Shown here in pieces: positions 1 through 64,000 of a DNA stretch of 64,000 nt. A program made the translations under genes and the position numbers. Below the pieces are notes generated by a model. The model worked only from the letters and a program-made list of their open reading frames with translations. It did no database searches and was not told where the DNA came from. Location: positions 63,453-127,452 of the forward strand of contig RWJK01001639.1 of assembly GCA_004335835.1 (NCBI GenBank), in the 5' to 3' direction. The stretch is from Scenedesmus sp. ARA3 (taxonomy: Eukaryota; Chlorophyta; Chlorophyceae; Sphaeropleales; Scenedesmaceae). The number at the start of each line of letters is the position of its first letter. Within the stretch, counting starts at the first letter, position 1.

Positions 1-2215
1 TGCACCTATGTGCTGACTTTGCTCCCTCTGCTGTCCTCCGCTGGGATTTGTGATGCACATGACGTGCTGCTGTTGCTGCGGTTGCTGCTGCAGCTCGAGT
101 CGACCAGGCACCCGCCCGGCGTCGTGCGCTCCCCGCTGCAACCTGAAGAAGTCAGGGGCCTGGCTCGCAGCGGGGACCTGTCACGCATGCTGCCCAGCGA
201 GATGGCGCTGCTGGCACATGGCTGGCCTCGCAAAGTCAAGGTGCCTGCAGCAGGGCAGGATGCAGCAGCAGCAGCAGCAGCAGTGGGGCAAGCTGGCGGT
301 GGTGTGGCTACAGCCAGCACTGAGGATGCGCAGTTGATTGAGGAGGAGTACTTTCTGCCAGGTGGGGGTGTGAGCGATATCTTGTGGTATCTTTTGCTGT
401 GCACAACAGCAGGGTCAGCGCTGTCTGCGAAACTGAGCGCCCGCTGATTGCCTTGTTGCATCGCTCGTGCTTTCACGCTGCTTTTCGTTGTATGTACTCG
501 CTGCCCAGCATCCTATCGGAGCATGTGCTCCATGTGACTTCCCCTTGCTGTCTGCATACAGGCATGCATGCTGCATGCTGTACTGGCTTGCGGGCCTCAT
601 CTGCTGCAAGCTTCGTATGCTGTGTCTGTCTTGTGTCCCTCTGGCTGCAGGTGCGCATGCTGCGCGCATGCTGCACCGCGTGCGACGTGCGGAGCGCATG
701 CTGCTGAGCTACGAGCGCTGCGGCTGGCTTGATGACACGCCCAGCAGGCTCACGGGGCGGCAGGTGGGTGGGGCTGTGCGGTCTCGTCGGACATGTTGAT
801 TCCGTGTGTGTTCAACAGCGTGAGTGTAAAAAGGGTGTGGACATGCAGGTCGGGGCCTTGATCTCTTGATTGGCAGCGTGGCATGGAAACATCAGCTAGT
901 TTGTTTGTCCACTGAGCTGCACGACATTTTGGGTTCTTTGATACCATACCCCGATTCTCGATCATCCCTGCTGCTGCTGCTTGCAGGAGATCCGCCCTGC
1001 AGCAGAAATGGGTCCAATCATCCTGTGTCTTGACACCAGCGGCAGCATGCGGGGTGCGCGTGAGTTGGTTGCAAAAGCGCTTGCGCTGGAGTGCATGCGT
1101 GGCGCGCACCGGCAGCAGCGGCCGTGCTACTTGTACGCATTCAGCGGGCCAGGTGGGTTGCAGGCAGGGGAGTGGATGAAGGACGAGACGATGTGAAGTT
1201 GCCGGCGAGATCACATGGCTTGTTTTGACTGGGGTGCAGGAGCTGGAGCTGTCACTTGACCTGCCCAGCGTGGACAAGCCTTTCGCTACACCAGGCTGAT
1301 GTGATCGGCTTTGTAGCATGCACGACTGTTGTGTGATGCCATGTACTCCACATGCTGGAATCCCTGCTTCAGTGCGGCGCAGGGCTGATGATCATGTTGC
1401 AATGGCTAAGCTGCTGACACTTTGTTGATGCTGGTGCCGCGCTGGCAATGAAAGCACACCCAGACCAAGTCAAGGAGCTGCAGCTGTCGGTGGACTTTCG
1501 GCCTGGACAAGTTTTCATCACATCTGATCGAACTTTAAGCTTTGAACTTTGACGTGTTGCTGCTGCGTTGCACTACTGCTTACTGCTTACTGCTTGCAGA
1601 CCAAGTGCAGGAGCTGGAGCTGTCTGTTGACCTGCCCAGCCTTGAGAAGCTGCTGGAGTTCCTCAGCTGCTCCTTCCAAGGGGGTACTGACGTGGACAAG
1701 CCGCTGCAGCTGAGCTTGGAGCGGCTCCAGAAGGACGAGTGGGCCAAGGTGAGGAGAATGGATTTGATGGCTGTTAGTAACAGCTGATAACTTTTTGAAT
1801 TGGGTTTTCTGAAATGTGGGGTGGGGCGGCACGGACGTGGACAAGCCGCTGCAGCTCAGCCTGGAGCGGCTGCAGAAGGACGAGTGGGCAAAGGTGAGGG
1901 GGTTGTTACATTGTCAGTAACATTGTGAGGCGGTGGCGTGAGTTCGATGTGCAGTCATGCAGCTGTGCAGTGCAGGCGCTGCTGTCTGCTGCACAGCAGA
2001 CGCGGCTGTGCATGCGCACCGCAGCTGCTTGTATATCAACCAACTGAACGATTGCGTGCACCGCTGCTGCTGCTGTCGCTGCATGCATCAGGCGGACATC
2101 CTCATGATTACTGACGGACAGATTGCACCACCAAATGAGAAGCTGCTGGCCGACATTGCTGCTGCTCATGACGAGCCAGCCGGATCTGATGTGTCACCGC
2201 TCCCACTTCCTCCTC

Positions 2216-2261
<46 letters not shown>

Positions 2262-2499
2262 GGCTGCTGCTGCCGCTGCATGCATGCAGGCGGACATCCT
2301 CATGGTGACTGATGGCGAGATTGCACCACCAAATGAGAAGCTGCTAGCTGACATTGCTGCTGCTCATGATGAGCTGGGCCTAGAAGTGCACGGGCTGCTG
2401 GTCAGCAGCCAAGTCAGTGACAGCATGGAGAAGCTGTGCACACACCTGCACGTGTTCAAGTCCTGGAGCGCTGTGGGCGCCGAGAGCTGGATGTACTGA
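1..2499 (+). CDS. VWA-domain (ViaA/CoxE-like) protein, 5' truncated
   Basis: The C-terminal part of a von Willebrand factor A protein runs off the left edge. Supported exons are ..-361, 651-763, 987-1152, 1600-1748 and 2290-2499 (stop TGA 2497-2499); phases agree at each junction. A complete metal-ion-dependent adhesion site is visible: CLDTSGSMRG (DxSxS) in the third exon, the threonine in FQGGTDVDKP in the fourth, and the aspartate in ILMVTDGEIAPP in the last. The segment before the VWA (RSGDLSRMLPSEMALL, then RRAERMLLSYER) and the end (HLHVFKSWSAVG) match the architecture of bacterial ViaA, the partner of the MoxR-type AAA+ ATPase RavA; that comparison is from family knowledge. Function in algae is unknown. 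Decayed copies of exon 4 and 5 edges lie in the introns. The start and the first exon's 5' boundary are not visible; a Leu-rich CTG-encoded stretch before about position 93 may be intronic. Confidence 0.8.
1239..2371 (+). repeat. Duplicated exon edges in the VWA gene
   Basis: The start of exon 4 (1600) has decayed copies at about 1239-1281 and 1465-1504. The end of exon 4 with its donor (about 1686-1755) is repeated at 1828-1900, still followed by GTGAGG. The start of exon 5 (2290) is preceded by a copy at 2092-2172, which runs into a CTG tract (2218-2277) without a donor. Confidence 0.8.
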
Positions 2500-3347
2500 A
2501 GTAGCTGCGCTGCGGCAGCGCAGCTCCTTCGCTGTTGGACAGTTGCTTGCAAGCCCAACGTTGTCTGAGTCAAAGACACCACATTTTTCATGCTGGTGGC
2601 GGTTAGTGTTGACAAGAGGAAGTGCGGCTGGGGTTGCTGGAGCTGCTGCACCACGCCAGCGCAGGCGAGCCACTGGCATATCAGCCATGCGCTGAGTGCA
2701 GCTGTACAGCAGCTGCAGGCTTGCGTTTTTCCGCAGCTGTTGCGCCGGAGGGAGCTTGCATTGCCGGTGTGTTGTCACTGCAAAGTGGCTGCATGGCTCT
2801 GCTGGCGACTGACGAGAGCTGTGACATGGTTTGGCACAAAGCCATGAGCACATACGTTGGCACTGTAGCAGTGTCTTGCCTGGTGTACAGCACAGGCAAC
2901 CTTGGAGTGTTTGCCATGTGTGCTGGTGGTGATGAATATCACTGCTTGTGCACAGCAATATCGTCAATCGTCACATTCATTTGCACAGCAATGCGTTGTT
3001 GCTGCGTTTGTAGCAAAGCATACAGGAAGTGTGGCTTGCTCCTGTACTGGGCACTGTCCTGCCTGTAGTGCGCACCACCTACCGGTGCAGCAGCCCCTGC
3101 TTGGTTTGATATCGTTGCAATCAGCATTTCTTGAGCATAATCACAGGCGCTAACTATCGCACAGGTTTTGAAAATTGCTCGGCAGGTTTAGCTTCTGGTT
3201 TGGCGGCCTGGCGTTCCTATCCCCAGGTGCCGGACGGTGCTGGTAACCACATTGATCTGCTGTTTTCGTCAAGTCTAATACGCTACTGTCAGCCGAGTAG
3301 TGCTTCAAAGTAGTTTCACACAGAGCCTGTTGGCAGCTGGGGCCAAC
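2500..3347. other. Intergenic region, VWA gene to eIF3L
   Basis: About 850 bp between two same-strand genes. It holds the presumed 3' UTR of the VWA gene and the promoter/5' UTR of eIF3L. I see no coding signature. Confidence 0.6.
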
Positions 3348-3958
3348 ATGGCGTTCAGGGACTATGATCCATACGAGAGGGACTATGGCATAGTTCCAGA
3401 CATCGTTAAGCAGTTCGTGGTCTACCTGTACAGGCACATCAGGTCAGCAGCAGCGTAGAAGTGCCAGTCACGGCAGCACAGGCCGCTCTGGATCTGCATT
3501 ACAGCTTCACCTTATACTATGCCAACATCTGGCAGCTGCTGAGATTCAGTGCGGGCTTGGCACTGGTGCACAGGCAGTGGCTGCTCGTTGATGGCAGTGG
3601 GCGGGACAGGCACACAGGCAGGGTGTGCGCATCGATCCATCATCACGAACGTAACACAACATTTGATTGTAATCTTCAGGGAGCGCAATATCCCTGAGAT
3701 CGAGTCTATGTACGAGGTGTCTTTCCCCAAGCTCAGTGACAGATACTTCAAGCAGGGCCCCTGGCCTCCAGTAGATGCCATCTCAGACCTAGTAGACCAG
3801 GACCACGTGTTCTGCCTGCTGTACAAGGTAAGAGGGCAGCAGCAGCAGCAGCAGGCTGGGCTGGCTACCGCAGTGTGGAGCAGTGCACAGCAGCAGCGGC
3901 AGTAGCAGCAGCATGGAGGCTGGCTACAGCAGCGCGGAGCAGTGCACAGGAGCAGCAG

Positions 3959-3994
<36 letters not shown>

Positions 3995-6900
3995 TAGCAG
4001 CATGCGGGGCTGGCCACAGCAGTGCAAAGCAGTGCACAGCGGCGGCGGCGGCAGCAGCAGCAGCAGCCTCAGCATGTGGGGCTGGCTGCACCAGCCGAGA
4101 GCAGTGCACAGCAGAGCAAGCAGCAGCATGCTGGTTTTGCTACAGCAGTGTGAAGCAGTGCACAGCAAAGCAAAACAAGCAACTGCAGCAGCACCAGCAC
4201 CAGCAGGAGCTGCTGGGTGGCACCCCATTTTATTTATCTTACTATCACCTCAGCAGGGTTAGCTGAAGTGTAGCAGTGACACTTCAGCGGCACTGCAAGC
4301 ATTTCAGTGGCCAGCTGTAGCAGCAGCAGCCTGCACACCGCCGCTTGTTTTTGGCAGTAGCACACTAGCAGCACACAGCCGAGCAGGTGGACGTTGCTCT
4401 ATGCAGACCACCATGCCTGTGTGTCTGCATGCCAATGCCGAACTGTATGCCCACACATATGATTGCTCATGCTTACATCGCATGCAACGGACCGTGCGCT
4501 GCGCTGCATGTGTGCTGCTGTCCTGCAGGAGCTGTACTTCCGGCACCTGTACGCCAAGACGCAGCCATCACTGCGTGCCCGCTGCGAGAGCTGGGACAAC
4601 TACTGCGACCTGTTCGGCGTCATCCTGCACGGTGCGCAGCAGCAGCAGCATATGCAGCCGTAGCATCAGCAGCAGCAGCAGTGGAATGGAGCAGCAGCCC
4701 CAGCAACAGGGGTGCAAAACGGTGTTGGCCTAGAGGACGCAGTGGAGCATCAGCAGTTGGCGGCTGCAGCAGCAGCCCCAGATGGCACCAGCTGGCAATG
4801 CTGGTGCAGCACCCAAAAAGCACAGCACAGCTGCTGCATGTGCAGGAGCAGCTGCGGCAGCAGCAGTGGAGGCAATAGTAGCATGACAACTGATACTCTG
4901 CTGGAACAGCAACCCAAGCCTAGCTTGCAATGTAATGCACGTGGCAGGCAATCGGCACTCACTTTGGCTCCATGTGTCGTTTGCAGCTGCTGACATTCTT
5001 TTATAGGAAACAGATGTAATTGCTGCTGCTGCTGCTGCGTCCACAGGCAACGTGAACATGCTGCTGCCCAACAGCTGGCTGTGGGCCATGGTGGACGAGT
5101 TCCTGTACCAGTTCCAGAGCTTTGCGCAGTACCGCACCAAGCTGGCAGGCAAGAGCGCGGAGGAGATCGAGCTGCTCAAGAAGTGCGACAAGGTGGGCTC
5201 TTATTAGGGTTCAGTTGTAATTGGGTATTGCCCGGGTTCAATGTCACTGCGGTTACATGTCACAGTTCAGATGTGGTGGCTGGCAAGCGCGCAGAGGAGA
5301 TTGAGCTGCTGAAGAAGTGCGACAAGGTGCGGCTGAGTTATGGTTTATGAAACGGTAGTGTCGATGACCAGAGCCCAACGACAGGGTGTGGATCAGGACG
5401 CAGGGAGCCGTGTGTGTTTCTGGCAACGACATCTGGCAGTTGATTACGTGGTAGGCGCACCTTCATATCACTGATGCGGTTGCTGCTGCTGCTGCTGCTG
5501 GGTTTGCAGGTGTGGAACATCCTGGACGTGCTCAACGTGCTGCAGGCGCTGATCGACAAGAGCGGCATCGTGGCTGAGCTGTCGCGTGACGGTGGCGCTG
5601 AGCTGGCAGCGCACGACGGCTACATCCCGGGGCAGAGCAACGTGCTGCGCATGCTGGGCTACTTCAGCCTGGTCGGGCAGCTGCGGGTGAGCGTTATGCA
5701 ACATGTTACAGTATGTTACTTTGTGACCCGTAAGCGTCATGTACCCAATCATGCAGGAGACGCTGCAGCTCTCCAGCAGGGTGCTCTGCTTGGTTGGCCA
5801 TCACTAGGTGCAGTGCCGGATCGGGGACTACAGCACACGCCCGCAGCCTTTGTACCCATTTGGTACGCCGTCACTCATTAGTAACATCTGTCTTTGCCGT
5901 TTCTGTAGGTGCACTGCCTGATTGGCGACTACAGCACGGGCCTGCAGAGCCTGTTCCCGCTCAACCTGTTTGAGCGCGGCAAGCTGTACACGCAGCTGCT
6001 GTCGGGCTGCCACATCACGCTCTTCTACTACTCCAGCTTTGCCTACCTCATGCTGCAGCGCTACACGGACGCCGGCAGGTGCGGATACAACAGATTAGCT
6101 TTGACTCGTCATGCTTTGAACCAAGCACGGCACCATCATCTGTCTTGGGGTTGCAATATTACATCCAATATCTCCTGAAGAAGTTGTATGTATGTATGGC
6201 ACAAAGAGCAGAAGGACATGCTAGCTGGAAGTGATGCCCATGAAATCACACAATGCTTTGTCCCGAAAGTCACTCAGTGGCCCATGTGGGAACTTTTACG
6301 CTGATCCAGGACATTCAAGGGGGCTTTCTTTCCGTAAGCAGCGCGCTGCAGCTCGCAATGGTCTATATTATACAAGTGCATCGCTTTGGTGCTGCTGTGT
6401 GCCTCCAAGCATCATCATCATGTTTCAATGCTGCGCGTGCATCATGCTTACTGCAGCACATCAGTGGTCAGCACTATGCCAGGATGTGATGCCCATGAAA
6501 TCACACAATGCTTTGTCCCGAAAGCTGTCAAGGCTCATGTGGGAACTTAAACGCTGATCCCGGCTTAGTCAGATGTTTTGTTGCATCTAGCGATGCTGTA
6601 TCCGCAGTTGGCAAACAAGGTTTGCCACCTACCTTGAAAGAATCCAGCCCTGCTTTGAGCAGTGCAGGCTCTTTCACAATCGGTGGCAAAAGTGTTTTTC
6701 CAAATGCTGCAGTGTGCATCCCTCTGGCTGCTATACTGGGAGGTGATGCTCATGAAATCACACAATGCTTTGTCCCGAAAGCCTCCATGGCCCATGTGGG
6801 AACTTTTACGCTGATCCCTGCTCGAGCGCCCTTTAAGCATCCAGCCCTTTGGTACCATCAATCTCTTTCCACCCCTGCATTGCTGTTGGTTCTTCCCTTA

Positions 6901-9675
6901 CTCATTGCACACGCAAGCCCATCCGTTCATCTCGCGATCGTCCTGTCATACATCCATTGTGTGAAGCAGCCCACCACGCTCCGGCCTCGTCTCATATTAC
7001 TGTCCACATAACGCACACAACACATATGTGCCACCCCCGCAGGTGCCTCAACGCCATCCTGTCGTACATCCACCGCGTGAAGCAGCTGCACGCGCGCAAC
7101 GCAGCCTACGACCAGATCCTCAAGAAGAACGAGCAGATGTACGCGCTGCTGGCGCTGGTGGTGGGGCTGTGCCCTGCAGTGCAGTCCACGCTGGACGAGC
7201 ACGTGCTGGTTGCACTCAAGGACAAGTTTGGGGAGAAGCTGCAGGTAAATAACTGTTATGACATGTTATTGTTATGTTGTGGGTGGGTGGTGTTACGCCA
7301 GTGGTGGGGCTGTGCCCCGCAGTGCAGTCCACGCTGGACGAGCACGTGCTTGTTGCACTGAAGGACAAGTTTGGGGAGAAGCTGCAGGTGAACAACTGTT
7401 ATGATATGTTATTGTTATGTTATCAACTGTTATTTTTGTGGGTTGGTGGTGTTACGTTGTTGGTGGTGGGGCTGCGCCTGCAGTGCAGGCCACGCTGGAC
7501 GAGCACGTGCTGGTTGCACTCAAGGACAAGTTTGGGGAGAAGCTGCAGGTGAAACAATGTGTTACAACATTGTGCCATGATGTTACCCTTTGGTTGTTGA
7601 TGGAGCGACCATCGCTGTGGTTTGCCATGCAGTGGCCTTTTGTTTGTCAGGTGGCGTCAGTTGGCATAGGATGGGTGTGAAGCTGTTAGCGTCCGCGCTG
7701 CAGTGCGTTCTGCTGCTGGGAAGTGATGCCTTGAAATCACACAATGCTTTGTCCCGAAAGTCGTTCAACGGCCCATGTGGGAATTTTTACGCTGATCCCA
7801 GCAGTACATAGCCTGTGATCTGCATGCTGGTCGTAATGCTTTCATTTTTAGACCTACCGAACACTGGAAGCATCTCGTGCATCTCCCATCTGTTCTGCTG
7901 CATGCATGCTGTCTTGCAGCTTCTGTTTACGGCGACCAAGATCCACTGGTTCCGCAAGGCTTCGCTTGCCTTCCTTACCCTGTCTTATGTGTCACCCTTC
8001 CCATCATTTCTGGCCTGTGCCTGCAGCGCATGTTCCGTGGCGACGAGGGCCCGTTTGACGAGGCCTTCATGTTCGGCTGCATGCTCACCTCTTGTTGCCT
8101 GCTGTCCGAATGCCTGCTGCTTTGCAGCGCATGTTCCGCGGCGATGAGGGCCTGTTCGATGAGGCTTTCATGTACGGCTGCCCCAAGTTCATCACAGCAG
8201 CACCACCAGCCTATGACAACCCCTCAGCAGCAGGCCCACAGGAGGTGAGCACTGAGGCACAGGAAGGGATGGACTGCAGCATGCACTGCCTTCAAACAGC
8301 TCAGATAGATGCAGTTGTAGGCATTAGCATGCACACGCCAGCATACGACAACCCCTCAGCAGCAGGCCCGCAGGAGGTGAGCACTGAGGCTTCAGCAGCA
8401 GGGCTGCAGTGCAGTGAGAGCTGCATAAGAGGGTGAACAGCTGTACGAATGGCACACCTAGTCATGTGCTTAATGCACAGTCACCGCTTGGGCAACATGT
8501 AGCAAAAGCACTGATTAACAACACAAGCAGGCAGCGACAAGGATACTGTTTTTGTCTTTGTGGAACAGAAAGGCAGCACGGATTCGCGCCAGCCATCCCT
8601 GCAGATACACCCTGTTTACTGCTGCAGCCTGCTGCATCGCGGCGGATCCGACATATATGCTGATGTATCTATGTGTCGCCGTTTGACTCGCTGCACTGGC
8701 AGGCCTACCTGCGCCAGCACAGCCTGTTTCCAGCACCTCCCCAAGTCATCGGTTACTCCTTTACTGTTTAAAATTGTGTTTTGCGATGTTGCTGTCGCGC
8801 TCTCCTGCAGGCGTACCTGCGCCAGCGCAGCCTGTTCCTGCGCCAGGTGGGCGGCGTGTCGCGGCTGCCGCTGCTGAAGCAGTACCTGCTGCTGTACAGC
8901 AGCATCAGCCTGCCCAAGCTGGCGGGGCTGCTGGAGACAGACGAGGCCACGCTGCGCACTGCACTGGCCTGCCTCAAGAAGTCCAACTACTGGTGCGTCG
9001 CATGGGTTCGTTTAAATGTTTTTGAGCTTTTCAGGATGTTGTTATTCACAGCTGACAAGCCCGCGCTGCGTCATGAGTCCTCCACTGCTGGTGGTGTTGC
9101 ATGAATGAGCAGCCCGTTCAGACACAACTGGATTTACGCCCTTCTGTCTGCCTGCCGTCATGCTTTTGTTTCCTTGCTTGCTGCTTCATTCCGCAGCCTG
9201 CAGTGGGATGGTGGCCGCGACATGACCAGCGGCAGCTTCACCTCAACAGCAGACATCGACTTCTACATTGACGTGGACACAGCAACGGGAGCAGAGCTGG
9301 TCATGCTCAGCGACAACATCACCACGCGCCACCAGGTGCGCTGCCGCTGCTGCTGCTGCTGCTGCTTCTGTGTTGGTATGCTTGCCTGCTTTGTAAGCCC
9401 TTAAATGCTGTTCAAACCAATAAACCAGCACTCCTGTGTTGCAAGAGGTCAGGTTTGTTGATCCAATCGGTCATCATCCTTTGCATCAGCCCATGCTGGT
9501 TGATAAGTCATCGGATCTGCGGTTGCAGTGAGCACTCGTGTCTCCCCTGCATGCGCTGCTGCTGCTGCTGCAGGCTGAGCTGCTGAGCCGGCACATTGTC
9601 AAGTTTGAGGCGATTGTGCGGGACCTGGAGGCGCCGCCAGTGGCAGCAGCAGCACCAGCGCAGGCCGCATACTGA
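3348..9675 (+). CDS. eIF3l: Eukaryotic translation initiation factor 3 subunit L
   Basis: Non-core subunit of the cytosolic eIF3 complex, which loads mRNA on the 40S ribosome. Eleven exons close exactly in frame (526 aa): 3348-3442, 3680-3827, 4529-4631, 5047-5192, 5510-5686, 5909-6078, 7043-7244, 8128-8244, 8811-8992, 9197-9335, 9574-9675. The start is the first ATG, giving MAFRDYDPYERDYGIVPD, a typical eIF3L N-terminus. Diagnostic blocks include ELYFRHLYAK, WNILDVLNVLQ, YIPGQSNVLRMLGYFS and FYYSSFAYLMLQRY; the second half carries the PCI region ending DVDFYID-like (ADIDFYIDVDT) and RHIVKFEAIVRDLE. Length is close to the human protein. Introns 4 to 8 contain extra copies of exon edges, and introns 6 and 7 contain four snoRNA-like elements. 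Co-transcription of snoRNAs with a translation-factor host gene fits known eukaryotic practice. Identity is very secure. Confidence 0.96.
3855..4180 (+). repeat. Degenerate minisatellite in eIF3L intron 2
   Basis: Five units of about 50-90 bp. Each has a core like GCTACAGCAGTG followed by AGCAGTGCACAGCAG, then a CAG-rich tail; most end in AGCAGCATG. Units start near 3855, 3915, 4004, 4077 and 4131. The length differences come mainly from the CAG runs. Confidence 0.75.
5278..5332 (+). repeat. Copy of eIF3L exon 4 end
   Basis: Repeats the last codons of exon 4 (AGKxAEEIELLKKCDK), followed by GTGCGG, downstream of the real donor at 5193. A second junction copy lies at about 5806-5862, a decayed version of the intron 5 acceptor and the start of exon 6 (TAGGTGCAxTGCC then GGxGACTACAGCAC). 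Confidence 0.8.
6225..6309 (+). ncRNA. Box C/D snoRNA-like element, copy 1 (eIF3L intron 6)
   Basis: Box C-like GTGATGC (6231-6237) and box D CTGA (6301-6304) are closed by a perfect 5-bp terminal stem, CTGGA (6225-6229) with TCCAG (6305-6309). The internal conserved block contains CAATGCTTTGT immediately before a D'-like CCGA. That 11-mer is the reverse complement of ACAAAGCATTG, which I recall as part of a highly conserved LSU rRNA segment. Length (85 nt), intronic position and a translation-factor host are all typical of C/D snoRNAs. The box C is imperfect (GTGATGC instead of RTGATGA). Confidence 0.7.
6478..6564 (+). ncRNA. Box C/D snoRNA-like element, copy 2 (eIF3L intron 6)
   Basis: Same conserved body as copy 1, with GTGATGC at 6486-6492 and CTGA at 6554-6557. 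The terminal stem has a different sequence but still pairs: GCCAGGAT with ATCCCGGC, with one internal mismatch. The variable spacer after CCGAAAG differs from the other copies. The segment before box D carries changes (GGCTCATG, TTAAACG), so this copy's second guide may be altered. Confidence 0.65.
6738..6818 (+). ncRNA. Box C/D snoRNA-like element, copy 3 (eIF3L intron 6)
   Basis: GTGATGC at 6743-6749 and CTGA at 6811-6814. The short terminal stem is GGGA (6738-6741) with TCCC (6815-6818). The CAATGCTTTGTCCCGA block is intact. Confidence 0.65.
7157..7556 (+). repeat. Three tandem copies of eIF3L exon 7 end plus intron start
   Basis: Unit 1 (from about 7157) is the real exon end with donor at 7245. 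Units 2 (about 7300-7390, donor context CAG|GTGAAC) and 3 (about 7470-7550, CAG|GTGAAA) repeat the last ~88 bp of exon and the beginning of the intron, including ACTGTTATGAxATG. Copies 2 and 3 differ by scattered substitutions, so they are not assembly echoes. Confidence 0.9.
7713..7804 (+). ncRNA. Box C/D snoRNA-like element, copy 4 (eIF3L intron 7)
   Basis: GTGATGC at 7723-7729 and CTGA at 7792-7795, with the longest terminal stem: nine base pairs, CTGCTGGGA (7713-7721) with TCCCAGCAG (7796-7804). The body lacks two bases after box C but keeps CAATGCTTTGTCCCGA. It sits in a different intron from copies 1-3. Confidence 0.7.
8027..8392 (+). repeat. Copies of eIF3L exon 8 start and end
   Basis: An upstream copy at 8027-8072, after a CTGCAG acceptor, encodes RMFRGDEGPFDEAFM-like sequence before the real exon 8 (8128). 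A downstream copy of the exon end and donor (AYDNPSAAGPQE then GTGAGCACTGAGG) lies at 8340-8390. The start of exon 9 is likewise pre-copied at about 8699-8735. Confidence 0.85.
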
Positions 9676-10966
9676 GCAGCCAGCTGAGCAATCAGTGCTT
9701 TCAATTGCAGTCGCAGCACTAGCCCAGGCTGCACACTGAGCGGGCAGCAGCAGGGATGGTAGCCGCGGCAGCAGTAGCTGCGATGGCAGCAGCAGTGGCG
9801 GCAGCAGCTGCAGGAGGCGGCACTGCAGCGTGCTGCAGCGGTTTGTAACACTCTAGGTTGCAACAGCAGTAGCAGCGAAGGGCAGCAGCAACCGCAGCAG
9901 TGTAAGCGGCAGCTGCTGGCATTTGACTTGCATGGTGCTGAGCGATTGTCAGTTCGCATGCTTCAGTTCATGCTGCCAGCTTGAACGTCGAGTGTGATTG
10001 TGTTTGCGGGCAGCAGGCATTGTGTGTGGGACGCAGTACAGGTGGAGCAGAAGCAGGTTGTTATGTTGTCGAGGAAGGCTTTTACAGTGCACGTGGCTTT
10101 TACAGTGCACGTGGCTCAGCGTTGTCAGTCGCAGGGCATGCCCAACAGCAGCAGGACATGCAGCAGCAGGGCGTGGTCTTCCTTGTGTGATACACACCAT
10201 GATGTGTCAGGGGATGAGTGTAAACGGTTCCTGATGTCCACAGAATCAAGGTAATCACATACGTTTTCTCAGATGGCAGGGAGGCAATCGTGTTGCCTGT
10301 GTAACCGCTACGGATGTGAGTCATATGTGACAGGCTTTTGGTACCGGCTCATGCAGCGCACGTGCCTTCTTGGAGGTGGAATATTCAGGCGACAGCTGGC
10401 GAGCGTTTTAAACAAAATGCCCAGTCACGCTTATGTTGCATTGTGCATGTGCTTGTAATGAATGGAACCCGCGACTTTCTTCAAGAAGTATAAAGTTATA
10501 AGGCCAGCCTGCAGCTGAGCCCTGGGCCTTCATGGAGGCCAGCACTGCAGGCTGCAGTGCCGCCTTGAGCTGGAGCTGCGCCACTGTGGGAAAAACGATG
10601 GGACAGCGGCAATTACTTTCGGATGCTGTCTCTGCTCATACTCTTCACACCTCAAGTCTGAACTGGATGTTCACTTCATGTTCATGTTTATGGCAACCCA
10701 TACAACACTTCTGTCGCGGCTGAGAGCCAAGATGCCAACAGTGCTGTTACAAAAGCAACAAATGCCTCCGTCCACTTCAGTGCAGCACACCCTTCTTGAC
10801 GCCTCAGGGCCTGCTACCTACGGCGCATGCTGCCTGCACTGGGCCGCCAAGAGCGCAGCAACAACGCAATGCAACTCGCTAAATCGCTTCCCAAAACTCC
10901 CTCCAGACCGTGGGCAGCAACATTGGTAAAGCTGCAGTCATCCAGATAGATTCTGATCAAGCACCT

Positions 10967-11005
<39 letters not shown>

Positions 11006-11387
11006 CAGCCAGAAACACAGAACCGGAGGTGTCGTCCTCAAAAGCGCCACAATAAGTCAAGACGTTGCAACTTTTGCAACAGCACCCACTACATGTGATC
11101 ATAGAAGCAAACCACACCACACAGTAATACTTTTGAGCTGCCAGAGTCCAGGCTCACCTAATGCAGCTGGTTGCCTGTGTAGTTGCTGTGTGCGCCACAA
11201 GCGTGCCAACACCCGATGTGGTGCTGCTTCGTCGCCGCACGGCACCGCTGCTGCTGCTGCTGCCTGGCTGCAGCTGCTGCTGTTCATGCTGCATATGTCT
11301 GTGACAACAACGCTGCAACTGGGACCGACTGGCCACCTGGCTGAACCTGCTGCCGCTGCGACAGCAGCTGCGCTCGCATTCTATCGT
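9676..11387. other. Intergenic, convergent gene ends
   Basis: Between the 3' ends of eIF3L (+) and the MYND gene (-). A possible algal-type TGTAA polyadenylation signal for eIF3L is at 9844-9848. There is a tandem 19-bp duplication near 10078-10115 (TTTTACAGTGCACGTGGC) and a CAG run at 10966-11005. No gene is recognised. Confidence 0.5.
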
Positions 11388-11644
11388 TCAGCGCTCAACC
11401 CTCATCCCGCATGCTGCCATGCGCCTGCAGCCCTTCTTGTGGTTCCTCCAGCCAGCAGCCTGGCAGGCAGCGCTGCAGTAGCGGCAGCCGCACCCCGCAC
11501 ACACGTGGCGCGCGGCTGCCGCCTCCGACACACCACGCAGCTCTGCGCACCCGGGGTTGTTGCATACCACAGGCAGCGGCGCAACAGCTGTCAGCGCTTT
11601 GCTGCGAGACAGCGCATCCTCATACAGCTCCTGCAGGCGCTGTG

Positions 11645-11693
<49 letters not shown>

Positions 11694-11867
11694 TGCTGTT
11701 GCTGCTGCCGGTTGTTGTGCAGGGGTGGCAGCGGCCGCCTTATCTGCCTCAACACTGCCCTTGAGCACAGGAATGACAAGTCCGCTCCACTGCATGTGAT
11801 CAGCAGCTGCAGCCGCCAGCTTGCGCGACTCATGCAGCCGCAGCAGGTGGCGCCACCGCACAGCTTG

Positions 11868-11912
<45 letters not shown>

Positions 11913-12188
11913 ACGTCCCAGCAGCGCATCAGGTGCCGATTGGACTGTGGGGGCTGCTGGTGCTGCTGCTGCTGCTGCTGCTGCTGCTGCGGGGCCAGCG
12001 TCCTTGTCAGCTGCTGGTGGCTGATCCTGCAGCTGCTGCACAATGAGCCATAACTCGAAGATCAGCGGAGCACCCAGCTGCAAGTATGCCCGCGTGATGC
12101 CACCTGCCGCTGCCCCTGCAGCACGCAAGCCTGGAAGGAACCTGATAATCAGCACTGCAAGGAACACAGCGCTTGCTTTGGCCTGCTG

Positions 12189-12226
<38 letters not shown>

Positions 12227-13761
12227 TGCTGCCGCTGCTGCTGCAGCTGTGAGCCATTCGTTTCGTTGCTGCCTTCAATGCAGTGACCACGCTCTGCAGG
12301 AAGTTGATCACACTGGCAGGCCACACCCCACTGACATTTTTAGCAGATGCTGCGCTGATCACGTCGTTGCACTGCGCGCCAGGTGCTGTCCACAGCTTCA
12401 GTGTACTGCACAGCGCAGAGGCTAATGCTGCTGTTGCTGCTGAGTCGTCCAGCAGATCTGCCAGTCCTTTAGTGCCGATCTTGGCTGCTGCATGTGTCAC
12501 TAGTGACACAAGGCTTATAGCAGTGACTGCATCGAGCTGCCCTGACCTCGCGCAGATGTCCAGGAACTGGAACAAGGGCACTGGGTGCTTGCGTGCCAAC
12601 TGGCTGACGAACAGATCTCTTTGGGTGGCAAAGGCGTCTGTTTTGTCATCTGTGTAATGTGGAAACACCACAGCAGGGAGGTGCAGGAGCCAACTGTGAA
12701 TCTACGACCAGCTACTGAGTTGTGCATCTGCTGTTTGAGGCAGGTCCAGCTACAGCAGGCAGTCAACAGCTGCACAGTCAGATATGAATGCATTGTGCAA
12801 GGGCTGCATTGCTGACGAGTGCCACAGGGTGCTCGCTGACTGGTGCTAAGATGCCAATTATGCATGGCATCTGACAGAGGAAGCATCAAACCCTGTCACA
12901 GTTTTGAACGAGTGTCATGCAAAGCAACACCACGACCGTCAATGTCTGTATATGACAGCTGCAAAATGTGTTCGGCCTATGTGTTCATCCCGTTGTGGCT
13001 CATATCATCAAAGATGGTGCCAGGAACCACATGTAACTATCCTCCCTCAAAACAGATAAGCCACCCACCCGAAGGTGCCCGCAGCACAGCCAGCAGCTCG
13101 CGTGCTGTCACTCCGTCTGTCAGCTGCAGCTGGCTGTCCAGGCTGCCGCAGTGCACAGCCAGCGTCATCGCTTGCAGCAGCACCAGCCCCCCACCCTGCT
13201 GCAGCAGCTGCATCGGCTGCTGCCACTGCCCACGCGCCCAGACTTGGGACATCTGCGCCTGCAGCAGCTGGCAGCACCTGGAGATGAGGATCTCTGCTGG
13301 CATCAGCTGCGTGCGTGCCTGCTGCAGAGAGGCAGCAGCCTGTCCTGTTATTGACTCTGCAGCTGCCTGCAGCAAGGCCTGCTGCTCAGCTGGCAGCAGC
13401 AGATACTGCCGCTGCCATTCCCCAGCTGCCCGCAGCAGCAGCTCCGCTGTCAGCTGCAGCGCTGCGGCAGACAGCACAAGCGAGTTGCTGCTGCTGCTGC
13501 TGCTGCTGGTGCAGCAGCTGCATTGTGTGTGCCCCTCCACATGCAGCAGCAGCAGTGAGGCCATTGCTTGTGCTGAACGGAACAGCAAACCGCACTGCCT
13601 CTCAGGGTATTCGGCATACTCCTCACTAGCCTGTGCAACGGCTTCAGCTTGCGCCTCTAACATGACTGTTGACGGCAGCAGCTGCTGCCCAGCCTGCGGG
13701 TCAGGCAGCAGCAGCAGGTCGCCACGCATGCGCCTGCCTAGCTGCTGCGACAGCCGTCGCC

Positions 13762-13804
<43 letters not shown>

Positions 13805-13988
13805 TATCTGCAAGCAGCGCAATGCAAGAAGCTGCAGTGTAGCTTCTGCTATGGCTGCATTCAACGCGAATGCGCTGCAATCGACGCCTTTGTAGACGCG
13901 CATGGATGCTGCAACACCGACCAGGCCATCTGCAAGCGAGGTGATGTCATCCGCGATCACGCGAAGATACTTGTGACTACCTGCATCA

Positions 13989-14027
<39 letters not shown>

Positions 14028-14802
14028 CTGGCGCTTCTACCCCTGCCGCTGCTGCTGCTGCTGTTCATCCGGTGGATAGACACTGCTGCACCTGCCACGT
14101 TGCCGCCCGGCAGAGCTTGCATCAGGCCTGCACCCACTGCATAATTCAGCAGCTGCCGCAGCAGCTCAGCTGTCCATGGCCAGTCCATGCCAGCATGGCT
14201 GGCCCAGCTGTCGCTTGTAACAATGGCTGCCGTGGATCTGCACAGCCTGACCACTGCAAACATGCTGCTGCCTTCCAGCGGCTGCCCAGCTACTGCAAGC
14301 AGCGTTGTGGACTGCCAAAGGAAGTCAGGCAGCTCCTGCGGCAGGTCTGCAGCAGAAACGCATGCAGTGGCAGCAGTGGTGGTATGCTGCAACAGGTAGT
14401 GTATCAGCCCAGCGGACCTTTGACAGTGGCCAAGCAGTTGGTGCGCACTGAAACACAGTGTCGTGTAGCCAAAGAGTCTGCATTGTCTCATCTTCTCTTT
14501 CATGTGCAGATCAGCGACAAGTCAAACATAGCAGTACATACTGTGCATGCCCTCAGTCGTAGTGAGTTGTTTCTCCTTGCGGCAGTTGAAGAAGTCACCC
14601 TGCTTCACTCCACAGCAAAGGCTGCGTAACGTTGCCGTGGTCGCATCAACCTGTTGCTAGCAGCCAGCAGAATGCTCACATGCACCGTATGCGCATCGCG
14701 CTGGAGACAGCAGTCACAGGATGAGCTGTAATGCTTTAACGCTCACAGGCCGGTGGTCAAACATCGTAGCTCACCAGCATTGACCAGCCCACAGGCTGCT
14801 GG

Positions 14803-14837
<35 letters not shown>

Positions 14838-14887
14838 AAACATCCTAGCTCACCAGCATTGACCAGCTCACAGGCTGCTGGTGCTGG

Positions 14888-14919
<32 letters not shown>

Positions 14920-16138
14920 AAACATCGTAGCTCACCAGCATTGACCAGCTCCTCTGCAGCTTGCACCCACAGCTTGGCATTGCTGCAGCGCTGCGACACC
15001 AGCTGCAGTAAGGCGCCCAGTGCTGCACGCAGCACAGATCAGAGAGCACACAGCACAGATCAGGTCAGATCAGATCAGATCAGAGAGCACACAGCACTCA
15101 GCACAGATTAGAGAGCACACACAGCACAGCAGCGCCAGCATCAGTCGACGGCTCTATCAGCAGAGCGCAGCATGCAATGTCCAGGGCAGCAACGGACGAG
15201 GCTCCAAGCATCAGCAGTCAGCAGCAGGTTTGTGTGCAAGCGATGCTCTAAAGATGCATGCACTGCCGTGGCAGCAGGTGTGTCAAGCATCCTGGAGCTA
15301 ATCAACTGCTGCAGCGGGCACTGCCCACTGGTCGTGTATGCTGCGTGCTGGTCACAGCCCGTGTTGAATGCTTCTGCTCGCTTCTCATGCCTACTGCTGC
15401 TGGTGAACAAGCAACGGCCGCTGTCAGCTGATAACACACTGCCGCTGCTGCTGCTGCTGCTGCTGCTGTCCCTGCGCACCTTGGCTGCATGCTAGCCACA
15501 GCGCGCCATAGCCCACGCTGTGTGCAAAACCCGGCTGCTGTGCTGCCTGTTCATGCAGGTGCAGCAGCTTTGGCCGCTGCTACAGCCACACCAGCAGCCG
15601 GGCAAGCGTTGACACTCCCCGCGCAGCAAGCACAGCTTGCAGGAACTGCTCTGTTTGCCCAGCAGTCTCCTCTCCCTGTATGTCAAGCACCTCATCTACA
15701 CAAAGCTTGAGCACCGCAACCTCGCCGCTTGTTTGCTTGAATACTGCTGCTTGTTTTGAAGTGATGCGGTCTGATGGTGGCCGCTGCAGCAGCTTGACTT
15801 GTGCTGACTGCTTCCAGAAGCGGCTCAGGAGCGACGCTGCAGCAGCACCATTTCTGTACAGCTGCGTATAAACGCAGAACACAGCAACGGTTGATTATCA
15901 CTATGCACGGTTCAATGCGCTTCACGAGGCGCCACAGCAATATGCTACTGCTACCACTGCTACTGCTCAGGCTGCTGCTGTCAGATTGTGGTTGAATGTC
16001 AGGCATTGCGCTAGCTAGTCGTGCATAGAAACCCGCAATGTTCCGCCCGTGAGCTATCTTTACCTCAGCAAACAGCTCGGAAACGGGCAGGCGCCCTGCA
16101 TCATACTCCACCAACAAGTGTTCCAGATGGCTATCCAT
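11388..16138 (-). CDS. MYND-type zinc finger protein
   Basis: Large protein of unknown role with a C-terminal MYND finger. Exons supported on the minus strand: 16064-16138 (start MDSHLEHLLVEYDAG), 15592-15861, 14936-15022 (QLVSQRCSNAKLWVQAAEEL), about 14496-13069, and 12649-11388 (stop). At least one more exon must lie between 15592 and 15022; I could not place it. The finger near the C-terminus reads CNNPGC, then CAGCGCRYCSAAC, then HKKGC: paired cysteines plus a final His-Cys, as in MYND domains, which usually bind proline-rich partners. The rest is helical with long Ser, Gln and Ala tracts encoded by CAG/CTG repeats. Chlorophycean genomes have many such MYND proteins, some with SET or ankyrin domains; neither is visible here. 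Function is not assignable. Confidence 0.75.
14750..14955 (-). repeat. Three copies of an exon end and donor in the MYND gene
   Basis: On the minus strand, GAGCTGGTCAATGCTG|GTGAGC (end of the exon at 14936) is followed by a stretch ending TTTGACC plus an AGC run. The whole unit recurs twice more downstream, around 14855 and 14775. Confidence 0.8.
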
Positions 16139-17358
16139 GGCGATGTCAGCCCGCTGACTTACTTCGCTGTCAGATCATCGTTTAAATCTCAGTTTATTCA
16201 GCAATTGCTCCCTGACGCAGTTGCTGAGAATGCGGAGATTGCTACAGGTGTGTTCCCATGTGCTCCCTTGTGCTTCTACTCAACATACATTGCACGAATG
16301 TGATCTGCGACAAAGTTGCAGAACCGCTCTCGAAATAGCATGCTGTTGTACCAAGCTTTTTCTGAACTGCGATGACCTACAAGAACAAGCACAAGCTATT
16401 GAGCGGGTTCTGACACGGCCAGTGACACCGCTCAGGGTTTAACCCACTCTCAACTGCCAACTCTGCCTTTGACCTGAGCCTCATTGCAGCTTCGCTACAT
16501 AGCCGAACATCATGCTGAACAACCAAGCTTGGCGGGCGTAAAGGGCCACCAGCAGACAGTCGAGTACGTCATTGGCCGAACCCTATAATACTGTTATTGT
16601 GGCGATCACAGCCAGCGCTGCTGTGCTGGCATCATGCTGACATGATGTCAGTGGTTGATTGCAGTGCAGCTGAGCGGCTAGCAGCTGCAGTTCCGTTGTG
16701 CATGTCCGTGCAAGCAGCCACAGGGCTTTGCGTCCCTGCCCGTCACATTACATACCCACCTTGCCGCTGCTTTGCCACATGGCAACGTCAGTGCCTTGAC
16801 GTCAGTGGCCGCCACTTATGGCATAAGTGTGGTGATGGGACACAACACAGCAAAACTCTCCCTTTACGACTACGTGCAAGCACGCACATGCACACACAGT
16901 GTGCACAGGCAGAGCAGCCGCTGCTCAGTGCGGCACCAGCGCAACTGTGCGCTCCCGCAGATGCATCAGCAACTCGATGAAGCAGAACAGCCCTCGAAAC
17001 CACCAAGCCGGTGCAATTGAACTGTTCAAAGCCCCCATTTGGAAAAAGAATGGTACTTCTGCGGCAGCCTTAGCAACAGCCTGCTCTTGCTGGTGGCCCG
17101 GGTCATGCCTCCTGTATTGCCCACAACACATATTCTGTTGATAGCCCACCTACGCATTATACTACATGACACACACGCCCTAAGCCGCCAGCAGTGCTTG
17201 CAGGCATTGAGCGGCACATATCAACGAACCAGCTGCTGCACATATACCGCCAACCTGCCCTGCCTGGTGCTTTCACTACAAACTAGCTCCCGCAGTGCCT
17301 ACGCCAGCTGCTGCACAGCGCCAGCACTGCAGCGCATTGCAATGCTGCTGCCACCGCC

Positions 17359-17392
<34 letters not shown>

Positions 17393-17854
17393 AGCTCCTG
17401 CCCCTGCTGGGTGTCCTGCCCCAGGCTTTTACTGCTGCCTGCAGTGCAGTGGCCGTGGCCAGGGTGCCGAGGGCCAGTGTGCTCCAAGACGGCAGTGCTG
17501 CTGCTGCTGCAGAGGCCTGCTGCTGAGCTGCCGGGTGCCTGCAGGAAAAGCAGCAGGTGGCCGTCAGCAGCCAAACAAGCAGCAGGCTTGCTGCATGTGC
17601 GCATATCCTACTACAACTTTGCAAAGGCTGACATGCTGTGTGGGGTGCTGCAGGCCATACACCAGCACGAGCTCTGCCTCAAATGGTACGTGACAGGCTT
17701 GCAGGGACGGTTACAGTCACCTCCTGCAAACCCGGCGTCAAGTATCCGCCTCCATATGTTGCCGTGCAGCCTTCTGGCAGGAGCAGCCGTGCCTGTGCAC
17801 CACCTCAGCTGCTGTGACAATTTGTTACCTTAGCCAGCAGCTGCAGCTACTCAC
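16139..17854. other. Intergenic, FolD 3' end to MYND gene start
   Basis: About 1.7 kb between two minus-strand genes. It should contain the FolD 3' UTR and the MYND promoter. A CTG run lies at 17356-17392. I see no supported gene. Confidence 0.5.
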
Positions 17855-20515
17855 TCACGTGCAGGTGCCGTCAAAAAACCGCGCAGCGCTGTTCACTGTG
17901 TTCTTCAGCAGCATGGCAATCGTCATGGGCCCCACTCCTCCAGGCACTGGCGTGATGGCTGCTGCATTTTCTTTGCACTCCTCGAATGCGCAATCGCCCA
18001 CCAGCCGGTATCCGGCCTTCTTTGTGGCGTCATCCACTGGGTTGGTGCCGACATCAATGACAACTGCTCCCGGCTTGATCCAGGATCCCTGCAGGCAAGG
18101 ATATGAAGATAATGTGTCCAAAACACGTGACGGCACGTGAGTCAAGAAATGCTAAGAAGCTACCGCACATGCTCTGCAGCTGTTGTGGCGTCATCCACTG
18201 GGTTGGTGCCCACATCAATGACAACGGCACCTGGCTTGATCCAGGGTCCCTGCAGGCAAAGGCAAGAAGAAGACAATGTGTTGCACAACACGTGACGGCA
18301 CATGAATTAGGACATGTCAAGAAGCTACCGCACATGCCCTGCAGCTGTTGATGCACCATCCACTGGGTTGGTGCCAACGTTGATGACAACTGCTCCTGGC
18401 TTGATCCAGCAGCCCTGCGGGCGAGAAGTGCAATACATGGCAACACACGTAAGCAATCCCCCACTGGGTTGGTGCCCACATCGCTGACAACTGCTCCCGG
18501 CTTGAATCAGGAACCCTGCAGGAGCGACGTATTCACACGCGGCAGCATATGCTGTCTACAACAGCAGGCATTGCACCTATATTCATATGGTGTGGCGCCT
18601 GCTGCACATCTCAATGCTGATGGCAGTAGGATCACGCCACTCACTCTTTGCACACATACACACACTCTTGCTAACACTGCAGCAGTAGCAGCAGCAGCAG
18701 CCCACCTTGATCATCTCTGCCTGGCCAGCTGCCGCAATTACAATGTCCGCCTCCCGCACCACCTGCTCCATGTTCTGCGTGGCGCTGTGGCACAGGGTGA
18801 CCGTCGCGTTGCGCTTGATCAGCAGCAGCGCGACAGGCATGCCCACAATGTTGCTGCGGCCGATGACTGCTGCGCGGCGCCCGGAGATTTGGGTGTTGGT
18901 GCGGTCAAGCAGCTCGATGCAGCCCAGCGGCGTGCAGGGCACAAACAGCGGCTCGCGGCCCTGCAAAAAGTGCAGGCAAGATGCTTGTCAACACTAGGCA
19001 GTCATCGGCAGAATCGGCAAGACTTGTTGTGATCTAGCTTGGTGCCAAGGCCGGCATGAGCTGCCAGCTGACGTTGCCAGCACATCACTGTCTGGGTATC
19101 ATACAGGTGTGTGTATATGCCGGTCCATGAATGTTATGCAACATGTTACATGACAATTGGTACCGTGTCTGCCTGTTAGACGCACAGTCATGCACAGCTG
19201 GCCCATGTTGAGCGGGTAGAAGCCGTCCACGTCCTTGTCCACTAAGATGTTATGTAACATGTTACATGACATTTCAAACCATGTCTGCCTGTCACGCGCA
19301 CCTTCATGCAGAGTCGCCCCATGTTGAGTGGGTGGAAGCCGTCCACGTCCTTGTCCACTGAGATGTCGTGTAACATGTTACATGACAGATCAACCATGTC
19401 TGCCTGTCACGCGCACCTTCATGCAGAGCCGCCCCAAGTTGAGCAGGTGGAAGCCGTCCACGTTCTTGTTCATTGAGAAGTTCAGTAACATGTTACATGA
19501 CATTTGAAACCATGTCTGCCTGTTGAACGCACCTTCATGCACAGCCGCCCCATGTTGAGCGGGTGGAAGCCGTCCACGTCCTTGTCCACGCTGATTGCTG
19601 CCAGCACCAGCTGCTCATCAATGTGCTTGGGCAGCTGCACAACATATCAGCATACATCGTGCCGTTCAAGTAGATGTATCCAGTGATTATGAACAGCAAA
19701 TGTACGCTGATTGCCGCCAGCACCAGCTGCTCATCAATGTGCTTGGGCAGCTGCACAATGCATGCAGTGGCAGACAGTGTCAATGCAGAGGTAAAGGGTT
19801 GGTGCTGAGTTGTGCCAGCCTTGGTAAACAGCAAGTGTGCACACCACTGAACCTGGGTACGCTGCAGAAAGGCTTGCGCTGCGAGAGCTGAATGCACAAA
19901 GTCTAACAATTGCCGCCCTGCACCCACACAATGTGTTTTTTGATGTGGTTTCTGCGACAGCTTATTTCTGTCTCCTTGCCTGTACAGCTGCTGCACCACT
20001 GGCACGGCTCCGTCTGCTGGCCTGCAGCGCCCCAACAGCCTCACTCACCGGCAGCTGCACCAGGATGCCATGCACATTGGGGTCTGCATTGAGCTGCGCT
20101 ACAGTGTCCAGCACCTCCTGCTGCGTTGCTGTCTCCGGCAGGTCTGCTCCAAAAGAGGCAATGCCAACTTCCTCGCATGCCTTTTTCTTCATGCGCACAT
20201 AGGTTTGTGAGTCTTTGCGCTCTCCAACGATCACAACAGCTAGACCAGGAGCCTGCATTGGTGAAGAATGATTGATGTTCAAGCAGTCATGCTATCAAAG
20301 ATTGTGAATGTTTCCAGGAGCTGTGCAGGAAGGCAGTACCCGCTGCTGCTGGTGGTGGTGCTGCTGCTGCTGGTGATGGTAGTGCTGGGGCGCACCTTGC
20401 CATGCTTCTCCTTCAGCAGATTGACTGTGGCTGCCACCTCTGCACGTATCTGGGCTGCTACTGCCTTGCCATCTAGGATCTTGTCGCTCACGAATGGCGT
20501 GCTGCTGTCTGCCAT
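17855..20515 (-). CDS. folD: Bifunctional methylenetetrahydrofolate dehydrogenase/cyclohydrolase
   Basis: Interconverts 5,10-methylene-THF, 5,10-methenyl-THF and 10-formyl-THF with NADP(H), supplying one-carbon units for purine, thymidylate and formyl-Met synthesis. Five exons close exactly to 304 aa: 20515-20396, 20252-20049, 19634-19533, 18960-18706, 18088-17855. Seen motifs: [15 protein letters not shown] with the catalytic Lys region, [23 protein letters not shown], the Rossmann signature [14 protein letters not shown] and the terminal [15 protein letters not shown]. Length is that of the monofunctional-size bacterial and plant organellar/cytosolic enzyme; there is no fused formyl-THF synthetase domain. 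The N-terminus ([16 protein letters not shown]) shows no obvious transit peptide, so a cytosolic location is likely. Introns 2, 3 and 4 are filled with copies of exon edges. It is divergent from CCDC40 over 359 bp. Confidence 0.96.
18181..18530 (-). repeat. Three upstream copies of FolD exon 5 start
   Basis: Each begins after a TGCAG acceptor and encodes [24 protein letters not shown] sequence (about 18181-18252, 18350-18415 and 18463-18528), then diverges without a donor. The real exon 5 starts at 18088, i.e. last in transcription order. The third copy has a nonsense change (TGG to TGA in WIKPG). Confidence 0.9.
19135..19754 (-). repeat. Tandem copies of FolD exon 3 edges
   Basis: Four units of about 116-120 bp (19135-19249, 19250-19366, 19368-19485, 19488-19607) each contain [22 protein letters not shown] sequence, the donor region and a conserved intron piece with TAACATGTTACATGACA. 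The unit at 19488-19607 is the real exon end. Upstream, a copy of the exon start ([16 protein letters not shown]) sits at about 19701-19754. Confidence 0.92.
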
Positions 20516-20874
20516 GGTCGTGCTGGTGAGTTAGTGGCGGTGAAGCGGGTGGTTAAGCTTGCCAGACAACATATGTTTGAACATTCAAACGAGGTGGTCA
20601 TATTAGCACGTAAAAGTGGCTTTTGCACTGAATTGCTCCGACGTAATCGATTGAAGTGTTACTAGGGCTCTGCTGTGCACTTCGTCGAGTAGGCTGCACG
20701 CCCAGAGCTCTCAAAGGATAAATGCAAACGACTAAATCTGAACGTAGCATGTTATCGGCAATTGAGCAGGTGCTAGCAGCAGATGAGTTTGAACGAAACA
20801 GTCAACAAGTACATCTCTTGAAGTCTTCGTGTTCCGCACATCTGCCTGCCCCAGCGTAGACAAGTTTTATTGCG
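20516..20874. promoter_or_regulatory. Divergent promoter region, FolD / CCDC40
   Basis: 359 bp separate the two start codons, so it must hold both promoters and 5' UTRs. It is AT-richer than its surroundings and free of the CAG runs common elsewhere. No specific motif is identified. Confidence 0.6.
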
Positions 20875-23800
20875 ATGGACGATACAGAGCAGCAGGACCC
20901 GCTGCAACAGGAGCAGGACGAGCAGGAGATTTCTGCTCCCAACCCAGCCCTGATGGCAATGGACCCAGACCACCCCATGCTGCAGCGCGCACAGCAGGCG
21001 CTGGCAAGGCAGCTGAATGCTAAGCGCATGCGTGTAGAAGGGGAGCTTCGCGAGAAACAGACAGCCTTGACGGTGGGTGTGCCACATGTACTGCACATGC
21101 CATCCTGCCATGCTGTTAGACTACTCCCAGGCTGCATGTGCTGCTGTTCCTAGGCCATGGGCTAGAGTCTTACCTTGAAAACGGAAGTACCCCATGCCTG
21201 CTATCTGACATGCCTTGTCCTGGACTCGACTCTGCAGAGGGCTAAAAAGCAGCGTGAGGATGTTGGTGTGGAGCTGTATGGCTTCCAGCAGAACCTGGCC
21301 AAGCTGCAGATGTCTCTGGAGAAGGCACAGGAAAACTATCAAGCCCTCAGCTCCATGCGTGTTCAGGTGGGTGGCTTCACTGTCCCAGCAACCAAAGTGC
21401 AGATGCATCTGGTCACCACAGTCATGCTGTGCATTGCATGCATCTTCCCTGCAGCAGCAGAAGCAATGACACCGCCTGTGTACTGTCTGTAGTTGCTCTA
21501 AGGTTGTTACCTGTGACGTAGCAGCAGCTGCGCATGGCTGACGGTGGTTTGTTTTGTTGCATCCTGCAGGCCGAGCAGGAGCTTGGGCAGCTGCGCGGCA
21601 ACTTGCAGGACCAGCAGTCGCTCACAAAGCAGGAAGCGCGGCGGGTGAGCAGCAGCTGTCAATTTTCAGCAAGCTGCCGCATGGTGCTAGTTGTTGGCGG
21701 CTATCCAGCAGCAACTTGATTCAGCTAGGGCAAGCAACGGCTGTCGGCGTTGCGCAATAAGAACTCTGCCTATTCATCTTGAGCACAGGCCATATGTATG
21801 ACAGCAGCTGCAGCAACAAAGTGTGGCATCTCGCTTATTTTTTCACCTTCAATTTGCATCAATGCCTGTCCTTCAAATGCGAACAGGCTGAAGCAGTACA
21901 GCGTGAGCTGGACCGCCTAGGGTCCACTCTAAGGCAGATAGAGGCCTACAATGACTCGATGAAGAGTGAGATAGCAGTGACAAGGCGCGCAGCATACACA
22001 GCAGAGGAGGCCATGCAGAAGCTTGAGAAGGAGAAGCAGCACCAGGACTACATAATCGACGACATGCAGGTAGGTGCCGCTGCAGAACAGACATGTGTAC
22101 AGACATGTCGGGCCGTGACCTGCTGCACAGATGATATTGTGTGTCAAACATTGCGAGCAACTGGTGCTAGAGGACCAGCATTGCATATCACATGCAGGAC
22201 ACGCATGCATGTCAGCAGTACCGACCATGCATGTCTGCCAGCACGTGCCTGCAGTGCATGGCGCTGAAAGGATATGCGCATGCATTTCTGTTGCATTGAT
22301 GCGTGCAGGAAAACATCAAGTCCTTGCAGCAGCAGTCGGCCCTGTACACAGCACAGCTGACAGCTCAGCAGCGTGAGACGCGTGCAGCCAAGGAGACTCT
22401 TGCAGAGGCTGAGCGCGAGATGGAGGGCGTACACTTTGAGAAGAAGCAGCTGCTGGCACAGTGGAAAGGCAGCCTGAACGCAATCCAGCGGTGAGCAGCA
22501 GCTCTAAAGCGCCATGTCTCCTGCTGGTCCAAGTTGGGCCTTGTCCGCTGCAAGTTGTGCTTGCAAGCAATACTGTATGCTGCAGGAAAGAGGTTCGGCA
22601 TGTGTAATATCTGATTTGTGTGCTGTGACTGGCTGCCAACTGCTGCAGGCGTGATGAGGCACTGGCAGCCATTCAGGACTCCATCCGCGCCCAGCAGCAG
22701 CAGGAGCTTGCCATAGACACTGAGATCCAGGGGTACAAGAAGGACATCAACAAGGAGCAGGTCAGCATTGTTTATCAAGAATTTGCTTACAGGATCCAAG
22801 CAGCTGCCAAGGTCAAAGCTGCAGTATACGAGCATGACAGCAAGCCGCTGCAGCCATGTACACAAACAAACAGCTGCAGAGCATGTGTTATCGCAGTGGC
22901 TGATTAAATCTCTACCACATCCTGTGTTGCTGACCACGACTCTGCTGGTCTTGGCTGCTGCAACCCTGGCTGCCACTGCCGCCCACCTGCAGATCAAGAA
23001 TGAGCAGCTCAGCGGCATTGTGCGCAAGGTGCAGGGCGAGAGCGAGTATGTGCTGAAGCAGGCAGCTGCATCTGTTGAGAAGCAGGAGCGGCTGGCTGCC
23101 CAGCTGGCCAAGCTCAGCAAGAGCCTGGAGCAGACTGAGGAGCGGATCAGGCGCAGCTTGATGGAGGGCAAGGTGGGCTGCAGCCTTACGGGTTGTGATG
23201 ACAGTATGAGGCGGCAGTGGCTGTGAACAACCCTGAATGTTTACTGCATCAGCTGACTGCCTGCAGAGGCTGGTGTGCTTACTACCAACCTCACCTCGGT
23301 GCATTGTGACGACGTGCTGCCAGCCCAACAATGCTTTCTCATGACTTCTGACTCTGAAGGTGTGCTACTTTGTGGGGTTCTCCTGCAGGCTGTGACCTCT
23401 GAGGCAGAGTCTGTGGAGCGCGCCACGCAGCGCGTGTTTGCTGAGCTGCGTGCACTGGAGTCTGACATGCTGCACACGCTCAGCGAGCAGACCAGCGCGG
23501 AGAAGAGCAGCTCCAAGACGGCAGCAGACATCCGCGCGCTGCGCGCTGCATCTGAAGCAGAGGAGCTGCGCATTGCAGGTGTGTTCAAGGGTGGCGGCTT
23601 CTGCTGTTGCTATTGCTGTTGTATGCTTCGTGTGCCTTGCTGGTCACCACCAGTATGCAGAATGGGTGCTTGAAGAATGGCACCTGGTGTTGCCTGCTGA
23701 CGCCTCAGCGTGCCGTATGCCGTGATTATGTAACATGCAGAGGTCCAGAATGAGCTGGCGCGGCTGGGCGTGGATGTGCTCAACACGCAGGGCCACAACG

Positions 23801-26800
23801 AGAGGCTGCAGCAGGCCCTGGACATGCTGGACGGCGAGCTGAAGGACAAGGTGCGAGCTGTGATGAGGCAACTGCTTGCACAATCTCGGGGGGTTCATCG
23901 CTGTTCATGAGCTGCTGTACGTGTTTATATTTCTGCATGTAAATGCATGGAGAGTCAAGGCAATTGTTGATGGTCGACAAAACGAGGGTTGCAAGATCGC
24001 ATGGTTGCTTGCAGAAGCACGGGTTGTTGCAGTAGCATGGGAGTTGGCGGCAAAACATGCTGATGGATAACCTGCTGCTGCTGCTGCCGCAGGATGCCTC
24101 CATCGCCAAGTACGAAGTGGAGCTGAAGCGGCGCACTGATGAGATTGAGCGCAAGACGCGCGAGACGGATGCACTCAACAGGAAGCTGGAGAAGCTACTG
24201 GCTGCACAGCCAGGTGAGCGCATGTGCTGGGGAAGCTTGCATCACCCAGTTGTAGGGAAGCAGCACTCGTGCGCATGCACCACTCCACCAGACAGCATAG
24301 CCCCACACATCCTGCTCTGCATACTGCTGCTGCCGCTGCCGGCTGTTGTGGCTGCAGAGGCCATCAACACTGGGCCGCTTGAGGCCACCATCCACAACCT
24401 GGGCAAGGACATTGAGGCCAAGGGCCGCGAGGGCTTGGAGCTGCAGCGGCGCTGGATCAACAGGCAGACAGAGCTGGTGGCGCTGCAGGTGCATGCAGCT
24501 GCATGACCATGCATGCATATGGCAAGTGTGCTTCAGCGGGCTGGCACGTGCTGGCGTTTTGGCTGTTGCTTTGTTGTGAGCAGCCGACATCGGCCAAACT
24601 TGTTACGAAAACATTGTTTTTTTTTCTGTACATAGTCTCAGCACGTCGAACAATCTTGCCTGCCTGTTGGCGTGCTGCTGTGTGCTTCAGGCTGAGAACA
24701 ACACGCTCACAGAGGCGCTGGCGCGCCACAAGGCCGAAGTAACAGTCCTGACGCAGAAGCGCAGCAGGGCAGAGCGCGCGCTGGCAGGCCAGCTCAAGGA
24801 GGCCAAGGCGCTGCGCACGGCAGCAGCGCGGCTGCAGGTGGACCTGGGGCGCGTGAACGCGCTGATCGCGCAGCACGCGGGGCTCAAGGCGCTGCTGCAG
24901 GAGGAGCAGCTGCAGCTGGAGGTGAGCTGGCGGTCATGTGATTGAGGTTGCAGCACTTTAGTGTAGAGTGGTGCAGGCTGCGGGGAGCTGCCCCCTTTGA
25001 TGGGTTGGCGGAGCTGCTGCAGGAGGAGCAGCTGCAGCTGGAGGTGAGCTGGCGGTGCGGCAGTGCAGCGAGAAGAAGTTCACAGCAGTCTGCAGGGCCT
25101 TTCAATGCAGGCATCATCACGATTGCGGGAAGCACATTGCAGTGTCATGCCATGCATTGACGCCTGACATTCCCAGCACATGACTCACCCTGTTTATCGC
25201 TTGGCCAAACCGCAGGGCCGTGCGCTGTGTGAGCTGCGCAGCCTGGAGGAGACGTCTGCGGCGCTGTCCAGCGCCATCCAGGAGGGGCAGCTGGCCAAGC
25301 AGCAGCTGCTGGACGACATGGTGGAGGCGGAGCGCCAGATCATGCTGGCGGAGCGCAAGATCCAGCTGGAGAAGGAGATGCAGGCGCGGCCTGGTTGGCA
25401 GCACTCTCTTAGCCATGCGAGCCTTGGTACATGCAGCGCAGCAAGGAATGAGGCAGGATCAGTTCTCGGCGCTGCAGTGTTGGGGCTTGCATACAGGACC
25501 AACCGCAACACCGTTGTCAAATATGTTTTTTTCTGCTGCTTGTGGCTGCTGCAGGAGATGCTGGACCCCACAGTCGGCGAGGGTGTTGTGGCGGCCATGA
25601 AGCGCGAGGTGCACCGCATGGAGCTGCGGCATGCGGAGCTGCTGCGCACACAGGAGCGCCTCATGCAGGTGGGGCAGCAGCAGCTGTTGCAGCTGGCTCT
25701 GCTCTAGTGATGCATCTGCTGTGTTTGGCATCAGCACCTATGCCTGCATGCCCATAAAGGCTGGGTCACCTGCCAGCTGAAGCTTTTGGTGGCTTTGTGA
25801 GACATGCGCGTGGTTGGTTGAAGCCCCTAGTACTTACAAGTGCTGCTGTCCTGACCAACAGGAGCTTGAGAAGGCCCTCAGCAAGCATGAGATCATCGGA
25901 GTGAAGGCCCTGGCCCAGAAGACCAAGGCCAGCCCCAGCAGCAGCAGCAGCGGCAGCCCAGGGCGCAACTCCCCAGCTGCCCGCAGCTCCACATGCAGCA
26001 GCCCAGGCGGTAGCAGCAGCAGCAGCACCTCCAGCAGGGCCATTTCGGAGTTCAAGCGGGGCATAAGAGAGACTGAGGCCGAGGCAGCAGCAACGCAGCA
26101 GCGGCTGCAGCAGCTGCGGGACAGCAAGGCGCAGCTGGAGGCGGCGACAGGCGGCGCTGCTGCTGCGTGGCGGCAGCTGGAGCAGGAGCAGGCGCAGCTG
26201 CGGGAAGAGACGGCGCAGACGCAGGCAGACAGGTGGGTGTTGCAGGCATCCTGCAAAGGTGGCTGGAACAAGCAGCATCAACAGGACAAGCGGAGTACAG
26301 ATGTGGATGTGGGACGCCCTGGTTTGCTACTGTGAAGACCGGTTGAAATGTCGTTGATGTACATCATCCTCCACATAGCGCACTGTTAATTGCTGTTACA
26401 GCAGCTATTGCAGTTGCTGCTGCGGCTGTCTACAAAACCATAGGTGATCAACTGACCTGTCACGTGCGGCATCCTGGCTGTGTTGCATTATTTGCAGGCA
26501 CAAACTGCTGCTGGCAACAAGCCAGCTGCAGCGCATTGCCAAGGGCCTGGAAGATGCAGCAGCTGGGCGCTACAAGAGGCAGATAGACCCCAGCACCGCA
26601 GCGCAACAGCAGCAAGGCAGCAGTGCAGAAGCAGCCAGCAGCAGCGCCCAGGTGCAAGCTGCTCTGGCAAAAGCAGCAGACAGGCAGTCACAGCTAGTAG
26701 CTGTGTTGCAGCAACTGCGGCACCAAGCGCCAGAGCTGCAGGAGCAGCTTGAGGGGGTGCTGGCACACGCAGCAGCAGCTGAGGTGTGGCTGGGAAGCGA

Positions 26801-26831
26801 AGGAAGTGCAGCTGCTGTCACTGCGCATTGA
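20875..26831 (+). CDS. CCDC40: Coiled-coil domain-containing protein 40 (axonemal ruler)
   Basis: With CCDC39 it forms the 96-nm molecular ruler that sets inner-arm dynein and nexin-DRC positions on cilia/flagella (FAP172/PF7 in Chlamydomonas; family knowledge). Sixteen exons close exactly to 942 aa: 20875-21072, 21238-21366, 21570-21644, 21887-22069, 22309-22490, 22649-22760, 22993-23172, 23389-23578, 23741-23850, 24093-24213, 24358-24488, 24691-24921, 25216-25383, 25555-25668, 25862-26232, 26498-26831. Almost the entire protein is heptad-rich coiled coil. Diagnostic parts are DPDHPMLQRAQQAL near residue 30, REDVGVELYGFQQNLAKLQ, and LDPTVGEGVVAAMKREVHRM towards the C-terminus. Intron 13 uses a GC donor. 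A Ser-rich insert (SPSSSSSGSPGRNSPAARS) interrupts the coil in exon 15. The last exon could instead splice at 26782; the stop at 26829-26831 is the simplest reading. Confidence 0.88.
25014..25055 (+). repeat. Copy of CCDC40 exon 12 end and donor
   Basis: GAGCTGCTGCAGGAGGAGCA and following bases through CTGGAG|GTGAGCTGGCGGT repeat the real exon end (donor at 24922) about 116 bp downstream. Confidence 0.85.
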
Positions 26832-28545
26832 CCAGATATTGTGGAATGTACAAGATTTATTCCTTGAGCAGGCTCAGTCCTGGGTTTACTCCTGCTTTCA
26901 CAGCTCAGCTTCGGATGACACGTGGGTAGCACCGGCATAACACATGACATGCCACTCGTATGTTGACAGAGTGAGTGCCGCAATCCAAATGGCATTTGGA
27001 CACATGCAAGCTTCATGTGCTAAAATTACTGCAACACAATTGAGACCATGTCTTCTGTGCATCTGCACTGCTCAGCAGTTGCGGTGCAAACACTTGGTGA
27101 TAAGAAAGTGCAGGCAGCATGCTGCGCAGCAGCCATGCAGAAGTACATTGATGCTATGTAACTAGTCACACAGGTGTACATGTTTGCACTGCAGCTGTGT
27201 GTACACATGTGTGCCTCGCATGCTGAGGTATAGCTGAGACTGCCGAGACCAAGGTCTGTTACGTGTGCCTCGCATGCTGAGGTTCAGCTGAGTGCGCCGG
27301 AGAGAGAGAGAGGAGGGGCGCGACAGAGGTCTGTTACAGGGGCTCAAAGTAGAAATGGGTCTTCTGTTACAGGGGTGGGGAAGCTAACACCCTAGAGTGA
27401 GTCACTTGCCCCACTGAGAGAGGTCCCACTTACTGATGTCCGTATGTTACATGCAATATAGGGCCACACCCCGACCTGTGTAGCATGTCTCCAGCTGCAC
27501 GTCCGACGACGGTGTTCGCTCACAGGTCCCCACCCTCAGGGTTCACACCCAGAGGACCAGGCTGGCCAGAGCAACATCCTCCCGGATGCGCAAAAAGCTT
27601 CGGAGATTTAGGTTCGAATCCTGGAATGAACCGCCCGTGGCTGGGCAGAAAAACTTGTTGCATGTGCAGATCCTTGCAGATATTGCTGCAGGAGTGCTGC
27701 TGGTGCTGGTGCTGTGTAATCAAAATACGGCAAAGAATTTTAAAGTCATGATTTCAGCGATGCACGAAAGCGGCTCTGCCGACGGAAGCCCAAAATGCCA
27801 CCACTGCAGCCAGCGACGCGACACATTCCAAGGATTGTCGAGCACGTGCGCCATCAAGGGCACAGCAGCAACATCAATCACATGCACATATTCAGCTTGT
27901 CACTGCTCCGTTCAACAGCGGAGCTGGGCAAAACGCGGGTAGGAGGTGAAACGCCAACGGATGGGGTTTGCCTTGATTCGTCTTAACCTGCAGCTGCATG
28001 CATTATGACCTGACACGTTTACAGGTTTTGTTTACTTGCAAGTCATAGTTCGGATTCATCGGCACGGAGTAAATGCGCCAACGTGTGCTGATGGCGCCAC
28101 GTAGGGCGAATGTGGTGCGTTAGTCTTCATCGTTAAAGCTTTAATGCAACCATCTAGAGTCTTCAATTCTATTAATGATTTTTGTCAGGCCCAGCAGCAG
28201 CGGCACGACGCAGGGTGGAGCAGGAAGCGGCAGCAGCAGCACTGGTCAGCAGTACTACTGCTGAGCAAGGCAGCAGTAGCAGCAGCAGATACAATTCACC
28301 ATATTGCTGCAATTGGTTGCAACATGCGTTGCTATCTGCTCACATGTCTCTCTCTAAAACGCTGTTATATCTAAAGCCTGCCCTGCAATCCATGCATGCG
28401 CGCAGCATGCATGAACAGCAACAATGCTTGCCATGCCCCAACCCAATTCGCGTCCTTTCCTCAACACATAGTGCTGCCCATCTTGCAACACATGCTACAC
28501 CAACCACATGCGTGTGCGCTTTGCAATTGGCCTCATGCACTGCAG
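26832..28545. other. Intergenic region CCDC40 to FMO
   Basis: Contains a direct repeat of GTGTGCCTCGCATGCTGAGG (near 27209 and 27266) and a purine-rich GAGAGAGAGAG stretch near 27300. A tRNA-like remnant lies at 27540-27634. The FMO promoter and possibly its first short exon (about 28180-28250) should lie at the right end. Confidence 0.45.
27540..27634 (+). repeat. tRNA-like / SINE-like remnant with a perfect B box
   Basis: GGTTCGAATCC (27611-27621) matches the RNA polymerase III B box and forms a T-arm with flanking TTA and TGG (wobble pairs). GGTTCA at 27540-27545 can pair with TGAACC at 27627-27632 as an acceptor-like stem, and CCAG/CTGG can form a D-arm. There is no canonical anticodon loop (no U33) and the A box is poor, so this is at best a decayed tRNA or a tRNA-derived SINE head. 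Confidence 0.3.
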
Positions 28546-31165
28546 GCTGTCATCGGAGCAGGCCCGGCAGGCCTTGCTGTAGCACAGCAGCTGCTGCAGG
28601 AGGGCCATACTGTGGTGCTGTTTGAATCAGGGCCTGCATTGGGAGGGGCATGGGCCTTTGACAGCAGCACAGACAGCGACCCATTGGGACTAGACCCATC
28701 CAGGGTCAAAGTGCACAGCAGCATGTGAGTGTCACTCACAACAGCAGTGCGGCTGGTGCATGTAGTGGTAGACAGCTGCAGTGGGTGGGGCCTGGGCATT
28801 TGACAGCAGCATTGACAACGACCCATTGGGACTAGACCCTGCAAGGGTCAAAGTGCACAGCAGCATGTGAGTGTTATGGCAGTGGATTGCCTTGTACAGC
28901 ATATGTGCGGCGGGGGCATGTAGTGGTAAACGGCTGCACTGGGAGGGGCCTGGGCCTTTGACAGCAGCAGTGACAGCGACCCATTGGGACTGGACCCTGC
29001 AAGGGTCAAGGTGCACAGCAGCATGTGAGTGCCATTCACAGCAGCAGTGCGGCTGATGCATGCAGTGGTAACCAGCTGCAGTGGGTGGGGCCTGGGCCTG
29101 TGACAGCAGCAGTGACAGCGGCCCTTCAGGGCTGGACCCTGAAAGGGTCAAAGTGCACAGCAGCATGTGAGTGCCTCTCACAGCAGCACTGCGGCTCGTG
29201 CATGTAATGGTAATAGCTGCAGTGGGTGGGCCCTGGGCCTTTGACAGCAGCACTGACAGTGACCCAGTGGGACCAGACCCTGCAAGGGCCAAAGTGCACA
29301 GCAGCATGTGAGTGCCACTCACATCAGCAGTGCGGCTGGTGCATGCAGTGGTTATTAGCTGCAGTGGGTGGGGCCTGGGCCTTTGACAGCAGCACTGACG
29401 ACGACCCATTGGGGCTGGACCCTGTAAGCGCCAAAGTGCACAGCAGCATGTGAGTGTTATGGCGGTGGATTGCCTTTTACAACATGTGTGCGGCGGGGAC
29501 ATGCAGTGGTAGACAGCAGCAGTGGGTGGGGCCTGGGCCTTAAAAGGCTGCTGTCAAAATTGACAGCAGCACTGACAGCGGCCCATTGGGACTAGACCCT
29601 GCAAGGGTCAAAGTGCACAGCAGCATGTGAGTGTTACGGCAGTGGATTGCCTTTTACAGCATGTGTGCGGCGGGGGCATGTGGTGGTAAATAGCTGCAGT
29701 GGGAGGGGCGTGGGCCTTTGGCAGCAGCAGTGACAACGACCGATTGGGACTAGACCCTGCAAGGGTCAAGGTGCAGAGCAGCATGTGAATGGTATGGCAG
29801 TGGATTGCATTTTATAGCGTATGTGCGGCTGGTGCATGCAGTTGTAATAAGCTGCTGTGGGTGGGGCCTGGGCCTTTGACAGCAGCAGTGACAGCGGCCC
29901 TCTGGGGCTAGACCCTGCAAGGGCCAAAGTGCGCAGCAGCATGTGAGTGCTATGGCAGTCAGCTGTGCTTGTGCATGGCTGTTATGTGCAGCAGTGGATG
30001 CAGGCAGCTGTATGTGTATGTGTTAGTTGCGGAGTTTAAGCACTCAGCAGCATCCCAACACTATGGCAGTCGCACCATGTATGTGGATGGTGTGAGCGGC
30101 AGCTGCATACAGGCAGCTGCACATGTACACGCGATTCGCATCAACTGTACACCGGCATGCGAGATTGCAGGTGCACTGTGTGCATGTACATAAGGGCGTT
30201 GTGTTTGATGCTGTGCAGGTATGCCTCATTGCGCACCAACCTGCCCCGAGCGCTGATGACGTTCATCGACTTCCCCTTTATCCCAGCAGCAACGGCGGGG
30301 CGCTCAGCAGACCCCCGCATGTACCCGCTGCACACAGAGGTGCGAATTTGGACATTCAATCCTATGGTGCTGCATGTGTCTGTTTGAGGTGGCATCTGTG
30401 TGGCTAGTTGCACGTCTTGCAAGTCATGTGGGAGCTCGACTGACCCCCGTATGTACCCGCTGAACACTGAGGTGGGCATGCATGGCCACCTACGGTGCGA
30501 ATGCAGGTGTGCCATGTCTGTTGGCATGTCTTGTTGCCTTTATATGAGGAATGTGGCTGTGCCTGCATGCAATGCACACTGGGGTAAGGTACGCACCAAA
30601 TGCTCATTGAGCCATTTGGGTGAGGTATGCACAGCCCGCATGTACCCACTGCACACTGAGGTGGGCATGCATGGCCACATAAGGGGCAATTGCAAGATCA
30701 ACTTGTCTTTTCGCGTGTCATGTTGCCCTGTTTGTGAGTTATGCGGCTGTGCACTGAGGTGGGCATGCATGGCCTTGACATACGGCGTGTGTCTGTGTGC
30801 CATGTAATTGTGCATGTCTGGAGCTAGCCCGTTGCAACTTTTGCAAGCCACGTGGCTGCTGCTGCTGCTGCTACTGCGATGCGTGCTTTGACAGCTGCTG
30901 CAATCAGCACATGCAGGTTCAGCTGAGTAGTAAGCAACGCTACTAAGGGCCACCCATGTGTCCTGCTGCAGGTGCTGGCGTACCTGCAGGCCTTTGCAGA
31001 AACCTTTGACCTGAACAGACACATCCAGCTCAACACAACGGTGATGCGCATCGACCCAATGCTAGCCCAGCCAGCAGCAGCAACAGCTGCAGCAGCGTGT
31101 GTCACACAACACGGAGAAGCTTGCTGCACACCATGCATGGCAGGTGCTGGGTTCTCTGCTGGAAA

Positions 31166-31200
<35 letters not shown>

Positions 31201-33514
31201 TCTTCCCCTTGGCGCCGGGGCAGGAAGTGAAGTGGAGGGTAGTGATACAGAGCAGCATAGCCAGCAGCAGCTGCAGCAGCCAAGGTGGTAGCGTGCCGTC
31301 AGCAGCTGCTGGCACACATGAAAGCACCGCCACGCAATCAATGCAGGTACAGCGGCAGGAGCAGCAGCAGGAGCAGCAGCAGGATCAGCAGCAAGAACAG
31401 CAGCGAATACAGCAGCAGCAGCAGCAGCAGGAGTGGCTGTTTGATGCAGTGGCTATCTGTGTGGGCATCTTCAGTGAACCAAACCTGCCTCAGGTCAGTC
31501 AATGCAGGCGTCCCTGTACAATTGCGTCCCATTACACTCAAAGTGGTGCTGTTTCTGCTGCAAGTCTGCAATGCTTGCAAAGTTGTGGCTGCTGCAGCGC
31601 ATAACATGTTAGTATCCTTGCACTGCAACACACTGCACTGCATTACTCTGCTCCAGCTGGTGTGCTGAACTTGCTGGGGTACAGCTGCACAGCCACAAGC
31701 TGTGCTGAAGTAAGCAGCAGGTGCTGTTTCAAGCAGCCAGCCAACTCACTGATCAAATGCCTACATTTGCTTCTGCAGGTGCCTGGCATGGCCGGCTGGG
31801 CTGGTTTTTGCAGCTGCACAGCCACAAGCTGTTTCAAAGTAGGGTTATTCACCAACCAACAGCAACCAACGACCTCCTTACTCTGTGACCTCTGCTTGGT
31901 TCTGCAGGTGCCTGGCATGGGCGGCTGGTCCGGCCTGCAGCTGCACAGCCACAAGCTGTGCTGTCCCAAACTAGGGTGCTAAACACCATTTCAAGCAGCC
32001 AACCAGCCACCTCCTTACTTCCGTAACCTGTCCTATGTTCTGCAGGTGCCTGGCATGGCCAGCTGGCCTGGCCTGCAGCTGCACAGCCACAAGCTATGCT
32101 AAAGTGCAGTTGCACGCAACCGTCTCAGTAACTTTGATGCATACGTATTGTTCAAATTTTGCTTGTTTGCAGGTGCCTGGCATGGCCGGCTGGCCCGGGC
32201 TGCAGCTGCACAGCCACAACTACCGCAGCCCCGAGGCCTTTAAGGGGCAGCGCGTGATGGTGGTGGGCGCGTCATTCTCAGGTGACAGGCGTGTGAGGAG
32301 TTGTGCATTCGAGGCTTCATGACGCGCATGTTCTGTGTGATGCAACCCTGAAACCAGTGTGTTGCAGCACTCCCGACACTCAGCACCAGATGTTTGCATG
32401 CAGGCTGTGCATGCTCCAGAGATATATGGTGCCGTCAGCTGTACCTCAGGTCTCAGAGTATTGAATAAAACCGATTTCGTGTGGACTGGCTGAACAGCTG
32501 CTGCCCATTGCTGCAGGCGAGGAGATCGCACGTGCAATTGCCTCACATACGCAGCAGGTGTACCACTGCGCACGCACCTTCACAGGCCCCGGCACAGCTA
32601 GAGAGCAACCAGCAGCACAACCAGGCAACAGCAGCAGCAGCAGCAGCAGTGGCCTGGTACATCAATTTGCACTTAGTCCAGAGCAAGAGAAGCTGTGCCA
32701 GCAACATCAGCTCGGCTGCCAACATTCAAGCACACTGCTCTCCACGCTGCAGCAGCAAGAAGAACAAGACTCATGTGGCCAAGCAGCAGCAGCAGCAGCA
32801 GCAGCAGGGGTGCCGCCAGCTTCCGAGCCCCGCAGCAACATGCAGCGGCTGCCGATGCTGCAGCAGCTGCTGCCTGACGGGTCAGCTGTGCTGCAAGATG
32901 GGCAGGTGCTGCGGGGGCTTGATGCTATTGTGTACTGCACCGGCTACAGGCACACATATCCTTGGCTGGAGCATCTGGGCCTTGTTGAGACAAGTGAGTG
33001 TGGTGCGATTGCTGTACATGGGCAGTGATTTGAGCCTTAGGATATGCCTGCTGCCTGGATGCTGTTGTGTACTGCACCGGCTGCAGGCACACCTATCCTT
33101 GGCTGGAGCATCTGGGCCTGGTTGAAACAAGTGAGTGTGGTACATTTGCTGTACATGAGCAGTGTTTTGCGCCTTAGATATACCTGCTGCCTGGATGCTA
33201 GCGTGTACTGCACTGGCTACAAGCACACCTATCTTTGGCTGGAGCATCTGGGCCTTTTTGAGACAAGTGAGTGGAGTACGCTTGTTGCACATGGGCAGTG
33301 TATTGCGCCTTCGGGCATGCCTGCTACCTGCCGCACTTGTTTTCTGCTGTAGTTGCTGCTGTTGTGAGCAACAGTCTGTGCTTTTGCTTGTCAGGCAATG
33401 TTGACTCTCACGTGCTGCTGCTGTATCCGCACACCTTTTGCTTCAGGCTGTTGGTCTAGTCCCAGTCACACATGTATAAGCCAACAACCGCTGCTGCTGC
33501 TGTTGCTGCTGTTT

Positions 33515-33548
<34 letters not shown>

Positions 33549-35422
33549 CGCAGGCGACTGCCATGTGCGGCCGCTGTTTCAGCACATGTTTGTGCCGACA
33601 GTCGGACCCAGCCTGTCTTTTATAGGCCTGCCGTGGCGCTGCGGAAAGATGCCTCAGTTCCAACTGCAGGGGCAGCTGCTGTACACACATATGACTCTCC
33701 AGGTGGCTCGTTTAGTCCCAAAATACAATCTGCAAGCCTGACACACTTCCGTGCACTAAACCACAGCCGCCACCGCCGCCGATGCTGCTGCTGCTGCTGT
33801 GTCCTGCTTGCGCAGGTGATTGCCATGTGTGCCCGCTGTTCCAGCACATGTTTGTGCCGTCAGTGGGGCCCAGCTTGTCTTTCATAGGCCTGCCGTGGCG
33901 CTGCGCAAAGATGCCTCAGTTCCAACTGCAGGGGCAGCTGCTGGCACGGCTGCTATCAGGCAGGGCATGCCTGCCTTCTGCTCAGCAGATGATGCAGGTG
34001 AGCCATGAAATGACGTGCTTCTGCAGTGTGGCTTGGCACTGCATCTGAACTGGCCAGCAATGGTTGCGGTACCACCTGTATTGCATGTGTGGCTGCTGCT
34101 GGTGGGTCGACAGCTCATCGGGCAGTTGAGGAGAAGATGGTACTGTTTGCCTCAGTGCCAGTATAGCCAGCTGCAGGGGCAGCTGCTGGCACGGCTGCTA
34201 TCAGGCAGCGCGCAGCTGCCTTCTGTGCAGCAGATGATGCAGGTGAGACTGCTGCTATGCCATGTGATGTAGCGTTGCATGCCGTTGTGTGAGGGTTCAG
34301 AGCTATTATGGTGTTGTGCCATTTCAGACTGTGTGTGCAGTTGCCGCTGATGGCTTGGCAGATTATCGGGCAGTTGAGGCGATGACAGCAATAGCTTGCC
34401 TGAGTTCCAGCTGCAGGGGCAGCTGCTGGCACGACTGCTGTCTGGCAGGGCACAGCTGCCACCAGCACAGCTCATGTTGCAGGTGAGAGTGCATTTGAAC
34501 ATATACCTTGTAGCAAGCCCGGCTCTGTCAAAGTTGTGTAGATAAGGACGATTCTAAGCATGGTAAAAGCATAACTGCGCACCTTCAAGCAACGCTGTGT
34601 GTACAGCCGGGCGTGGCAGCACGTTATCCTTGCTTGGTGGGGTCAAAGGTCCTGCTGCAGGGGCGGCTGCTGGCACGGCTGCTCTCCGGCAGGGCATGCC
34701 TGCCTTCAGCACAGCAGATGATGCAGGTAAGAGTGCATTTGAATACACTGTGTACCAAGCCCGGCTCTGTGTAACGGTGTGTGACAACTGCGGCAGCATC
34801 TTTGCTTTGCTTGGCATGCCTGCCCCCAGCGCAGCAGATGATGCAGGTGGGGATGAGGGATGAATTGCCTGCCATTGCATGACAGATTGACGGCCTCATG
34901 CTCACTACATTGCATAAATGCGTAGAGCTGGCTGCCGCCGGCGACTTCGCACAGCAACAAACAACTTCAAGCCAAGTTGGCTTGAGCAGCTCAGAGTACA
35001 ATCAATCACTCTACATAACTAAGCCTGTGTGTGTACATGTGTGTGTACTTATGTACTGCCACCCGCTGGCCTGCCGCAGGCGCAGCAGCAAGCTTTTGAA
35101 GTCATGGCAGCAGCCGGCATCCCTCGCCGCTACTCGCACTGCATGGCAAAATTCATGCCTCAGGATGAATGGGCTTATGCTGAGGCGCTGTGCCGCCTAG
35201 CAGCAGGTGATACAGAGGACCAGCAGCAGCAGCAGCGGCGGCAGCAGCAGCAGCAGCAGCAGCAGTGCCAGCATGCCGGGGTAGGTGGCAGCAGCCTCAG
35301 CTGCGGCTGCAATGGCGCACACAGTAGTGTGCAGTCTGAGACAGCCTACGGGCTGCCAGCAGCAGATGCGCAGCATGCAGACCTCCTTCGGGACTTGCAA
35401 CAAGGTGATGCAGCAGTAGGAA

Positions 35423-35464
<42 letters not shown>

Positions 35465-36074
35465 GTGGTATGCTGGTGATGCCTTGGTGGCTGCGGGCGC
35501 TGGCTGCTGAAGTGGCGGGTGACATCCTCAGCAGGCCAGACAGCTTCAGGTGAGGCAGTGTGTTGTTGGCTGTTGGGTGCCACCTTGACAACGTCATACA
35601 CATTCAGAAGCTACAAGAGTAACCTCGCCCATTGAGGAGCCAATGACAACGTCATGCGCAGTGTGCCAGGCGTACTTTGCACTGCACACCTGATGCTGCG
35701 GCAGATGCACTGCGCATACATGCAATGCGCATCAGTGGGTCGTGTATTTAGTACCCAACAGTTGACGGTTGGCACCACCCGTGATTGAAGTTGAGATGAC
35801 TGTTGACTCTGCTCAGGCGTGCTGCGCTCCTGCTGCTGTTGACCTCTGTCAGCAAAGCCTGGCTGCCAAAGCCACGATCATCAGACGATGCTTTATACAG
35901 GCAGCTGCCCAGGCGTTTGACAGCACATTGGCGCTACCTGCCTGCCTGTCTGTCTGCAGGGACAGCTGGAGCGATGCTGTTGAGCAGCGCATGCAGCAGG
36001 CGGACCGAGAGATGGCATACTTGTGGCATGAATTGTGCAGTGCTGTTCCAGCCCTCGAGGGAGCCACAGAGTAG
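28546..36074 (+). CDS. Flavin-containing monooxygenase (plant FMO-like)
   Basis: FAD- and NADPH-dependent enzyme oxygenating soft nucleophiles such as sulfur or nitrogen; it resembles plant S-oxygenating FMOs. Exons: 28546-28724, 30219-30339, 30972-31493, 32173-32281, 32517-32993, 33816-33997, 35080-35549, 35960-36074 (2175 nt, in frame to the stop). FAD Rossmann motif VIGAGPAGLAVAQ lies at the start, the FMO-type stretch GLQLHSHNYRSPEAF in the middle, the NADPH motif VVGASFSGEEIA next, then LDAIVYCTGYRHTYPWL and PSLSFIGLPW, both typical of the family. Low-complexity Gln/Ser inserts (around 31160-31430, 32625-32810, 35215-35460) lengthen it well beyond the usual 450 aa. The N-terminus is unresolved: either a short first exon splices to 28546 (phase 0), or translation starts at the in-frame ATG 28396. 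Introns 1, 2, 3, 5 and 6 contain tandem copies of exon edges. Confidence 0.9.
28646..29950 (+). repeat. Nine tandem copies of FMO first-exon end and donor
   Basis: Units of about 138-176 bp each encode GAWAFDSSTDSDPLGLDP-like sequence, ending in KVHSSM, then the donor AT|GTGAGT and an intron piece. Donor-site positions are about 28725 (real), 28867, 29025, 29167, 29311, 29450, 29627, 29785 and 29943. Copies diverge from one another by substitutions and small indels; one carries an extra 21-bp stretch near 29540. They fill most of the 1494-bp intron 1. Confidence 0.95.
30309..30790 (+). repeat. Copies of FMO exon 2 end
   Basis: The exon end DPRMYPLHTE|GTGCGA (real donor 30340) is repeated in weaker form around 30437-30480 and 30630-30680, with a fragment near 30753-30775. 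Each is followed by GGGCATGCATGGCC. Confidence 0.75.
31640..32220 (+). repeat. Five copies of FMO exon 4 acceptor and start
   Basis: TTGCAGGTGCCTGGCATGG followed by CAGCTGCACAGCCACAA recurs at about 31778, 31907, 32043 and 32170, with a decayed copy near 31645. Only the last (exon start 32173) reads on into NYRSPEAF; the others end in a stop or intron-like sequence. Confidence 0.9.
32915..33330 (+). repeat. Three to four copies of FMO exon 5 end and donor
   Basis: Units of about 133 bp encode CTGYRHTYPWLEHLGLVETS, then the donor ACAA|GTGAGT. The real one is at 32994; copies are at about 33048-33165 and 33181-33300, plus a fragment after 33303. Confidence 0.92.
33554..34850 (+). repeat. FMO exon 6 duplicates (one upstream, four downstream)
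   Basis: An upstream near-complete copy (33554 to about 33694) has an acceptor but lacks the exon end. Downstream of the real exon (33816-33997), copies of the exon end QLQGQLLARLLSG..QQMMQ|GTGAG lie at about 34164-34245, 34405-34485, 34655-34732 and 34820-34852. Confidence 0.88.
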
Positions 36075-37623
36075 GCTGCACATTTTTGTGGATAGTCATC
36101 ATCATCACTACTGCCAGGCATGCCAGAGTATAGCTTGAGCAGCTGCTTTTGCACAGAGAATGCTCCTTGTGAAAGTGGTAACACACAGGCCTTGGCCAGT
36201 TACCATCATAGTTGGTGTGAGCGCTGCCCCGAGTGCTGCATGCTGAAGGCAACATGTTGGCTCGGCTCTACTAAAAAAGAATGGTGCCCGTTTTTGCAAG
36301 CCCCATACGTGGGGAGGTCACAACATCGTCAAGGCAGATGCATGAAGCTGGTTGGTCGGCTGCAGAATAAGATTGGCACAACGTGCAAGCAGGTCAATCA
36401 CTGCAGGTCAATCATTGCATGCAACATAATGCGTACTCACATAGCAAGAAGGGGCCCCCCAGGACCAGCATGGCTACTTCAACTTCCATGTTGTGGTGCT
36501 GCTGCAGCTACGTATTGTCCCAAACACGTCGTCTGGAGAACATGTTACACATTTTGGAAGTTACACCTGTTACTCCCCCACCTATCCACCAAGTCACACC
36601 CGGTGGGCCAGCCCGTACTCGACACGTCAGTGAGAAAACGTAGAGTTTCAACAAAGCATATTAAGTGTAGCTAACCCGCCACTCAGCTGCAGTATCAATG
36701 ACGCAGCAGCTGTGCTGCTACTGTCTGTTGCGGCTGTTGCTACCCTCTGCACTTCAGCCACTTGCGCCTCCTGATGTTGTACTGGCCTCGCCAACGCTGA
36801 TATCGTTGCCAGTGGTTGTCGTCATCTGCAGCAGGCAGGCGAGCAGCAGCAAGAGGGCACGGGAACGTCAAAAAGCAGCAGCACCAGCCGTATCTGCGCA
36901 GCACAATGTCAGCTCCCCGCCGACTCATAGCTGCACAGCAACCACCTCATCAGGTCAGCTGCAGCTGCTGCTGAATGCCACCAGCAAACTTTGCAGCCCA
37001 TGCAATGCTGCATAAGCACTCTAGGCATGTCAGCTGTTGATGAGCTGGTTTGGTGGCGTCCACATGCAAAGTTCATGTGAAGTTCATGTGCAAAAAACAT
37101 GTGCTCATGTACTGCAACCTGGCTAGCAGCGCATAGCAAACAGAAGCAGCTGACATTTGCTGTCATCAGTGCGAAACTTCCTTCATGTGCACTCCTGGAA
37201 GCGTTACGAGCTGGTGGTTGCCAGCATAAGTCTGACAAGCATTGCTGCATGCACTGCAGGTGTTGCAATCAAGCAAAAGATCTCGCAACACTATTCTCTG
37301 GTGCACAGCTGCTAGTCCCGCTAGCGACTGCTCTGCAACTAGGCATTTGGCCGCTCACCTGACATGCACATCCGCCATGCGCCTCCGCAGGATGCTCATC
37401 TTGAGTGCTGCTGCAATGATGCAGCTGCTGCCGGCAGTGCTGCTGGCGCAGCTGCCTTCCTAAATCCAACAAATGCCTGAAAGGAGAGCGTGGTTCCTGC
37501 ACCTGCAAGGCTGATGTTTTGCGCGCACAGCTACATGTGCACAGGCTGAATGGCCGCAGCTGCTGCCATGGTGCACCTACAGCAACCCTAGCAGGCTGAG
37601 ATGGATCTGACACTGCAGCTGCC
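36075..37623. other. Intergenic, convergent ends of FMO and RbfA
   Basis: About 1.5 kb holding both 3' UTRs. No coding segment could be supported; a minus-strand stretch around 37380-37450 (ALKMSILRRRMADVHV) looks faintly exon-like but is isolated. Confidence 0.4.
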
Positions 37624-37768
37624 TCAGTGCCAGGCTCGCACTGGCGTTGTCACTTCCTCCAGTCGTGCAATTGCTGCTGCTACATCTTCAGCTGCAGGCC
37701 CTGCTGCTGCTACATCTTCAGCTGCAGGCCCTGCAGCAGCTGCTGCATCACCATGGCTGGCGCCCTGA

Positions 37769-37808
<40 letters not shown>

Positions 37809-38448
37809 CAGCTGCTGCCTCTGCCTCAACCTGCTCCATGGTTGCTGCCACTGCGGCTTTGAGAGGCGGCAGGTGGTTGTGTCGAAACTCCAGGAAGGGA
37901 GTATGCTTGCTCTTCATGTTTTTGGCCAAGTCTCGCCGCAGCCTGAATGCGTGCTTTTCCAGGGCCTGCTCACAAGCCTTAGCCTTGCCTTGGTGAGCGT
38001 CCCACAGGATAAATACGGTGCGCCTGTCTTTTGCGAGTTCTATACGATGAATCGTAAGGCCATAACGCTCCACTAAGTGCTCCCTAATAGCTGCGTCCCC
38101 GAGCATGACTGACTCGATGGCGGTCTCCAGCCTGCCCGCTGCCCTGCGCTGTGCAACGCTTGCAGGCGTAAAGGCATCGGGATCGTGTGGAACCCAGTAG
38201 TAGGAGTCGGAGTCAGCAGGCAGCTGATCCGGAGCTGAGGGGTCAGGCACAGCCTGGGAGTTACTGCTGCTGCTGGTACTGCTGCTACCACCATAGCTGC
38301 TGCTGCTGCTGCTGCTGCTGCTGACAGTGCTGCTGCTATTGCTCCTGGCCCATGCACCGAGAGTTGGCAACAAGTGGCTTTGCAGTTGTGATGATGCAGC
38401 CAACCCCAGCAAACTGCGCATGAAACTTGTACTTGCAGTAGGCAGCAT
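37624..38448 (-). CDS. rbfA: Ribosome-binding factor A-like protein (organellar)
   Basis: Single-exon gene, 274 aa. The core domain runs from about residue 90 to 190: a helix (RRAAGRLETAIESVM), then the strand LTIHRIELAKDRRTVFILWD, then ALEKHAFRLRRDLAKNMKSK followed by HTPFLEFRHN. This order and the TP-x-LEF motif are those of RbfA, a KH-fold factor that binds 30S-type pre-subunits and helps mature the 16S 5' end. The Ser-rich N-terminal 60 residues starting MLPTASTSFMRSLLGLAAS look like an organelle-targeting peptide, probably mitochondrial or plastid. The C-terminus is an Ala/Glu-rich helix with a perfect 30-bp tandem duplication (37674-37733, AAGPAAEDVA twice). A low-complexity Ser tract follows the transit peptide. 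The family call is fairly secure; the compartment is inferred. Confidence 0.8.
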
Positions 38449-39868
38449 CGTCTGCAGTGACAGCTCTGCTGGGTGACAAAAGACGTTTGAAAGGCAAGTG
38501 CTGTGTCCGAATCCACTGTGCTTTACCCGGACGAATGAGAATGAGGACGGAGACTGTGGCCTTCCGGCTGGGTTACTTTTTCTGTTACAGCTGACGTGTC
38601 ATCGCCAAATACGCTGGCATGTCTAAGCCTCAGACAAAGTTCGTGGGCGAAATTTTAATAAGACAAAAAACGGTGTTTATAGCGGAACTGCTGTTGCTCG
38701 AGGCGCTGCCATGGCAGAGCGACGAAGGGCAGTGACAGTCGCTTGATACGTCGAATCAGGCCCGCAGACCTACCTTGAATTTATCACATCGTTATTCTCA
38801 ATCAGCTGCAACAATTACGACCCCTGGTTCTGCTTCTTCGTCACGTTCAGTGGTCGCTGGTGTTTTGTATGCGTGGGTTTTGACTTTGCCAGAGGTTGCG
38901 CGCTGGTGTTTCCCAGTAACGAGTCAGAAAGACAGTGACACTGATTTTGAGCAAAGGAAATGGTGCGCCTTGAAGATGGTGGGAGGGGTGGGTGGTGGCT
39001 TGAGGGCTTCATCTGCCACCCCAGGCAACTGTAGCCATGTCGAGCCATGCCCTTGCTCACAAGCATGGAAACGATCGTCCAGGATACGGAGTCACCGACT
39101 CCCTGATTTGTGCATTTCACCAGGAAACCACGCCCTTGGTGTTACAAGAGTGTTAGGAAGTGCTGGATTATTGAAATGTAGCAGTGTGGAAGGTTGGGGC
39201 TTGGAGCTGTGATCGCTAAGATAACTTGCTGCCCTTGCTGGCCCCATTCCTTGTCCATGCAGGTGGGCCAGCAACAGCAGCAGCAGTACCCAGCGGCCCA
39301 ACTCCCACTCCCCCCTTGGAGCTGTGATCGCTATGGTAACTTGCTGCCCTTGCTGGCCCCATTCCTTGTCCATGCAGGTGGGCCAGCAACAGCAGCAGCA
39401 GTACCCAGCGGCCCCGATCCCAGAACCCTGCAGGTGAGGATGCGTCCGGGAGGGCGGGTGGGCACGTTTTGAAGCAAAATGGATAGCGGTGAGCATGAAT
39501 CGATACAGTACAATGTCATTGTAAAACAAAACAATGCCGTGCATAAGGTCCTGCGACCCCATGTGTCCATGCTGGGCAGAGCACACGAGCAGGCGCTGTA
39601 ACAAAGTGTGTTTCTGGCAAGCGGCCCTGGGCATCCACTAGGCTGCTGAATCCTGCAGGGAGCCTAGAAACACACGTTTTCATTATCTGCAGTTTTATAT
39701 CAAGTGCAGCAGTCGCTGCGTGCCGGCGGAGAAGACGCAAGGGTTATGGTATACCGGTGACCACTTGATTGCACGACAAACAATCATCAATGGAATTTGT
39801 TGCCTCTTTATAAGAACGGATCAGCGCGTGGTAGGTGCAGGGAGGTCTCCCCAAGGAAGGGCGGGGAG
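38449..39868. promoter_or_regulatory. Divergent intergenic region RbfA / GH79
   Basis: About 1.4 kb containing both promoters. It includes a 115-bp tandem duplication (39201-39300 and 39316-39415) with an embedded CATGCAGGTGGGCC, and a good donor-like CTGCAG|GTGAGG near 39434. A non-coding first exon of the GH79 gene is therefore possible. Confidence 0.45.
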
Positions 39869-39883
39869 ATGAGCTGCCCAAAG

Positions 39884-42800
39884 ATGCATCGCAGGATCTC
39901 ACATGCAGCCTGGATTGTACTGCTAGGTGAGTTAAGCTTACACTGCAGGCATCGGACTTGTGATCAGCAGCTTGTCGCCTGTTCTTGACCACCAAGCTGC
40001 GCTGTCAGCATACCTTCGGCCACATCACTGCTTCAAAAACATACATTTGACTATTTATATCGTCTTAATACGCAATCCGGTTGGGTTGCTGCAGGACTCA
40101 GCGCATATGCAGTCGCCCTAGCCAACGCAGACCCTCTAGGCCTCAGGCTGCTTCTTTCCAGCGACCCTGTGAGTTTGTTTTACAATTTGTTGCGGTTAGC
40201 TTTGCGTTTAGAGCATGCCTGCTGTCAAGTACACTCGTCGCTGCCTGGCAGTGACACGCCCTTCTTGGCTGCCTGCAGGAATCTGTGCACAATTTGCATT
40301 GCTGTTGCCCTCAGTCCCACATGTCCCTGCTGCCTCAGTATCACTCTTTGAGCTTGGTTTGTGCAATAAAATCCACGCAGTCTTGCATGCTGGCCTTCAG
40401 CCTTGCACTTTGCTGCCAACCACCTGCCTCATTACCTGCTGCAGGTGCCGGACCATGTGCTCGCACATGTGCAGCAGCACGGCAGCAGCAGCTGGCACGC
40501 AACCCAAGCAGACAGCAGCAGCAGCAGCAGCCAGGCCGCAGACCAGCGGCGGCAGTTGCACCAGGCGATACCAATCCGGGCAAATGCACTCAATGTAAGA
40601 CCTGGCTTGCAGGCATCAGCGGCTCGTCCTGCAAGCTGGGCTACGGCCAGCATAACACCCAGCGTCCGTGGTTTTGGCATCCCTAAAACCTTCCTGGGTA
40701 TATCTCACGAGTGGACAAAGGTGGAGGAGCTGAATCAGCCTGGCTCATATTTGCAGCTGATACAGGACCTGACAGCGTATGGTGGAGGGCCCTTGGTAGT
40801 GCGCATTGGCGGAGGCAGCACTGACCAGCAAACAGCGCCTGCTCCGGCTTCTACTTGGAATGAGCTGCGGCAGCTGCAGTACAAGACAGGTGAGCAGCTG
40901 TGTGACTGATGGTGGATGGGAGTACCATGGTTTGCTGGTGTATGTGCTTGTTGGAGCAGCTGCAGCTCATTTCAAGTGCTCAGGCTCTGCACATAGTAGG
41001 AATACGGTGTATGTATGAGGGCCAGGACCTGAAAAGTCAGCATCTGTTACATAGTGGGAAGTTTAGTGGAGGTGTTGCGATGCAAACGCAGCAAGTGCAC
41101 CGGTGCCTCCCTTGAAAAGGGCAAATCCACCAACAGTGCTGCACTGGCATCAGCTCTTGCATGCATGCCCCCTTCATGCTGGTAGTTACGGCAAAACCTG
41201 CGCCGCTTTTCTGCAGGTGTAATGTACATATTTGGGCTGAACTTCAAAAAGGGTGACGTGGCACTCGCTAAGAGCCAGATGGATACCATCTTCAAAGAAA
41301 TCCCTTACTACTCTATCATGTCATTTGAGCTGGGCAATGAGGTGGGCAGCAGCACTCAGCTAGCCTGACTGCCAGGCTCTGACAGAAGCAGCAGCAGCAG
41401 CAGTAGCAGCACGGCAGCCATGCACTTGGCCACAGGGGCAGGGGCAGGCTGAGCAGCACCTGTTAACAGCAACAAAAGCCGCAGTGTTAACAGCAACACA
41501 AAAGCGACACGTGTGTGCCGCCTCTTGTGAACTTGCCAGCCTTTCGCACTCAGCACTCCAAATGCACATGCTTCTTGCTTCGCCACCTGACATGCACCCT
41601 GCACTCCTCCATGGCGCATGCACATTTTTGCAGCCCAACTTCTACGAGGGCATCTACGGCAAGAGCAGCAAGGACTAAACTGGCTGCCATACCCACTACT
41701 CACTGTTTCATGGTGCATTTGCGTTTCTGCAGCCCAACTTCTACGAGGGCATCTACGGCAAGAGCAGCAAGGAGTACATTGCCTGCTGCTTCGTAAACGA
41801 CTGGGAGCGCTTCGTCAAGGCGCTGTCCTGCAAGAACCCAGCGCAGTTCTCCACATGCACGCCCGGCCAGTTTGCAGGTGCGCAGGCACACAAGCAGCAT
41901 TTTTTTTAATTTTGTTGTCTGCTGCGGATGATGCGAGGCAGCCAGCTTTTGCCTCTCGATTGGTTGTGAAGTGGCCCTAATGCAGATGACGTGCTGCTCC
42001 GCGAGCGGCAGCACGGCAGCCGCAGCAGCACGGCTTTGTTGACTTCCCCGCGGCAGTAGCTCAGCAGCGGCGGCAGCAGCAGCACAGCATGACTGATACC
42101 CACGTACTGCAGCATCGCGGCGTTACATGTGATATTGTCCAAACTTCTAAATGTCACCTGCTTGCTGCATTGCTGCACGTGCCCGCTGCAGGTCCCGTGT
42201 GGGGTCACGTCAACATGTTCCCTCGCACCATGGAGTGGTTCCTCAAGTAAGCAGCTGCGCTGGCATCTGACACTGCACTGTACTGCCTGTTGCTTTGGGT
42301 TGTTGAATGCTGTACTGTGTACACATGCGTGCTCAGCAATCCCTGCGGAAACCTAGCTATAATGATGTGAATCACAGCACAGCACAACACCAGCCTTGCG
42401 GCACTGCGGGCTCATCACATTAGCTTGCGTCGCTGCACCTTTGCAGGGTGAATCACCCCTATATGAACCTGGTGACGGTGCACTGGCACAAGGCACATCT
42501 TCCTGAACTTGTGGCAGCACTGCATTGACACTGTGAACATGCCTGCTTGCCTCTGCTGCTCCATTGCAGGGTGAACTACCCCTATATGAACCTGGTGACT
42601 GTGCACTGGTACAAGGCACATCTTCCTGGACTTGTGGCAGCACTGCGACTGACACTGCGAACATGCCTGCTTGCTTCTGCTACACCTGGCAGGGTGAACT
42701 ACCCGTACATGAACCTGGTGACGGTGCATTGCCTTCTCTTAACGCCTCTTGCCAATGCTGCGTCTCCTTTACTTTGTGCTGCAGGGTGAACTACCCCTAC

Positions 42801-44225
42801 ATGAACCTGGTGACGGTGCACTGGTACAAGGCGCGTACTCACCCAAGTTAAGGCAGCGTTTGACTGACACTGTTCTTGTGCCTGCTTGCCTGTGCTGCGT
42901 CTCTCACAACCCCTCAGGGTCAACTACCCCTACATGAACCTGGTGACCGTGCACTGGTACAAGGCGCGGCGCGAGGACCAGAACACGGTGCAGTCCCTGC
43001 TGGCGGAAGGGCCGGTGCGCACTGAGATGGCCAACCTGCGCAAGCTTGTTGAGATCAGCAGGCGGTGAGTCGAGGTTGAATGTTACTGCTGCCCGGGGAT
43101 ATAGCTGCATTGGGTTTGGTGCAGCGGCGCGCACTGAGATGGCCAACCTGCGCAAGCTGGTGGAGATCAGCAGGCGGTGAGTTGTTCAGCAAGGTTGCGG
43201 GATGTCATTTTGACGTGGTTGTTTGGGTGTGGTGTTCATGAGAGTGGCCCTTATGCCAGCACTGGAAGCGCTCTGTGTGTCTTCTGGCAAGGCTGCAAGC
43301 ACATCTGGCAGTGTTTCTGTCGCTCCCTGGTCCACTCCTTTGTGAAATGTGGCGGCCAAACACTTTGCTTCACTGCAGGATGGTACATTGGTGAGCTGCA
43401 TCACACGCTGCCTGCACCCTGCTGTCGCTTGCGCTCTCGCTGCCTAGCTCTTGCCATACAATGCATGTGTTGCCGCCCTCACGCTGCAGGTACGGCAAGG
43501 ACCTGCGAGTGGCCGAGATGAACACCATCAGCAACAGCGGCCGCGAAGGCCTCAGCGACAGTCTGGCAGCAGCACTCTGGACCCTGGATGGAGCCCTGGA
43601 AGTAGCCAACACCGGAGCAGTCGGCATCAACCTGCATTGGGGAGACGGCTTGGCCCTGTATGCTGCATTACTGCGGCAAAAGACCGGCGCCGCATACGTC
43701 AAGCCCACATACTATGCGTACCTACTGCTGCAGATGGCGCTGGGATCAGGGGCACAGCTGGTAAAGCTTGATCTGCAGGCGCTGCCAGGAGCTAAACTGA
43801 AAGTTTGGCCGCTGTTGGATACGAAGAGTGGCGCAATGCGCATTGTACTGATCAACAAGCACGCCACAGCAGCCGCCGGCATGTCTGTTCGGCTTCCAGA
43901 TGACGGCTATGCAGATGGGAAGCTGCTGCGGCTGCTGGGCAAGCGCGGGCTGGAAGATGAGTGGGGTGTTAGTTTGGGAAATATGACATATAACCTCGGC
44001 GGCCAGGTGTTTGGCGATCCGGCTGGCGAGATCATTGCTAGGGAGGAGGCAGCTGCAGCAGCAGGGCCTGCCGCTGGCGCGAATGCAGGGGCAGTGGTGA
44101 CGGAGGCTGGCAGCAGCAGCGGGGCAGCAGCAGCATCAGCAGCTAGCAAGCCAGGCGTGAAGTACACGGTGATCATGCCGGCTGGATCTGCTGCGTTGCT
44201 GGTGATCCCTAAGCAGCCCAAGTGA
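39884..44225 (+). CDS. GH79 family beta-glucuronidase/heparanase-like glycosidase
   Basis: Secreted retaining glycosidase. Exons 39884-39926, 40095-40168, 40445-40889, 41217-41341, 41733-41877, 42192-42246, 42918-43064, 43490-44225 close exactly (589 aa); an in-frame ATG at 39869 would add five residues. The N-terminus is a signal peptide (AAWIVLLGLSAYAVALANA). The TIM-barrel signature includes FLGISHEW, GPLVVRIGGGSTD, the acid/base Glu in MSFELGNEPNFYEG, LVTVHWYK, and the likely nucleophile Glu in LRVAEMNTISNSG, followed by SDSLAAALWTLDGALEVAN, the GH79 C-terminal pattern. Family members act on glucuronic-acid glycans such as arabinogalactan proteins or heparan-like chains, so a cell-wall or matrix role is likely. 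The NEP codons are split between exons 4 and 5. A Gln/Ser-rich linker follows the signal peptide. Exon edges are duplicated in introns 4, 6 and 7, and the 3' coding end is duplicated after the stop. Confidence 0.87.
41625..41796 (+). repeat. Duplicated GH79 exon 5 start
   Basis: TTGCAG acceptor plus PNFYEGIYGKSSK occurs at 41628 and again about 104 bp later. The first copy continues into GACTAA (stop); the second (exon start 41733) is the real exon. Confidence 0.92.
42440..42970 (+). repeat. Five copies of GH79 exon 7 start
   Basis: CAG|GGTGAAC or GGTCAAC followed by YPYMNLVTVHWYKA-like sequence begins at about 42449, 42571, 42692, 42786 and 42918. All copies keep an AG acceptor. Only the last reads through to REDQNTVQSLLAEG and a proper donor at 43065. 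Confidence 0.93.
43125..43185 (+). repeat. Copy of GH79 exon 7 end and donor
   Basis: RTEMANLRKLVEISRR followed by GTGAGT repeats the real exon end (donor 43065), about 115 bp downstream. Confidence 0.9.
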
Positions 44226-44279
44226 GGCGCTGCAGTTGCTGGGTGGACTCGGCCATGCTGCCTTCTGCCTAGCAGCTGC

Positions 44280-44460
44280 TGCAGCAGCTGCTGCAGCAGC
44301 AGGGCCTGCGGCTGGTGCGAATGCAGGCGCAGTGGTGACGGAGGCCGGCAGCAGCAGCAGCGGGGCAGCAGCAGCAGCTGGCAAGCCAGGCGTGAAGTAC
44401 ACGGTGATCATGCCAGCTGGATCTGCTGCGCTGCTGGTGATCCCTAAGCAACCGAAGTGA
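44280..44460 (+). repeat. Duplicate of GH79 3' coding end
   Basis: Encodes AGPAAGANAGAVVTEAGSSS, then PGVKYTVIMPAGSAALLVIP, and its own TGA (44458-44460), nearly identical to the real C-terminus at 44065-44225. It is preceded by TGCCTAGCAG, a possible acceptor, so it could act as an alternative last exon; otherwise it is part of the 3' UTR. Confidence 0.85.
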
Positions 44461-44753
44461 CGCTTGAAGCTTGGCTGACTGCTGCTTTCTTTTGCCTGGC
44501 AGCTGCAGCAGCAGAAGCAGTAGTGATGCTGTTGACAGACAAGCCATGTGTTAGGGCGAGCGAGTAGCATTCACTTGCGTCCGCAGTGCTTGTGGTGTTG
44601 CTGCAGGCCCTTGCCAATCCCCATGCATCAGCAGCAGCAGTGAAAATTGGTTGAACCTGTGTGTCAGGGTGTGTGGGCCATGCAGGTGTTGTGTCAGCTT
44701 GACTGTGGGCGTTGGTTGTGGTGTTTTGTTGTTGCTGCTGCTGCTGCTGCTGC

Positions 44754-44796
<43 letters not shown>

Positions 44797-45438
44797 ATAC
44801 TGACTACACACTACCTTTGGGCAACAGACTGTCAGTAATGCGGGTGCAGCGCTGTAGAGTGGGGCTTTGAGTTAGCATGTAGAACACATCCACTGCAGCA
44901 ATGCTTTCTGCTGTGATCCAGCCGCTTGTTACTGCAGACTGTGACCTAGTTGGAACATTTAGGGTTGTTGGTTGGGCAATAACAGTGTTGAGAGCACCAT
45001 CCTGACCCTTGTGGTGCTTTTATGTGTGTCTACGTGTGCGTTAGTCACATAGGTGCATTGAAGCACCTGCATCAGCTTGCCATCCCTTGTATATATTGGG
45101 GTTTGATGCGCTGCCTGGGTGCGGTATGCTTGGGGTGCAAGTGCGGTGCTTGGATGGCAGCATTGGCGCAGTGGTAGGGCTTCAGGCTCAGATGCTGCCG
45201 GCCCCTGCTGTACTGACCACCAAACACACGTCAGCAACAGCCAACTCACTGGCACCAAACCAGCATGCATGTGCTGTGACTGCTTATTACAGGTATTACA
45301 CAGGCCACGTGTGTGGGTGTGTCTCTGTGGGCACTTTCCTCAGAGAATTTTGCTGAGGTGCATGCCTTGCGTGGCTTTACACAATAGCTGCGGTGGGCAC
45401 ACAGCTGCAGTGGTGCAGCTGTATGTGTATGCCTTATG

Positions 45439-45469
<31 letters not shown>

Positions 45470-47063
45470 TTTGTGTGGGGGTGTGGTTTCTGACTATGAG
45501 TGTGGCAGGTGGTATGTAGCATATTGTGTTGTTGTGCGTGCTCTGCCAGTAAGGACACGTTGCAACCCAGATCACCAGCGTGCTTAGCATGTCTAGTTAT
45601 ATATTTGAGTTGCAGTGACATAGGCTACTCAAAGTGTGGTGGTTTGGCTGAGGCTGCACACATACTGTGAGCACTGCTAATAGCGGTGCATCATCCCTGC
45701 GTGTGCGGCTTGCGTGTGCTGGCATTGCATGCACAGCGCTGAACAGTAGCAGCTTGCCTGTGCTGGCTGCACCTGCATCAGCGTATGTGTTGAAGAGCAG
45801 GCTGGGTTTCAGCACCCATTGGTGCACCAGCTGCCTGCCTGCCACACAGGCCTGGGTATATGCTAGGTTCCTTTAATTGTTGTTGTGTTATTACAACGTG
45901 GTGCTCGGTTTCACAGCTGTGAAGCACTGTAGTTGCTTAGCGTGATCAGGGTTGTGCATGTACCGTAATGCAGACAGTACGGTATCTGAAGTGCACACAG
46001 CTGTGCACAGATTATTGCCAGGGTTGCTATGAAGTATGACATGCTGTAGAGCATGCAGTTGCAAGGTTGTAGTTGCCAGGGCATACTTTGAAGTGCAGTG
46101 TTGGCTGCAAATGCCACACTGCCGTTTCTAGTTCAGTTTCGTGTATAGCTAGCTAGCAAAAGCAGCATTGTTTGCCAGGACAACGTACGTCAGTTGCTTG
46201 CTAAGCTGAGCAGAAGCACAGAAACAACTGCCGCAGAGGCAGTTTGTTGCCAGATTTAGGTTTGGTGCTGGTGCATGAGCAGCGCATTCGCATATGGAAG
46301 CCGACACATCTTTGCAAATTGGCTTGCGACATGTGTGTCGGCAGGGCTGCGCGGCACTGTTGTGTAAAAATCAACACCGTGTGACAGGCACTTGAAGGCT
46401 CTGCAGTAGTCTGCATTCAGACCAACAGTGGTGCGGCAACACACGAGCTGCTGCGCCACATGACTGTTGTTGTGACTGCCAGTCACCCAGTGGGATCTGC
46501 AGGTGCTGTTAGGGTTTGGTGCCATACATGTGTCAGCTAGACACGCACGCTGCAGTATTACAAGGACAAGAACAGGATGTATCAGCAAATTACATGATAC
46601 GGGCAGCAACTGCCGTGCATGCACCCGTCGGAGGTGGCAGACAGCAGTGACTTTCGTGGTGCTGCAACAGCCAGCCTGCAGCTACAGCAGGCTGCTTAAA
46701 CTGTCACTGGTGTGGTCTGCTACTCACTCCCGCCTCTGCTTTGTCGAACTAAATAAAAATCTTGATTTTGTGGGTTTTAACCCGTTTCTCAATGCCGATC
46801 CGAAGCGATGCGACAATCGCGTTCCCACACTTGCCACCTTCTGTCAGCATCCTGACAACTGACAGGCGGACCTGAACTCTGTGCATCTCGTTGATCAGTA
46901 CATATACGGTTGAAAATGGTGCAGACGCATTACCCCTACAGCTTGCGATCGTTGTGAAGCCTCTTTAGGCGCCTTTTTCGGCTGCGCGCTTTTCGTCAGA
47001 AACACTGCTCGCCAACTTGACCGCGAACTTATTGAAAGTACCGTACTAAGCTACATAACAAAC
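44461..47063. other. Intergenic region with simple repeats
   Basis: A long CTG microsatellite at 44731-44796 with one CCG interruption, and a TG run at 45436-45469. No gene supported. The last ~300 bp should be the promoter of the downstream secreted-protein gene. Confidence 0.5.
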
Positions 47064-47969
47064 ATGAGGCCTTATGCCACTATCATTCTGGTTGTTCTTG
47101 GCCTGACTGCTGCGCATGCCCGTGACTTCCAGCAGACCACGCCAGCAACACAAACAACGCCAAAGAAAGGAACTATATCAATCGTAGGCCGACCACGGGA
47201 TCCGCTCATCGATCAGCAGCTGGCTGGCCTTACTGCTGCAGCATTGACACCAGAGCCGATGACAGCAGTCAGCAGCATCAATGCCTTGGCGCCAGCAGCT
47301 GCCGCTGTTCCTGCAGCAACAGCCACCATCAAGCGCATCTTCTTCAGGAACAACTGCACCTGCAGGAGCACAAAGGCCTACCCAGTCATCGCCATTTCAT
47401 ACAAGCCCGTTGCTGCTGCTGACTTCCTCACTGTTGGGTGAGCGTCTGCTGCAGACAGCAGCTGACCAGCTTGGACATAACATATGCATCCTGGCTATAA
47501 TTTGCAAGCACATAACTGCAGCAGTCACACCTGCGGTGCACGCAGCTGGTTGCCTGCTGTTACTGCACCATAGCAGATGTAGTAGACAGCCAGCCTTGGA
47601 GGGTCCCCAGCCACCTAGGATGCTACAGCAGACTGCAGCCTTCACAGCACAACACAACCTGCTCTAGCTAACCAGCCAGTGTAAATTTCTCACAATACCT
47701 CACCCTCCGTTCTGCTGCACTACTTTCGCAGCTACTGGTCCCTGCAAGGCTGCAAGGACAGGTACCTTATCGCCACCACACACGCCACAATTGGGCTCTG
47801 GGGCAGGATGGAAGGCGGCACCACAACATGGGAGGGTGACGTGCCGCTGCGCGTGTACGTGCCTGCAGAAGACAAGTGCGATGCGCGCAAGAGCTTTGTG
47901 GGATATGACATGCCTCAAGACTGGAATGACTACACTGTGGTGCTGAACTGCAACCAGCATCATGGGTAG
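47064..47969 (+). CDS. Small secreted protein of unknown function
   Basis: Two exons, 47064-47437 and 47732-47969, close exactly to 203 aa with GT-AG boundaries. The N-terminus MRPYATIILVVLGLTAAHA is a clear signal peptide. A Thr/Ala-rich spacer follows. A compact domain begins at about residue 90: IKRIFFRNNCTC, AYPVIAISYKP, YWSLQGCKDRYLIATTHATI, LRVYVPAEDKC, ending YTVVLNCNQHHG. Five cysteines in the domain suggest disulfides. The pattern of an N-C motif, a short strand and a later W-x-L-x-G-C faintly recalls DUF1036-type small secreted domains, but I do not claim the family. Gene structure is well supported; function is unknown. Confidence 0.75.
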
Positions 47970-48915
47970 CTGGGTTGGCTGCTGGAAGGCAAGAGAGAGA
48001 TTATGCACCTGTTACGCAAGAGCTGTGACAAAGGAGGCATGCGTTGGAGTGAAGCTGGGGTAGACTTTGGCTGCAAGCAGCGATGACAATAGGCGGCACC
48101 CAGCACGCTGCAATTGCACAAGACATGGGAAGCAGCTGCAGTGTGTTGAGGCAGCGCCATCCAATGTCATGTAGGAACGGTAGAGCTAACAAATTTGAAT
48201 GACCTGGCGATGAGCGCACAGCACAGCTGCAACATGCTGTTGAAATGAACTGCCTTTTGTGGCACCGGCGGTTGGGTTGCAGCTGGGCCGGCAGCTTCTG
48301 CTATAAATGCCGCATGTCACGTGATCTGCTTGCCAGCAACCACCATGCAGATCCAATATTTGATTCGTGCGGCTTTTGTTACCATGTTTGTTAGTGTCAT
48401 GGTGCTTGGAGTTTGTTAAGCAAGCGTTCAATACATCGCCTGCTATCAAAGCATGCATGCATGTCATGCATGCATGATGCAACTGATGTGGCATATCAGT
48501 GCCAGCTTCTGTTGTGAAGCGCATGGCCATCCCTAGTCAAGGGGTTTGAGTCCTCACAAGCAGTTGTTCCAGATCACGGTTGCTTGTGGTACTCATAGTT
48601 GCTGCGGCAGCTGCCCAGGCCTTGGCTGAACCACCAGGGTTTTTCTGTAACCGTGTCGTGTTTCTGTCCACTGGACAGTGTTCAGTGCTCTACTTGCATG
48701 GCTTGCAGGCAGGAGCAGCATATACGTCCTGCGAGTGGTCAACTGGCAGCCTGCACCAGCATTTGACAGCGCATGCTGTGGAGTAGCCTGTTCCACCTCA
48801 CCAACGTGCTGAGCTGGATTCACCAACCTCTGCACCGACCTCTGCTTTGATCGCCACAGAGCCACTAAACCATTTATTTCAGTCAAGTAGCCTAATAGTT
48901 ATCACATCAACGCAG
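47970..48915. other. Intergenic region
   Basis: 3' UTR of the secreted protein gene and promoter of the M48 gene. Contains palindromic GCATGCATGC/CATGCATGCATGATGC near 48452-48480. No gene seen. Confidence 0.5.
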
Positions 48916-51842
48916 ATGCAGCGAATGTCTGGGCTGTTGAGGCCTGTGGAAAGGACAGGCTTGCGACGAGCTGGCCATGCCGCGCGAGGCTTGCAGTCGC
49001 AACAGCACACGCGTTCAGCTCTTCTACGATACAACAGCGCAAGTCACGGGCGGCAGAGCCTGCTGCAGTGCCCGCATGCAGTGCAGCCCAGCCAGTCTCT
49101 GCACAGCACTGCTGGGAACGGCAAGGAGCAGCGGATCAAGCGCTATGCTGGCCTTACTGCGGATGATTTCAGGTGCAGAAACGTATTGAAGTTGGCTGGA
49201 CTCCTCCTAGCCAAGCACTGCACCACACACCTGCAGTTGTGCTGTACCTCCCGTCTTGCTTGGCTTCTGCCGCTGCTGCTTTGATGTTTGCTTGCGTGTG
49301 CGTGCATGCATGCGTGCGTGCATGCGCACTTAGTATCAAGGTGCTGCTGCTAATGCTCCTGCAGGCACCCTCTAGACCAGCAGAACACCAGCCTTATACA
49401 GGCGCTGCCTGGCATGGACTTTGTGGCAAAGACCCTCATGGGTGAGCGCAGCAAAGAGCCAGTGCTGCAGCAGCTGTGACAACAACAGCGGCAATAGCAG
49501 CAGCAGCAGCAGCAGCAGGGCTGCTATCGGAGCAGCTGAGGTGTGGGGGCACCATCAGGGTGGCAGCGGCCAATCCGTCAAGCCTGGCGCATGGCAGCTC
49601 ACAGCAGCATGAGCATGTGGCACAGCAAAGGCGCCATCGTGCGTCTATGCTTGCAGCGGCTTTCACATCACACTTATGCTCCGCATCTACATGCCGCTGC
49701 GCGCTTAAACATCTCTCACACACACAACACTACAACCAAACAAACCAACAGCTGGCTGTGGTCTCTCTGCGCTGTGGTGCAGGCCCTGTTGCTGAGCAGG
49801 TGCTGCTGCTGGAAAACATCGCCACGTCCATCAAGACAGGCCCGGACCAGCTGCCCACAGTGCACAACCTGCTGCTGGATGCTGTGAGTGCACTGCTAGC
49901 TGATAGCCAGCTTCTGTTAGCTAGCTATCTACTATACCAATTATCAAGCTCTTGGAAGTGGCAGTGGCAGCATCAGTAGCATCTGCGTACACAGCACAAC
50001 CTGCTGCTGGAAGCTGTGAGTGCACTGCCGGTTTATACCTATCTACTACAATTACTGTAGAGCATTCAAAGTCAGAGGCAGCAGCTGCTGCTGCTGCTGC
50101 TGCCTACAGTGCACAACCTGCTGCTGGAAGCGGTCAGTGCGCTGCCAGGCAGTTGACGTTGACACTTGGCGTCACCAACAGCAGCTGAATCTGCAATCAG
50201 CACCAGCAAAGCAGGATGAACAATGTGCAGCTTGGCTTCTGGAATGCGTCAATGCAAAAATGCTCACTCTGGTATGCGTGGCTTGGTGTCAATGCTCAAT
50301 CAGCAGAGGCTTATGCGGCATGGCCTGCACAAAGCCTGCAGCAGCAGCGCGCGCACTGCACTTCCACACACTGCCCTGGCAGCTTGGATGGCCCCTCACT
50401 GCCTTTTGTCACCATTTTCTGCACCTTCTCTGCACCATGCAGGCTGAGGTGCTGCAGATGGAGCCGCCGGAGCTGTATGTGCGCCAGAACCCCAACCCCA
50501 ACGCCTATACCCTAGCCATCACGGGCCGCAAACCCTTTGTGGTGGTGCACACCAGCCTGCTGGAGCTGCTCACACTGCCTGAGCTGCAGGCGGTGATCGC
50601 TCACGGTGAGCAACAGCCATTGGCTCCAAAGGTGTCACTCTCATCTGTTTGCAATTTTGGTGGTGTTGGTGGCGTTGACAGCGCAGCAGGCTACAGTCAG
50701 TGGCTGGAGCTGCTGGGCCTGCTTGAGCCGCAGGCAGTCACGGCACATGGCCAGCTGCAGCAGGAGGGGTGCATAGGCGTTGCCTCTCGACAGTACTGCT
50801 GGTGTTGGTGGTGCACACGAGCCTGCTGGAGCTGCTGACGCTGCCTGAGCTGCAGGCAGTCATCGCACACGGTGAGCAAAAGCCATCGATCCTAAGAATG
50901 TCACTTTTATGTCCTTTTGTGGTGTTGGGGATGCTGGCGGTGCACACCAGCCTGCTGGAGCTGCCCATGCTGCCTGAGCTGCAGGCAGTCATCGGACACG
51001 GTGAGCAAAAGCCATCAATCCTAAGAATGTCACTTTTATGTCCTGTTGTGGTGTTGGGGATGCTGGCGGTGCACACCAGCCTGCTGGAGCTGCCCATGCT
51101 GCCTGAGCTGCAGGCGGTCATCGCACACGGTGAGCAACTGTGTTTCAGCATTCTTGCTGTCGCTACTGTTGTTGTTGTTGCTGGTACCGTGGTGGTGCAC
51201 ACCAGCCTGCTGGAGCTGCTCACACTGCCTGAGCTGCAGGCAGTCATTGCGCACGGTGCGTAACTGTGTTTCTCCATACATTGCTGTTGCTACTGTTGCT
51301 GGTATTGTGGTGGTGCACACCAGCCTGCTGGAGCTGCTCACACTGCCCGAGCTGCAGGCAGTCATCGCACACGGTGCGTAACAGCCATTGGCTCCAAAGG
51401 TGTCACTCTCATCTGCTTGCATTTTTGGTGGTGTTGGTGGCGTTGACAGTGCAGCAGGTTACAGTCAGTTGCTGGAGCTGCTGGGCCTGCTTAAGCTTCA
51501 GGCAGTCGCGGCACATGGCCAGCAGCAGCAGGAGGGCTGCATAGGTGTTGCCTCTTGACAGTACTGCTGGTGTTGGTGGTGCACACCAGCCTGCTGGAGC
51601 TGCTCACATTGCCTGAGCTGCAGGTGGTGATTGCACGGTGCGCAATCGCGTCCTCTCTACGTTCTTGTTGCTGTTCGTACTGTTGGTAGTGGTTTAGCGC
51701 ACAGCCGTTTTGGCTTTGGGTGTTGTTTGAAAGTACAGGCAAGGTACAGAGAGCTGCTGACCATGCTGAGCTCGATGTTCAAGCCTGCAAGTGTGTTGCC
51801 AGCCTGCGCGTGGTGGTATGATGCCTGAGTGTTGTAGTGTGT

Positions 51843-51873
<31 letters not shown>

Positions 51874-54587
51874 GCAGAGCTGGGCCACCTCAAGTGTGAC
51901 CATGGGCTGTGGCTGACCACAGCCAACGTGTTGGCGAGTGGCACGGTGTCTATACTGCCGTTCATATCAGGTGCGGGGCGCAGTTCGACCGCGTCGGCTT
52001 GCCTGTGACACAGCTAATGGAGATGGGTTGGGAACTGGGTCATGATGGTAAGCAGCAATGCTGTCAGTGGCAGTTGGGAGTGCACAGCACGGCTGCAGGT
52101 TAAGGAAGTGTTGCAGGCAACTGCAATCTGCACAGCTGTCCTCAGCTCAGTTGTGCTGGCTGATGGCAGGTGTCCATCCTGTCGCTCATATCAGGGGTGG
52201 AGGCGGGAATGAGCAAGTGGCTCAAGCCAAGCAGCTGGTGGTTGCAACCACCAACAGCATGCTGTTGAGGAAGCGCCTGCTGTCGTGTCTGCGTGCCTTG
52301 TTGCCACTCGCCCATACTTGTGCTGTTGCCACGCCACATCACACTTGAGCAGTGGCCCAAGCCAGCCTCTCCACCTAGTATGAGCGGCTTGAAGCTCGCA
52401 GCTTTAGTGCAGCTACTAATAATTAATTTATGGGTCTGTGGTCTAGTCAGTGATGCGGCAGCTGCTTTTCAACCACATCGCCAGATGTCAGGGCGCTGCA
52501 TTGCAGCAATCAGCGATCAGAAGCAGTGGTTCGGGCAGAAGCACTGAAACAGACAGCTACTGAGCTCCTTGTACACCTCTTTTTTGAATTCCTTATTCAA
52601 TGGGTTGGGATCGAGCTGGATCAAGCTGGGGGGTTGTGCAGCAACCTCACTGGCCAGAGATCAGACATCGCAATGATCGCAACCATCCATCACAAGGCTG
52701 CTGTGGACTTCAAAAGGCAAATTCATGTGTGTTGCTGTATAACAGATGTGCTGACCTGCTGCAGGCACGGTTGACGACGCGCTGCTGCGCTGGCTGCGCA
52801 ACAAGTCACATAACAACATATATATCTTCAAATCTTTATGCTGCTGTATGCTGACCTGCTGCAGGCACGGTTGAGGACGCGCTGCTGCGCTGGCTGCGCA
52901 ACAAGTTACATTACTATCTTCAAATCTTATTGCTGCTGTATGCTGCGCTGGTCATTGCTGACAGGCTATAATAACAATCCCTGCGCTGCTGCGTATGTCA
53001 GCGTATGCTGCACTGCCGCAGGCACGATTGGGACGCGCCGCTACGTATATTCTTGACTGATCACACATCTTGTGGTGGTATGTATGATGTGCTGCTGCAG
53101 GCACGGTGGAGGACGCGCTGCTGCGCTGGCTGCGTGCAGCGGAGCTGACATGTGACCGTGCAGCGCTGCTGGTGGCTCAGGACCCAGGGGTGGTCATTGG
53201 TGCACTCATGAAGCTAGCTGGCGGTAGCCCTGCCTTTGCACACGAGCTCAGTGTGGACGCGTTCCTGCAGCAGGTGCGTTGGAATTTGGACCTGCTGATG
53301 CGGGTGATGGCTGTCGCTGTCTGCAGCTGAGTGCTTTCATGTAACAACGGAGTGTGCTGGTGCGTGCTGAGGCTGTTGAGGGTGTTCAGAGGATTGCTTG
53401 GCTTCAAGTTGTGGTAAGCATTCCGGGGTGGTGATTGGTGTGCTGATGAAGCTGGCGGGCGGCAGCCCTGCCTTTGACACGAGCTGAGCGTGGGCGCGTT
53501 CCTGCAGCAGGTGGGTGGCGGGCGGGTGTGTTGATGCGGCTGATGGCTGTCTCTTTGTGCAGTTGAGTGCGCATGCGTGTGTGCTGATGCATGCTGAAGT
53601 GGTCGAGAGCGTTCACAGACTTGCTCGGCATTGCTTTGAATCTCAAGGTGGCCATTAGGGCACTCATGAAGCTGGCGGGCGGCAGCCCTGCCTTTGCACA
53701 CGAGCTGAGCGTGGACGCGTTCCTGCAGCAGGTGGGTGGCCAGCTTAGACATGGGTGTGTGCTGGGCAGCCGTGTTGGTGCCGAAATTTGAGGGTGCCAA
53801 GAGCGTTGTAACGTCAGGGATACTGCTGGCCTTGTGTGTGTTGTTGCTGTTGCGGACCCTGGCGTGGTCATTTGGTGCACTCATGAAGCTGGCTGGCGGC
53901 AGCCCAGCCTTTGCACACGAGCTTAGCGCGGATGCCTTCCTGCAGCAGGTGGGTGGTGTGTGGGCTTGTTGATGCGGGTGATGGCTGTGTGATGGCTGTG
54001 TCTGTGCGCAGTTGAGTGTGCACATATGTGTGCTGGTTGATGTTGACGCTGTTGAAAGTGTTCAGGGGATTGCTTTGCTTTCCGTCTCACACCGTGTGCC
54101 TCCATTGCTCCAACCTGCTGTTGCTGCAGGCGCGCTCCGTTGATGAGGCGACCAACAGCAGTATGCTCGGCTGGTACCTGCTGCCACACACCTTCTCTGA
54201 CATCATAAACTTCGTTGGCTCCAACTTGCCGTCTCAATCTGCTGCTTCAATCTGTCGCCGCAGGCCCGGTCATACGATGAGGTGACCACCAGCAGCATGC
54301 TTGGATGGTACCTGCGCAATGCACAGACACGTGCGCTCAGCCATCCACTGCCAGTGATGCGTGCTCGGGAGATAGACCGCTGGGCCCAGGGCGTGCAGTA
54401 CAAAGCGCTGCTGGCGCGCAACAGGACGGTCAGCATCCCTATCACTAACGGCAGCAGCATCAACAGCAGCAGCAGCAGTAGCGGCGGCGGCGGCAGCAGC
54501 ATTGCAGGGAGCAGCACAGCAGCGGCTGGCGGGCCTGCCGGCGCTGCTGCAGGCGCGAGCAACGGCTACCGGCAGGCTAGCAGTTGA
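48916..54587 (+). CDS. M48 family zinc metallopeptidase, plastid type
   Basis: Seven exons close exactly to 395 aa: 48916-49172, 49365-49441, 49783-49883, 50443-50605, 51878-51970, 53101-53273, 54264-54587. The first ~75 residues are Arg/Ser/Gln-rich without acids, typical of a chloroplast transit peptide. Then come HPLDQQNTSLIQALPGMD, PELYVRQNPNPNAYTLAI, VVVHTSLLELLTLPELQAVI and the zinc site AHELGHLKCDHG (HExxH), followed by RAAELTCDRAALLVAQDP with the third zinc-ligand Glu in the AELTCDRA motif, and LSHPLPVMRAREIDRW. This closely parallels the plant chloroplast M48 protein At3g27110 as I remember it. The Glu codon of HExxH is split by intron 4. The C-terminus is a Ser/Gly/Ala tail. Five exon edges (3 end, 4 end, 6 start, 6 end, 7 start) are duplicated in adjacent introns. 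Substrate unknown. Confidence 0.93.
49855..50150 (+). repeat. Three copies of M48 exon 3 end
   Basis: GTGCACAACCTGCTGCTGGA plus GCT|GTGAGTGCACTG (real donor 49884) recurs at about 49988-50032 and 50107-50147. The last copy has GCG|GTCAGT. Confidence 0.88.
50540..51645 (+). repeat. About nine copies of M48 exon 4 end and donor
   Basis: The exon end VVHTSLLELLTLPELQAVIAH plus G|GTGAGC (real donor 50606) recurs at about 50811-50875, 50938-51005, 51067-51135, 51194-51262 and 51312-51380, with decayed versions near 50690-50755, 51460-51525 and 51580-51640. Period about 125-130 bp. Most keep CACACGGTG at the donor. They occupy most of the 1272-bp intron 4. Confidence 0.94.
52755..53135 (+). repeat. 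Four copies of M48 exon 6 acceptor and start
   Basis: CTGCAGGCACGGTTGA or CTGCAGGCACGGTGGAGGAC, then GCGCTGCTGCGCTGGCTGCG, at about 52760, 52858 and 53101 (real), with a decayed one near 53018. Only the last reads on into AAELTCDRAALL. Confidence 0.9.
53195..53955 (+). repeat. Four copies of M48 exon 6 end and donor
   Basis: GALMKLAGGSPAFAHELSVD plus AFLQQ|GTG (real donor 53274) recurs at about 53430-53513, 53655-53733 and 53873-53950. The second unit lacks one base (CCTTTGACACGAG). The exon 7 start is also pre-copied at 54131-54186 (ARSVDEATNSSMLGWYL). Confidence 0.93.
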
Positions 54588-55808
54588 GTGGTGCATGCAT
54601 GCAGATATGCGTTTGGATGCTGCATGTACATATGCGCTGCTGTCTAGTACGGTCTCAGCATCTGTTGAGTGGTGCATGCAGGCAGACACGCATGTGTGGG
54701 TACCCTGCTTTTAGTGCTCCCACTGTGGACCACTGCAGAAGTTCAGTGTACTTGCAAGTACAGCAATTGCTGCAGCACTGGCAGCACTGGCAGCAGTGTG
54801 TGGCTCATGTGTCCCCTTTTTGTCATGGGCGCTTGCTCTGGTGCTACAGCTGCTACGACGAAGCGCGGATGGTTTGGCTGGTGGCTGGCTGGGCATGCAT
54901 CGCACACGGCTATCACTGCCATTCATTGCTGTAGCATGTTTTACAGTGCTGTGTGCTGGTTGATGCTGCATGCGTGATCAGCGCAGGTTGCCCTTATGTT
55001 GATATGTGTGTAGTATGCTGTTATGTGTGGAAGGCGGTTGACGTTGTTGACCGCATGCTGCAAAGCATGAAGGCGGCAGGTTTCTGTCTGCAGACGCGCA
55101 CCGTGCACGTATGAGCTCATATGTGCCCTCGAGGCTCCTACACATCGCTTGTGCACGTGCTGTGGGGTTTAACCCTGGCGAGTGATGTGGGTGCTGCATA
55201 CGCTGGGAGCTGTTGCGGACACTGCGGCGCACATGCAACGCTGGTTCAATGTTGCAGCGTACGCTGCTGTTGCTGCTGCTGACCACACGGTGGTTGCCAG
55301 GCGGATGCGGCATGTGCTGCGTGGGTCAGGAAGCCATGCCATAAGGCTTTCTTACCTCCTGGGCGGGCTGCGACACAGGCCCGTACGGCAGTACGTACTG
55401 CGCAGTGTTGCACTCGTTTCCATGCAATGCAACCGCTGCATCTTGCATGAATGGCTTCACTCGAGCTTCAGCTTGACAGCAGTGTGCCGTTTTTGGAGGG
55501 CGGGTGGTGCTGTTCTACATTCTGGTGGTGCTGCAGCTGCTGTGGCTGGGGCTGCTGTCGTTGCTTACTCACCACGGATGGAGTGCTGGTGCTTCATTCT
55601 GTCCACAAAATTCAGCTCCAGGCTATAATCTACCCTATGAGGTCCATTGTGGGCAACATGATGAACTTTGCTTGTGCAGATTCTTCTAGAAGGACAGATA
55701 TGTTCTGCTGTGACGTGCGGTTGAGTGGCCTATTCTAATCGTCATGATATTACCAATCAAGCCATAGCAATGACACCATCAGCTCATCTTGCAATTTACA
55801 TGTTTATC
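54588..55808. other. Intergenic / M48 3' region
   Basis: Contains short direct repeats of GTTGAGTGGTGCATGCA (54584 and 54664) and no supported gene. Confidence 0.45.
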
Positions 55809-56146
55809 CAGGGTAGCACGAAACGTTTCGTACGTGTTGAAACGTTTCGTTTCGAAACGCGTTTGAAACGTTTATATTTTCATGGCACTGATGTGAAACG
55901 TGCGCGGGAAACCCCACGTTTGCACTGTATGCACGACAGAAAGGGGTCAAACTGGTCGCGAAAGCATGTGAAAGATATAGGAGGTGTCGTCGCAACATTC
56001 GAGCGCTTCCTGATGATCGCAGCACATGTTGCAGGCGCCTGTGACTCAGGCTGTGAGCAGTGCCTGCCACAGGCGCGTTTCAACTCGTTTCGAAACGCGT
56101 TTGAAACGTTTCAATTTTGCCAAATTACGCGTTTCGTGCTACCCTG
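55809..56146. mobile_element. hAT-type MITE (non-autonomous DNA transposon)
   Basis: Perfect 17-bp terminal inverted repeats: CAGGGTAGCACGAAACG at 55809-55825 and its reverse complement at 56130-56146. The CAGGG start is typical of hAT elements. The flanking 8-mers TGTTTATC (55801-55808) and CATTTATC (56147-56154) match at six of eight positions, consistent with a decayed 8-bp target-site duplication. Subterminal GAAACG/CGTTTC motifs are repeated in both orientations. At 338 bp it has no transposase. Confidence 0.85.
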
Positions 56147-57278
56147 CATTTATCCCGTCACGCGCTTTACGATTTACGGCGCTCCCCAAACACCCAAGCG
56201 TAGGCTGGTCAGGCTAGATGGTTGCCTGTGCTTCCACATTGCGCATGGCCCATTGCACTGCAGGACAAGTAAGGCAGCAGTTGCATACCAAGCCCAGCCT
56301 ATCAGGCCTGACAAGCCGTGGCAAGCATATCTCACGACTGTTTCGGCCCGTGTATGGTGGCACCAAGCAAGCAGCAAACGGTATTCTCAAAACCCCAAAC
56401 CTCGATCCATCCAACATGGCCCCCGGATGTTTACTCTCCTCTCGTTGAAGAGCAAACCCTCACTAGAAATAAACCAGGCAAGGTCCGGACCTTGGGATCC
56501 CCCACCTGCCACCTTGCATACAATCTTGACAGCATTGACTGCGCTGTCACCACTTGCAACGGCATGGCAGGGGTGGTCATCATCATCTTGCTAGCATCAA
56601 TGCCATCGGCCCCGCGCACCAATGGAGCAGCGACATGGAGGAGCACTACACCATCATGTTTGCAAGTATTACGCACACCCCAAGCCTCTCCAAGGAAAGC
56701 AGCGATGATCCTGGACACCAATAACCCAACAGAACCCCAAGCATCATCCGACACTGTTTAGTGAGGTTATAACCTCTTCACCTTCATCTCAGCACCGGCA
56801 ATAGACAACAAGTTACGCAACTTTCCAGCGCTACCAGACATGGCAGGGATGGTGGCCCTCCGAACCAACAACAGCGCCACACCCACCTAGGCTAGTGGCC
56901 AGACTCTCTCAGTTCTAGATGCACCCTTCCAGTACACTACTCTATTATCGTTCGAAACAGCAAGGCTTGGAAACGCTGCCAACAGCCATGTTGCAATAGC
57001 TGCCAGGAAGCCGCCACACTCACGCTATGTTGCTACAGCTGCCAACACCTTGCCACACTCACCCTATGTAGCAACAGCTGCCTGTACGATGGCAGCCCGT
57101 TGCCCAAGCATGCAGTACATAGGCTGATAAAAACCAGACATATGCAGCAAACAACTCAATAGGGGCACTGGCCTTTTCAAATGCTCATGTATTGAAGACG
57201 TTAGCCAGCTCTGCTGCACTATGCATCGCTGTCGATCCGTTCACCAAGCCCCTTCCCCCAGCATACAGCTTCTGTGTG
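56147..57278. other. Intergenic region of distinct composition
   Basis: Almost free of the CAG/CTG runs that mark the rest of the window and richer in CCA/ACC. It contains a short direct repeat of CACACTCACSCTATGT (about 57017 and 57055). No recognised gene or element; it may be decayed mobile DNA. Confidence 0.4.
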
Positions 57279-58734
57279 CTACGCCATTGTACAATTCAGC
57301 AACACCCGGACGATCCGGGGGTTCAGCTGATCAGCGAAAAAGAACGAGCTGTCTCCAGGCCCAAAGTCCACCCCTCTTATGAATGAAAAGGCGCTGTGAG
57401 TCGCATTTCCGGGGTCTATGATGCTACCATGCCCCGCGCCTCTGGTGCCATTGCCAGCCACCAATTTCAGCTTGCCAGTCCCAGCTTGCACCATCCACAC
57501 TCTATTGTTGGCCTCAGAAACCAGCATGTCGCCAGCTTTGTTGATAGCCAGTCCAAATGGGCCGAACGCAACGTTGCTAATCAGTTCTCCGTCATGAGGC
57601 GCAACACACGTGTTGCTCTGCTGACATTGCTGGTTGAGAGCTGTCGCTTCGGCTGCCACCGTGTCCCATCTGTAGATGGTTTTGTTGCGGTAGGCGGTGA
57701 ACAGCACTTCATTCGACCCGAAATGGACATGCATGAGTTTGCTGGGCCACTCACCTGCGCCAGATTGATCAATGGGCGTGATGTTCAAGATCTTGGTGGG
57801 TGCGGTAGCGTTAGTCATAACCACACTGTAGATCCCGGTAGCCGGCGTCATTGTGGCAAGCACATACATCTTGCCTGTTGTCGGGTGGATGTCGAGACCC
57901 AGCAAGGTGCGGTTGCCAGCTGGCACACTGTCATCTGACACAGGGATGGCTGTTATGTTGTGGGTGGTGCTGTTGTAGATCAGCAAGTTGCCGGAGCTGT
58001 TGAAATTGGGACCGTTTTCTTGTGTGAAATACACGTGGCCTTCATCTAAAGCTAACAGCCCGCTGGCCTTGCGGTCATACAGAGCATGGATGATGCCCGT
58101 TGCTGCATCAACCCTGAAGACCATACCGCCGCCTGCACACACTCGCAAGCAGCAACACCGCGCCAGCAACACGACATTGTATTGCTTCAAAGCAAGGGAG
58201 TACATGGCACCAGCCTGAGGGCTTTTACTTGTTTTTATGTGCTGCACATTCGAACCACTTGCAATCTATTCAGCAATTTTCAATGCAAATGTATGCAGCG
58301 GCGGAGTAATCAGCATAAACCAGCGGCAAAATCAACTGTGCTGCACATGTCTACCTGCCTTTGTGGGTTCAGCCAGAATATGTGTCACAGTGCTGCTGCA
58401 ATTGGATGCACATGCACACAATGTGATTTCACCTCCAATGTAAATGTTGCCCACAGAATCCACCGAGACGTCCATTGGGTGGCCAACTCTTGCCAGAGTG
58501 GCAGGAATGTCATCAACATATGGCTCCACAGTTTCCATGATGCTCGTGTTCGTGCAACAATCTTGACGCAAGCATCACAGCCGGAGCCATACCAGCCAGT
58601 GCCCACAGGGCATACGCAGCTGAAACCTGTTCCAGGTAGCGGCACGTCGCGGCACACCAGCGACTGTGCCACACACGTGTCATTTGCACCAGCTGCTGCA
58701 CACACATCCTCATCTGTAAGTGCAGGGCAGTAGG

Positions 58735-58776
<42 letters not shown>

Positions 58777-61401
58777 TGTTGAGGTCCACCTCACCCAATG
58801 GGTCATTTGGGTCAGGCTTAAGTTGCAGACTCAAATTTGGCAAGCAAAGAGAAGCTTTGCTCATCAATTCAGCGACATAGCGCACCCTGACATGTCATGA
58901 GGAGCACATCCAAAGCAGACCGGAAGGGCCGTGAGGCAATGCACGACAACCTGTTCAGCTGTGGCTTTGCTGCTGCAGCCGCACACTGCCAGCAGAGTAT
59001 ACTGATCATGTGCTTGCATCAGGTACAATCTGCCATACTGATGACGGCAGCTGCATCTGAAGCACGAGCCTCAAAGCAAAGCAAAGTTGCTGGCTGCATC
59101 ACTGCATGTGGTCACCCGGCTGCAAGCAGCCCACCACAGAGCCACTCGGCTACCTGGGCACTTTGCTGCTTCAGCAGTACACTGCCGGCAGAGTCCCCTG
59201 CTAAGATGCATGCATCAGGAAAAAAAGCTGCCATCATGCTGACGGCAGCTGCCTCTCAAGCACGGTCCTCAACGCACAGCAAGCTTGCAAGCAATTGCTG
59301 GGTACATCACCGCATGCACGCTTTTTGCACACGTCGTGTCACCGTTACCTGGTGTAACCAGGCCCAGGCCTGTCCTTGTCCTTCTCAAACTTACGCACGG
59401 AAGAGCATAGGGTCATGCAGGCTAGCCTGCTTCTGATACGTCGGACTTGTAACTTGTAACACACGGGTAACCTCGCAAGTTCCTCACCTGGCTGCAGGCA
59501 GCCCACCACAGAGCCACTCGGCAGATCAAGGATGGGCTTGTAGTGCACACCTCCACGCAGCGTTGTGCAGTTCTCCCCTGCAGCAATGCTTGCAAGCATT
59601 GGTTGGCAGGAATCTGGTGCAGCACCCGGGATGTCTGGCTTGAACCATATCGGGTACTGGGTTTCAAGGCACTCGCGCTTTGCCTTGTCGATGCAGCCCA
59701 CCAAGTTGCTTCCTGTTGGATCGTACAGAGCAATGCTGGTTGCATCCACTTGCGTGTCCTTTGCTGCATAGTCTGCGCAGCGCGATAGTCCAGGAGGGGC
59801 AGCGACACACTGCGCAAGGTGGCAAGCACACAAGCCATAGCAGAAGGCAACACAGTATTGTATACTTTGGTGGGAGCAGCATTGCTACTCCAGACCCCCG
59901 CCTAATCAGGCATTGATTATTTTGCCGTGTTAACTCCCTGGCATGACAGGCCTACGCTAGCACTGCCAGCCACTGACAACTGCAACCACCTCTCTGCTAT
60001 TCGGCACTGACTGCTAACCTCACTGTGCATGCACTGTGACGCACTGATCCTGATGTCACTGTGCATGTGCAGTTTCAGACAGCGAGGTCCGCATTCATTG
60101 CTGACGGCAGACGACTTACGTAGAGCTTCAAAGGGACTCCCAGGCCAATCAGATGGAAAGGAAGCAGCGACACATCCTGGTAGCACAGGCTGTCAGCAGA
60201 GTGGCAGCTGCTGATGATGTCAGCAGATGCCGAGGGAGGCTGCTGCAAAGGATTGGCGCTGCTGACTCCAGCGATTGGATACACTGTGGGGCAGTTGTAC
60301 ATTGCTGGAGGGCTGACACCAGCAGCAGGACCTGCTGCTGCTCTGATGCAAGCAGTCAAGGTGCCTTTGGTGTAGCCAGGTGTGCTGTAGGCAAGAGTAG
60401 TATCTGGTGGTACAACCGCTGGCGCCTCACATGCAGCAAGCGCTCCAGTAGCAAGGCATCGATCCCGGGTGTAGGTGAACCCTGGCACGCCGATTGTCGT
60501 TGTAACAGTCAGGAACTGGAAGGGGTAGCCAGCAGGGCAGCCGTACTGTAGAGCATTTTCAACGCACCCGAGCAGGCTTCCGCTGCCAGAAGTAACGGAG
60601 GTGTTGAAGGGCCCTCCGGGCACGTCGTCACACGAGGCAAAAACACCCTGAGGGTAGCAATTGTAGGCGAGCAAGCCTTCGCCAGGCCATATGCTGCTGT
60701 AGCTGTACACTTTGAATGTGTATGGAGCGCTGCAGGTCGAACCCAATGCCATGCATCTGAGCAGATCTGCTGCTGATGCCAGCCCACACAGTGATAGGGT
60801 ATTCCGCAACTGGACAGGGAGCAGAAGCGGGCTGACAGGCACGCAGCCGGCCTGCGGTGTCGACTTGGGGAATCTGACCAGCCGCGCAGTACGGCGCACA
60901 TGAAGTGCATGCTGCAAGACACGACAGGGTGTTGAGGCACAAAGTCAGCTGGGTGAGCAACGGCAGCAATGAAGGTCGCGCAGCATTGGCTGCTTTAGGT
61001 GCTGCTGCTGCTGCCGGTGAGCACCACACTAACGAGCTTATCCTGCCAGCCCGTTGCAAATTCGTTCATGCTGCCAGCTGTACAATGCAACATAGTCGCA
61101 GCTTGCCAAGCTGGCATCTGTTTGTACTGCGGGATGCGCAGCCTACTCATCAGTCACTGCTGACGGCTGGCTAATCCATCACCATATGTAGTTTGATCTA
61201 CTGAATTGCAGTGCCCTGGTAGAGCCACTTTGCTCAAGTACATGTCCTCTCACAGCTGCTGCTGCAGCACGAGCACCGCTCCCAGCCACTGCTCTGCCAG
61301 AGTCAATCCTGTAGTTGTTTTGCGCTGATGTGGCATCAAGACAGCGCAGCCTTATAGGCCTGGTGTCACTGCAATGACAGCTGCACACCAGCTGAGGCCG
61401 C

Positions 61402-61442
<41 letters not shown>

Positions 61443-64000
61443 TGCTGCTGCTGACTCACTTGCACATACGCCGTCTTGGCAGGTGGTGGGGTAGAAGGGT
61501 GGCGTGGCCTGGGCAGGCAGCAGCTTCCCCATGCGCCTGTTGAGCGGCAGGGTGCAGGGGCTGCTCTGGTTGATGCTGCAGAGCTCATTGCCAATGCAGC
61601 GCCCAATGCGGCAGGTGTCGTTGGTGCAGGGAGTGATGACACAGGCACCTGCAGGCACAGTGCAACAAGTTGTCTTGCATGAGTTGGACTTAGGCCACTG
61701 TTTCATGCTGTGTGGCAGTATGTAACAAACCGGGAGGACAGTAGATGCACTGCGGCTTTGTATTTTGCAAAGGCTAGTGCTATGTCACACAGTATATATG
61801 ATTACAGCACTGTTGCGTTGAGCTTCTTGGGCTGCCGACATACAGCTGCATAGGGGTATGCGCAGCGCAGCATGTGCTTGGCCCGTTGCACTTGCTCACC
61901 TACGCACGCATAGATTGCAGCGTCCCACCTAAACCCTTCGTTGCACTCACACCTGAACCCCACACCTAGGGCCTCCACATCTCTGCAGCTGTTTGGCACC
62001 GCCTGTGCTATGCTGTTGCAGGGTGCTGCACCTTGGCAGCCGTCTTCATCCACACACAGCATAACCACTTGATTCCAGATGTAACCAAAGTAACAACTGC
62101 AGGACCAACTGGTTGGCGTCATGACACAAGAGCCGCTGACAGCGTTCGGCATGCCACCACATATGTCAAACTGCTTGCATGGGTTGACTCCTGTAAGCGC
62201 AGGTTGACGAGCAATTGATGTGTTGGCACTGACCAGCACTGGCAGCAGCAGCACTAGTGTATTAACAGAAAATGCATGTTTGTTGAAATGTTACATCATA
62301 TTCACCACAGCAATATGATGAGACATGCTTAAGCAGTGCTGAGGTCCCAGCATTGCGCAACTCTGTTGGCTGATACAAAGCGTCAATCATACATGCAGCG
62401 TAAGCAGCACCCACTTGTGCAGGTAGATGCTGTGGTGTTCCAGTAGTAACCGTCTTGACAGGTGCAGATGAAGCCTTGCTCTCCCACCAGCACACAGCTG
62501 CTGTTTACAGCCCCTGTTATGTTGCTGCAGGGGTTGCCGTTGCAGGCGGGATTCAACTTCTGCTGACCTGCAAACAGGAGTTTGTGCATTACAGCGCACT
62601 GTGTTACAGCACTGGATACAGAGCGTGGGTGTCATACACGTGCTTAACACATCTAGGTTGACCAACTGCCTGTGCATTGCATGAAAGATATGCAGGTAAT
62701 GTGCAGCCTGCTGCAGCCATCTCAACCCTCATGGAAAAACATCCTGCAGCAAGAGACTGATGCTGTTGCACACGTATGGCTGCAGCAAGAGACTGACGCT
62801 GTTGCACCACAAAATCTTACTTGTGCAAGAACCATTGCTACCAATCCAATCGTAGCCAGGCTAGCAGCTGCAGTTCAACAGAGGGCCGGCACCTCCCACA
62901 GTCACACAGGAGCCGTTGACTGCATGCGCCAGGCTGTCACATGGTTTGCTGGCGCATGCGTCAGCCTTGACCTCTGCAATTGTTGCATGGCAGGATATTG
63001 TCTGTGAGCTGCGGAAGCTTGAAGCACCAGGTATACAACTCTTACGTTTCCTGCAAAGGCCAACCATAGTTCCCAAACAAACCCTTCAGTCAGGCTAATA
63101 GTAACACAGCTGAACAGTTGGCTATCTATGATGATGGTTATCACCTGCACATCAAGCGTTGCTGCTGATCCACTTGTATCCAGGCTGGCAGCTGCAGTTG
63201 AACAGAGGGCCGCCGCCTCCCACAGTCACACAGGAACCGTTGACTGCATGCGGCCAGGCTGTCACATGGTTTGCTGGCGCATGCATCAGCCTTGACCTCT
63301 GCAGTTGTGGCCATGTACATGGCAGGGTATCGTTTGTAAGTCAGGTGCGCTAGTAGCACTTGCTGTACAAAGCATAGCCCCATTGCGCAGTATGGGTAAC
63401 AAGCAAAGCTAAGCGGCACTTCAGCATGAACATGTGTGTTTTACCTGACAAGCATGCTTTAAATGCAATTGTTATGCTCTGCTGCTGCTGCTGGTGACAT
63501 CAAAGCATCACAGGGACTCCCTACTAGGGTGTCATAATATGGGTGTTGACTAGCAAATCCCCACACTCTGTATAGATGCCATCTATGTGGATTGATTATG
63601 ATCCACAGCAGCTGCACCGCACCGCATGCGCCACTCCTGCAAGTGCCGCTCTGGGTTGCATTGCCACACGCAGCACCATCTGTCAAAGTGGAAACCGTGC
63701 AAGCTCCAGTCATAGATTCGCAGGTGGCATTCTCGCAAGCACCACCACTGCCACACTGCCTGACTTTGCAGTAGTCTGCACAACAGCACACAGAAATGAC
63801 CGTTAGCTGTGCATGCACGCAGTGCAGACACAAAGCGGTTGCAAGGGCCTTGCATCAGCAAGGCAGCTGCGCTGCATCAGCTAAGCAGCAAGGATGTGCT
63901 ACACAAGTGGGACACGTTTACGTATACGGACGGCAGAGTGATACAGGAAGAAAATTGCAATGGACCATGCATAGGTGCAGCAGTGCACATGCCTGCCTCC
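57279..64000 (-). CDS. Extracellular EGF-like / NHL-propeller protein, 5' truncated
   Basis: Large Cys-rich secreted or surface protein; its N-terminus lies beyond the right edge. Blocks in transcription order: 63775-63623, 63298-63145, 62973-62821, 62567-62415, 62190-61900, 61648-61460, 60911-60120, 59809-59488, 58713-58433, 58132-57279 (stop). The first four are modules of ~51 residues flanked by phase-1 introns; the fifth holds two EGF-like repeats (CNEGFRWDAAIYAC). Later blocks are Cys-rich, and 58713 starts another EGF-like unit (DEDVCAAAGANDTC). The C-terminal ~330 residues form an NHL/YWTD-like beta-propeller (HPMDVSVDSVGNIYIGG, LLGLDIHPTTGKMYVLA, FGLAINKAGDMLVSEANNRV). Many N-x-S/T sequons support secretion. 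Odd points: single-base frame disruptions near 63270, 60800 and 58550, and an in-frame TAG at 62861-62863. It is either an ageing gene or carries assembly errors. Ligand unknown. Confidence 0.75.
62821..63298 (-). repeat. Tandemly duplicated EGF-like exon
   Basis: Two exons at 63298-63145 and 62973-62821 share EVKADACASKPCDSLA and most of the remainder, with near-identical acceptors. The first has one extra C (GCCTGGCCGCATG versus GCCTGGCGCATG) that breaks the frame. The second has TGC TAG CCT where the first has TGC CAG CCT. Confidence 0.88.

Follow-up and report, generated by a model that had tools for sequence, protein, structure and literature searches.

Exon-edge copies in the introns of Scenedesmus sp. 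ARA3: one-sided placement, coding constraint and a proposed origin

Why do introns of Scenedesmus sp. ARA3 hold copies of the edges of the adjoining exons, and why do these copies lie on one side of the edge? We addressed these questions in a 64,000-nt stretch of DNA, here called the window (assembly GCA_004335835.1, contig RWJK01001639.1, positions 63,453 to 127,452, forward strand). Local direct repeats were located by self-BLAST over the whole window and by TRF. A curated set contained 48 introns modelled by hand in seven genes of the window, and a wider set comprised the window and a random genome sample, with genes called by a purpose-written gene finder. Copies in the wider set were searched for within 700 bp of donor and acceptor probes, with reversed decoys as the control; the probe was 70 bp long, and shorter spacings were invisible to this search.

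Exon-edge copies and their placement

The FolD model is complete, and its match covers nearly the full length of both Pfam THF_DHG_CYH domains. eIF3L has an intact reading frame that is colinear with PDB eIF3L chains, and the alignment crosses its array junctions without insertion. The coiled-coil gene is CCDC40, its top PDB match being FAP172 (3.1e-240) and further matches being named CCDC40. Pfam supported the identities of GH79, FMO and M48, and the HELGH motif of M48 is interrupted by an intron that carries an array. No Pfam family was matched by the VWA fragment in the Pfam search, and the VWA label is therefore unconfirmed. The copies in these genes are listed below with their coordinates, strand and means of detection.

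1234..1279, +, VWA: acceptor-type copy, start of exon at about 1600 (self-BLAST)
1825..1899, +, VWA: donor-type copy of exon end, real junction after 1748 (self-BLAST)
2063..2176, +, VWA: acceptor-type copy, start of exon at about 2288 (self-BLAST)
5277..5334, +, eIF3L: donor-type copy of exon end, junction after 5192 (self-BLAST)
7301..7553, +, eIF3L: two donor-type copies of exon end, junction after 7244, copy junctions at 7387 and 7548 (TRF, self-BLAST)
8022..8080, +, eIF3L: acceptor-type copy, start of exon at 8128 (self-BLAST)
8326..8414, +, eIF3L: donor-type copy of exon end, junction after 8244 (self-BLAST)
18183..18530, -, FolD: three acceptor-type copies, start of last exon, 17891-18088 (self-BLAST)
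19123..19532, -, FolD: donor-type copies of the end of exon 19533-19634, period about 116 (TRF, self-BLAST)
19704..19758, -, FolD: acceptor-type copy, start of exon 19533-19634 (self-BLAST)
25010..25056, +, CCDC40: donor-type copy of exon end, junction after 24921, the sole copy in 15 CCDC40 introns (self-BLAST)
28776..29959, +, FMO: eight donor-type copies of exon end, junction after 28724 (TRF, self-BLAST)
30446..30752, +, FMO: donor-type copies of exon end, junction after 30339 (self-BLAST)
31674..32095, +, FMO: acceptor-type copies, start of exon 32173 (TRF, self-BLAST)
33055..33330, +, FMO: two donor-type copies of exon end, junction near 32993 (TRF, self-BLAST)
33516..33681, +, FMO: acceptor-type copy, start of exon 33816 (self-BLAST)
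34167..34846, +, FMO: four donor-type copies of exon end, the last partial, junction after 33997 (self-BLAST)
41602..41687, +, GH79: acceptor-type copy, start of exon 41733 (self-BLAST)
42423..42835, +, GH79: four acceptor-type copies, start of exon 42918 (TRF, self-BLAST)
43125..43182, +, GH79: donor-type copy of exon end, junction after 43064 (self-BLAST)
44287..44514, +, GH79: copy of CDS end with an apparent stop codon, beyond the real one (self-BLAST)
49980..50148, +, M48: two donor-type copies of exon end, junction after 49883 (self-BLAST)
50806..51645, +, M48: six donor-type copies of exon end, junction after 50605, in the HELGH-splitting intron (TRF, self-BLAST)
52749..52945, +: acceptor-type copies, start of exon at 53100 (TRF, self-BLAST)
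53425..54080, +: three donor-type copies of the exon end at 53273 (self-BLAST)

The exon at 53100 was taken as belonging to the M48 gene. At 44221/44287, the GH79 array appears to cover the putative CDS end at 44224, stop codon included, instead of a splice junction; in 24 codons its copy shows 0 nonsynonymous and 4 synonymous differences from the original. The TGA and a GTGAGG donor-like motif overlap, and the gene finder read the motif as a donor; the array may still mark a splice junction.

Donor-edge copies were present in 12 of the 48 curated introns and acceptor-edge copies in 11, with either type in 19 and both in 4. No copy was found on the wrong side of the edge in these introns (0/31 and 0/29), and none of 3,840 block-shuffled controls contained a copy. 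The copies are adjacent and head to tail, as in intronic tandem repeats, and form arrays of up to nine units. Introns with copies had a median length of 566 bp, versus 235 bp for those without. Among the curated genes, copies occurred in 1/15 introns of CCDC40 versus 18/33 elsewhere (Fisher p 0.0016, post hoc).

The same placement was found in the wider set, where, before exclusions, 53 of 181 donor probes had copies (48 downstream, 16 upstream), as did 48 of 175 acceptor probes (44 upstream, 11 downstream); reversed decoy probes yielded none. Coding repeats that seem genuine then led to the post hoc exclusion of gene L022 and, in part, of L019, L017 and L007, which dropped 41 of the 158 copies. 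The remaining donors (n = 159) showed 34 downstream and 2 upstream copies and the remaining acceptors (n = 153) 31 upstream and 1 downstream, leaving 3 wrong-side copies among 68 copy-bearing edges. One of these exceptions is a gene-finder error at window positions 2092-2472, where an exon was called through both copies, and the other two are in L006 and L008. Profile searches with four protein families gave 9 right, 0 wrong, 9 staggered and 3 equal cases.

Spacing to the nearest copy started at about 80 bp, extended to several hundred and was most often 110-130 bp (24/91 edges). Of the 158 copies, 147 retained GT or AG no more than 4 bp from where it was expected. Into the intron, homology persisted for about 10 bp (median), and the exon half of the unit was much better conserved than the intron half (0.89 versus 0.59).

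The copies are local. A genome-wide search with a single eIF3L exon-plus-donor probe gave its own locus, two nearby copies and nothing else, and none of three tested exons (eIF3L, FolD and GH79) had a second near-full-length locus in the assembly; the GH79 exon had ten further short partial matches. Of 65 repeat pairs located inside 49 curated introns or no more than 200 bp away, none had both copies in exons, and those introns contained no purely intronic tandem pair, a dispersed element aside. In the sample, one of 85 mid-exon probes (L011) had a copy in the same predicted exon, and intron probes had copies in 8/55, 7/54 and 9/54 cases, which may belong to the same arrays.

The preliminary description had reported exon-edge repeats in adjacent introns, with GT or AG retained, and had suggested a genome-wide process of intron lengthening. 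The curated introns bear out the repeats, the retained dinucleotides and the greater intron length, and the random sample and profile searches agree that the pattern is widespread. The unit size it gave, 100-180 bp, was too narrow for the spacings observed. Its polarity held as to placement; the separate rule proposed for it is dispensable, since such polarity follows from tandem duplication and frame selection.

Coding constraint and splice sites of the copies

The surprising part of the pattern is the coding constraint on these one-sided exon copies. Differences between 144 copies and their exons fell on the three codon positions in the ratio 126:137:444. After exclusions, transversions numbered 11/660 at two-fold and 111/718 at four-fold third positions (4/227 and 43/218 in the window alone). 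Third-position mutation bias was ruled out because two-fold transversions were suppressed while transitions were about equal. Pooled over 61 arrays, the nonsynonymous fraction was 0.34, where a dead copy should give 0.61 (binomial p 9e-21, with differences treated as independent), and the nonsynonymous/synonymous pattern rules out dead, decaying copies as the sole class. A two-class mixture with nonsynonymous fractions of 0.18 (60%) and 0.56 (40%) had a log-likelihood of -92.5 versus -98.2 for one class; by this fit, about 60% of arrays are constrained and 40% near-neutral. The VWA copy at 1825..1899 differs from its exon by 0 nonsynonymous and 6 synonymous changes in 22 codons, and the GH79 copy at 41602..41687 carries a stop codon and belongs to the decaying class. 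Since nearest-copy differences are mostly synonymous, the copies of the roughly 60% of arrays appear to have been coding for most of their separate history.

Synonymous difference was about 0.3 per site (0.255 at four-fold sites), the observed pN/pS was about 0.25, and few copies were young (8/83 below 0.1, before exclusions). Comparison between copies gave 87 nonsynonymous and 196 synonymous differences in 76 pairs. Single-copy arrays were also constrained, more weakly (0.084 at positions 1 and 2, 0.230 at four-fold sites). Changes assignable to one array member comprised 2 nonsynonymous and 20 synonymous in real exons, versus 34 and 59 in copies, and stop codons occurred in 3 of 107 copies; the copies are therefore partly decayed. 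Constraint initially seemed to change along the copy, but this gradient was not significant once the analysis was limited to long homologies.

Inner edges of the copies resembled random local positions. At this edge, donor copies had no excess of acceptors (35% versus 33% at random, n = 75) and acceptor copies none of donors (17% versus 20%, n = 83), and canonical splicing is therefore not expected to reach the copies. In-register seamless sites in donor arrays amounted to 5.3% versus 5.8% in the control at score 1 and to 0 versus 1.2% at score 3. Those of acceptor arrays slightly exceeded the control, yet were rare (4.8% versus 2.5% and 2.4% versus 0.2%). The inner-edge and in-register tests took all 158 copies, including the 41 excluded later. 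Copy distances modulo 3 were 47/58/53, and the open frame past the copy edge was not clearly longer. With these splice and frame results, copies as full extra exons were unsupported. Donor scores of copies and real sites had medians of 6.49 versus 6.34 (means 5.31 versus 5.83), and acceptor scores medians of 6.13 versus 6.57 (means 4.69 versus 6.02).

The suggested feeding of alternative splicing thus finds little sequence support, as inner edges lack a splice-site excess, seamless sites are rare and distances are not multiples of three. The proposed decay in frame applies to a minority of arrays; in most, differences are mainly synonymous.

Proposed origin and rival explanations

We give an even chance to an explanation in two layers, namely randomly placed tandem duplication filtered by frame selection, followed by exchange with diverged functional versions. 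Short tandem duplications, with nearest spacings from about 80 bp and most commonly 110-130 bp, would land across genes, and we infer that their placement is otherwise random. A duplication spanning an exon edge would be harmless only as its outer copy stays in frame, attached to the rest of the exon, and the inner copies would turn into intron; within-exon duplications would usually break the protein and mostly be removed. Longer introns and polarity would then arise without any sensing of splice sites, because only the outer copy of a tandemly duplicated splice-junction segment can stay in frame. The duplicated CDS end of GH79 probably has the same origin. The absence of wrong-side copies from the curated introns and of exon-internal repeat pairs, the purely local occurrence of copies and the probable stop-spanning copy support this first layer. 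The lack of purely intronic tandem pairs, a dispersed element aside, leaves random placement unproven, and the mid-exon copy in L011 shows that duplication within exons does occur.

For the second layer, unequal recombination may have joined diverged functional versions of one exon, for example alleles of different lineages, and part of the divergence would therefore be older than life in the intron. Such past exchange seems the likeliest account of the coding constraint, and the lack of inner splice sites would agree best with a DNA-level route. The remaining 40% of arrays would reflect near-neutral decay since duplication. Against this layer, it needs very deep functional divergence, and within-species diversity is usually far below a synonymous difference of about 0.3 per site. 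Arrays often hold several mutually differing copies, as read by eye from alignments, and many lineages would therefore be needed. The want of a second near-full-length locus for the three tested exons and the scarcity of young copies also count against exchange, and the constraint would be more simply explained by present-day use, if a route into mRNA existed.

Present use, in which some copies are joined in mRNA, by an unrecognised route, to the upstream part of the exon (the downstream part for acceptor copies) as one-sided mutually exclusive ends and hence kept coding, would fit the constraint both on and between copies, its lack of a significant drop toward the inner edge and the near-real median splice-site scores. 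It is nevertheless unlikely given the unremarkable inner edges, the rarity of in-register seamless sites, the open frames and the distances modulo 3. We hold it just as doubtful that a large share of introns carry spare exon ends, with one splice site and under coding selection, which regularly enter the CDS by an unrecognised RNA or DNA route. Unequal exchange within an array might return copies to the functional position and purge decayed ones. The two main spacer types of the FMO array at 28776..29959 are interleaved, and nonsynonymous differences per nearest pair stay at 2.2-2.4 throughout, while synonymous ones are lower with long intron homology (2.75 versus 4.1-5.6), as such exchange would have it. 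Simulated at synonymous divergence of 0.15-0.5 and turnover rates of 30-300 (33, 84 and 54 pairs), this rotation proved too weak, giving pN/pS of 0.52-0.55 versus the much lower observed value, and higher still at slower turnover (6 and 3 pairs). Along the copy, the gradient that such exchange predicts is weak and falls short of significance in long homologies, and single-copy arrays are constrained too, though less; we regard this exchange as very unlikely.

A mechanism aimed at splice junctions, such as RNA-templated or R-loop-linked repair, that copies exon edges into the adjoining intron is a quite improbable source, although it would suit the absence of purely intronic tandem pairs, the early end of homology in the intron and the strong contrast between CCDC40 and the other genes. 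When introns are short and units measure 130 bp, chance most often yields duplications across a junction: random placement of 130-bp units, with curated exon lengths and introns of at most 235 bp, gave about 3 boundary-spanning units per intron-internal one. Intron parts also fade from detection sooner, and copies with exon sequence are more readily found; duplication also affected a probable stop-codon edge, and intron probes have copies as well, perhaps in the same arrays. Misassembly, with diverged haplotypes or strains placed head to tail, would make copies resemble functional alleles with mostly synonymous differences. We consider it most improbable, as no join breaks the coding frame in the curated genes, arrays reach nine units, the window contains no N, the tested exons lack a second near-full-length locus, and copies carry stops and more nonsynonymous changes than real exons. 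False duplication would give identical or allelic copies regardless of frame, and the one-sided placement and nonsynonymous excess differ from this. A hybrid of two haplotypes was rejected, as copies within an array differ mutually and do not form two groups (alignments by eye).

Relation to known systems and significance

In the internal gene duplication, or tandem genomic duplication, model, introns are gained from a duplicated exonic segment with AG|GT. The present arrays likewise involve short tandem duplication of a gene segment with splice-site sequence, with frame-keeping sites deciding the outcome, but here an existing junction is duplicated, an existing intron lengthens and the extra copies are mostly coding-like. 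They resemble intronic tandem repeats and minisatellites in forming head-to-tail arrays with diverging copies, except that an exon edge forms part of the unit, the exon half of which is by far the better kept. Mutually exclusive exons are tandemly duplicated coding exons; both systems have duplicated coding sequence beside the original and mostly synonymous divergence, whereas here one exon edge only is copied, and copies with both an acceptor and a donor were not found beyond the random level of inner-edge sites. Introner elements, intron sequences dispersed at many loci, also multiply intron sequence at many places in the genome, but the one exon-plus-donor probe revealed local copies and no dispersed family. 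Among the titles listed in a limited literature search, none concerned exon-edge copies in introns, from which we do not claim absence from print.

For annotators, these arrays carry a warning that intron copies can pass as exons, because our gene finder called several of them in-frame exons. Duplication spanning a splice junction is a route for intron lengthening, and selection alone would account for its striking polarity. Coding constraint in copies beyond the expected reach of canonical splicing is a sharp anomaly.

Placement of exon-edge copies

The analysis was based on the assembly sequence of one genome (87.3 Mb, 1,567 contigs), of which the window constitutes 64 kb with a G+C content of 55.7%. 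Tetradesmus obliquus is listed in PMC5966456 with 57% G+C and a mean intron length of 462 bp, the four other algae listed there having means of 230-302 bp. Homology backed the gene models of eIF3L, FolD, GH79, FMO, M48 and CCDC40, and a search of the VWA fragment against Pfam gave no match. The coiled-coil gene (CCDC40) matched a PDB chain named Flagellar-associated protein 172 (E 3.1e-240), which we take to be from Chlamydomonas, so that the source is likely a chlorophyte; a Scenedesmaceae-like alga is our guess. Genes in randomly sampled stretches elsewhere were annotated with a purpose-written HMM gene finder.

Within the window, self-BLAST detected ~70 pairs of local direct repeats. Local repeat load was uneven over 17 random stretches of 2.8-10 kb; among those listed, L021 had 57% of its bases covered, and L013 and L014 contained no local repeats. 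Further tandem pairs, outside the verified exon-edge set, lay at 14754-14951, 39200-39422, 58965-59316 and 62835-63340 and possibly include the MYND site of the preliminary description. CTG/CAG triplet runs were abundant window-wide (e.g. 2219-2279, TRF).

Copies of exon edges, either an exon end with its donor or an acceptor with the exon start, were found in 19 of the 48 hand-modelled (curated) introns of seven window genes. None lay on the wrong side of its exon (0/31 and 0/29), and a shuffled control gave no copies in 3,840 comparisons. Automatic annotation of the window and sample placed copies at 36/159 donor and 32/153 acceptor edges, with 3 wrong-side cases, after exclusion of coding-repeat genes, which were left out only after the data had been seen; before exclusion, copies were found at 53/181 donor and 48/175 acceptor edges, of which 16 and 11 had copies on the wrong side. 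One such gene, seemingly of many tandem coding repeats with the predicted exons themselves repeated (L022, 2962-9331), was left out of the intron-copy counts. Whole-genome profile searches with CCT, kinesin, tRNA-synt_1 and HSP70 listed 294 matches in 59 contig-strand groups. Among these, 21 pairs overlapped by at least 15 profile positions within 2 kb: 9 had the right polarity, none the wrong one, 9 were staggered forward and 3 were equal, all being lower bounds because only the best candidates were scored. The staggered pairs are compatible with the polarity without deciding it. The proposal that donor-type copies lie downstream and acceptor-type copies upstream of the real exon thus held, with exceptions in automatic annotation. 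Array load differs strongly between genes: in CCDC40 (20875-26783) 1/15 introns had exon-edge copies, vs 18/33 in the remaining curated set (post hoc Fisher test, p 0.0016).

Origin of the polarity

If an exon end, donor and intron start were duplicated in tandem, the first copy would stay joined to its exon, and choosing a later donor would bring intron sequence into the message, with the mirror case for acceptors. Selection on the protein alone would then leave only the observed arrangement, and the polarity is expected as a frame-selection effect. Both copies lay within exons in 0/65 repeat pairs in or near introns of curated genes, and 4 of 85 mid-exon probes in the sample had a copy, three in introns and one in the same predicted exon. 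This sole exon-internal case among the 85 probes kept was a predicted 663-bp exon with an internal repeat (L011, 450-1113, minus-strand orientation). The GH79 CDS end is apparently duplicated past its stop codon (44049/44287), where splicing has no role; since the TGA overlaps a GTGAGG motif called as a donor by the gene finder, this duplication is rated probable.

A model of random placement (130-bp units, median exon 156 bp, introns capped at 235 bp) had ~61% of units spanning an exon edge, with 21% falling in introns and 18% in exons; by our arithmetic ~8 purely intronic arrays were expected, if equally visible. The 49 introns searched contained no purely intronic tandem pairs besides three pairs of a dispersed element and two in FMO intron 2, which contains donor copies that the script failed to recognise. 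The introns of eIF3L contain four irregularly spaced copies of an ~80-bp element, probably a dispersed repeat, with 86-91% identity and no relation to the exons:

6227-6310, ~80-bp element
6474-6565, ~80-bp element
6731-6822, ~80-bp element
7716-7802, ~80-bp element

Because intron parts had diverged to 0.59 aligned identity, most purely intronic pairs would escape detection, and their scarcity decides neither for nor against a junction preference.

Coding constraint on the copies

Over 158 exon-copy pairs, identity was 0.89 on the exon side and 0.59 on the intron side (shuffled 0.39-0.43), dropping just beyond the splice consensus. Retention of GT or AG, as described before, was confirmed in 147/158 copies (4 bp slack allowed). 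Differences per codon position were 126:137:444 (144 copies). After exclusion, 107 of 117 copies were usable, 10 being dropped for gaps or low identity; they showed 99 nonsynonymous (N) and 260 synonymous (S) differences and 74 multi-hit codons, with a stop in 3 copies. Third-position transversions numbered 11/660 at two-fold vs 111/718 at four-fold sites; the window's 34 copies alone, mostly from genes that have homology support and lack protein repeats, gave 4/227 vs 43/218.

For a dead copy set against a constrained exon, the expected N fraction is ~0.61 (a substitution at random being nonsynonymous with a frequency of 0.759); the 61 nearest copies, one per array to address non-independence within arrays, gave 0.34, differences within a copy being taken as independent. 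A two-class mixture fit placed 60% of them at 0.18 and 40% at 0.56. The earlier view that copies decay in frame therefore fits the latter, near-neutral class, which needs nothing special, and fails for the former. Changes assignable to one array member (24 arrays, 68 copies) were 2 N and 20 S in real exons and 34 N and 59 S in copies, and the ratio of positions 1+2 to four-fold sites was 0.054/0.265 in multi-copy and 0.084/0.230 in single-copy arrays. Copies are therefore constrained, less than exons and unevenly, multi-copy arrays more than single ones.

Possible sources of the constraint

Defective copies can be purged by recombination inside a single array. Simulated, this process left pN/pS at 0.52 or more in the relevant range, vs ~0.25 observed. 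Direct use of copies in mRNA would require a route that is not apparent in the sequence. Over all 158 copies, inner edges had no excess of splice sites, and donor arrays were not enriched in seamless in-register donor-acceptor pairs; in acceptor arrays such pairs were above control but rare (4.8% vs 2.5%; stricter score, 2.4% vs 0.2%). Copy distances were not multiples of three, and the copy's frame past the edge was not clearly longer open than other frames. Splice-site scores of copies and real sites had similar medians, with lower means in copies. eIF3L aligned to PDB eIF3L uninterrupted across array junctions, indicating that copies are absent from that protein, and the FolD model without copies matched Pfam almost end to end. 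If diverged functional exon versions were joined, synonymous differences would be present from birth; at the ~0.3 seen, the versions would have to be this deeply diverged, a depth with no independent sign, since no second near-full-length locus was found for three exons tested. We give joining somewhat more weight than direct use.

That segments of genes duplicate in tandem, and that this is linked to introns, is known in kind. What sets the present case apart is the scale (19/48 introns), the reading of the polarity as an effect of frame selection and, most of all, the coding constraint on one-sided exon copies.
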